The notes beneath the pieces were generated by a model. The model was not told the origin of the DNA and made no database searches. It saw only the letters and a program-made list of their open reading frames with translations. A stretch of DNA of 64,000 nucleotides from Paralichthys olivaceus (lineage: Eukaryota > Chordata > Actinopteri > Pleuronectiformes > Paralichthyidae). Position numbers and translations under genes: made by a program. Where the stretch lies: the NCBI RefSeq assembly GCF_024713975.1, contig NC_091093.1, positions 21,920,001 to 21,984,000 of the forward strand, read 5' to 3'. Positions 1-64,000 of the stretch are shown one piece after another (within the stretch, counting starts at the first letter, position 1; every line of letters begins with the position of its first letter).

Positions 1-3000
1 AAGCAGCCATTCCCCTCGTCCGCCTCTTTCTTCATTATGGCAAGATCGTGCCTTTCATCAGCGCCATCGCTCACGCTGAAGTCAACCGCACACAGTGAGT
101 GTCTTGTCACATCTTTTCTCTTTGAATAACACCAGAAACAAGCTCCACAGCTAATACATGATTCAGTTTGACCTCAGAGTGCAGCTTTTATCTTTGTTTG
201 CAGCAATATGAGTAGAATTATTTTATACAAGTTAATGTTATATATCAGGGATTTCATTTGGCGGCTAATTCAGTTGCAGGCGTATCACCACAGGAGTTTT
301 CAGACATGAATTCTGGACAATTTCTGAACAATTGGATCTGGATATGTTCGGGGTTTTTCTTTCACATATAAAGAATGCAGCAGGACATTGTCCGAGTCAC
401 AACAACAGAAAATGCGTTGCATTTTAAAAACATCAACACACCGACTCACTTGCTGTGGATTTTCCAAACAAGTTTCCTGCTGTATTGTCACACTGGCTCA
501 CCCGGACATTTGCATCCTCACATACAGCCCTTCTGGAACATTTCGGGAAAATGCCACAACCTGATTTCATGTCTGAAAACAGGCCATGATTAGCTTTTTT
601 TTTTTCTTTTTTTTTTAGAGTTGCCATCTTCAACTACTTTGATCAAACATATTCTACCTCTTTAATATTATTAACTTTGGATATTAAATTACCATCAGAC
701 GTCATGTTTTCTTAATTTACTTTAGCTTCAGCTTCGTCGTCTCATTGAGTTAGATTTAGTTTGTGCTCTCAATCACACTCTGCCTCCTTTCTGCAGGGAT
801 CCAAACACCATTTTCCGGGGAAACTCGCTGACTTCTAAGTGCATTGATGAGACCATGAAGCTGGCAGGAATGCACTATCTGCAGGTCACACTTAAACCCA
901 TCATAGATGAGGTATGACACCGCAACACTCCTGTGCCCTTTCCTGTACTCAGTATTTTTCCACTGTATTTTAACTCGTCCCACATGTGGCACGTCTGAGG
1001 ACATTTTAGGAAATCAATTGCCAGTGGAGGTGTAAGGCTTTTTCTAAATCTTCACAGATCTGCACAGAACACAAACCCTGTGAAATCGACCCGGTGAAGC
1101 TGAAAGAGTCGGAGAACCTGGACACAAACAGGGTAAGAGGGCGAGTTTGTGTTGTGTGTGTGTGTTTGTGTTGGGTTGATCATTGCCGTGTTGTGTGACA
1201 CCTCCGCCCTGCTCTCTTTCCTCAGGAAAACCTTCATCAGTACGTCGACCGCATCTTCAACGTCATCACCACCTCTGGTGTTCGCTGTCCCACCGTCATG
1301 TGCGATATCTTCTTCTCTCTGAGAGAGTCCGCTGCCACTCGTTTCCAAGGTAATCCACCTCCTGAACAAAATGCAAGAGATGGAAATAAGAAAGAAAGAA
1401 AGAAAGAAAGCAGCTAATAACAACAGGAAACAGACAATAAAGAACAGGATGTGCGAGATGCCCAAGGACATTTTTTCTTCTGTTTGCTCAGGATCGCATC
1501 AAAGGTTGTTTTTTTTTGTTCTCAGCTCTTTGTGTCAAATCTGAAACCACTTAAGCCTCCTGCACACTTATTATTCTTGTGCCTCGATGTACACCCATTG
1601 TCCTATACTGCACTGCCTCCTGTTGGCCACCACAGAGCACTGCAGTCACAGGAGGCGCAAGCAGAGAAATATTATAAAAATGTGTTACTTACCTTTTATT
1701 TCTATATTATAGAAAAAGAAAACCTGTCCCATACCAAATTTTGATTACAAGACAAAGAATCATCCTCTTGTTACACATATAAAGGAATAAAAAACATTGG
1801 TTATAAAATGGGTGTTCCTATATGCGTTTAAATAACATATTTATACATATATTAAAAATAACTGCCCAATCTTGAGAAAGATTCAGATAAAGATTTTTTT
1901 TTAGATTTCCTAGGCTTTTCTAAAAGTGAATTACTTATTACTTATTATATAATATTTCACATGTGAACAGCCAACCTATTCTATATCACCCATATTCACA
2001 AAGTTGATTTTTATTTGGGGTCCCAGTAAAAGCTACAATATAAAACTAATTGCAACTAATTTACTTGCTAATTCAGACAGTACATTTTTCCAGAATGACT
2101 ATGTGTAATATTTTGAGTGTAATTTTAAACAGCTAATTCTGTTTTGTGTTGTTTTTTTTCTGCTCTCCAGTCGACCAGGACGTACGATACACAGCAGTGA
2201 GCAGTTTCATCTTCCTGCGTTTCTTTGCTCCAGCCATCCTCTCCCCCAACTTGTTCCATCTACTGCCGCACCATCCAGTGAGTCTGATTTTAAAAGGAGA
2301 AGCAAACACACGTGTCACCAATATGTCACTCATGTCATACATGTTAAAATTTCAAGATCTGCAAGTATATTATGTTTTAGAGAAAGTATAGATTTAATTG
2401 TGAAAAGAAAGAAGCTCACCAGCGTATAAACCTTTATTTAAGAAGATTGTTTCAGTCCTCTCATATCCACACTATTCTATTTCATAGCAAATATAATAAG
2501 CAAGTCCTCTATGTAGGTTATAAGATTATGAACAGCTCTGCACATGTTGTCATCTATGAATACTTGGAGTTAATGCTATCAGAAATGGGTTTTAGACACT
2601 TGTACTCTTTTTTACAATATCATTTTTTTTGTCTTACCAGTCAGAGGCCATAGTTGAACCTTTTCTAATGATTGTTTTTGTGTGTGTGATTGTGGACCTG
2701 CTGTGTGGAAGGAATAAAGTATCTTCCGCTTGAATATGTACAAATACACTCATTACTCTGAAAAAAAGGATTTTAAAATGACCTGGAAACAGTAGCTTCA
2801 TATGTCACATGATGTTCCTCAGCAGGTGGATGTTTAAGTTTCCATAGTTTTCTAATTCATGTTGCTTGAAAACTAAAAGGTCATTCTTGACTGAGGAAAC
2901 ATTTTCTTTGTCTTTATATTTATTTAATAGTACTTTATCTATCTTTGATTTTGTTTTGTACCCAGGATCCCGCCACCTCACGAACCCTGACCCTAATCTC

Positions 3001-6000
3001 CAAGACGATCCAGACCCTGGGAAGTCTCGCAAAGTCTAAATCTGTATGTTTCACTGCTCAAAAAGATTTTTCCTATTTTCATCTATGTTATCAGACTCGG
3101 CTTCATTGTTTTTTTGTTTTTTTTATCTTAACATTTACACTGATCTTTGTTTCCACTCTGTTAAGGCCAACTTCAAAGAGTCCTACATGGCTGCGTTTTA
3201 CGAGTACTTCAACGAGCAGAAATATGCGGACGCTGTGAAGAATGTGAGCGTTTGGCTTCTTACCTTGTTGTGTTCAATAAATCTTGCTCAATTGTTCTTT
3301 TTGTCTTGTGTATCAGTTGCATCTAGATTAACGCCCATCAAAGGGTTTTAAAAGATTTAGATATTTTGGATAAGGAACCAAAAGAAAGTTTTGTGCGAGA
3401 GTGAAAAAACAGTAAATATGATAAATAAAATCCTTCTCTTCCCTCTGCAGTTCCTGGACCTGATCTCCACCTCTGGCAAATGGGATCAGAAGAGTATTGA
3501 AACACCCATCATGCTCAAAGAGGGGTGAGCAGCCAACTTACTGTAAAACTAATACAAGTAAAAACATACTAGTGGAAACACAGACCACAAATCAAGCAGC
3601 ACCCCATACCAAATAGAGAATTTATTTCACATGACTGTTTTTTTTAGAAATCACAATGAATGAGTTTCTTTCAGACAAAACAGCTGAGTAGATTTTTTAC
3701 AGCGAATACTTAACATTTTGGTCAATTGTTACTTCCTGGCAGAGAGTAAAATGAGAAGATTGATACCACTCATATCTGTAGAGTAAAAATAACGCCAAAG
3801 GTTTTTATTTTATTTTATACTTTTCAGTTTGATTACCTTTGTCATTTTATTGGCGGACCTTTACAGCTTGTGTCACTTGTAAAGGAGATATACACAGTTT
3901 TTATTCCGTTTCGCTTCAAATACTGTTTGTAATCTGGGAATAGGAAGGATGTCTTCAGCTTCAGACTATTTCAGACTCATAAGGAATTTAAGGAAGTTAC
4001 TAGTTTCTGGTTTACATTTGGGTTTTTGTACATTCGGAGAGGTTTACTGGTGCTGACTGGCAGATTACGTTTACCTTCAGATGAAGCCAGGCTGCATGTT
4101 TCCTCTGTGTTCTGTCATAATGCAACCAGCTGTGGGCTGCAGCTTTATACTGAGCAGCCGAGAGAGAGAGAGAGTGGTATCAATCTTTACACCTAACTCT
4201 TATTCAGATCCAAAATGTCAAACTTTACCATCACAGTTGGTACACATCACATTGCAGGTAATGTCCATATGTAACAGTTTCACTGACGATGCATCTGAAG
4301 CTGTAAACTGAAACCTTCCTGTAAACACAAGGGCTTTTATTTTATTTCATTTTATTTTGACAGTTGAAAGTTAAAGTTTTGGAGAGTTTCCAGTTGTTGG
4401 TAGTTGTGCCGGTGCCTCGCTCACAAACACCCCCCCACCCTTTCTTTTGTTTCTGCTACCGGGCGTAGGAGTGTAAAACTCACTATAAAGAGGGTTGATG
4501 GGAAAGGGTCAAAAGGCACAAAGGGCAGGTAAGAGCTTCTCTGTATAAAGGCTTTGCCCTTGTGACCCCGCCCCCCTCCTGTGTGTGCACCATGACCCCC
4601 TCCAAACCGAGCCGGCCATTCTCTCCCCCACCAACTTCCCGCACTGCCTGTAGATGCTGCTGCACTTTACTTCATATCTGTAGAAAAGCAACTTGAACCG
4701 CGACACTGCGGCTGTAGACTCACAGTGTCTTTAATGGTATAAAGTAAAGTGTGAACCTTTAGGCCTGCTTATTAAGGAGGAGTGTCTAGTGCGGATTGTC
4801 CCCCTCGCTCCTCAACACGCCACACATGCTTGGTGTGACAGCGACAGCAGCGGTTCGGTTAGTGTGCAAACATTTCTAAGATTTCATATCTGCCCGCATC
4901 CTGACCCTTAATTCCTCATGCGCAGACCATGACCATATCTCAGGCGTACGCGTTAGAGTCTCCAGCACACCACCAGGCGTGATGGCAGATGTGAAGCCAG
5001 CACGTTTTTTCTTTTGGCTCAGTAGTGAAATATGAGTAGGAGTTTTCCTGCGGGAGAGTGTTAGTGTTTATAACCCTGGTACTTTGTGTTCCATGTATTA
5101 TGTGGCCCTCAAGCTTAAAAACTAAGACATCTTGGCGTTTACTCTCCTTTAAAGAACCATGTCAGTGGTTTTACATGTTTTACCAACGAATAGTGTACAT
5201 CTCACATAATCGCTCAAAGTTTAATAAATCTTATTTTCATTATCAGGGAATCTGCTGGTTAATTTCAGGATCAATCATTTAATTGTTGTGAGAAAAAAAT
5301 GGCACATGCAGATCTGAGATTCCCAAAGTCGAATGTGATTTCTTCAAAAGTCTAGTTTTGTCCAACGCGCAGTAAAGAAATAACCAAAGATATTTAGCTT
5401 ACGATGACATAAAACTCAGGGAAGAAGCAGTTCCTTTTATCAGAGAAGATGAAACACAACAACAAATCTTTTTGGCATATTTTAAATAGAAAAATGGAAA
5501 AAAATAATTAACTTTCAATTAAGAACTTCTCAATTTTTGCATCTAAAAAAAAACAAACACTCAAAGGGTCATTATAACAATTAACACCCCAACACTTGTA
5601 TTGTTGTATGGATGATTTGTCAAAACCTCTTGAAATACGATTTATAGGTCATTAGTTAAAATATGTAAAAACCCTTCTGGTACCTTCAATCTGCCGACTT
5701 GTCTCCTTTTACACTTTTAAATGTATGAGTGCTGTACTGAGGTTTTTTTACATATACAGCAGAGATGAATCCACTGAACTGACAGCATGCAACTGGAATG
5801 ATAAAAGCTCACTGAGTGTACAAGATTTCTTTGACCAGAATAAAATGCTGGTTACCAACTGTCTTATGTAAAGTAATTTTGTGTAATATAAAAATATATC
5901 ATGGTTAACAGTTGGGGGGGGTTTCTCACCCACTTCTCCACAGATTTATGATAAAGAGAGCACAGGGGAGAAACAGGTTTGGAATGAAGAACTTCAAAAA

Positions 6001-7419
6001 GAGATGGTTTCGCCTCACGAACCACGAGTTTACCTACCACAAGACGAAAGGTATGATTCAAACTCTCTCAGGATCGTCGTTTCCTTGTCTGTTAAGATGA
6101 GCTGAATGTGCGTTTATCCCGACAACATGGCAACGAACATCATCATTTTACATCATCACCAATTTTCCAGAAGTTTTGTTGAGAAAATGTGTGAAAACAG
6201 CTTCTGTTTTTCATTTCTCATGTCTGATGTGATTCCTCTTCCCTCCAGGTGAAGGCGCTCTGTGCAGCATTCCCATAGAAAACATCCTGGCTGTAGAGCG
6301 GCTGGAGGAGGAGTCTTTCAAGATGAAAAATGTAGGACCTCACAAACTTTATAGCCTTTAGTATTTGTCCAAAATCTCTCCCACATGTATCTAGAGTCCA
6401 TCGCTTACTTCTCCTTTCCACTCTCCCTCCTCCAGATGTTCCAGGTCATTCAGCCAGAGCGAGCCCTCTACATCCAGGCCAACAACTGTGTGGAGGCGCG
6501 CGACTGGATCGACATCCTGACTAAAGTCAGCCAGTGCAACCGCAAGCGCCTGAGCACCTACCATCCCTCAGCCTACCTCAACGGCCACTGGCTCTGCTGC
6601 AAGCTGTCAGCGGACACAGCCACGGGATGTACGCCATGCACCGGGTTCGTGAACTTGTCCGGATCGATCCAGCATCACGCTCTTTGCCATGTCTCTCTCT
6701 AATTTTTCCATTTGTCTGCGTTTTCAGTGGCCTCCCTGCAAACATTCAGCTGGACGTGGACGGAGACAGAGAAACTGAGAGGATTTACTCCCTGTTCAGC
6801 ACATACATGACAAAACTCATCAAGATGCAAGGTGTGCATGATTTCATGTGTGCCATGTTTATCTCCTGTGATCATTTGCACACTGTCCCTGACTCTGCCC
6901 TCTGGTGCCCCCCCCCCTGCAGAGGCCTGTGGCAGTAAGTCGGTGTACGACGGGCCCGAACAGGAGGAGTACTCCAGCTTTGTCATCGACGACCCGCAGG
7001 AGACCTACAAAACCCTGAAGCTGATCGTTTCAGCCGTGCAGACTTTGGAGGAGCAGCACACCAAGTACAAACGGGACAAGTTCAAGAAGACGAGGATCGG
7101 CAGCCAGTACGTGGTTTATTGTTAACTCAAGCTTTTAAAATGTTTTCTCAACTACTGTTATGTTATACTGTATTTAATGCATTGGTGGAGAACTGAAATC
7201 TACACTGAGCGACCTGCAGGTGGTGCTTTTGGCCTCCAGCTGTTTTCTCCAAACAGGAAACTTGACTTTTCTCACATGTATGCTCCGTTCAGTCCCATGA
7301 GTCGATTCTCTAACCACCACCATCTTTCTCTCCGCTTCCACAGGGAGCACCCGATTGGAGACAAGAGTTTTCAGTGCTACATCCACCAGCAGTCTGAGAG
7401 CTCCACCTACTCCATCTAG
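1..7419 (+). CDS. rasa3: Ras GTPase-activating protein 3 (GAP1 family, inositol-tetrakisphosphate binding), 3' part
   Basis: Partial at the 5' edge; the window holds about the C-terminal 501 residues (human RASA3 is about 834). Exons read: 1-94 (frame from 3), 797-911, 1058-1132, 1226-1349, 2171-2277, 2966-3043, 3166-3243, 3451-3524, 5944-6050, 6249-6331, 6436-6644, 6728-6831, 6923-7106, 7344-7419; all phases close and a TAG ends it. The 2171 exon carries the RasGAP signature FLRFFAPA. The exons at 5944-6644 encode the PH domain ([12 protein letters not shown]) and then a Btk-type zinc motif (His in YHPS, the CC pair, later Cys). The product ends SSTYSI. Family knowledge: it stimulates GTP hydrolysis by Ras and Rap at the plasma membrane, and its PH domain binds phosphoinositides and IP4. 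The N-terminal C2 domains and probably the arginine finger lie upstream of the window. Near-continuous match to remembered RASA3 sequence separates it from RASA2. Transcribed toward pros1. Confidence 0.97.
3700..3790 (-). repeat. Degenerate interspersed repeat (GAGTGGTATCA family) copy 1, rasa3 intron 8
   Basis: On the minus strand it reads TACAGATATGAGTGGTATCA, then ATCTTCTCAT, a CTCTGCCAGGAAG block and CCAAAATGTTAA. It matches copy 2 at 4135-4225 in the opposite orientation. Confidence 0.6.
4135..4225 (+). repeat. Degenerate interspersed repeat (GAGTGGTATCA family) copy 2, rasa3 intron 8
   Basis: Reads GAGAGTGGTATCAATCTT, then AACTCTTATTCAGATCC and AAAATGTCAAAC, the same block order as copy 1. 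A (GA)n run is fused at 4159-4174. Confidence 0.55.
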
Positions 7420-10281
7420 CCATGGTCCTGTATACTGTTGCTGCCATGATGCACAGAACCAGCATATTTTTCACTTCTGCAAAAAAATCCATCTTTACAC
7501 TGCTGTGGGTCTAGCATTGAGTTTTAGATATTTCTCTTTTTTTAATGACGTTTCCAGAAGTAGACGATGAGCTGGATTGGAGACAAGCATCACGAGATGT
7601 ACCGCTTTGTTCAAGTTAAGAGGTTTAAAACCCACTGCCAGACTGAACGAGCTGTGTGGATGGACATTTTTTTTCTGTAGTACCTCGTGGTGGATCACTC
7701 CAGGTCCGGAGAAACAGACCTCAGATCAGGACAGAAAGAGAGGAACAGGCGTAGATGCGTCTGAAGAAGATAATCACACCACGCGTCTGTTTGAGTCTCC
7801 TTTCGCTGATGTGACGAGAGAACAAACAAACGTTTTCACTGGACAATTTTGACAGTGAGCGACACGCACTTTAATCGTCTCCAAATCTGTGGATGAACAA
7901 GCCTCGCAGCACACTTTCAAAAAGCTTATTTTATCTGTTTGATTTGTATTTGGTTGTTTTAAAGGTTGTTTGAAATGTTCCGTTGTATTTCACGTCTGAC
8001 AGACCAAACTCTAGAAGGAAAGGACCGTGTCATTAACCCTCTGTGGGGTGTTTGTTTTTGTTATGTTTTGTCCCCAACCTCCTCAGGAAGGCTGCGAAGG
8101 TCGAGAGAACAAAAGAAGGGATTATCAGGACCAAGCACGGCCTGAAAACAGCCTGACGTTGGCCAGGAGAAAATCACTCCACAGGCAATTTTATCCCTCA
8201 TTTTTGAAATCCTTGTCATCAACATGCTAACAGGTTGAAGAGTTCACGTTTGAAGCCTTGTTCTGTTGTGGTTACACTGGCAGTCGTGCTCTGTGTAACC
8301 AGCACCTGGCCTAAACAAATAGCTTGGTTATGGAGAGGTTTTTTTTCGGCCAACACTGAGTCAGACGAACCCACAGGTGTCTTTTTATGTCTTTGTATGC
8401 TGATTGTGTGTTAATACGTCTGCGGACGTCAAGGTGCAACTTCACTTGTAGATCGTATCCAAGTTCAAAACCAGTTTGTGTTGATATCAGAGCAGATTAA
8501 CCCATTTTGAAAAGGCCCCTGGTAACTCCCACAGTCTGTGAATTTGTGCATACGCACAACTTTATCTAGTAAAATGTACCATGTAACCACAATTTCAAGT
8601 GAAATAACAGAGTGCTTATAATATGCACCCATTGGCTCTTTATATTCATATTCCATACAACATAAAAATACGTCTTTACTGGTGGATATGCATGGAGAAC
8701 ATTTTAATGGCCCCTAACATCCAGTAAATAAGATCAGCAGCATACAGACATGATGATCGTGTTGGTTAAACTCTGTGTTAGAGGAAAAAAACCCAAACGA
8801 TCCTTTCAAGCATCACGAAGCAGAATCTGTTAGTCCAGCTCATTCGCTCTGATGCCAGGTTTTTAGCTTCACTCCTAATTTTTTCATGTACTTACAGTCT
8901 CCAGTTATGATTGTGAACTGGATTGTGTGTTCCTGATTGTGTTGCCCATTTGGCTGCCTGATGATGTTCTTTCTATTTTAGTGACTTAGCTCCGTCTTAC
9001 TATTGGAAGAAGCCGCCCCCTGTAGCTTGGAACCTGTTTATGTGCATTCCTCTGAGAAACTGCGCGCTGTGAATCTCACTGGTCAGGATTTTGTTGAAGG
9101 TACAGGGTTTATTGTCATTAATCCGGCCGTGTTGTGTTTTTCGACGCCTCCCCCTCCTCCAAAGGCAACCGCAGCTCTCTTTTGGCTTCCAACGTTCATC
9201 AGCACTCACTCTCTTGCCAAAACCTGTGCATGTGAAGTATAGTCGTAGCCACACAGGGACGGTGGCCTCTGCAGTGTGCGACCAGGTGACCACAAACCAC
9301 TGAATTGAATTTTTGTATTTTCCAAAAATGGTTGTGTAGCCTGACGGGTGCTCAGGTGGTCACAGGATCCCCCCCAAACAGTGCCAGTCTTCACTTTTCT
9401 AAAATTATTTTTGAAAAAAACAAACAAAAAAATATATCATTGTTTAGACATGTTTTTTATATATATCTCAGAACCTATAACTGTTTTCAAAACGGACAGT
9501 GATTATTCAGATGACATCTTTTTTCTTTGTCGAATATGTGGATGTTGAGGAAAGATTGTTCGACTCTGTTTTCTATCTTTGTCTTGTCATACAGGAATCT
9601 TGAATTAACTGACTGAGATGTGAGTGTGTGTGTGAGTGTGTTTGTGTGAGTGTGTGTGTGCGTGCATGTGCGTGTGACTGACAAGATGGGTTGTATTGCC
9701 AATTGAATGAACCCGGTGTTACAGGTCAGGAGAGGCAGCGTCCCACTTAAAATATAAAAAAATCACTGCCTGTACTTTTACTAAAGACTCTATAGTCGCA
9801 CTGTGGAAGCTTTGTTCTGCTCTGGCCTCATATAAAGTTTCTCTTCTTTCTTCTTGTATAGAACCACTGATCCTTTAAGACACCTTTGCCAATTTATTCT
9901 CCCAAAACATGTAACACAGTAATAACACTGATGAAACATGAAGCAAAAACATTTCTGTCTCTCATCCCCAAACTGGAAATCATATTTATTATTATTTGGG
10001 TTTTTTTGCTCAAACTTTCCCAGAAACATCATTGGTGGGGGTAATCGCAGTTACAGTAATACACCCCCCCACCCCCCCGCAGCCTATACAGGAATGACTT
10101 ATGCAATAATTGTGTTTCAGCATGCAATAATATTAACAAACCCTCCACCCCCCCCCCCCTCACCACAAATTAACAGCGCACATCTGCTGACCTCTCGCAG
10201 CAAAATGTCTCTTCGGAGAAACACGTGATTATCATAAAGGGAGAACAGTGTATTTTGTACAAATATTTTAAAAGTATTAAA
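7420..10281 (+). other. Probable 3' UTR of rasa3
   Basis: No exon-like coding stretch follows the rasa3 stop. The sequence is T-rich with long homopolymer and C tracts. A variant polyadenylation signal ATTAAA lies at 10276-10281 with GT-rich sequence after it (around 10332-10350), so the 3' UTR could run to about 10.3 kb. A degenerate GT tract lies at 9616-9675. The end point is inference; transcript data would settle it. Confidence 0.45.
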
Positions 10282-11300
10282 GTAAGCCTGTTATTTGTGT
10301 ACATAAAGCAGCTGAGTGAATGGTGAAAATGTGATGTGTTTGTTTTTCCTGAATAACTAAATGAAACCGATATTAATGCAAACCTGGAGTCCGTGTCATT
10401 TGTTTGTATTTTTTCTTTGCCTTAATGAATCAATGACTTCAGGTGTTTTTCTCAGCACACGTTACAATATAATATGGCAGGAAAAGATATATATGAATGT
10501 GCACATTCCTGATGTGATTTAATTTGATATCTACATGGAACAGAGATTTAATAATTGTTATGAGTTTTATAAAAGCCATTTGCAGTTTAAAAAAAAGAGC
10601 ATTGTTTTTCACTATTGTCCATCGTTTACAGAGAGTCAGCTGAATGGATGTTGTGTTGAATCAAATTTCCCAGAACTGTTTTGAAGTATTACTCCTTCCA
10701 GTTTAATTTAATTTTTTCATTTGTTCTTTAAGCATTTGCTGCTCTGGAGGGATGAATTAGGAAAAAGATAAATGGCACTCACCAGATATGGACTAATTAT
10801 TGTAAATTAACATATTAACTAATAGAATAATATCAGAATTGGCCAGAAGGGAATGCATCACTGTTGCTGTTTTACGCCTGTTGATCACACTACTCTCATT
10901 TTCAGACTGTTGATGCGCCTAAACAGAATTAGAAAAGACTCAGTATTATGTAGCTTTCTGTGGGGTGGGGTGGGGACCTATTGTCCGTCTGTGCCCAGGG
11001 GCTCATTTTCCTCACTCCGGCCATGAGCTGACAGCACTGGAGTCTTCATGTGTGGTCTAGTTGATTTAACTCCAATTTGAAATAAAGATACTTCTGGGAA
11101 ACACAAAAGAATTTTAACATTATGTCTGACCTGAGAGCAGCAACATCCCTTTTGTTGTTCCTCGCATAGCAACACCTCATTATCCTGACGGCATGAGGGT
11201 TGGCTGCAGATCATGAGGCTGCATGTCGGCCATTGTGACCTGACTTCAGGGACGTTAACACACGGGCAGCATCAAGTTTGGTTCTGCATTAAGTCTCAGT
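10282..11300. other. rasa3-pros1 intergenic spacer, no gene seen
   Basis: AT-rich sequence without any splice-bounded coding stretch. I recognise no RNA gene or mobile element here. It ends in the first GATA-type satellite. Confidence 0.5.
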
Positions 11301-11302
11301 CA

Positions 11303-11447
11303 TGATAGATAGATAGATAGATAAACAGATGGATGGATGGATAGATAGATAAATAGATAGATGGATAGATAGATAGATAGATAGATAGACAGACAGATGG
11401 ATGGACGGATAGATAGATAGATGGATAGATAGATAAATAGATAGATG

Positions 11448-11511
<64 letters not shown>

Positions 11512-11527
11512 TAGATAGATAGATAGA
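11303..11527. repeat. GATA/GGAT/GACA tetranucleotide satellite upstream of pros1
   Basis: About 225 bp of nearly uninterrupted 4-bp units, mostly GATA with blocks of GGAT and GACA. It lies about 200 bp before the pros1 signal-peptide exon. Long open frames on the complement (a run of Tyr-Leu-Ser-Ile) are an artefact of the repeat. Confidence 0.97.
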
Positions 11528-11610
11528 TTTTAGTAAACAACCCCCCCCCCCATATCTGCTCCCCTCCACTCTCCATGAAAACACTTTCGGGAAGAATAAA
11601 GTTTTGTTGT

Positions 11611-11699
11611 TCTCTCCCCCCCCTCTCACTCCCTCCCTCCCTCTCTCCCCTCCCTCCCCCTCTCCCCTCTCTCCCCCTCTCTCTCTGTGTAGTCTCAGC
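11611..11699 (+). promoter_or_regulatory. CT-rich tract ending in TGTGTAG, upstream of the pros1 start
   Basis: About 77 bp of almost pure C and T is followed by TCTCTGTGTAG and then TCTCAGCAG. This could be a promoter-proximal polypyrimidine element. It also has the exact form of a 3' splice site (long pyrimidine tract plus AG), so pros1 may have an untranslated first exon further upstream. I see no TATA box close by. Function is inference. Confidence 0.35.
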
Positions 11700-11742
11700 A
11701 GCTCAGAGCCAGACGAGGCCTCTCATGAAGAACGGCTCGACT

Positions 11743-12554
11743 ATGTGGAGGAGACAGAAACGTCCTCTCGGGGAAGCCTTGGCTTGTCTCGTGTTTCTCG
11801 TGACGCTCGTCGATGCCCATCGATGTAAGTGCTTCGGACATTTCTCGGTGTTCACGGTAACAGGGCTCAGTGTCCCGGTTAGAAACCCGCAGCTTTTCCT
11901 CAGAACCACAGAGTGTTCAACTTTGGACAAACACCAGAGAAAGTGTCGTGACTTCTTCTCGCAGACTTCTGGACAACACGAGCCGCTCGTGACAACAGCC
12001 TCGGGTCATTTCTGGGAAGTAACGGTTTCGCAATGACCTTGTTATTTTGTGTTTGGTTTTTTTCTGTCAGGCCGTTTCATAGGAGTGTAATTAGGTTTGG
12101 TCCACTTCAGCCACATCAGCTCGAATCTGTCAGCAGGAAACACAGGGCTGACATTCCTGCTGCACCATGTGTTGGTTTAATGTATGAATCACACATGTGA
12201 GAGTAGAGTAATCTGTCAGAGTGTTAGTGAGGCTGGATAATATGTCTAACATGTTCATATCTTACTTTACACTACAATAGATAGAGAGAAACTGAGGCTG
12301 GACAATATGTCCACCATGTTCATATCAGTCAATATCGATAATATCACATAAGCAGTAACTAAGTGCATTTACTCAGGCACTGTACTCCAGTACACGTTTG
12401 AGGTACTTGGACTTTACATTGCAATAGATGAGTAGACGGAGGGATGGATTGATACATAGATAGAAAAGCAGATGGATGGATTGATGGATGGAAAATAAGA
12501 TAGATAAACGGACGGATGGACAGATAGATGGATAGATGGATGGATGGATGGATG

Positions 12555-12603
<49 letters not shown>

Positions 12604-15600
12604 ACGGACTGATAGACAGACTGATTGAGAGAGAGATAGATAGATAGATAGACAGACAGACTGATAGATAGATAGACGGATGGATAGATAGATAAATAGA
12701 TAGATAGATAGATATTATCACGATAATTATCACATTATTTCACTTAAGCAGTTGTGGAGAGTAACTAAGTGCATTTACTCACTGTACCTCAGTACACATT
12801 TGAGGTACTTGTGGTTTACATTAATATTGGTATTTATGCAGCCTTCTACCTCTGTGCCACTGCATCTCAAAAGGAATAATTGTACCACTGCTGCTTTTAT
12901 GTTTAAAGATTGATTTTTGCTCCTGAGTGAAGGTTGTGGTTTTAAACTCTTCTTTATGAACAGATAATGACCAACAGCTAATAAACAGCAAAACATTTAC
13001 CAGCCCTAATGCACAGAATGCTGACAATAGAAGGATTCTTCACACATTATGTTTAAGTGAGGATGTTTGTGTGTCTATTGAATTTCCCAGTCCTGAGCCA
13101 GACCTCAGCCTCCCAGTTCCTGAGGAGGCACCGGAGAGCCAACTCTCTGTTTGAGGAGCACAAGAAGGGCAACCTGGAGAGAGAGTGCATCGAGGAGCTG
13201 TGCAACAAGGAGGAGGCCAGGGAGATCTTTGAGAACCAGCCGGAGACGGTAACCAGAGCCTTGATCAAATGATAGAATACATGTTATTGAGCTTCAACAC
13301 ATATACATAACAAGAATAAGAAAATAACAGGAAAACACTATATATTCTCATCGTTCATTACATTCCTGAGTTTATAAGCAGTTCAAAAAGCAGTGACCAA
13401 ATTTATGGGATGCGAATGAGAAAGATAGAGAAGATCGGATATCTCAGAAATGAATTAAGCTGCGGGAGTGAAAGAAAGTACAAGTAAGAGATCAGACTAG
13501 AGTCTCAAGTAAATCGTCTTCTCGATGAATCTATAAATTGTTAGTAACTTGTCCAAAAATAACACAAAATGTAGATTGTACTTTCCCACAGCTCAAGCTG
13601 GCCTTCTCAAATTCTTTATTTTTTTGTCTGACACACATTTTGAATTGAATAACAATTTGGCTTTTTTCATTCGATTAATCATATCAGCTATAAACAGTGA
13701 AATTTAGGAACAGTAAACTTGAAATGCTGATGCAGCCAGAGGTTTTGCTGAAGCTTTAATTTGGACTGGTTCACTGCTTCAGAGAAGAGCTGCTCTCGTC
13801 TCCTTCTCTCTCATTTGTTTGTCTTTTTGTTAAAAGTGACTATTTTTCAAATCTCTATTTGTTTTTTGCAGGACTACTTCTATCCCAAATATGTTGGTAG
13901 GTTTTCTTGGTTTTCTGTATATTACAAGATGTTGCGATAAAATTAAGTTTTGCCTTTACTAGCCTGTCTCGATGAACACCACTCTCTGTTGCAGTGTGTC
14001 TTGGTTCACACCGTGTTGGCATCATCAACCAGAATTCGGACTCTGCCATCCCATCTGACCTCCGCACCTGTGTGAAAGGTGAGAAGCTTTCCCGAGGATT
14101 ATAAATTACTCTCTGTTTCAGAAGTGAAATATTTGCAATGACAACCTTGCGTGTGAGTGACTTTAACTGTTTTTTGCAGAGATCAGTAACCAGTGCACAC
14201 CATTTCCATGCTACATTGAGGGTTCAGAGGGCTGTGTGGATGGCCTGGCCACCTTCACATGTGTGTGTAAGCCCGGGTGGAAGGGGCTGCACTGTGAGGA
14301 TGGTGAGTCCTGATACAAAATTTGGGATTTTGCATGTTTTAGTTAAGCATAAACATCCTGCTGTAATATGTTGTACTTAAAATTAGACTAATATATTTCG
14401 GTGTTTGAAATGCAAACATTTTTCTTTTTGATGTACTGACAGACATCGACGAGTGTTCAGATCCTGAATTTCCAGCGGGATGTAATCAAAAATGTTACAA
14501 CGTCCCTGGCAGTTTCCAATGCATGTGTGAAGATGGCTACCTCAGCAATGACAAAATCAATTGTCTGGGTAAGACTTCATTGTGTTCATGTTAAAGTTTA
14601 ATTAGAGATATAGATTCTGATACAGATAGCGGCATCGGAAATGCCAAAACTGCTGTATTCTTCTCCCGGAAATCACTTCTTCTTCATTACTGTTGTTCTT
14701 TGTTGCCACTGGTGAGTCCTGTTTTTAAAGTGGAGAACAAGAAGTGATTTCCAGTAGTGTAGCATTAGCCAGAACTAGCTGAAATGTCAGTAATTTGGGA
14801 TTTTTTCAAGATAAAAGTCTCACAAGTAAAACAGCAACATAGTAACTTAAAGCTGTACTTTATAGAAGTGGTTATTGCTATAAATGCATTGGTATCGGAT
14901 ATTTACTTGGTAGCAGCCGATACGCAAAGTCCATGTATCAATATCGGGAAGATAAAGAAACTGGAAGAGCTCTAAATTCAACCACAGAAAGTTACTGTCT
15001 TATGTTTGTTCTTTGTGTGTATTAGTGGCTTGTGTCACATGTCTAAAGACATCCAGCTGTGTGACTGTCCATATGGAAGAAGAACATATAGTCCTACTAA
15101 GCAGCTGAGAAAACATATGTTCGTTTACACTGTATTATTCTTTTTAATACATTCTTTTTTTTATTTATTCATATGAACGTTGGAACCTTCATAACAAAAC
15201 TGCTCTCCCAGCTGTTGTCCCCAGGGCCAAGAGTATTTTGTTATTTTTTAAAGCTGACCAGATTTGACCTCTTTTGTGACTGAATGTGAAAAACTTTTAA
15301 TGACTGAAAAGATGGCCCTTTTTTACCAGTCTCATATCACTGAGTTTTTACAACCCACTCTATCTGTCCTCTGTTGGGTCAGTGTTTATCTTCGAGTCGG
15401 TTAAATGCTCATGGAGTTCAAAGTCTTGACAAACATAGACTGAGTCAATTTGGTAGATCTACTTTCTCCTATTTTTCTGATAGGATTTGAGAGATATACG
15501 AGACCAAGAGGGTTGTGCACATAAAAATCAAACTAATAGTCGTCAACACGGGATCTCTTAACCAGAATGAATGAATCAATACAGAGAATGTCCTGGGTTC

Positions 15601-18600
15601 TGATAAAGTGATATATCTAGGCTCACAACGCAGAGATGGCTGGCTGAGCGTGGCAGGTTATTGCAAAATCAGGTACTGTATGTGAAGATGCAAGACTTTT
15701 CCAAAACAATGGCAGAGTGGTGGGCCGAAGTGTTTCAACTGAAAGGTGGACAACAATCTGACAGATATATCAGTCCTTATAAAATGCCAGGTCTTGTTAT
15801 TGGAACTGGGTGTTTAGGTGTATTGGCGAGGTTTGCTGAACTGAAAAAACAGCCGAGACAGCAGGACACATATGCTACATCCACTACATTACGTTTTAGT
15901 TTTAAAAAGTCATTTTAAGACGATAAACATTTCAGTTTTATTGCAAATAATCTCTGTCCACTTATATGCACCTGAAAAGCCATATCACATGACTATAGAC
16001 GTACACAGAGCATGGGTAAACAGGAAGAAGGTTGTCTATTTGTAGTTGGTTACTCAGTTACAGAAAATGCTAAAAACAACAGGTCAAACTGAAACGGTGA
16101 AAAGTAAGAGCAGGGATTTGGCAGTGGTGATAATTGGAGAATAGGGACAATCACACAGCAGAAAACCAGAAGATGAAGTCAGAAGCAGCAGAAACCATAT
16201 TGCCTCATTGTTTCTTCATGTCATCCCAGAATGACTCCATGATCTGGGCTCTGTGAGGCCATGTATTGCAGAACTCCTTGTTTTTTCCTCACTGAAAGTA
16301 GTTCTTTATGACTCTGTCCATGACTCAGGGACCGAGCAGATATTTCCCTGATGATATTGCCTGATGCATAAGAATCATCTGAAGAAGCTAAAACATTTCC
16401 ACTGTGCTGTATCCCATTTCTTTCAGCAGCTGACTCCTTCCTTGAGCCCACCACCAAGGAAGCATTTTCAAAACAGTCTCTGCACTTCATCATGAGTAGT
16501 GCAGAGTCTGTTACTCATGTAACTTTTCCCACAATATGCAGGCGTCTAAACCCTGCATGAAAAGAAGAACGTCAAAATGCAGCTTGATGATTTTGTTTTC
16601 TAAATCACCACTCAGATCTATCATAATACAAATTCTCACAAGACAAATTGTCCGCTGTCATTATTTTCCAGATGTCAACGAATGCCTAATGTTTCCCAGT
16701 ATCTGTGGAAAACCGGCTAAATGTGTCAACACGCCCGGGATGTATGACTGCCAGTGTCCGCAGGGATTTAAATATGACTTTGCTACCAAAACCTGCAACG
16801 GTGAGACTTCTTGCTCTTGTTTTACGACCAAGAGTCTGAGACTACTTCCATCAACCAGCTTCAACAGACACTTGAGCCAAAGATTACTGCATGTTGATGT
16901 TTCTTTTTTTCACTGCTGCAGATGTAGACGAGTGTGAGTTGGGCCTGTGTGACGGCACATGTATAAACACAGTGGGCAGCTACGCGTGTTACTGTGATGG
17001 TCGTCTGGGCCTTCGTTTGGTTGAGAATAACAGATACTGTGAGAGAATCCCGGTTTGTGTGGAACTGTACGACCACAAACACTCAGAGATGCTTTATTTG
17101 GGGGATCAGTTCGCAGGCCTGCCGTTCATCTACCTGCATTTCCGTCTGGCGGAGAACACAAAGTAAGTCTAAATCACACACACATGCACAGTTACATTTA
17201 TAGTGTGTGAAATTATATTTCTGTCTGCTGGTGTTGTTAGGTTTGCAGCAGAGTTTGATTTCCGCACATTCGACCCAGAGGGAGTTGTTCTGTACGCTGA
17301 GTCCTCGAAGGACTCATGGTTCATGTTGGGACTGAGGGACGGTCGCATTGAAGTCCAGTTCAAGAACCAGCACACGTTCAAGGTCACCAGCGGAGGAAAA
17401 GCCATAAATGATGGACAGTGGCATGTGGTAAGAAAGAGCTATAGTTCACTAGTTCACTAAAGTGAATTGATAACAAGTGGAGTCGTGTTCTCGTTTTAAA
17501 CTGCGTTGAGCATCATGTGTAACATGCAGATCTCTGTGGATGAACTGGAAAGCAGCATCAGTGTGAAGATCAGTAAGGAAGCTGTGATGAGCATCAACAG
17601 CCCAGAGAGTCTCTTTACTTCAGTTAATGGCAAACTGGAGACCAAGGTCTACATCGCCGGTCTGCCCAACCGCACCGACAGCATCATCAAACCTGTGAGC
17701 TACAAACACTGTAGTAAATCACCCAGCAGACATGGTGGATGTTAAAATAATAATCTGGATAAAGTGTTGACTAAGATACTGGGCTGAAGTCCAGAAATCC
17801 AAACTGCTGTACTCTGTGTTTCTGTCCATCTGTCAGATCAACCCTCGACTCGACGGTTGCATCAGGGGTTGGAATATGATGAATCAAGGAGCATCTGGGG
17901 TGAGGGAGGTCATCCGGGACAAGAAGAGTAAACATTGCTATGTGTATGTGGAACGAGGCTCTTTCTTCACTGGGGCAGGACTGGCACACTTCAACATTGA
18001 CTACAGTGAGTAACTTAACATTATTAATCCATATGGAAAAACATTTATCTTTGCATGCGATTTATCAAAACTACTTGAGCAGAAGCAGCGTAACAAAGGA
18101 AGTTTTGTTCATGGTGCTTTGATTCAAAGAGAAATGTTAACAAACATGCATGTGATTTGGAGTGGGAGGAAAACTGATGAACAAAGAAGCAAAGCGATCC
18201 AAACAGAAAGATCCCAGTTTGTCCTTGTGAATTTTGAACAAAGACTTATTTAATGTTGAAGTACAGACTAGAGCCCGACCGATTTTGTCTGTCTGCTGAT
18301 AAAAACTGGCCAATAGGAGCCTTTCACAGACACATTGGTATTAGTGTGTATGTTTGCAGAGATGTGCCGACACAAAAACTTTGTTTGTATTTTGCAGAAT
18401 AAATAATACAGAAAAGATGTGCATTCATGTTTGCAGTTTACTTTAAATAGATTTTAATTTCCTTAAGAAATGTTATTTTCCTTCACTTTTCTTGGAATCA
18501 CAGACCCACACAGGTAAAATGCCCACACACAGGGTTCATATATTCCATATCATTTCACATTTTAACAGAACTCTTCAGATGGACTTTCCTCAGAATTGCA

Positions 18601-20059
18601 ACCATGTGATTTTGAGATAATCCAAACATATTTTAATCAGGTAAAGTTAGAATCATGGGATTTTATATAGTTTTTCAAAATTTCCATTCTGACAAAATAA
18701 ATGCAAATAAATTGTGTTTCTCCGTGTGTATGGGTGTGTTTAACAAGGTGATTCTGGCAGCTGGAAAATGGATATAAAGCTGAACATACGTCCATCCAGC
18801 AGCACAGGCGTCCTCTTTGCTCTCGTCCAAGATAACGCTGTGCCCTTATCAGTCGCTGTGGTTACTAAGGGTAAAGGAGAGGCTGTGAGTTCATAGAAAT
18901 ATGCTAATTTCTATCACTGCATGACTTCAAACACATGAAGTTAAACGTTGCAATGTTATTACCCTCCATTCTCCAGGACTTGCAGGTCTTCTTGGACGAT
19001 GTCTCCGTGGCAAAGTTGGACTCACTGATGTTGTGTTACCCTGAGCGGCTGACACTGCAGCTGAGTGTGACTCCCACAGGAATCCAAATCTCAGCCAATT
19101 TGTCAACGGTTACGTACATGGCATCTGATGCCCTGCAGGAGGCACTGGAGCGCCTCAATACCACCATGCAGAACCCCATCAGTACATACATTGGTGGGAT
19201 ACCAGGTTCGTCAAAGTAACAACTACAAGTTACAAACTAGGAAAGTGATGTTGTAAAGATAACTTTACAATATGCATCAGCTGTATAGTCACCATAAAAA
19301 GTCCAATGTGGCCAACGTGTGGGAACTGTCTCAGAGATTTCCAATAACGGTTAAAAAAACAAAATATTAAATGTTAAAATGTTTTGAGTACATGATGGCA
19401 CTGAATTAAAATTGAATGACATGGTCATCTGTACATATGTTTCCAAAAATCTGTTTAATAATCTGGACCAATGTGATGAAGCCACCAACAGACTCACATT
19501 GCCAAGATTTTGTCGTAAGTTGATTTATCCTCTGAATGATCAACACTCATAGATGTGTTGTTGGAATGTATGAATAAACAAATGAATTCAGTAATGTCCA
19601 ACCCTAACCCTGTCCTGGTGGGGGCTGGAACATTTGAGGTTACTTTTATACCTCTGCCAAGTAGGTTATAAGATTTCACATTCAAGGAAGGCCAAGTTAA
19701 ATTCCCAGTAAATGTAATTGTTAGTCCAGCTAAACCAGTGTGACATGTCTAAATACATCTCAAGACGAGGTTGTTCTCGATCCTGATGACAGGATTAAAA
19801 CCCAGTTGTGAAATGTACACATGCTGGGGGCTGTGTTTCCCTCCATCACTCATTGATGTCATTCTCACTGACTGTCACATTCTCTCTCTCCTAAGACGAA
19901 GTCCCGTTACCTGCCACCCCTGTGACAGCGTTTTACCACGGCTGCATGGACGTCTCTGTCAACGGCCGGCAGCTGGACTTTGACGAGGCTCTCAGCAAAC
20001 ACGACAGTATCAAGAGTCATTCCTGTCCTCCGTTCTCTCCCCCCGAAAGCCACCCGTGA
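11743..20059 (+). CDS. pros1: Vitamin K-dependent protein S
   Basis: Fourteen coding exons: 11743-11824, 13091-13248, 13872-13896, 13995-14078, 14180-14302, 14443-14568, 16672-16800, 16922-17162, 17241-17427, 17530-17694, 17837-18005, 18748-18884, 18977-19205, 19896-20059; 672 residues from the second ATG, which has A at -3 (an in-frame ATG at 11725 would add six; human is 676). Order: signal peptide ([13 protein letters not shown]), propeptide ending RRHRR, Gla domain with 11 Glu, hydrophobic stack YFYPKYV, disulfide loop, four EGFs and two LG/SHBG domains. EGF2-4 carry the Asx-hydroxylation pattern (e.g. [12 protein letters not shown]). Protein S rather than GAS6: [20 protein letters not shown] and [13 protein letters not shown] follow PROS1, and the GAS6 string [10 protein letters not shown] is absent. 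Family role: secreted cofactor of activated protein C and TFPI, and a TAM-receptor ligand. Odd: no intron between EGF4 and LG1; altered loop arginines. gas6 follows in tandem. Confidence 0.96.
12340..12425 (+). repeat. Fragment of a teleost interspersed repeat (5' flank of satellite)
   Basis: Contains GTAACTAAGTGCATTTACTC followed by sequence ending GAGGTACTTGGACTTTACAT. Nearly the same sequence recurs at 12752-12822 on the other side of the GATA satellite. I recognise this as a very common fish repeat (consensus feature: acttgagta/taagtacatttactc); the family assignment is from memory. Confidence 0.65.
12424..12716. repeat. GATA/GGAT/GACA tetranucleotide satellite in pros1 intron 1
   Basis: About 290 bp of imperfect GATA, GGAT, GACG and GACA units inside the first coding intron of pros1. 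It has the same unit repertoire as the satellite at 11303-11527. Confidence 0.95.
12750..12905 (+). repeat. Degenerate teleost interspersed repeat (3' flank of satellite)
   Basis: Begins GTAACTAAGTGCATTTACTC like 12340-12425 and continues further into the same family, with a decayed segment (TTCTACCTCTGTGCCACT ... ATCTCAAAAGG). The two copies bracket the satellite, as if it expanded inside one repeat. Confidence 0.6.
14620..14965. repeat. Degenerate interspersed repeat with inverted arms, pros1 intron 6
   Basis: A 14-bp perfect inverted pair, GGAAATCACTTCTT (14668-14681) and AAGAAGTGATTTCC (14739-14752), is separated by 57 bp. Downstream are GATAC/ATCGG-rich strings (about 14890-14950) of a kind I recall from degraded fish DNA-transposon remnants. 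Classification is inference. Confidence 0.45.
14966..16671. other. Rest of pros1 intron 6, no recognised gene
   Basis: The largest pros1 intron after intron 1 (whole intron 14569-16671). Open stretches at 15661-15918 (+) and 16221-16493 (-) have no splice partners or motif I recognise. The minus stretch may be old repeat or pseudogene material. Confidence 0.4.
18262..18370 (+). repeat. Degenerate interspersed repeat, pros1 intron 11
   Basis: Starts near AGAGCCCGACCGAT, a terminus I recall from an abundant fish non-autonomous DNA repeat, and continues with AGGAGCCTTTCACAGACACA. Heavily decayed. Family name not assigned. Confidence 0.5.
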
Positions 20060-20971
20060 TCCACCGCACCTGCACACGAAGTGACCTTAATTAACAGCAG
20101 TGTCACTTTTGGCAGTGTCCCACAGTGGACACTTCTTGGGACATTTTGGAATGGCAAATTTATATGGGATTGGGGGGGTTGAGAAAGAAGTGTTAAAAAG
20201 AAGAAATAGAGGTAGATGGTTTTAGTCATTTTTGTCGACTTTCTCACATTGGTTTATTTGAAGCTTTGTCTTATTCTTTTCCTCCATACAGTATTATTGC
20301 TCCTGTTCTGAGAGCATTTCATTCAGTTATTTTTGTGTTTTTGTTTTTCTTAGTGAGGCACAGTGAAAGCTGGCTTGCCAGTGACCTACTCAGAAACTGG
20401 ATGACGTAGTCGTAGCACTTTGTTGCAATGAATTCAGTTCTTTCCAAGCGGCTTTGAAATAGAGCTGAGCTCTGTAGTGCACTTACTGCGTGTTGAGCAA
20501 GAGATGGGTGATGTTTGTGTAGAGGAATAAACAAATGGTCACATTGGACCAGGCTGTGAGACCACCTGCACCCTTTTTCTCCCTGCGGTAGAATCATAGC
20601 ACGATGTCTAAATTCTCTTTAACTTTGGTCTCATGGAGGAAGACGTCTGGAGACAACCAGCTGAAACTGTGGTGGTTGGTTGTGGCGGTGAAAACCACAA
20701 AAGAGAAAGAGGAGCCGCCAGGCTTTCGATCCAAGTCTGCTCCAATTTCTTGATTGAATCATCTTTCCTAAGAAACATCTGTTATGATTTAATTGTTTCC
20801 AGAACCCACCATTGATGTCACCAGATGTAGACACCTCTCACTGTGGCTGTAAAAACTTGTCCTCATCTTCAGCTTTCTCCTGTGTTCACTATTTGACTTG
20901 TATATAAACAGGCCATCTTTAATATATAACTTAAATGTAGGTGTTCATTGTTGTTTGTTTGTTAAAATAAA
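20060..20971 (+). other. Probable pros1 3' UTR with AATAAA signal
   Basis: No coding exon follows the TGA at 20057-20059. A canonical AATAAA lies at 20966-20971, with T-rich sequence following, and is the first convincing polyadenylation signal downstream. This implies a 3' UTR of about 0.9 kb. Confidence 0.55.
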
Positions 20972-22184
20972 ACTGAGCTAAGCAATCTTATTTTGAAGCT
21001 GTTGAATTTTAATACTGTATTATTCTGCACTCTCGCATAACCAACGCTAGTCAAGAAAGTGTCTTTTTTAATCTTCAATGTCAAGGTCAGAAAATAATAG
21101 CAAATGAAACTAGTGGTGAAAGTCTTTGTGTACAGGTGCGTTGTACAGAGCTTTTGAAAGGGTCCACAGATGAGGAGAGAGTTTCAGAGGGCTGCCACAC
21201 GGAATGTTGATAAAGCTTCTCAGGCTACTGTGGAAGATGGTGAGCAGACCTGTACAGAATGGCATTGTATTTTAAATGACTTAATATTCATATAATTATA
21301 ATTGACATTTTATACCTGGTTTCAAATATAGTGATAATAATGCTTAATAGTCCAACATATTGACCAATGTCCTGAGTCAACACTCCAGTCTTATATTCAG
21401 TAAAGTAGTAGGTTGATGAAGGCATTAAAAGTGAGTCATCAATTATACTTTCATTCAATTTCAGCATATAATACACATAAATGCTTCACTGTTGGCATCT
21501 TCAAACCTATAGATTTGTTGGAGGATTTTTTGGAAAATGATTTTTAATACTCAAAATGATCCATGTTATATATAGTATAACTTTACATATTTTGTCTTTT
21601 GGGTCAGTAATTAGTTGTGTTTTGTGAAGCTTTGTGTTCTTTACTATTACACATTTACAGTAGAGAATAAAGCATTATTTTCAAACTATTTTAATATTGC
21701 AACCATAGACTGTACATAAAGATGGATGACATGATGGCTCTGCAAAAGTGAAGCCAAAGTTTATCATCGCCACCTGGTGGATGGCTGCAGTATAGGTTAC
21801 GAATCCCACCTCAAAGCAACTCAATCTAAATATTGAAAAGAAATTGCTTAGGAAATTAATATGAGAATTTTTGTAAAAATTACATCAAAATATAATATAA
21901 TATCTAGTAGTGGTGAATGTTGGAGGGCATTTGCACAGCAGGAAGCTGGTCGTGCACATATCTTTTTATCTATACCCAAAGTTGACAACGTTTTGGAGAG
22001 CAGTTCAAGAGAAAATCACAAAATTATTCCTGCTAAAGAAGCCAATACAACCATCCAACTTTATATTTGGTACCTTTCCCAATTAGAAATGGAATAGCAA
22101 GGAGATATAGCCACATTAAAATAAATTGCACAGCATTGGATGGATATCAAATCACCATCATTTCTGAATCTATGGTGTGTTGAT
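20972..22184. other. pros1-gas6 spacer, otherwise no gene seen
   Basis: AT-rich, no splice-bounded coding sequence. Apart from the repeat at 21706-21805 I see nothing recognisable. Confidence 0.45.
21706..21805 (+). repeat. Interspersed repeat (CCATAGACTGTA family), pros1-gas6 spacer
   Basis: Begins CCATAGACTGTACATAAAGA and contains AAAAGTGAAGCCAAA and GGCTGCAGTATAGGTTA. A second copy with the same start and the AAAAGTGAAGCCAAAA block lies at 57190-57300. A 3' portion (GGCTGCAGTACAGGTCA) lies at 30897. The three loci show this is an interspersed family. Confidence 0.65.
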
Positions 22185-22320
22185 GTCTCTTGGCCACCGT
22201 ACAAAAACACAAAATGTTGCTTCCTGGCAAATGTTGTCACTTGGGAATCTGGAATCATTGAGCTGTGGTATTTTTGCTGAAATAATTAACTCTCCTTCAG
22301 TTGTTATGTATGGTGGTGGT
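22185..22320 (+). repeat. Direct repeat copy 1, pros1-gas6 spacer
   Basis: Begins CTCTTGGCCACCGTACAAAA and runs through TTGCTTCCTGGCAAATG to TTATGTATGGTGG. The same order of blocks recurs at 22761-22912 at roughly 80% identity by eye. Confidence 0.75.
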
Positions 22321-22634
22321 GGTGGGGTGGCAACAACACATGTATTTTAGTAGAAAAATTTGCACTTGGACACTCATTAGTGTGTTGTGAACTACCTAAA
22401 AGGATGGAGACCATATTTAAGAAGAATCGATTTGACGTATTTTAACTTTAGCTTGCCCCATGTCCCATCCACTAACATGGAGGAGGCAAGTTTTTTTTTT
22501 TTTTTTTTTTTACTAATTTAATTACAAGTATTCAGAGTCAAGTCAATCATACTGCCGCACGTACATAGGTGGTGTCAGTGGTGATGTGAGATTTTGCAGC
22601 GCATGTGTCGTCAAATTGATGAAGTTGTTTTCTC

Positions 22635-22752
22635 AATTTGCATGTGTTTTATTTTTTAATTTGCATGTGTTTTATTTTTTAATTTGCATGTGTGTTTTTT
22701 TTAATTTGCATGTGTGTTTTTTTTAATTTGCATGTGTTCTCTTAATCTGCAT
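22635..22752 (+). repeat. Minisatellite, about 24-bp unit, five copies
   Basis: Five tandem units, each starting AATTTGCATGTGT followed by a T-rich tail. They sit directly between the two direct repeats. Confidence 0.9.
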
Positions 22753-22760
22753 TGCGAAGC

Positions 22761-22912
22761 TCTCTCGGCCACCGTACAAAACCACAAATGTTTGCTTCCT
22801 GGCAAATGCTGACACTTGAGAATCTGGAATAATTCTTGGGTATTTTTGCTTAAATAATGAACTCTCCCACAGTTGTCTGCTGGTTAATAACAAGGTGTTA
22901 TGTATGGTGGGG
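22761..22912 (+). repeat. Direct repeat copy 2, pros1-gas6 spacer
   Basis: Begins CTCTCGGCCACCGTACAAAA. Matches 22185-22320 apart from an extra segment around 22875-22897. It ends where GC-rich sequence leading into gas6 begins. Confidence 0.75.
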
Positions 22913-22924
22913 GGCCCCACAGCA

Positions 22925-23436
22925 CTTTAGTTGCCCCGGGACCCCTGTCCAGAGGTGACTCCGGCAGTGAGCGGTAGCAGCGGGGCTGCATCACTCACAA
23001 ACTCCTGCCCACACACTGATACTCCCCCTCCTGAGGCAGCTGCAGCCGAGGCGTGCTGCACACCGAGTCCGGCCAGAGAGCACCGAGCACCGGAGCAGAG
23101 ACACACAGAGAGGACGGTCAGGAAACTACAGTGAAGCCCGCAATGGGGGACGAGCTGAACCGAAAGAGAGAGTAAAAAAAAGAAAGAAACGAGGTCGGTG
23201 GTAGTTAATGCGGGAGAAGCACCGCACAGTTTAGAGCTCAACCTTCCGGCGGCGGTGAATTAAAACCGCATCTGAGAAAAACGTCACCGTGATCCACCTG
23301 AATACCTGCAGTGTTTCCAGCGGTGACATTGAGAGACGTGTTGAGGGAGACACACGCAGAGGAGAAGCGGAGGAGGAGGCAGGGAACGGGACAGGAGAAA
23401 GTTTCCGGAGCTTGGCGCAGACACAGCGGCTCAACA
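22925..23436 (+). promoter_or_regulatory. GC- and CpG-rich gas6 promoter / 5' UTR region
   Basis: Composition changes abruptly at about 22930 from AT-rich repeats to GC-rich sequence with many CpGs (e.g. CCTTCCGGCGGCGGTG) up to the gas6 ATG. There is no TATA box. This looks like a CpG-type promoter plus 5' UTR; the start site cannot be placed from sequence alone. Confidence 0.55.
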
Positions 23437-26400
23437 ATGCGGCTGACCCCGACAAAGTCCCTCTCATCGGCCGCCCTGCTAATCCTGCTGCTGGCTGTCC
23501 GCTGCTCCGACGGCAGTAAGTAAACACTCACATGCTAGGTGGCTAGCTAACCCCGCTCAGTCCCCTTTGACATTTGTGTTGCTGCTGATTTATCAAAGTC
23601 ATTAGCTGCAGATATTTCGCAACCTCCCTCCAATGTTTGCTCTTGTTTTGTTTTTGGGAGCCGCACATATCTCCGTGCTCCCCCGAGCTGTGTGACCCCT
23701 CTCATGCCCCCTTCTGCATTCATGAACACCGTGTATTTAGTTTTCTTCTTCTTCTATTTTTAGTTTCCTTGTCCCCTGAGGAGGCGAACCAGTTCCTGAG
23801 CAGACACCGGAGAGCCAACCAAGTGTTCGAGGAGACGAAGCAGGGCCACTTGGAGAGGGAGTGTGTGGAGGAGAGGTGCAGCAAAGAGGAGGCCAGGGAG
23901 GTGTTTGAGAACGACCCAGAGACTGTGAGTACTTCGCTTCTTTAGACAGCCAGAGGCGGATCTAGGATTTGCAGATGTACACAGAGGGGGCAATTGTGTG
24001 ACCGATATTCATCCTGATTCAGTAAAGCCGAATTCGACACGCACTGAACTCTGGATAATCTCCTGATGTTCTCAAAAAGAGCTGTCTGTGAATTTCTGGA
24101 GCTGCTTTCAGACTTGCACCGGACTCCACAGTACCTCAGTATTTTCACCAGAGGAAGGGCACGATTTTTCAGTCAAGGTTACATGTAGGTCCCACTGACC
24201 CCAAACAATCTCTTCTCCTTCAGCACCAAAAAACGTAATCATTAGATCTTCAAAACATCATTGTCCCTGTTACAATGTATACTGTCACTTCTGCCATCTT
24301 GTTTTTTGTCATTTACCATAAGGCTGCAAGGTTGGTTGGTTTGCATCAGGTTCATATCGACTTCAAATTGATGAATGCAATGTGACATTAGACTAATGAT
24401 TCACTGTCTGGGCTGGTGATGATCATGCTCCAATAAGCCCAGATTGCTGATAGCCATCAGTACACATAACATTTCCGTGTCAAGGACTTGGCATGTTGTT
24501 GTCTTCTCCTCTTAGTTTGTTTCTGTGACAGACATTGAGTCAGTGTGACTAAGCCAGAGTTTGTGAAAGTACAGTATAAGTGAAGGCACTGCTATCCCTG
24601 TGCACAGTCACTTCTGTCTTCCATTTGCTAAAAAAGTGGCTGCTGCTGCTGGAGGTTTAGGTTCCTGCCAAAAATAGGAAACACCTGGATATCTCTTCTC
24701 CATCTCAACATCTGTACCATCTGTGCAGGTCCACGAGCAAATATCCTTACACACGTGCACGTGAATGAGGCAAACAAACCCCTCTGATTGGTCTCTTTAG
24801 CTGATTGGCAGCTTCATTCAACTCACACTAATGCACATTGCCTCACTAATCTGTATACATGTTTCCACCCTGTTTTTCTCATTTACGTTTACCAACAAAC
24901 CAAATCCATCGCGTCTTGTGTGCTAAGGAGTATTTACTGCCGATTAGTTTCTATTCTGGATTCCAGAATGCGCAAATCAGCCTATATCCATGTGAATACA
25001 TAATCCTATTGAATACTTCATGTGCTAAATATGCAAATCAGACCCAGGGATATAAATAACCCAGTGTGTCTGAAAACGTGCAACAGCTTATGGGCTGAGG
25101 TGTAAACATTCATTGGCTTCAGACTTTTAATTCTTCAAGCAGACATCTGAGTGTGGTATGTTGCATGTGTCAGCGTGCGTGTTTTGTTAATCAGTGAGAT
25201 AATATATGGTGTCCGAGCATCTTTAAAATGGCAGCTGTCAAGAAATATGAGAGCAAGTAAATTCTGGCAGTGCTAAATGTTTTTATTTTTGCATGTTGTC
25301 AGCTTAATTGCATGATTTGTATGTCAGGGATTCAGAACAAGTTTAAACTGTGCACCAAGGGAGTGTTTGTTAGCATAGTGCCGGTGATGCCGCTGCCGCT
25401 CTTTAACGGACGCCTTTACTCACTTTAGACACTTTGGCAGAGAGCAAGTGAATGAGGCAATCTGTGACTCAGATTATTCGTAAGGTTATCCAAGTGCAGA
25501 GACATGGCAGCAGTCAGAGGGAGGATTAAACGTGGAGCAGAGCTGGGTTCAGGGGAAAAGGTGAATGTAGGTGACGCTGGACGCACATCACCAGCGTAGC
25601 AGCGTTTGAATGCCTGTAGCTTTTCTACCATGTCGTGACAGAAAGCTGCAGTCTCATTCATAGCTGCATTATTCATTCTGAAAAACCCAATCTCTGACTC
25701 TGCATTTTCTTCTACTGCAGCTCTTCTACTGCAGATAGAGAGAGAGGGGTGTTCTCAGATACTGGCAACAAAAGTGATTACTCCAAGTTTATGGACTCTC
25801 ATCTGTTAACTGACTTTTCCAGAGGGACAGATAATCAATAATAAGTCTCACAACTGAGTATTGTGCTTAGCTTAAGTTTACTAATCGCCCAAAACTTCTG
25901 TCTGCTACTGTCACGATTCAGCAATCCCATTGGGGCTTATAATCAGGCTTCATGTGTCTGGCTTTAGCACAACTTTCATTCGATTGCTGATTCTTTTTTT
26001 TCTTTTTTTTTTTTTACACCTCAGCTTGCTGCATCTGGTTCCTACTGCAGCATAAGTTTCCTTAAGTCTCCTTCCCCTGGTCCATTTTCCAAAATTTTGA
26101 AAACTGCAGCCAGGAGGAGAGAGGGATGCTACAACTATCAGGAATGCAGAGAATTCTCAGGAAGCCCCTGGCAAAAGGCCGCACCCATTAGAGAAAGAAC
26201 ACAGATTACAGAGTAATCACTCTGTAAACTCTGTCTCGATATAACACACACATACCTACAGCACATGGACCAATGCCACACTTGAAAATAATGATTATTT
26301 ATAAATTGCTCTTCCCTGCTGTGAGTATGAGCACAGAGATCGAGTATAAAACGAAACCAAATCCTAAGATTATGTCAAGCATTAGTGGAGACATCCCCAC

Positions 26401-29400
26401 TAGTTGTAAGCATCTGTTTAGATTATCGTGTTCTGTTTAGATTCTTGTTTATACACCTTAGTAACTTTATCCCCCTCTTCTCCCTGATTTAGGACTACTT
26501 TTATCCAAAGTATTTAGGTAAGTTATCATTTTGACACAAACCCTTCATCTCTACTCACAACAGTCACATTTTCTGATTATACGTTTGTAATCATCATTTC
26601 ATTTTTCACTTTTGTCTCTCTCTAGTCTGCATGGACAAGTTTGGAGACTCAGAAAAGAAGAAACAGGATCTGGTCACGTGTGTCCACAGTAGGTTTTAAA
26701 ACCCACTCATCTGTCTGTCAACTTCACGTTAACGCTGATTATAGAAGTTTATAGATGCTGCTTTTATTTCTCTCACCCTTCCCCTCTCATTTTTCTCTGT
26801 GCAAGTATCAGAGGCAGCTACCTAGATGTAGTGCAGGGTTGGGCTACACTGCAGTATCATTCCTCTGCAGTCACCCACTGGCACGCACTCTCTCCAAGTG
26901 TAAAAAAAGGAAATATATAAGGAAGGATGATGAAAAGGTGCTGAATTTTTAACATCATCTCCAGGTCACCCTTTGCGGTGTCTCTCTGACGTTGAAGTGA
27001 GCGTACCATATGTGCGTGATCGCAGCAGGTAGCTTTGGGTAACTTTGCAGCACTTTGCCACAGTGATGTTGCACATTGGTGAATGAGCAACACACCCCTC
27101 ACAACGTCACACACGGCCTCCCTCACTCTCTGAGCTACTGCACCAGCTTCTCCGTGAGCTGGCTCAGCGTGGCGAGAGTGACGTGAATCAAACGTCGGTC
27201 GTGAGTGGAGCACAGGATTTCTGCTGCATCAGGCTACAAGAGACCGGCACCGACCCGGCTTTGCTGCGATTGGCCGAGGAAGCTGGGAGAGGGGTGGGGT
27301 AGGGGGTGTTGGTTCCATGACTCAGCTGCAGCATCGTGACACTTAAAGATACGGTAGTTCTTTTTTTTTTTTTTTGCTTATCATTCAGCACACCATCTCT
27401 CTCTCTCACTGCAAATCTCTGTCTCTCTGTCAACTTAAACAGTCAAGAGGTGTGTGGTAAACCAGTATCTGTTTAGTGATGGGTGGTAAACTGGTGTCAA
27501 AAAGCAGATCATGTCATTCCATAAAGACTATTTATCTGATATTATAGATCATCCTACAATCATCACAAAAGTTTATTTAATTGTAGGCACAACAGAAATA
27601 GTTTATTCTTCCAAGACTTCCTGCATCTATTCCCTTTATCCACTATCCCTATATCTTATTTGAACCCTCATCTCATTTGCAAATTGCTGTGTGGGAAAAT
27701 ATAATCATTAAATAATGATTTTCCATTTTCTGAATTAACGATGCAACAGAATGAAAATTTAAAATCACAATTATAGCGAATGACATTTGAAATCAACAAA
27801 TAAATCAAGTGTGCTATTCCAGGTTTATTTAAAGGTTCAGTGTATAAGATTTAGGTGAAAGGAATCTTTTGGCAGAAATTTAATACAAAATCATCCTAGT
27901 GATGTTTTCACTAGTGTGTTGCATCTAAATTGTACGTAAATTATTGTAAGCGGGTCCTCTCTATGTAGGCCGGCATGTTTTTTTTTACAGTAGCCCAGAC
28001 TGGACATGTTTGGAAGGGGAGGGTGAGGTGAGAGGTATTCAGCTGCAACATGCAACTTGATGTCACTAAATTCCACACACTGAACCTTTAATTTAATCTT
28101 TGCCTGATACAAGAAGATTTCTGCATCATGAAAATGTAATCTGATTATACAGAGGCTTCTCATTGCTGTAGTTGTCGAGAGAACTTACATTTACTGATTC
28201 TCAATATTGCTGTTTATGACATTGATGAATTGCATGACTCATCCTTCTGCTGAAAGCCATTCATTTATTTTTTTACTTAAAAAATATTCATTTAATTAAT
28301 CATCAGAATCATACATAACTCAGTATCCATTCATTTGTTGTTTGTAAAAATAGGTTGTAAAATCTGGCAGAAATGCAGCTTTATACATCTGGCTCTTGTA
28401 CTTAATGCTAATTTTCAGAACATCTAGTGTCGTTAATATATAATTAATATATCATTAATTACTATACAACAATACATTGTATTATCCACCAATGGAGAAT
28501 GAATTGCTTGCTGATGTGAACTCTCGCTCTCTTGCTCCCCTCATTTTCTCCAGGCACTGTCCCTTGTCTGTAACTTTCTCTTTCTGAGCTGCAGCTAACA
28601 TGCCCAGACTTGTCGAGAACTCCTCTGCTAGGAAAAAGAAACTGTAGGGGGAGAGAAAAGATTTACACAAGCTCACTTACACAAGTTTGGAGAGAATTCA
28701 AGTGAAAATATTTCACAGAAAAACAGGACAAACTTTAATGACGAGATAGTTGAACACAGACACAAACATCCGTTTCTTCTTGAGAGCTGGAGGTCAGGTA
28801 TGCTGGGAAGGACTGAATTAGGGCATCCCTGGCAGGAGAGCTTAGCCAGCATTAGGCTATTTATATTGAAGTCCTGATATGCAGAACATAAGAGATGCCC
28901 TTCATCTATCTGGTATCACTTTACAATCACATGTACTGAGGGCATCCGGTTTGTACAAACCACAAAACAATGATGACACTTAATTCCTTGCATGTGTCCG
29001 TCTTTGTTTTTCTTCTCTCTTGAAGATATTCCAGACCAGTGCTCTCCCTCTCCCTGTAACGCCAGAGGCACGGTGCGCTGCGAGGACAAAAAGGGCGACT
29101 TCCTGTGTCACTGTTTTACAGGTTGGACGGGAGCCAGATGTGAGAAAGGTACCGTCATCCTCTACTTTGGGAAGAGAGAGAATATATAGCAGGAAAATTG
29201 CGTGCAAGAGCAGAGCAGAGGTTGAATTTTTGCTCCGTCATTCAGTGTCACGTCCAGCGTCACAGGGTAGATGTCAACACTGTGACCTTGGTTCTGACAG
29301 CCAACCCCTGCCCTGTCCCCTGATAGAAAGAGCTCTATCCCTCACTGTTATTACTTCTATATTTGATATTTCTCATCATTTTACATCAAATGTTTAGTTT

Positions 29401-30369
29401 TTATTTTATTATAATTGCTACAGCTGTTATTGTTGACGTGCATATTTAGCAACCAAGTGCTACTGCTTCTGCTGCCTTCGCTGTTATTAATGATGTGTGA
29501 ATTGTGTGTCACATCAATATGAACTCTATGAACGGCAACTGTGGTCACAGAGTTCAAGTCGGGATCTGAGCAAGCCTCTTAAGAGGTCAAAGCTAGTTAC
29601 TCTGTATATAAATCTGCATCTCCTCTTAAAAAAAGTGAAATTCAGAGAAAAGATTTCACTTTCGAAGGAAACATTTTCAAATAAATAGAACTGGAAAACA
29701 TACCTAACTTAAAAAGAACACACTCTGTGAGGGAGAAACATGTTTGTCTGATTTATGGCACAGCCATCATTCCACACATTTCCACTCTGACTCATCCTGC
29801 CACCTTACCGTGAGAGGAAACCAAAGCAGATTCAGTCAAACTTGGTCCGAGCCTTTTCCACTTGACAACCGCACTCCTCCTAAAACACTCAGCCACAGTG
29901 TGTCAGTTATTTGTAAGCCGTTTAAACAAAGCACCAATTCATAGGATATTTATGTCAGCTTTTCAACCTATATCAAACTAACAATTCAGAATGTCACATT
30001 TTTACTTTTACAACTGGTTACGTTAAGTACATTGTGATCATGAATTTGCCTCTCTTAAAATCTTAACACACGCCTAACAACCTAATGCTGTGCACAGCCC
30101 ATGATGAGGTTTTTCCCTGTGCTCACGTTGACTGCATTACCATCCTATTCGTAGATGTCGACGAGTGCTGCAAGAGAAACGGAGGGTGTGATCACCAGTG
30201 CAACAACACTATGGGCAGTTACCGCTGCTCCTGTCACCAAGGATACATGTTGGTAGGACGCCAGATGTGTAATGGTAAGCCACAAACCACAGATACACAT
30301 AACCTAACAACTGTATTCATGTAGGTACTGCAGAGTTTGCCTTGTGAATTTACGACTTCAGTCTCTGAG

Positions 30370-30406
<37 letters not shown>

Positions 30407-30688
30407 CATAACTTTGCTTGTTTTTTCTGATACTCTTTGACACAAATGATTCGATCATATTTTTCCAGCAGAGGGGTTGATGTTAAGGTCCTCTTGGTTT
30501 TATTGAATCTCCATCAGTCTGTGATTTGTCCAGCTGTGACCACAGTTTGTGTCTTTCAGATGTCAATGAGTGTGAGGACGCAGGTGTGTGTGGAACCGCG
30601 CAATGCGAGAATAAGGATGGCAGCTATGACTGCTTGTGTGATGCCGGCTATGTCTACGACAATGAAACCAAGACATGTGTTGGTAAGT

Positions 30689-30732
<44 letters not shown>

Positions 30733-33700
30733 TAAAAGAAAGTCACACGGTTTGATAAAAAGTGAGTGAGGAGCAGCTTCAGGCTCAGCAGGAATCCGTG
30801 CAGCTGTGTTGTGAGGTCAGGAAAGGAATGCAAAGACATTTGCAGACACTGTATAAGTAGGTAACAGGTCAATGTCTACTTTTGTTCAATTTGTTCAATG
30901 GCTGCAGTACAGGTCAGAAATCTTGCCTCCTCCTTGTTAATTGATTGGACATTGAGCAAACTCAAAAGTCAAAATATGTCAAATACTTTTTTACTCAAAG
31001 ATGGTTTCTGTTTTTTTTAGCTAGTTGTTTTCATTCTGGTGTTTATCCAGGGATAATTTTTCAGATTCAGGTTTTGTTTAAATTTGATATTTGATGCCAT
31101 ATGAATAGGGTAAAACATCACGATCGACAGCTGACTCACGATTGGTCAAGCACAGGTTCTCACTGCCACGGCTCTATCCCCCAATCAGTAATGCCAAGAC
31201 TCTGGCGAATGTGTAAGATGGCAGCATTCAAAAAGGATATTTTGGCTTAAGTTCTGGATGGAGGGAGGAAGTGGAGATGTTGTTCCATCTTTTTATACAG
31301 TTGATGTTACAATCACTCTCTTCCTATAATCCTGGAGCTGACGGTAAAGAGGAGCTCAAACTCTACAGAATCTGATCTTGTATATATCAAACAGGTTAAA
31401 TCCTTTTTCTCCACAGAAAAAATAGTAGGAAACATTAAAGTCGGCTAAGTCGATACTTAAATACACAAGGATGATAGGTTTTCCCACGAACAAGCAGTGT
31501 ATTTTTATTCAAAAAGATAACAGTAAGATAAAATGAATATGTGTTGCCAACAACATGGAAAAGCCATTAATCACTTGTGTGCCCTGTTGTGCTCTGCTGT
31601 GGAAACCAGACTTTTCATAACCTCCATGTCTGTCCTCAGAGAACTAACAGTAATTATAGACAAGGTCCTCATTGCCATGTAAGGTTATATACGGAGCAGA
31701 GAGATACAACCCAGTCATCGTCAAAGATCACTCGACTCAAGTGTTGTTTGCATACCCTGATAAGTCTGATTTTTCTTTCAAACATCCTGTGATGTTTTTC
31801 TGATCCTTGGAGGTTCATGTTTCGACTGATTCCACCAATGATGTGACTTTGTTAACTTAAAGAACGTTCTGCTGCTCTGAACTCTTTATATCTCAGTAGT
31901 CACTTTCATCTCTCCTTCTCTTTCATTTTTCTCCATCCTGCTCTTTTGCTCGTCAGATGTGGATGAGTGCTTGACAGGTGTGTGTGCAGAGGAGTGTCTG
32001 AACACTCCCGGGAGTTTCCTATGCTTCTGTGATGGTCGGCAGGGCATGAAGCTGGGCCAGGACCTCAGGAGCTGTAAGGTGAAATACATTAACTGTTGTA
32101 TATTGAGCAGCCATTTCAGATTTCAGCTTCCACTTTAGTTGGAAAACATCTGTAAAAATAGAAATAACTTTCATGATCTTTTACACAATTAGGACAGGGA
32201 AGGTCTCAAAATGCACAGAATCCTGCATCCTCAAAAGTCGTTACTCTAATAAAAAGCTTGAAAGCTTTCTAAGAGAACTGAGATTTTTTTTCTTGCCTGC
32301 CATTGGTAGCACTGAAGGTAAAAATGTTTCCCAGATTCTTGGAAATGTCACAGTCTTGTAAAAGAAGGATTGTTGTGACAGTGAGCTTTCATATTTTGAC
32401 TGGTAGAGTCATGATACACCTTTTTGCTTCCTTTCCTATATTAAAAAGTCTTTAATTGAACTTGGTGAACCGGCAGAAACCTGTATTATGAGTGAAGCTG
32501 CAGTTTTGGTAAACTTGTATGCTTCTCATTGTTTGGCAGTGTGCGTTATCTCCAATTTCTTGTTTATCTGTTTTTTTCCTTCAGCCTATAACTCCCTGCT
32601 TGTCGCCGTCTCTGAAGAGGAACTCTCGTTCTCTTTACCTGGGCCGCATGTTCAGTGGCGTACCGGTGGTGAGGCTGCGTTTCCGTAGGAGGATTCAAAC
32701 TGGGTGAGGAAATAGTTTTGTGTTGATGCTCATCCACTTCAACTGTTCACCTCTTCCACATTTACACACTTGTTACACTGAGTAGAAAGATGGACAAGAT
32801 TAAAAGACAGTTGATTGACCTTTTCCAGCTCCCTGGTTCTGGTTATTTAACTTTCTAACTAATAATGAACAAAATTGTTATGTATTACATATTTGTTTGA
32901 AAATGACTCACATTACTCATTGAACTTGAAACAAGTCTCCCAACTTTCTGTTGTTTGTTGATTTTAAAATGCCTGAGCACTAAGCTCCCTCTTGACTTTA
33001 TTTTACCTCCTTTCAAAATGCAGTTCAAACTAAATGCTTCAGGCAAATCCTTTTATAAGTTCTTGATTCAATTTTTGTTTTCAATGAGAGTGTTTATCGT
33101 GAAGTGAAAATGCAGGTTGAACGGTTCATCACAAAGTCAGAATCTGAGAGTATATCGGTCTTAAAAGAAAACTTGTTTTTTACCATACATAGTCACCGTG
33201 AGAAATTGAATCAGCTAATTCTAAAAATAATTTCTAATATTAGCAGGAATGAAAATACCACCGACATTATCAGAGTGGGTAGCAGATAAAACTATTTAGG
33301 TCACTAAAAGGAACAATTTTTTTCGTGTCTTTTTCTCCCTTATTTTCTTCTGTATTCCCACCAAACCTTTGTCATTCAAACACATGCTCATACCAACATT
33401 CCCCTCAATCTCCACCTCTTCTCCCAGCTTCTCAGCAGAATTCGACTTCCGTACATACGATCCTGAGGGGGTGATTTTCTTTGCTGGTGGTCACCTGAAC
33501 AGTTCCTGGATCGTGCTGGCAATGCACCATGGGAAGCTGGAGCTGCAGCTTAAGTATGGCACAGTCAGCAGGGTGACCAGCTCCGGACCAATCGTCAATG
33601 ACGGTCAATGGAGAAAGGTTGGAGGCTTCAGTCATTATGGAAAATAAAACACTGTCTGCAGGAGCTTCAGTAGCTGATCGAAAGTTCCTCAAATGTTTTT

Positions 33701-35756
33701 CTCGTCAGATCTCCGTGGAGGAGCAGGGCCGGAGTCTGGTGATTAAGATCGACAGGGAAGCCGTCATGAAAATCGCAGTGAATGGTGATCTGTTTACACT
33801 AAAGAAAGGCATGCATGAACTCAACCTCACTGTGGGCGGAGTCCCATTCAGAGAGGATGGCCTCGTCAATCAGGTGTTTATTTGCATGTGCTCTTGTGTT
33901 TTCTTGAATTTGTACCATATGGTCTTTACATATTCCTCAAATGTTGTGTTCATTTCGCAGGTGAACCCTCGTCTGGACGGCTGTATGAAGGAGTGGCGGT
34001 GGCTGACGGGCGAAGACTCCTCCATACAAGAGACCATTCGGTCCAACGACAACATGCAGTGTTTCAGCACAGAGGATCCTGGAGCTTATTACCCCGGCAC
34101 AGGCTTCGCTCTCTTCAACATCAGCTATGGTACAGCATGTGTGTTAGTGTGTTTGAAGCTTGCATAACTCAGCTTAATTTACTTCTTCCTGCAGCAGTTA
34201 GTCAATGCTTCATTTGTTTGGATGATTATAAGTTGATTTACATTATTGGCTACACTTTTGTCAACAGTGTTGTTTGTCGACGGTGTTCATGACTTTCTGT
34301 TCTCACGTCAGAATCACAGAATCTGAGCCTCCAGTTGACCCTACGTCCAACTTTCGCTATTGGCGTGCTGTTTGCACTTGTTTACCAGGACAGAGTCCCT
34401 CTCTCCATCGCTCTGGCCAACTATCATCCTGGCATGGATGAATGGAGAGATGTGAGTAGATGTGTGTGAAATCAGTTTGTATAATAACTGTATTTTTGTT
34501 TTGAAAACTTACCTTTTTTGTGTGTCTTCAGTTTGTTCTGGTGTCTTCAGGTGATGCCATCATTGCCAGCTCCCCCGCTCCACTGTGTGACGGTGAGAGT
34601 CATGAAATCCGGCTGACGATCACGGGCAACCAGACGCTGCTGCTGGTCGATGGCCAGGCTGGACGAGGTGAAGAGGCTGAAGTTCCTGCTGACGTCCTGT
34701 CTCTATCCAGCACCTTCATAGGAGGCATCCCTGGTGAGGACACACATGTTTATTTGCACACTTTGCAGGATGTTATGCTAGGATTAGTAGCAGTTGCATT
34801 CCATTAAGACAAACAGGACATGACCTGTTAAAGCTCAGTTAGACAATACGGATGTGGAAGCCATATCTCTCCTTATATCTGATGTCACAACAGTGTCCTG
34901 TCCCAGAAATGAACTTGCCTGTTGGCAGGTCAATCAATGTGCAGTTCAGGTTATCAGTCAGTTAATAGATGCTACAGCTCATCAAGACCCAAGACAAGTT
35001 CCTGTTCTATTATTTGCCCCAACAGCAGGATTTCTCTCACATGTTCTGATCCACATAAACATCTGCTGTCAAATATAACTGTGACAATAGGATGATATGT
35101 TTCAGAGAGGACTCTTAATTTAGCACTTCTGTCACACACTGGTCTCACTTCTGTGAGGAACCTCTGAGAGCATGATGCTGAGTAGTTTGGATGAACTTAC
35201 AAATGACAAGTACTTAAAATTCTAATTATTGAAATGGTAGAGGCATCTCAAGCTGTTATTTTATAGTCAGTGGAAATTAAGGTTTTCGTTAAAGGCACGT
35301 TGAAAAACAAAAATGAAAGTCAGACCTTTTCTCTTATATGTTATTGTTGGTTATTCTTGTATTTACTGCTGTTAAGTAAAATGTGTGCCCTAGAACATAG
35401 ACCGAAACGAAGAAGCTATTTTACACATAGAAGTCTAGTTTTATCCAGTTTTCTTGAGCTCATGATTAAATAATCTTAAATTTCAGTCACAGCTGTCCAA
35501 TATTCCTCAAACTGGATGTATGATAATGATTTTGTGTTAGTGTCAGCTGAAAGAAATACTGTCACCACACTCGTTCACATGTTGTTATTTCACCCCCCCA
35601 GATGACATTCCGTTGGTTTCCACACTGGTATCAGCACCCTACAGCGGCTGTATGGAGGTCAGTGTAAACGGACAGTCTCTGGACTTGGACCAGGCCATCC
35701 ATAAACACAACGACATCCGCTCACACTCCTGCCCCCTGCTGGACTCCCACCAGTGA
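23437..35756 (+). CDS. gas6: Growth arrest-specific 6, TAM receptor ligand
   Basis: Fifteen coding exons: 23437-23515, 23764-23924, 26493-26517, 26626-26688, 29026-29148, 30155-30274, 30560-30682, 31957-32078, 32585-32703, 33428-33617, 33709-33873, 33961-34129, 34312-34451, 34532-34733, 35602-35756; 651 residues, phases close. Order: signal peptide ([13 protein letters not shown]), propeptide ending RHRR, Gla domain with 11 Glu, YFYPKYL stack, short loop between two Cys (exon 26626), four EGFs (EGF2-4 with the Asx-hydroxylation pattern), two LG domains. Diagnostic GAS6 strings: [41 protein letters not shown]. Family role: secreted vitamin K-dependent ligand of Tyro3, Axl and Mer that bridges phosphatidylserine to phagocytes; LG1 contacts the receptor. 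Its loop lacks the protein S-type thrombin region. LG2 is about 20 residues shorter than human by my alignment (human 678 in total). Same strand as pros1, 3.4 kb downstream. Confidence 0.96.
23925..26492. other. gas6 intron 2, no recognised element
   Basis: 2.6 kb between the Gla exon and the mini-exon at 26493. Non-coding by eye. There is a T-rich run at 25997-26016. No RNA gene or open transposon sequence recognised. Confidence 0.4.
27829..28091. mobile_element. Complete MITE with terminal inverted repeats and TTAA duplication
   Basis: Left end TTAAAGGTTCAGTGTATAAG and right end (complement) TTAAAGGTTCAGTGTGTGG form about 26-bp inverted repeats with four mismatches. TTAA occupies both outer edges (27829-27832, 28088-28091), as expected of a piggyBac-type target duplication. 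The interior (GCGGGTCCTCTC, ACAGTAGCCCAGACTGGAC, TTTGGAAGGGGAGGGTGAGG) has no coding capacity and matches an abundant fish MITE I remember. It lies in gas6 intron 4. Confidence 0.88.
30372..30406. repeat. (ATT)n microsatellite, gas6 intron 6
   Basis: About eleven perfect ATT units. Confidence 0.95.
30690..30732. repeat. (AC)n microsatellite, gas6 intron 7
   Basis: About 21 AC units, starting 8 bp after the exon 7 donor. Confidence 0.95.
30893..31270 (+). repeat. Interspersed repeat fragment (3' part of the CCATAGACTGTA family), gas6 intron 7
   Basis: Begins GGCTGCAGTACAGGTCAG, matching the later block of the copy at 21706-21805. It continues with TTTTACTCAAAGATGGTTTC and later AATGCCAAGACTCTGG, strings I recall downstream in the same fish repeat. 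The extent is approximate. Confidence 0.5.
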
Positions 35757-38046
35757 CCAGTGTGTCAGTCTCCCAAAGCTGATCCATAAGCAGTTGATTG
35801 AGGCAATGGGGATGATTTCCAATATGTTTATAAAAGTTTTGACCAGTGGGGGAGATCTTTTAGATTGGAATGTAAAAAAAAAACTAAAAACTAGACCAGG
35901 TATTGTGGTGCAGGTGGAGCCTTAACCCAGGATCACCCTGTCCTTCCACTGTGACGACACTGCTGCCTAGAGGTGTGTGCAGGGATTTTTGCAGTATTGT
36001 CAATTAGTTGGGTTGTTAGTCAGCCGGTGGGCAACATCCCCTGTACTAGGCAGAAGATATGGGAATAAATGCTGCACAACATTGCCTCAGAACTGCCCAT
36101 GTATCACAACCTTGTCAGCCCACAGGAACATACAGGGTCTTATCTGTAATATGTTAACTGGTTGGCCTTGGGTCAGCCTCTTGCGCCTGGCATCCTGTGC
36201 TCAAAATACAGATCTGACTGGAAACTTTGTAGGCACTGTGACTCTTAGCTGCGGCATCTCAGCTGATAGAGCTGAGGTCATGTTGCTTACATCCAGTTCA
36301 CCTGAGGCCCACGTACACAAAGCTTCAATTAATCAAAGCCTCATGTAGAATCTGATGAAATAGGGGAAGAACACAGGCACCAAATAAAAAGCCAAGAAAT
36401 CAGCCGAGAATATGTGGAATTGGGTGTTCGGATCTTCATGAGTGTTGGGTTTACAATGTTTCAGTGGTCGATTGGGGACTAAATAAATATTTTTTTGCTC
36501 CTTTATAAGCCAAATCTTGTCCTCTACCAGGCGCGATATTAAGCACAGCTTTGTGCTCTGGAGAAAACCTTGCACATTGTTGCAGGTAGAAATGGACTGC
36601 GACCCATTTTCTAAATTCCTGCTTGATCGAAGCAGCAATCCATGTCTGCCTACAACCTTAAAAATCAACCACGTGCCTGTTAAGAACAACCAACCCAAAC
36701 TTCTCGACAGGTCAACCGGTTCACAAAGGTGCAGTACCGTAACACACAAACAGAGCAGTTAACACACTATGCATTCCCACCTGTGCATTGTATTACAGTC
36801 TGTTAAGGGACTTGACCGACACCTCGATTCTCAATAATCTTCAATATAACTTCATCACGAAGGCCCCTTCTTTCCCTCAGAATCACCCACTCACAGTTTA
36901 AAACCTGCCAAATTTGCGAGCGGAGGACGACAGATTAGTCACAGAAGCACAGGGAGACAGGAGGGGCCCGCTCCATGAAGGAGAGAGAGCACTGCATCAA
37001 TCGCACCACACAAGCTACTGAGAGTTAAGAAAAGAGTGCGCTGTAAAATACTGAATATGTAAATAATGTGACTGTACAATGCTTCATAGAAGACAGAAAA
37101 CAAACACTACCTTACGCTCACTGAGGTTTTCTGCACATTTAAGTTGATCCAAAGTTAAACCGTAATCTGAGTCTCTTCATTTCATCTGCTTCTTTAAAAA
37201 AGGTTGAGCAACAAATCCATTGCTTTTTATTTCTTGGAAGTTTTAATTTTTTTTGCGACTGAGAGCAATAGCCAGGGATCTAAGTACTGTCAATCTTTAG
37301 GTTCTCTGTTTTTAATTTAAATTTATAGGTGCTGAGCAAATCAAAACCCAATAAAGATAAAGAATGTCAGGAGCATTGTGATTGAGAAATGCAAAAAGGG
37401 CTCCAGTGTTATTTGACTTCTCTCTGTAATGTTTCATTTTCTAGTTTTCTGACGAATGAATGCCAGAATATAGAGCTTGATGTGTTGTTTTTTTTTATCA
37501 TTTGTGTTGTTGTATATTGAACTTCTCTTTAGTTTTTATTTTTCACTTTAACTGCCAGTATGCGTACGATGCTGAGAGAAGTCTGCCTTTTCAGTTTGAA
37601 CTTCCCTCAACAGTGAAAATTCCTATTTAAAAAAAACAAAAATAAAAGCAGTTGTATGAACATCATAGAGTGAAAATGGATTTTCCAAAAATGGATTTGT
37701 ATGCTATGTGGTTATGTTACAAGATAAACTTTTCATGTCCTGCCCCGTGTGTGACATGTTATTGTTTTTAATTCAAGGTTCACTAACTATAACCTTCTCT
37801 GAGCAGCTTTTTCCTGCTTTCCCTTCTTCAGCGAGTGGAACTTTCTCAGGCAGTCCTTGTGTGAGCTGATACGACACCACATTTTGTTTTTAACGAGTTA
37901 CAATATTGTAAGTGTAAAACATCTTATGTCGTAAGTGAGCAGATTAAAGTTTTGTAAAAGTGCCCAGTACAGCCACGCGTGGTAATGAGGGGGTAAAGGT
38001 AAATGTCCACATCAGTAAACAAACGCACAACATGTGGTAGGTGGAT
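35757..38046 (+). other. gas6 3' UTR and gas6-tmem255b convergent spacer
   Basis: Non-coding after the TGA at 35754-35756. AATAAA signals lie at 37350-37355 and 37641-37646; the second follows an A/T-rich stretch and would give a 3' UTR of about 1.9 kb. The open stretch at 36333-36749 on the minus strand lacks any recognisable motif. Confidence 0.45.
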
Positions 38047-38270
38047 TTTATTACGTTCAGACAGAGCCAGACATGCCATTCACCCATTTTTAGACTTAAT
38101 GCTAACCTAGGTTAACTGGAGGCTGGCATGTAACTTCTTAAACAAACGAGAAGTGTGACTGCAGTGGCCCAGAAGTGTCAAACAGGATGTAAAAACTGCA
38201 CTGGCAATGGAAGTGAATCTGCCGTGTACATGTTGCCATGGCAACTGATCAACATCTATCGTCACTCATT

Positions 38271-38350
38271 TTGTGTTGTGGCTTTTACATTCGTGTTGTG
38301 ACTTTCACATTTGTTTTGGGACTTTTACATTTGTGTTGTGGCTTTTGCAT
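38271..38350. repeat. Minisatellite, four exact-period 20-bp units
   Basis: Units TTGTGTTGTGGCTTTTACAT, TCGTGTTGTGACTTTCACAT, TTGTTTTGGGACTTTTACAT and TTGTGTTGTGGCTTTTGCAT follow without a gap. Confidence 0.95.
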
Positions 38351-38819
38351 TCTGATCGACACTTATGGGCGACCATATCAATCATATTTCAGCAGCTAAA
38401 CAAATTTCTTCCAAAAAACAATAAAGCCCCTACTCCTCATGTATTTTCATAAATCATGGATTTCTCACAGGTGCCTTTTTAATACATAATGTATCTCATA
38501 ACAACAGCTACAGCAACCCAACCCACAGCCATGAACGTGCATCATCAATAATTAACTTTAAAGTGCACATTAAATGATTCACACAAACATAAGTAACATC
38601 ATTTACTCTCCAGTTCACATTATAAGAAAGCCCTTTTAATTACCTTACCATAGATAGTAGAGTGAGACAATACACACATACACATGTGGAACAGAAACAA
38701 CTGTCAGATCCCAGTTTTAATCTTTTTATGTAATAAGTGAGAATCTGAAGACCAGCTCTAGGGTTAAAGGACATGATTTAGACAGACTATGTTAACCTTT
38801 GAACAGAGTGAGGGTGGCC

Positions 38820-38910
38820 ATCTTAATGCTACGCTAAGCTAAGATAAACAGCAGCTGGCTCATTTTTACCTATAGATGTGAGTGGTATCAGTTTTCTAGA
38901 TCTAAATTTC
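38820..38910 (+). repeat. Degenerate interspersed repeat (GAGTGGTATCA family) copy 3
   Basis: Contains CTACGCTAAGCTAAGATAA and later TTACCTATAGATGTGAGTGG followed by TATCAG. Shares the GAGTGGTATCA core with the copies in rasa3 intron 8. Confidence 0.5.
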
Positions 38911-39179
38911 ATCATGGAAGCAGAAGCGTGTTTCCAGAACCGTTTCTCTCAATGAATGCACATGAAATATATATATATAAATAATGTCTATATATTCACA
39001 CTATGTAGCTAGAAATCTGTCAATTCAGTTCACGTCCACCCGACACATGAAACAGCTTTTAAATCAGAAGTTGTGAAGCTCACTGGTGTGTTTTCCTTCT
39101 ATAAGGTCACCTATGAAATGTCTGAAATATGCTACACTCTGACTGATCAGATCAGATCACAACATGCTTGTCTGAGGGA

Positions 39180-42100
39180 TCAGCAGGCGTAAGGAGGAGG
39201 TTTCTCAAAGGAGCCGAAGGAGGATCCGTAGAGGACGGGAGCGTTGGGAGTCAGCATGAAGCCGCCTGGTTCCTGGGTGGCTCCCTGAGGCTGCGGTTGG
39301 GTGGAGGCCTGAGAGGGTGGCTGGTTCTCCTCAGACGGGCAGGAGGTGGAGGAGAGGCCTCCGTCTGGGATCATCTGGGGCGTAGCAGGTGCCTGGTAGT
39401 TGCTGTTATGCTGCAGGAGACGAGAGGAGACAGGGAGTGATGAGTTGTTGTGGTGTGTGAACATAGAGCTGAAGAAACCTGACATTATTTCACACATCAT
39501 CATTTGAGATGTGGGTTTGTGTAGTAATCAAAGTTTTTAAACAACGATTTATTCAAGAACCACTCAACACCATTTATAGTTGAGGTCATGCCACCAATTC
39601 ATAAAGCATCAATGAGGAATTCCTGTTTTCAACAAGCTCCTGGATGATCGCCGTCATGAAAAATGATTCAATGCGAAACCAGACCAGTAGAAGAGTCTTC
39701 AAATTAAAGTTGCACAGGTTCATGCACTGTTCGGCTTTGAGTTGCATTCAAGTTTTAATATGTATACCAGTGCTTTTCCTACAGTGTAATACGTTTTCTA
39801 TGCATAGTTCCTGTTGTTTTGCTCCTGGCTAGTACCTGCATGCTCATTGGATAGTTGGGGTAGGCAGGCAGAGTCTGTCCTGAAGGACAGAATCCAGCGT
39901 AGGTGAGCATGTGCTGGGTCGGGTTGTACAGGATGTGGGGTGGCGGTGCAGGGCTGGGAGCCATTTGAGGAGTCGGCTTCTGCTGCAGGAAACACATTTG
40001 TTTTTGTTGTTAAAGAGTTTTCACAAGTAAATAACAAAACACACACACCATTCTATGTTGTAATGAAGTTTTCAGATTCATGACAGAGAAACTCTCATTT
40101 TTTAAAACTTTAGTTGTTAGTAAATTTAAAAAAGTTTCTAAACTTCAGAAAGGGAAGCTTTGAATCAAGCTCTAATGAGAGATGTTGTTCAAATAATATA
40201 TTGTAATGGTTCACATCCTGGAGTTTGGTTTACACACAGGAAAGAAACAGACAGTTGCTCGGTGTCAGATACTGTGTGTGACCTGTAGGTAAAAAGAAAG
40301 TTAACTCTTCGTAAGTGTTGAGTAAAAAAAACTTCGACAGCCATATTTTACTCAGGATGCAGCGGACCTTTAATCTCAATTTTGTTTTTGTTGGTGACTT
40401 TTCTGGACTCACCATGTCCTTGTACGCTCCGAGGATGGCGGCAGCGATGATGCCCAGGAACAGGCCGATCACGTTGAGCACCACTGAGGCCCACAGCAGA
40501 CGGTACAGGTGGATCACGTCCCAGCAGCCACTGACACCAGTGAACTCGAAGTACTGTGTGTGGTACTCTGTGCTGGAGGGGGGATGAGGATGGGTTTCAT
40601 TTAATGAAAATATTATTACTCATTACATGATTTCTCTGACATTCATCATCTACCAATAGCAGGATTTTAAATGTACATATTGTAGATTGCTAATTATTCC
40701 TGAAGACTTTAATATTCTCACAATAATATAATTAACTTAAAAAGATACTTTAAAAAGAATGTACATTGTGTCAGATCAGTCAATATTCCTGATTCCATAA
40801 ATTTCGGTGCAGAAATGTGATCACATGAGTAAATAGCAGAGGGTCAGGTGCGTTGCTCACCTCTCACAGTTGTACAGGTAGCAGCAGTAGCAGGTGTTGC
40901 TCCTCAGTTTGAGTTTGCAGGCTTTGTCAAATGAGCGACACGTCACCTGCAGAGTAAAGATTCTCTTTAACATTTTCTCACGACAGCAGAGAAGCAGGAG
41001 CTAAACAAACAGTTTGGACAGAGATGCATGAACTGAAGTTTAAAGTCTGGTTGTCATAGCCAGAACTTCTGTTCGCCTGTAAACCGATGACGCTTGGTTG
41101 GTGCGTTTGTTAAAATTCTGTCGTAACATCATCTGACCACTAGATGTCGATAAACCATCAGTTTATTAGTATGTTTTTTGGGCCAAAACCCAAGAACAAA
41201 GTGAAGGAAACATAACCTGGGCATGGATGACATACCAGTCTTGCTCAAATTTGTGAAGAGGTCCTCTGCTGTTCATCTTTTTTGTTTCAGTCTTCTCCTG
41301 CCAAGTGTCCCGAGACTGGTCGCATCATTTCATTCATTATTTGTGATGAAATACCTGCATTCATAGTCTGTTCATCTGTAAATGCAATTTCTCCTGCACA
41401 TGTTGCACTCATGCAGCCGATCAGTCACCAAAACACCAGTGTCCACAGATCGTTCCCTTGTGCAGCATCAAAAGCCCTCATCGATCTTTTGTTCAACACG
41501 GGTTGTGTAAACAATGTTGTGTGAGGCTTCACTGCACCTTTTTGGTTTTTGCTCGTGTGGCTCTTTACTTTGGCTCCTAACCACTGACGTTTGTGTACCC
41601 TCTCCCATCTTTATGAGATCTGGTTAATGACTTATTCAGGCAGTTATGTGAACCCATGTTGGATTAGACACAACAGAGTCCAAATTGAAGAAGCTGTGAC
41701 GTTCACAGGTTCTTTAACAATGTGTAATAACTTTTGTTGCCTTGAATTTGTACTTTTGGGCCTGTATTTTCAATACCCATGTCTAGTTTCTTTTTTAAAG
41801 CATTTTAAATATGATCATTGTGCCCTGATGCATTAGTTTTGAATGGTTAAACATTTTTGCACAGGCTTTTCTTGTTTATCGTAGGAGTGAGAATCACCTC
41901 TGTGTAGTAGCTGTCGTAGGCGTAGCCCGATCCACTGGTGTAGAAGTCGCACATGTCCTCCTGCAGGGGTCTCGTGTCCTGCGTGTGTGAGAGAGCAGAG
42001 AGAGTTTTGTTCAATTCATGAACCAGAATTACAGTTTAGAGAAGCTGATGTACAAGTTTATGAGACGACTTCGGTCTTGATTTTCATACACGTCTTGTAA

Positions 42101-45100
42101 TAAAACATCTAAATCAAAAATCTTGTCAAATGGAGGTCCAAGGGCTGATTTGTGTGAGTTCAGGGATCATTAAAGAGCAGAAGATTGAGAACCACTGATT
42201 TAAAGGGTTCACTAATGTGAAGTTTCATGTGTGTGTATTGGAGCCCTGTGTCCATTCTCCCTCTGTTTCTCTGTCACTGCAGCAGTGAAGGTTTGCTCTC
42301 ACATACCCCTGCAAATAACCCTCCAGCACTAAACCTCACTTGACTTGACACTGTGTGAAAGGTAATAAAATCATTTTCATCGCCCAGAGCTTGAAGGTGC
42401 AATAACTGTGACTTTTACTGTCCCATGAGCAAAAAAAAACCATATCTGCAGGGCTTTGATTGCACTGTTGATCGATATCAGTGAGCGGGTGCCAGGTGCT
42501 GAGAGCTCCAGCTTTTTAAACTCTGCTCCTGGTCCATACTCATTAAGAACCTCATTAAAATTCATTGGGCCGATGTGACAAACTGAGGTGTTTGTGTACG
42601 TGCATGCGTCCAAACATTTAAGATGTGCAGGAGGGAAGCAGCTTTGACCTTATCTGACCTCGTGACCGCGTTTTCAGTTCCTGAACAAATGCAGGTATTT
42701 GTAGACATATAATTTCATACATGTCAATTTAGTCTGGGAGACCAAGATGTGTTGTGCTGTAGAGAATTGTGGGTAAACATTTAATCAGCCCTGTTGTGAT
42801 GAAGGTTTCCGCAGCTCTTCTGGTGACCCAGCAGCTCTCTGCAGGTCGGCGAGGAGATGAGTCAGTCTGGTTTAACTGGGCTGTCTCCATTCTGCCTGAT
42901 TACATCTACAGAGTTCCTGATCTGTTGTGTCTGAGCCACGTCTCTGCTGACCTGAGCGTGTCTGATCAAATGTGATGTGTGAGTGTGTCAGGCTAAAAAG
43001 ATGAATGACTTTGTTTGTACCATAGACTGTGCATAACAAGACGTAAGCTGAAACTTACAATGAATTCTGAAGCGATGATCCCGTCCACAATGGCACAGAA
43101 GAAAGACGCGATGACCCCGATACTGATGAAGATGATCGCTGCCACAAGCTAAAAGAGAGGAGGAGGAGGATGAAGAGCATACAGTCTGTGTGAAAAGCAT
43201 CAGTAGCTATCATCTGCGTAAACAAGCAGAAGAACAATAGAGTTTCATTCTAACCATGCAACACATTCTAGGATCTCTTACATTCTGCAACGGCTGTTGA
43301 TGCAGAGACGATTCAAACCTTTCAGATGTATTTCAGACAAAAGGTACAACTGCAGCCTTTTTTTTTAGCCAAAACTACACAAGACAAAATTAATTCTTAC
43401 TCTTAAATTGTACGATTTTTCTTAAAAGTAAACAAAAATGATGAATGATAATGTTTATAGAATCAAATCCCATTGAAAAGCTCCTTTGTGTCCCAATTAC
43501 ACATAATAACATGAAGGGAAGATAGAAGACGATAAAATCTTTGGGAAAAAAATCTGGTACCAGTGAACACTAAAATAAAATTCGATCAATAAACATACAA
43601 GTCTGTGGTTTGTTTAAAATCGTCCCAAAAACCCTAATCAAGCAGTTTTACAGTCTATATCTTTTCCAATAACAAAGTGATGCTTTAGTCAATCCAAAAC
43701 TATTTGTTTAGCCACTATGACATCACGCTCAGTGTTTGATGTATGCGTCTTACTGATTATAAAATCGGTTGAAACTTGTATTATATAAAGGCAAAGTGGT
43801 GATTGAAGTTAAAACTCATGGGATTATTATCTCTGCTGGGGTGTGTCCTAGTCTGCGGTGTCTCAACTGCAGAACGATAAAGGAAATGTACAGCCTCCTG
43901 CTCTGCCAACACAGAAGTGCTTTGTGGGTAATTTATGGGAAAAGAGGCAATGTACAGGACAGAGGGACGGCCTTTTGTACCAGCAAGGTCAATCTAATTC
44001 TCCCAATGTGATACACACACAGACACACACGGGATGAAGACAACACAATCTCACACATTTAGAGTTGAAAAATAATCCCAAGAATCAGATCACTGATTAA
44101 TAAACACACATCTGAATGATGTGACAAAGGAGGTTCCTCCTATAACATATCTAATGTAAGACATAGGAAGACACACACTCACACACACACACACACACAC
44201 TTGCCGGAGCAGATGCGTCTGACTGATCACAGATGTCTGATCATAAACTTTATCCCTGAGCATCGTTTCCTGTCTGTTCAACTGCTCCTCCAGGAACAAA
44301 AACCTCCTGCACTCAAACATCAGATTAAACACAAACTTTGTTCTTTCAGTTGCTGCATTCATCTCCCTGAAACAGCAGCTGGGACCCGGCACTTTGTCAC
44401 ACAAATTAAGAACTAAAGTAAAAAGGTAGAAAAAGGGTAGTGTGTATTTCTGCCTTCTAAAAGACAGTCTGATTCTGCATTGATATTTGTTACAGCTTTG
44501 GTGTAGTACAAAGTAATTTCGCCACCAGAACCATAATCTAATCACTAAACAGTCAGAAATGAACATGCTGTGGATGATTAGCTGGATGTCAGCAGTGTAA
44601 CAATGAAACTAAATTCAGATTTTCCCTGGTTGAACCCAGGTAGAATTAGCGGGTAAATAATAAATATGAGGAGATCCAAAACAGAGCCCTGGGGAACACC
44701 ACTAGTAAGAGGAACGAGATCTAAGATTTCAAACCTGAAAAACTCCTTGTGTTCAAGTGGTAGTGTGTTATGTATAAATGCCTTGAGCTGTGTGAGTAAG
44801 CACAGCGCAAGGTGAAGTGACACAGATGTGAAAAGGAGGGAGTTGAACTCCCCTCAGTAAGGTGAAGTAGAGTCACACTGAGAAAATGAGTTTTTTCTGA
44901 CTGGGTTTTATCTGCCACTAGTCCAGACTCTCCACTTCATTAGCGGTTTAAATGACTCTGCTTTTATGGCCAGCAAGTGGGAGATGAGTCCAGCGGCAGA
45001 GACAATAGAGCCTGACAACTGCATTACTTCACATTAGCACCGGCTGCCAGCCCATAAAACACCTGAACACACTCTGTCGTCCAAACCACCAAAACCTCCC

Positions 45101-48100
45101 CTGGTGCAACTGAAGCAGAGAGAAAAACCAAGTAGTGTAAAAGATTAGAGACATTCTCTGCTCCATATATAAATATTAAAAATGCAGCAGCTAACTAAGG
45201 CTCTTTTTGTCTTACCCATTATTTCTGGCGTGTTGCACTGTATACTTCCACTCTGCTCAATTTCTGGGAGAAATTTTGTAATAAATTTATACATTTGTGT
45301 CACATCGGCAGTGTTTTCTTGTTCTTCTTCAGAAAAAATACAATGCCTCCAACATTTTGACCGATCACCAATCTTTGGGTAGCTCAGGAAACAGAACGGG
45401 TCATTCACTGAGAAGAGGGTCGGTGGTTTGATCCCTGGCTGCTCCGGTCCACAAGACAAAGTGTCTTTGGGCAAGATACTGAATCCATTATTGCACCTGT
45501 TGGCAGAATTGTTTGCGAGAGAAAAAAACTAGCATTTAGCACTGTAGGAATGTGGCTATATAAAATGCAGTCAATTTAGAGGCAAGAAGAGATGAAAATA
45601 TCCAAAACGTCGTAAAATAGCTGTATTTTTTTCCTCCCATTCAACATCTCACCATCTCCAGATTGGAACCTCTGTCTATTTGTTAAAACTAAAGCGCCAC
45701 CTTAATCTGCTCCAACACCGAAACACTGCAGCTGTTATTTGCAGATTTCTTGCACCTGATGAATGTTAGGTCCAATATTCCCTTTCTTCATCATACGTTT
45801 AATCTCTATCAACCCCCTGAGTGAAATATCTGGCTCTTTAACTGCTAAATGTTCTTCACCATGTGTATCTGCTGTTTGGATGTGAGCAGGTAGTTTAGTC
45901 GGAGGGTTTTCATCTGCTGCTGCTGGAAAAGATGAGGTGAGAGTGAAGCACTGTGAAGATTCAGGTGTTAATCTCACTATCATTGTATTTTACATAGTAA
46001 TGATATTTTTTCATTGAGTATATAATCTGAATACTTCTTTCAGAGAATTGTGGATAAAAGACAAAGAGGATAAACGTTTTGGAGAAGAGGACTAATCAGC
46101 CTTGGTCAAGATACCTAACAGGTTGTGTTAAAGTCGCTGACCGCTGCAAGGTCTTCTTCTCCTGCTCAGTGGTCCGGTGAGCAATCACAACCACATCTGG
46201 ACACAGCAGTAATAGGAACTGATCGTCCTGTGACCTGTTGGTTAAAATACGACCTTTTGAAGGTTCACTGTTCTGCTCTCTGCGCTGCAAGGTGACCAGA
46301 AGGACGACAGTGAGATATACAGGCAGAAAGTAGAGAAGAGGCTGCTGGTGCAGAGAGCTGAAGCATGAAGCTGGTTGTGTGTGATAAAGAAATGTTAGAA
46401 GTGAAGCCTGATGGGGTGAAAGTGCAGATTTTCCTTTTTCCCTCTTTCACAGAGAGAATTTCATGCTCCATGATGCTTGTGAATGTTTGAGGATAAATGA
46501 AGAGTGCAGATATATGAGCCGTTAAGGTTTTTAATGCTTCATCCAGGAAATGTCGACAGAGCGTGAATGTGTGTTTTACCTGCTACAAGTTACTGATTCA
46601 TAAAGAGAGCTGGTTTCTCTGCAGTATTAATGACAGGAGCACAATTCCACCGAAGTAATAAATACAGGGACATTGTATTTGAAAAATTGAGGGAAGACCA
46701 AGTTTTTATAATATTTTGTTGTTTTCAAATGGGATTATTACAATAATCATGGAAAGATAATGTCTGTGCTTTGTCTGTGTTGTGGATCTCTCTGTCTCTC
46801 TCTGTCTCTCTCTCTTTGCTGTGGAGCTTGTGTGAGATGTGTTGCAGGTGTGTTTAGCTCAATGACTGAGTGGAAGATTGACTGTGAGTGTGGGGGTTTG
46901 TTTCCAGGGAGCTGATTGGTTCCAGCCTCCACACTCTCAGGTTAAGAGGACGGCTTCCCCCGCCTCCTGCGGTCTCTCCTCTGGTCACCACCAGTTAGAA
47001 TTGTAACTTGTGAACTGTGTTAAGATCTGTAACTTGATGTGCCAGCCTTGTTTGTTAGGGGTGGGTAGCATTTTTTGTTTGAAGGTTCAGTGTTTAGAGT
47101 TGAATGAATTCTTATTTCTTAATGGTGTGTAAATGTCACTTTTAAATATTATGCTGCTTTAAACTCAACAGAAGAAACTGATTAAAGTTTCTGAATTTAG
47201 TTTTTCTCCCGTCTGGAGTGAAACAGGTAACTTTTCTGTTTGGCAGCAGTAGATCCACTTGACTCCTCTCATCAAAGCTTGAGGAGCAAGGAGCTGTGAG
47301 ACGGAGGAAGCAGGAGAAGCTTCAGAGCGCTCAGATATCAGTGTGGCATTGTGGTAAGGCGTGGTTGTTCTTTAATGAGCCACCTGCCAGCTGGTGTTCA
47401 TGTTACAGCGCTGAGCTGGGAAGAAGACACCTGTGTGACGGCCAACGCTGTGCCACATGTGCCTCATAGGAGACACTGTAGACCGCTGGTGGTGTGGCAG
47501 CGATCACGCCATTAAAGTTTAACACACATGGAGCTGAGAGCGATGCCAAACAGGCGGACGTGTACAGCCAAGGCTGGTTCATCAGGCAAAGTGGGGCCTA
47601 AAAACCTCTGGTTATATCATCACTGACGGGTCCTGCATCCTCCATCTTTTGGCTCTGGTCTATTGAGGAACTTTTTAAGCTGTTTATACTGAGCTGCTTT
47701 GTTTTAAAATTGTGTTTTATCAGTGCAATTCACCCACAGTGATTATTATTCCATCATAGGAGAAATGTAAGGCTGTAATCAACCAGTATTTTCATATTCA
47801 ATTAACACATCAATTATTTTCTTTCGTAATCGATTGATTGCTCAAAGTATAACAGTTTGGAAAATAAGAAACAAATGCCTTAATACCCTGAAGCCCAAGT
47901 TAACATTCAAATTTCATTAAAACTTGTGAACTTACGAACTTTTTAAATTTGAAAACCGTGTTCATCTATTTAAAATAATGCTTTTAATTGTCCTTTGTCA
48001 GCTGCATGGACACGGACACATCGTTTTTTTTTGTAGAACAGTACGCTGCGGTGTAAGGTAAGACAAAGTGATCCAACCACGGGCACACAACACCCTGCAC

Positions 48101-50944
48101 GCCACATGAAATATTCACAGCACACACTGATACCCCACACTCACGGAGACAGGGGAACATACACAGAGCTGCTTTTACTTTAAGTGGACGAGCAGAGATG
48201 TACTTGGGCAGGTTTTTAGAATATGGGGAAAGTTTTTGTATCAAAGATGTAGAAAAGCACGTGACGTTTAAGCCTCTTAGCTGAAACACACATTCATGGA
48301 GGCAGTAAAGGAAAGATACTGTAGTGTGGAGAAGACAAAGAAACAACTTTTCAGAGGTCAGAAGCCTGGATCACCGGTGGAAGGATGTGGTAAAGGTCAG
48401 GGAAGACCCCATTAAATGTTGTTGTGGATCTGGATCAGGGGCGGATTCAGGAATTTATTTTCACTTTCTCTTTAACTATGTGAGATCTGACGTTTTTCAA
48501 CATTTTCATTGATTTCTCTGACAATTATAAATGGATCTTGATGACAAAAACCAGGCATCTGATATTTATGAGTCTGCAATGTGGTGCAGATCCAAATAAC
48601 GGTCTTGATATCGTGAATTTAAATGTGGTTTCTTAAGGGGACTGTTGGTTTCTCCTATCAGCCAGCTGAGCCGTATGTGGCCCAAAATTGAATGTGTTCC
48701 TCTCTGACACATACTGAATCTTTGTTTGAAAGAAATTGTTTGGTTGTTTTTATGTTATCTTACTTACAACAGACGGGTGGGACAGGGATGAAAACAGAAC
48801 CTCCTTGATGGAGGTAATCAAGACAAATTCAGAGGTGAAAAACTGTGTCACTGGTTTCTTCTTCGAGGAACTTAACACAGTCGGTCTCATGCAGGGTTTG
48901 ATTCACTGTGAATGCGATACTGACAATACGACTTAAGTTACACAGAGGGACAGTCTCAGTTTCTGGTTCCCACTGGGCCTTGAGTAACATTTGTGTAACT
49001 GTCATCCCAGCCTGGTTGAAATCAGCTGATTGGAGATTCTGAGAATAATCAATTTCACAGGTCTTTGGGCCTAAACCTCCAATTGTCTCTACTCTGGAGG
49101 CATTGACATGATTATATCTTGGACCTGGTGTTGTAGAGAGAGGTATTAGATCTGTGTCCCTGTCTGAAATAAAGGAGCCTTGTCAGCGACTGACCAATAC
49201 TAATGTCATTCTCCCCTCTTGTCTTTGAAATCCAGAGCCGATCAGGTTCACTTCCCCCAACCACAGATCCAGTCATGTTACACTGACCTGAGCACAGGGT
49301 CCAAGAACACATTACGCTGCCATCGAGTAATCACATTTGCTTCTTGCTCATAACAGCAATTTCCAGTTTAGTGAATTTACAGAGTCTGTAACACGATCCT
49401 CTGATTCCTGGTGTATATTTATACGCGTGTCCTGTTTTCCAGGAACAATGTCTCATTTTTAGAAAATGAATCATACTCACACAAGTCACCTTGACAGAGA
49501 ATAAACACAGGGCTACGACCTGCACCTGACTTTACACAAGTCGAGCTGTCTTAGTAAACAACTGAGGGCAGACTATCAAGATGGCTGCAGTAGAACAAGC
49601 TGTGAACACAACAGGTTCACATCATCATCAGAACCTGAGCAACAGTATCGTTCACTTGGATCCGTGCATCGGCCGATTGTTGTGGTCCATGCTTTTCTCT
49701 CGGTTTGGTTTTGGTGTCTGCAAGCCGGTGGGAAATAAGTGTAGCTGTCAACTCAACTTTCTTCATCAGTTATAGGTGACATCTTAGTTTGCATTGTCAC
49801 AGCTCATTAATGAAGGTAGGTTTGTTTCCATTCTCCTGCACAATTTCAAATTTGTGCTCAAAAATCCTGGATTGTCCTCGGCTGAGGTGTTGAAGTTGTT
49901 GTATTGATTAAAAACAAAATGCAACCAAAGTGTAATGAAAACAGACTTACTGAATAAATCATGATGTGCATGACGCATGTGACAACGGAAGATATAAAAG
50001 AGGCTTCAGACAACGACATCAGATCAGGGGCGTTTTGTTCGCTTTGACTGAGACTCTTTCAGTTCTTAATCTCATTGCATCCTCCTCGTCTGCATTAGTT
50101 TCATGACTGGAGAAGGTTTAACCATCTACCAGTGTATCTGCAGTGCTCCAGCAAGTTTGCACACTTACTTTGTCAATTATTCCATCCTATAAATACTTCC
50201 ATGTCATTTTTCAAGTTGTATGAATGTATGTATCCATGTGATAATACGATGTGTACTGAAGCCTGATATCAAGTTGGAGGTGTCAGGGAAGACCAGAGAT
50301 ATATGTTACCACAGTTTTCCGACAGTCAGAGGAAACGACTCACCATGGGTCTGCGGTTTTCCACCAGGTGGATGCCGACAATTCCCAGAAACGCTCCAAA
50401 ACTCAGCTGGAGGTTCAGGGAGAAACAAGTAGAAACATTAGGTCTCAGACACCAGGTCATGATCATATTTGCAGGATCAAATGACGCTGAAGTTTCTGCG
50501 TCTGGATGTGTGAAGGTGAGACAGGAGGTGATGGTCACTCACAGTGATGCCTGGGTAATATCCAGCGACGGGCACGTTGTTGGTGCGGGTGGCAGAGATG
50601 AGACCCACCGTCAGCACCACCAGAGACAGAGCCAGCAGAGACACAGTCACCCACAGAGCCGTCCTCCTCCGACGCAGGTACTGATCTGAGGAGCAAAATG
50701 ATGGAGATGCTTCGATGAACTTATTTTACTGTCCATCCATTATTATCTTTACTACTGTATCCTTTATTTAAGCATCACAGGGCTGCTGGAGCCAATCCCA
50801 GCTTCAGTCTTCAGGTGGGAGGAAGTCGGAGTACACAGAGAAAACCCATGAGAAACTCCAGAAAGACCTCGGACAAACCGGGATTCAAACCTTGTATAAT
50901 TTCTATTCGATTTTTTTGATAGATGAGCCTTGATGATTCAAAGA

Positions 50945-50994
<50 letters not shown>

Positions 50995-52465
50995 TGTACT
51001 GTAATAAGTATATGTACAAGTAATAAGACAATTGCTTCTAGTGTGTATTTAAGTAGCAGGTTATGGTTGATTGATTCTACCTTGTACTGTTGGTGGTTTT
51101 ATTTATTGCATCACAAGGCAGAATATTTGTGTACTTATGAGATAGAATTACTAATCAGACATACGCCGGATTTATTACCTGCTAGTTTTCTTCATGTAAT
51201 TATTATACAATTTAAAAATCATAAATAGTGAGGTATTACTATGGCTGTCAGATTAATTACAGTGGAGTAAAAAGTACAACATTTTCCTCTGCACGTTAGT
51301 CGAAGTATAAAATTACTTGAGTAAACCTTCCACCTCTGAGATGAGCTGTGGATGAAGCATTTTAAATATCTATAACAAAAGCTTCTTCACAATATTCCCT
51401 TGTATTCATCTAAACCGGCTGTTGAGAATTTAATAAGCCACGTGTGTTTGCTTCGTCAGACTTGTTGCCACCTTTTCCTCACAATGCTCTGATTGAATAC
51501 TTTTCTCTGACGGTATTTCAACCCATCACAACATAAATAACAAGGTGAACGACGGCTGGATTCCATTTAGCTGCTTCAGTTTCAGGGGCTGAATGTTTTT
51601 TGGATGCCGGCTCACTGTGCAACTGTCACGTCTGCTGAACTGAACAGAGCTGCGTCAATATTATCAGTCAACACCTGTGCTTCTCCCAATATAACATGTC
51701 AGAAAGTCTGATGAGGAAAAGATTTATTCAATGAAACAAGAAAACAACGAGGCATCGTTCATTAAGGGGTCACAAGCTGTAATTAATGGGTTTACTATCG
51801 GTTGATAAATATTCACTCACACTTTATTGGTCAGTTATGAACCATTAATAACAATAATAACATTTTGAGTTGCCAGGTTCAGGAAAATTCATCAGGTAGT
51901 AATCTCCCAGGAACCTTTATTAATGTCATATGAACAATACTTATACTTACTATGGTTTACCAACATTTAAATACACACTGTGTAAACTGACATTAGATTT
52001 GACATTCAACAAAAGAACATCATAATTTTTTTTAAGTTTGTTGTTATTATTCTGAGTTCTGCAGATCAGCATCCTGTCAAATTCTTTGTATAACTTAATA
52101 CATTGTTCTACTGTAATATTTAAGTTCTTGTAAATGGTCCATAATGCCCTGCAGCTTTTTAAAAACAGGATAAGTGGTTAAAAGGGCAGAAAGCAAGTCA
52201 TGCTGCCACAACCTGGCAACCCAAAATGTTTATGATTAATGTCTTATAACTGAATCTATAAAACATTGGTACATTATTTTGATAGATTAATTGATTACAG
52301 CTTATAACCCATTTTTAAACAGTGACCCAGGCAACCAAAAATAACATGCATATAGTGCTTAAAGTATTTTCTTGATAAAATTAAACTTTAAATGTATATT
52401 TTACCTGCAGGATCCAGTATTTCTGTAGCTGTTTGTTGAGTTGTCTGCTGAGCTTCAGGCTGCAT
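39180..52465 (-). CDS. tmem255b: Transmembrane protein 255B
   Basis: Nine exons on the minus strand, 5' to 3': 52405-52465, 50543-50685, 50344-50406, 43059-43148, 41898-41978, 40861-40946, 40413-40572, 39836-39982, 39180-39410; 353 residues, phases close. Four hydrophobic segments: about residues 29-48, 68-83, 90-115 and, in the 40413 exon, 190-222. The motif [14 protein letters not shown] after TM2 is a family signature. A Cys-rich luminal stretch ([12 protein letters not shown]) lies between TM3 and TM4. The cytosolic tail is Pro/Gln-rich and ends KPPPYAC, a PPxY-type WW-binding motif matching the human KPPPYAP end. The biochemical role is not known to me; the paralogue is TMEM255A. Intron 3 is 7.2 kb and full of repeat debris. 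The neighbour relation with gas6 and grk1 supports 255B. Confidence 0.95.
44169..44200. repeat. (CA)n microsatellite, tmem255b intron 3
   Basis: About 14 CA units with one interruption. Confidence 0.9.
44530..44760 (-). mobile_element. Remnant of a LINE reverse-transcriptase domain, frameshifted
   Basis: On the minus strand one frame gives SGVPQGSVL followed by [10 protein letters not shown], the box that precedes the catalytic site in non-LTR retrotransposon reverse transcriptases (L2/CR1-like pattern). About 30 codons on, another frame gives [10 protein letters not shown] where intact elements have F-x-Y-A-D-D. The frameshift and loss of the Asp pair show an inactive fossil. It lies in tmem255b intron 3, in the same orientation as the gene. 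Confidence 0.75.
45385..45582 (+). repeat. SINE-like or LINE-tail repeat, degenerate
   Basis: Contains GGTGGTTTGATCCCTGGCTG, resembling a pol III B box, followed by GTGTCTTTGGGCAAGATACT and ending GGCTATATAAAATGCAGTCA. I recall this block order from a common fish retroelement. Decayed. Confidence 0.6.
47765..47880. repeat. Possible degenerate interspersed repeat, tmem255b intron 3
   Basis: Contains TCGTAATCGATTGATTG and an AATTAACACATCAATTATTT string typical of a fish repeat I remember. Weakly supported. Confidence 0.3.
48424..48596 (-). repeat. Interspersed repeat R1 (ends ACCTCCTTGGCGGAGGTAA type), 5' part, inverted
   Basis: The complement reads TCATAAATATCAGATGCCTG, CATCAAGATCCAT, GAGAAATCAATGAAAATGTTG and GATCCAGATCC, in the same order as the copies at 61165-61440 and 61990-62302. 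It lies head-to-head with the next copy. Confidence 0.7.
48664..48822 (+). repeat. Interspersed repeat R1, 3' part
   Basis: Contains AAAATTGAATGTGTTCCTCT and ends AACCTCCTTGATGGAGGTAA, matching the ends of the copies at 57455-57632 and 61990-62302. Confidence 0.75.
50949..50997. repeat. (AT)n microsatellite, tmem255b intron 1
   Basis: Continuous TA/AT run of about 24 units with one slip near the end. Confidence 0.95.
51250..51340 (-). repeat. Fragment of the same teleost repeat family as 12340-12905, inverted
   Basis: Reads GTGGAGTAAAAAGTACAACA, then TTTTCCTCTGCACGTTAGT and GAAGTATAAAATTACTTGAG on the plus strand. This is the complement of the 3' portion of the repeat seen at 12750-12905 and of the family consensus I remember; it has an internal deletion. 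Confidence 0.65.
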
Positions 52466-53611
52466 CTCCACTCAGTGTCAATGAATCCGCTTTTAAAATG
52501 AAGAACAGATAAAAAAAACCCACCAGGAAGCTGCTGAGTTTATGATGGAGTTCAGTCTTTTATATGTTGATTCAGGGCAGAGTCTTCATCGTCCTCCACA
52601 GAGCGAGAAATACGTTTCCTCTTTTTCTTCTTATAACTCAAACATCTTTTGGATGTATATATAAATTCTTCCAGAGCTGCAGCTGATACACACACAGCTT
52701 CAACTTTTCTTCTTCTGAGAAAGAGAGAGAGTGAGAGAGAAAGAGAAAGAGAGGGGTGGGGGCAGAGAGAGAGAGAGGCTCCCTGTTTTTTTTCACCTCG
52801 GTGGTAAATTCTTATTAAATCATTAATGTCACATAAGTTTTAACGATGCTTGTATTTCAGCTTCAAGTTAAACATACTTTCACAGTGTGACAAAACTCTA
52901 TTGCATATTTATTATATTTATTTTATGCTCCAGATGATGCAGCATTGATGTGGGGGATATCAGTGATAATATGAGTTCACAGCGCCCCCCATTGACCAAC
53001 ACTTGATATACCAGTCATTTACACAGCTTTAATCCAATATTGTCTAATTTGTGTATTTAAGATCTAGCATGAAGCCTGGCTGTAGGTGGAGCAACGGAAT
53101 CTGTAAATCTGTGTGATTTTAATGACAAAACATTTAATATGAATTCATAAAAATCTCTGCAACAATATATAAAAGCAGAGAAACGGTTACAACACAGTAG
53201 AGAAGTTTACAGATATGTTTTCATCGTGGGATTGAGAGAGTCATGAACACGAGAGCCTCAGGGAGCTGCTGGCAGCTGAACAAATCCAGAGATCTGCAGT
53301 ATGCTGGGCTTCAATGTTAGGAAATGTTCAGAAAACAATTCATTCACACTTAAAGACCTTGAAAAGTGATCATTCACACCTCAAAATGATAATGAAAGAA
53401 AATGTGAGTCATAGTGTGCCAGATTGAAGCTGTCTGCTAAAATCCAACATTTACCACTAAAAGTTGAAGGTTGTTAAAGTTTGCTAAACAGTTATGAATG
53501 AGGTAAAAACACATGAATGTATTCTCCTTTAAACCCACCACTAACCTGACACACTGTATGAAAAGTGCTCATGAAATACAATCTGATTCACTGATACAGT
53601 TCTGCAGCCTC
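52466..53611. other. tmem255b 5' flank and grk1 3' UTR region
   Basis: No coding exon. TTTATT at 52908-52913 and 52917-52922 (AATAAA on the minus strand) are candidate polyadenylation signals for grk1, giving a 3' UTR of about 0.7 kb. The remainder, up to the tmem255b ATG, should hold that gene's promoter. Confidence 0.4.
52718..52777. repeat. (GA)-rich tract upstream of tmem255b
   Basis: Imperfect GA/GAAA repeat about 250 bp upstream of the tmem255b ATG, interrupted by GGGGTGGGGGC. It may lie in the promoter of the gene. Confidence 0.85.
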
Positions 53612-58582
<4,971 letters not shown>

Positions 58583-60065
58583 GATGACACAGTGGAAAAG
58601 TGAGGAGGGACTTTAAAAATGTGAAAGATGGCCTGAAAGCTACAGAAAAAAGGTACTACGAGATAAAGTATAGAAGAGGAGATAGCAAAAAGAAGTTGAC
58701 TATAGCAGCTGATGAATCAGATGGGATATGGATTTCTTCTTCCTCCAATGATTTAGAAGAAGGTGTATCATACATACCACCACCTGCTCGCTACAGACAC
58801 CCACAAAGAGCACACCATCTCCCGCAGTGTCCCTCTCTTTCCTCTCACCCACATGCAGACACACATGCAGATCCTCCTGACTCATAATCTTTCCACAAGG
58901 GGATTTATCCATTCTGTATCTCTGTAATGCTTTATCCTGTGCTGACCCATGTGTGCGCTGCAGACATAGAAGAGAGTGAAGTGATGGCACACGATGAAGA
59001 GAGGGAGGAGAGGGATAGATGCGCTGGCATGTAGTGGGATGGTAATGACAGGAATGCAGTGACGTTCGCACAGAAAGTGACACAATAGCTACAGTTACAG
59101 AGAGAAATGAGAAAAAAGCAGAAAGTGTTCACAGGAGTTAACATCATGCTTCCACTCAGAATTTATCTTGTGCTTTTCTGGTCTTAATTAGTCCTTTGGA
59201 AACTATATTTCAAATAGGTTTTGATGTTATTTCTGGATTTTGGACTTGGTGGTGAATAGCCCTTGTATGTTTGAAGGTCCTTTGCACAATTTAAGTTACC
59301 AACTAACAGTAGATGTTAGCAGGTTTGAGAGTACACTGAGGATAAAGGTAAATCTGACTGGCTACTTGCCTGTAAGGCAGTACTATGTAAGCCATGTGGC
59401 CACTCAGTAGATCAGACATCATTACCTCTATGTCTTTTTAAACTACACACTGTCCCATTTTAGAACATAGGACAAGACTGAGAATATCCCTAGTATGTTC
59501 TACCGCACTAATTGATGCCCCCCACCAGTTGATGTTGGCGGATGTTAGTGAAAAACTACCCTGCAAAACGCCTGACATCCCCCCTAGCCTCAACTGCACT
59601 TTATGTCAATTGCTAATAAACCAATGTTAACATGCTAGCATGCACTTAGTACTTAGTATAGTGGGTTTCAGTACGCTGGCTGTTCAAGGTGATCCTGATG
59701 TACGGAGTAAAGGACGTCAATGGAGAAGGAAGTTCACCAGTTTCTACGTTGGCCCACCTCTACTTCACTACCCACTGCACGCCCGCTTTTATCAAGGCCT
59801 TATAAATAGTGGAATGTCAGATAACACATGCATCACACTCTGGAGCGACATCCAGGGATTCCGATTTAGCTTTTACTGAGATAGAGAGTGAAACGGGACA
59901 ATACCGACAGCACACACCTGTTAGGGCCTCACAGTCTTTGGGGAGAGAGGAGGAAACAATTATTACTGTTTGAATCTTGACTGAAGGAAGGAAGAAGAGA
60001 AGTAAAGGGTAGAATAAAGGAAAGAGAAGGTCGTCAGTGGATCCTGGTCAGCACAGAGCGTCATC
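58583..60065. promoter_or_regulatory. Divergent grk1 / atp4b intergenic region
   Basis: 1.48 kb separates the two start codons, and the genes are transcribed away from each other. It holds a TATA-like box toward atp4b (see separate entry), a homeodomain core TAATTAG at 59186-59192 and a CRX-like TAATCT at 58885-58890. I see no strong TATA box facing grk1. Short open stretches here (such as 58600-58887 +) show no gene features. Confidence 0.4.
59801..59808 (+). promoter_or_regulatory. Candidate TATA box of atp4b
   Basis: TATAAATA lies 258 bp before the atp4b ATG on the right strand. A start about 30 bp downstream would give a 5' UTR of about 235 nt. No better candidate is nearer. Inference only. 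Confidence 0.4.
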
Positions 60066-63059
60066 ATGGCCACCTTGAAGGAGAAGAGGACCTGTGGGCA
60101 GCGATGTGAAGACTTTGGCCGTTTTGTCTGGAACTCAGACAATGGGACATTTATGGGGAGGACACCAGTGAGATGGGGTAGGAATGAAATCATAGGAATA
60201 AATAACAATAATAACAACTCTTGAAGACACAAGTTGAATCGATAGAAGAGACAGTGTCAAATATAATTATGCTCATCTGGAACACATGAAATTGAACTTT
60301 ACCATCACCAGTTTTTCCCAAAGGTGTAAATATCTGGTCAAATTAAAGGAAAGATTCCTTGAGTATTATGTCTTAAAACAAGACGGCTGAATGAGCTGTA
60401 TATCCTTTGAGTTATGGATCTCCATACTAACCCTAAAGTAATTAATTCACTCTAAACTACTGTGATTTTATTGTGTGTGTGAATTTTCTGTCCTTTTAAA
60501 AATCACCACAGCGACTTGTATGTTTGCAGCATGTGGACGGGGAGAGATAAGGCTGGTGTCGTGAGATAAGCTTTGTTTATTCTCTGTTTGATCTCACAGA
60601 TTAAATTCACCTCACGTTGACAGAGGACACCTTGACCTCCGGAAATAACGACACAAACCTTTGTGATCACACTAAAATTGGTGTTTTCTCTGTAACTGTC
60701 TTGCTACTGTAGTTAGAGGAATGATTTATCCCCCCCCACATTTTACTGTACAATATTCTGTTCACTCTGCATCTTTCTCTCTCCTTCACAGTGTACATCA
60801 GCCTGTATTACGCAGCGTTCTACGTGGTGATGACGGGCCTCTTTTCTTTGGCCATTTATGTGCTGATGTACACTTTGGATCCGTACGCACCTGACTACCA
60901 AGACCGGCTAAAATCGCCAGGTAAAACAACAACAACAACAAGGAGGCCCGACAATAAAAAACTCAAGCTCTTCTTAACCACCTCTCTGCTTACTTGCTCA
61001 GGGGTGATGGTGTGGCCGGACACTTACGGAGAGGAGAAGGTTGAGATCAACTACAACACATCAGACAAGGCCAGCTGGATGAAGATGACTAACATCCTTA
61101 ATAAGTTCCTGGAGCGTTAGTATTTATTTACCAGACGACTATCTAATACTTTCTTTAGTTTTTATTTGGTCACTCATAAATATCAGTCTCCTGATCATGC
61201 CTGATTTTTTTCTCAAGATCCATGAATTCTTCTTTGAGAAATCAATGAAAATGTTGAAAAATCTTGCAATGTTTAAAAAAATTCCTGTATCCACTCCCTG
61301 ATCTGGATCCACATCAAAATTGAATGGGCTCCTCTCTGACCAACACTGCATCCTTCCTACAAGTCTTGTTTTAATCCATCCTGTAGTTAAACATAATCTT
61401 GCCAACTAACAGACAGGTGGCAAATGAACGCTCTGTAAATCTTTCTCTCTTTTTCCTTCAGCCTATAATGACACCGCACAACATGAATGTAACAACTACA
61501 ACTGCACCAAGGGAAAGTACTTCATCCAGAACATCTTCTCTGCCCCTCACCACACAAAGTGGGCATGTCCCTTCACCAGAAGCATGCTGGGACCTTGCTC
61601 CGGACACGAGGACCCGACCTTTGGCTACAACTGCACCATGCCTTGTGTCGTCATTAAGATGAACAGGGTGAGTTGTATTAATAATAAACATCCATCTGAG
61701 CTCTGTGGGGAAACCTGGACATTAAAAAAAAAGTAGAGATCACATTCAATTACAATGACTAAAAGTACTTCTTCTGTTTCTTCTCTGCAGATCATTAACT
61801 TTTTGCCATCTAATAGCACCGACCATCCCCTTTATGTCAACTGTACGATACTGGTGAGAAACACCTGCTTGTGCTGAATGTATCAGCATGTAAAGAAAAT
61901 GAGGCTGAAGTATTGTATTTTATTTGAATGAGTAAGCCAGTGATTTACAATATTGCAAGGTTTGCAAAAGTCACCTTAAATCCTATTAAATCAAGCTGCA
62001 CCAAATTTCACACATTCATAGATATCAGTTCCCCTAATATGCCTAATTGTTTTCATCAAGGTCCATAACTTATTCCAAATGTCAAAACACAAAGCTCTAC
62101 CTAATAACGTTTAAGTCAAATTCCTGGACTTGTCCCATTATCCAGATTATATGAGTTCTTCCCTGACCCATATCTCATTCTTTGACCGAGTTTTGTGGAA
62201 ATCACTCCACTAGTTTTTGCATACTTTTACTTACAAACAAAAAAAAGCAACAAACTTATGGACAGGAAGGAATACAGCCTCCTTAACGGAGGTAATGATC
62301 AATGCAGAGGAGACAAAGATTTGACTGAGAGCTGAGTTTTATGCAGGTCAAGCTCCGAAACACTCCAATTCTTCTTCCCTTAATGCATTTTGTCATTAGA
62401 ACCCCTCTGTACCCAGTAAACATCAACACCCTCTTTCAAGCCAATTATAAATGAGCTGTCTCTAAATTGCATTAGACACGACACAGCAGTTGTTGCAGGA
62501 GGAGAAAGTAAACAATATTTTAATGAGCGCCTCTTTAAATAAACATATTTTTTGTCAATTTTTACAGGACGGACATGAGAATGTGGCAAAAATTGAGTAT
62601 TTCCCTGACAGAGGTATTATGGATCGCTCCTACTTCCCTTATTATGGAAGACTGGCACAGGTAAGCAAGAAAACCACACATCCCACAGTCACTGTGCGTA
62701 TTGCATGTCAGAAAACAACTCTGTGGTGCATACAAGGTTGGGAAAAGTTTGCAAGTATTGCAGCAGCTCCCTGTCCCCCATTGTTATATAATATTGGCCT
62801 AAACATGTTGCATATTCTTAAATAAAGTAAATTTAATAAACGTACAAACTGCGTATAAATAATAATTTCTCTGCACTGCTTCCTTCCTCCTTTTCCTCAG
62901 CCTACATATGTCAACCCGTTGGTGGCCGTTCGTTTTAACCTGGTGGGAGAGAAGGAAGCCATGATCCAGTGCAGAGTGGTCTCCGACAAGATCAGCTACG
63001 AAAACTACCACGACCCCTACGAGGGAAAAGTCGTCTTCACCCTCAAAGCAGTGAAATGA
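60066..63059 (+). CDS. atp4b: Gastric H+/K+-ATPase beta subunit
   Basis: Seven exons: 60066-60177, 60792-60920, 61002-61115, 61462-61667, 61791-61853, 62568-62660, 62901-63059; 291 residues, identical in length to human ATP4B. Type II membrane protein: short cytosolic N-terminus (EKRTCGQR as in human), one membrane span (about residues 39-65, [20 protein letters not shown]), then an ectodomain with six N-glycosylation sequons and the paired cysteines of P-type ATPase beta subunits. ATP4B rather than ATP1[43 protein letters not shown], and the ending [15 protein letters not shown]. Role: folds and traffics the alpha subunit of the acid-secreting pump of gastric glands. Residue 20 is Phe where mammals have the Tyr of the endocytosis signal. 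Intron 2 (60921-61001) is 81 bp and stop-free in frame. Divergent from grk1. Confidence 0.97.
61165..61440 (+). repeat. Interspersed repeat R1, atp4b intron 3
   Basis: Contains TCATAAATATCAGTCTCCTG, TCTCAAGATCCATGAATTC, GAGAAATCAATGAAAATGTT, GATCTGGATCC and AAAATTGAATGGGCTCCTCT. Decays before the AACCTCC end. Confidence 0.75.
61990..62302 (+). repeat. Interspersed repeat R1, most complete copy, atp4b intron 5
   Basis: Runs from AGCTGCACCAAATTTCACAC through ATAGATATCAGTTCCCCTAA, CATCAAGGTCCATAACTTAT and TTTTGTGGAAATCACTCCAC to GCCTCCTTAACGGAGGTAAT. About 310 bp. Confidence 0.75.
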
Positions 63060-63404
63060 GAAACAGAGGAGAAAATACTCTGATATCTCACAATCATGTC
63101 ACCTGTCAGCATCACAGACAGACAAGGTGTCCACACATCAACAACCTTCAAACCACTTGTCCTAAACTTCACGCAACACTGCAGCCACACTTTAATCCCT
63201 GTGCTGTGTGGTGCTTTTATTTTCAAGTGATTTGTCATGTATGATTCATGAACTTCTTTGTGTACTCATGTTTAGATTTTGCCTACATCTATAAACCTAA
63301 AGGATATATGAGGACAACTCAAGTGGCGTAATTATGACGAGATTCTTGAGGTTAATTAGCCATGCCAAGTGTATCTAAACAAAATAATAATATTTCTAAA
63401 TAAA
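63060..63404 (+). terminator. atp4b 3' UTR with AATAAA signal
   Basis: No coding sequence after the TGA at 63057-63059. AATAAA at 63399-63404 is the first canonical signal and would give a 3' UTR of about 0.36 kb. Confidence 0.6.
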
Positions 63405-64000
63405 AATTAAATCCTACTTCAGTTTGGTGTCATCAGTGTTTTAACAGCAGTTCAAGTTTTAGGCAAAATCCTCAACATCAGAAGGATGAAGCTCTAAAAA
63501 TCTGCTTAAGCACAGTGTGTAGTGTATTTGTATTTGTATCCTCACTAATAGGATGATGGTGGTGATAAGGTTTCTCATAAATCTGCTGACTGCAGTCTGA
63601 AGGTTATCAGCTTACACAGTTCAGATGTACACTTGCACGCACACACACATGCACACGCAAACACACACACACATGGTCATGCCTTCATAACTTCAGAGGA
63701 CATAACATTACGGTGAGGATACTACTTGCCTAAACCTAACCTTAAAACATGTTTTCACCTTGAAGTGTAATGATTTACATTACTTGCTTTTGTCCCCACA
63801 ACATAAGCAATACCTGGACCACACACACACAGTTGTGCAGCGAAAACTTAAATAAGAGCTTATTAAATAATTACACAAGGGATGAGAAAGAGAAATAAAT
63901 ACATTTATTTTATAAATTTCCGATTTTATTTTCTCTTATGAATTCTGGTGAATCATCTTTGGTGCTCATTAGCTTAATGCAACTCAAAGAAACCACGAGA
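63405..64000. other. Downstream flank of atp4b, no gene seen
   Basis: AT-rich, with a CA-type microsatellite at about 63638-63673. No splice-bounded coding sequence reaches the window end. Confidence 0.45.

Follow-up and report, generated by a model that had tools for sequence, protein, structure and literature searches.

Protein S restrains clotting, and Gas6 signals through TAM receptors; in human, PROS1 lies on chromosome 3 and GAS6 on chromosome 13 (13q34). In Paralichthys olivaceus the two genes adjoin head-to-tail, in the order pros1 then gas6, on the + strand of the 64-kb window analyzed here (the whole stretch of DNA, C1:21920001-21984000), and together span about 24 kb. We consider it probable that the two genes form an old tandem pair and that their adjacency is ancestral. 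The proteins themselves look like ordinary protein S and Gas6, and the informative part is the gene arrangement only.

Gene models and protein domains

The gene models were predicted from the DNA alone, as stop-free frames joined by phase-consistent splicing with GT...AG introns (Table 1). Both spliced models have consistent phases and no internal stops, and their ends coincide exactly with the outer coordinates of an earlier note on this DNA. That note had named the two genes, placed them on the same strand about 3.4 kb apart, and assigned a Gla-loop-EGFx4-LGx2 plan to both. The open models bear out the names, the strand and the spacing, with 3,377 bp between the pros1 stop (20059) and the gas6 start codon (23437); the domain plan stands on Pfam, on the exons read by eye and on alignment to GAS6. 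The Gla profile matches the window at 13150-13248 and 23826-23924 (C1:21933150-21933248 and C1:21943826-21943924). No further exons of either gene were found in the window: 52 of 52 tblastn matches (E up to 0.1) overlap modelled exons.

Table 1. Features of the window (positions counted from its first letter)
Feature	Position	Strand	Basis
rasa3, 3' part, upstream of pros1, ends approximate	726..7419	+	ORFs; RasGAP fragment, BTK motif
pros1 (protein S) CDS, 14 exons, 672 aa	11743..20059	+	predicted splice model, Pfam, orthology
pros1 exons	11743-11824, 13091-13248, 13872-13896, 13995-14078, 14180-14302, 14443-14568, 16672-16800, 16922-17162, 17241-17427, 17530-17694, 17837-18005, 18748-18884, 18977-19205, 19896-20059	+	splice model
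pros1 propeptide and Gla exon, RRHRR/ANS junction	13091..13248	+	Gla profile, splice model, alignment
pros1 loop exon (84 nt), equivalent of thrombin-sensitive region	13995..14078	+	splice model, alignment
pros1 EGF4 and LG1 start in one exon	16922..17162	+	splice model, intron comparison
presumed pros1 3' UTR	20060..20985	+	AATAAA at 20966
gas6 CpG-enriched 5' region, presumed own promoter	22930..23436	+	base composition, inference
gas6 CDS, 15 exons, 651 aa	23437..35756	+	predicted splice model, Pfam, 424 bits to human GAS6
gas6 exons	23437-23515, 23764-23924, 26493-26517, 26626-26688, 29026-29148, 30155-30274, 30560-30682, 31957-32078, 32585-32703, 33428-33617, 33709-33873, 33961-34129, 34312-34451, 34532-34733, 35602-35756	+	splice model
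tmem255b (FAM70 family), tail to tail with gas6, ends approximate	39183..43054	-	ORFs; Pfam FAM70 E=1e-29
grk1 (rhodopsin kinase), ends approximate	53615..58612	-	307 bits to GRK1 vs 188 to GRK5
atp4b, ends approximate	60018..63059	+	240 bits to H,K-ATPase beta vs 113 to ATP1B3

Pfam recognizes Gla, EGF-type and laminin-G (LG) families in both proteins. The gas6 product follows the plan of GAS6 and the pros1 product that of PROS1, each with a Gla domain, a loop, four EGF and two LG domains (EGF domains counted by eye, in gas6 from the exons). Only the first LG of pros1 forms a separate Pfam stretch; the second is visible in the alignment to human GAS6, which covers residues 265 to 668 of 672. 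Matches to the LG domains of human GAS6 (1h30) reach 424 bits for gas6 (E = 9e-126) and 306 bits for pros1 (E = 4e-90), which excludes chance for both genes.

At the level of residues, all 11 Gla-domain glutamate positions of human protein S are kept in both fish proteins (alignment, by eye). The pros1 loop measures 25 residues from Cys to Cys inclusive and ends in DLR-x-C; the loop of human PROS1 measures 26, with the same ending. The human loop has three arginines, the thrombin sites. The fish loop has two, and by eye only the DLR Arg aligns with a human Arg, while the HRV Arg does not. The strand RMFSG.PV.RLRF of the first LG, which contacts Axl in human GAS6, is kept in gas6 and not in pros1. 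Both proteins should be secreted and gamma-carboxylated and should act as ordinary protein S and Gas6.

The two genes look to be transcribed independently. AATAAA occurs four times in 20001-23000 (at 20526, 20966, 21666 and 22120), and the instance at 20966 is the likeliest candidate for the pros1 polyadenylation signal. CpG o/e is 0.79 at the 5' end of pros1 (11751-12250) and 0.77, with a G+C of 0.58, at that of gas6 (23001-23500). The CpG enrichment at both 5' ends, together with a candidate polyadenylation signal in the stretch from pros1 to gas6, points to separate transcription units, each with its own presumed promoter. The interval between the genes also contains two stretches that appear similar by eye, 22190-22300 and 22760-22900, and look like a repeated element.

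The compactness of the pair would fit an ancient tandem held together in fishes by a shared regulatory landscape, with separation selected against. The separate CpG-enriched 5' ends speak against this, as does the fact that the human genes are apart and both work, and we regard it as very unlikely. A wider proposal, in which a non-ohnologue tandem formed in an early vertebrate was kept for >400 million years in fishes by a shared regulatory landscape and the mammalian separation freed protein S as a liver-dominated plasma anticoagulant, seems to us quite improbable.

Orthology and age of the duplication

We aligned fish pros1, fish gas6, human PROS1 and human GAS6 over the 387 columns common to all four, which cover the EGF4-LG region. 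Among the solved structures matched, protein S appears only as an EGF3-4 fragment (1z6c), and the GAS6 entries (1h30 and others) comprise its LG domains. The human PROS1 used in the alignments is a provisional copy of the sequence, which scores 189.7 bits against 1z6c over 87 residues. Fish pros1 is identical to this provisional PROS1 at 198/387 positions and to human GAS6 at 155/387; for gas6 the counts are 194/387 to human GAS6 and 154/387 to the provisional PROS1. Forty-five columns divide the sequences two against two: 37 join pros1 with PROS1 and gas6 with GAS6, 3 group the sequences by species and 5 pair them crosswise. The orthologous topology is the best under LG+G4, by 74.9 log units (AU p < 1e-11 for both alternatives). 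It is also the best for the second LG alone (last 155 columns), where the other topologies are not rejected (AU 0.13).

On these comparisons each fish gene is the one-to-one orthologue of its human namesake, so the duplication is older than the fish-tetrapod split and not a recent fish tandem. Fish pros1 shares with human PROS1 the domain order, the Gla glutamates and a similar loop length, and differs in its location beside gas6, the human gene being at 3q11. Fish gas6 shares with human GAS6 (13q34) the domain order, a short loop and the LG1 strand, as well as the neighbours RASA3 and TMEM255B; in the fish, a pros1 gene stands between gas6 and rasa3. Table 2 of PMC9643190 gives protein S as present in jawless vertebrates, which would make the duplication older still if that orthology holds.

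A recent fish-specific tandem duplication of gas6, with one copy merely protein S-like, would account for the head-to-tail adjacency and for the similarity of the Gla exons, which are 80% identical over 138 bp between the two genes. Against it stand the quartet, in which 3 columns out of 45 group by species, the AU test, and the four-fold degenerate sites of pros1 and gas6, which are saturated (37/110 identical). The quartet sites and the AU test rule it out for EGF4-LG as a whole, and we find this scenario hardly credible.

The last exon of gas6 (35602-35756) is nearer to human PROS1 (29/50 identical) than to human GAS6 (24/46), perhaps as an ancestral state or through an old conversion. A recent gene conversion of this exon was considered and rejected: 5/12 of its four-fold sites are identical between the paralogues, against the overall 37/110. 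An old conversion of the second LG could still have taken place.

The exon plan of the two genes is largely common. Thirteen introns match in order and phase; 10 of the 13 occupy the same alignment column, and pros1 introns 1, 11 and 12 are off by one to ten columns. One extra intron, between EGF4 and LG1, is present in gas6 and missing from pros1. The joined pros1 exon (241 nt) is the exact sum of the two gas6 exons (122 + 119), which makes a clean intron loss in pros1 likely. The pair thus combines adjacency, a same-strand arrangement and a common exon plan, as expected of tandem duplicates. A comparison of 7501-23000 with 23001-39000, with low-complexity sequence masked, gave three short matches (the Gla exons, the last exons and one inverted match, 22390-22494 vs 30918-31026) and no residual duplicated flanking DNA around the genes. 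At such an age the loss of duplicated flanks is expected, and the tandem mechanism therefore has no direct trace.

Gene neighbourhood and related loci in the genome

In wider flanks, 40 kb to each side, open frames were read by eye down to a length of 72 or 85 aa. They represent a TPP2-type gene upstream and genes of the TMCO3, DCUN1D2, ADPRHL1, GRTP1 and LAMP1 types downstream. Ten pieces were searched with Pfam (two from TPP2, five from the other flank genes and three from the arl13b locus on C24); nine hit a family that was expected, and one of the two TPP2 pieces had no match. Pfam backs all six flank types, and the names of the flank genes below the level of Pfam family are a reading by eye. 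Within the window, rasa3 matches the BTK motif with E 2e-13, above the curated cut-off, and RasGAP with E 3e-4, below it.

The resulting order in the fish is rasa3-[pros1]-gas6-tmem255b-grk1-atp4b-tmco3-dcun1d2-adprhl1-grtp1-lamp1. The order at human 13q34 is RASA3-GAS6-TMEM255B-GRK1-ATP4B-TFDP1-TMCO3-DCUN1D2-ADPRHL1-GRTP1-LAMP1. From rasa3 downstream the fish order equals this human order except for TFDP1, which was not seen among the frames read, and pros1 is the only extra gene recognized. With RASA3, TMEM255B, GRK1 and ATP4B as its neighbours, as in human, gas6 stands in the expected surroundings, and the 13q34-like gene order marks this as the GAS6 locus, within which protein S lies. The downstream flank also has an unbroken + strand frame of several hundred codons (L015, from about 1620) between the genes of the ADPRHL1 and GRTP1 types. 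Upstream of rasa3, the fish has the TPP2-type gene instead of CDC16 and UPF3A, which lie beyond RASA3 in human, where TPP2 is also on chromosome 13. The block is therefore rearranged upstream of rasa3, and a rearrangement near pros1 is thinkable.

An assembly artefact that joined two loci is scarcely conceivable. The window contains no N bases and lies in the interior of a 31.8-Mb contig of a 588-Mb genome in 25 contigs; the pair sits in this chromosome-scale contig between genes that neighbour GAS6 in human. A faulty join would need to have placed one clean 10-kb gene exactly between these neighbours.

Across the genome there are 16 matches to the Gla profile, and 14 of them fall outside the window. 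Eleven of the 14 loci were compared with both proteins, eight as 10-kb and three as ~3-kb loci; three on C24 were left out. Similarity is limited to the propeptide and Gla region or just beyond in 10 of the 11, and one (L024, C5:13.9 Mb) has no similarity to pros1 or gas6. None of the 11 loci, at ~3 or 10 kb, contains an LG match; in gas6, 5 kb separate the Gla exon from the EGF1 exon, so a spread-out gene could be missed.

Five Gla exons lie within about 18 kb on one strand at C24:14421675-14439936 (14.42-14.44 Mb). They probably represent the factor VII/X/protein Z cluster, on another chromosome than gas6; in human, this cluster and GAS6 are all at 13q34. The human cluster is likewise a tandem of Gla genes, from the same human region, but it encodes serine proteases and not LG-domain ligands, and its probable fish equivalent is on C24, not C1.

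The best match to ARL13B, which neighbours PROS1 at 3q11 in human, is also found on C24 (9.92 Mb, 74% identity). The fish arl13b (C24:9.91-9.93 Mb) stands beside a FARP-type gene (in Pfam, PH domain only) and a GGACT gene, both types being on human 13q32. With genes of human 3q11 and 13q thus mixed on one fish chromosome, a single ancestral chromosome for the two regions is plausible, and it is easy to picture PROS1 and GAS6 being separated in the lineage leading to humans. In chicken, PROS1 and GAS6 are both on chromosome 1.

A grk1-like exon of 78% identity occurs on C10 (C10:7803535-7804233) and probably belongs to the second grk1 copy that the teleost genome duplication produced. The genome-wide Gla profile search gave no match on C10. 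This agrees with a remark in PMC9454499, which implies that pros1 and gas6 each lost one copy rapidly once the teleost genome had duplicated.

Origin of the pair

The principal alternative derives PROS1 and GAS6 as ohnologues, at first on different chromosomes, from the whole-genome duplications of early vertebrates, with a later transposition in fishes that brought pros1 next to gas6. The human 13q34 block has 2R partners (GRK7, RASA2 and TFDP2) on 3q23, and PROS1 is likewise on 3q, which fits this origin. Members of a 2R-ohnologue pair are expected on different paralogous blocks; in this genome, both genes are in the same one, on C1 between rasa3 and tmem255b. A grk1-like exon of 58% identity on C15 is probably grk7, and the sole Gla match of C15 is 5 Mb away from it, with no LG match within about 5 kb. 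The ohnologue origin also needs a later move of pros1 into the exact slot next to its closest paralogue, on the same strand, between rasa3 and gas6. By our estimate, chance would only rarely bring about a same-strand landing of this kind, with odds in the region of 1 in 20,000. Using a tree and a molecular clock, PMC4221892 places the split at 649 Ma and attributes it to the whole-genome duplications; in its main text, no words starting with synten, tandem or chromosom were found. All in all, we judge the ohnologue origin rather unlikely.

For the old tandem pair, we infer an ancestral adjacency, a local duplication, and separate promoters from which the two genes express secreted, gamma-carboxylated ligands. 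The ancestral locus between rasa3 and tmem255b would have held one Gla-EGF-LG gene, and this gene would have been duplicated on the spot ahead of the fish-tetrapod split, probably at an early stage of vertebrate evolution. Its copies would then have diverged into protein S, an anticoagulant cofactor and TAM ligand, and Gas6, a TAM ligand. The pair would have stayed adjacent in this fish, and PROS1 would have moved to what is now 3q11 on the way to humans. The earlier note had proposed that a linked pair bears on a tandem origin. That holds in so far as the genes are orthologous to the human pair and lie in the GAS6 neighbourhood, but one fish is compatible both with an ancestral tandem and with a later relocation.

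Within the literature searched, so far as its texts were available, we found no printed statement of pros1-gas6 linkage in teleosts; the likeliest source, Guiguen et al. 2021, falls outside that literature, and absence from print is not implied. Public genome browsers may well display the pair in many teleosts. The linkage is a direct argument against the statement in PMC4221892 that PROS1 and GAS6 split in the vertebrate genome duplications, and it thereby touches on the descent of an anticoagulant cofactor and a TAM ligand from a single gene. In fish that have the linkage, both TAM ligands may be hit by large deletions at the locus.
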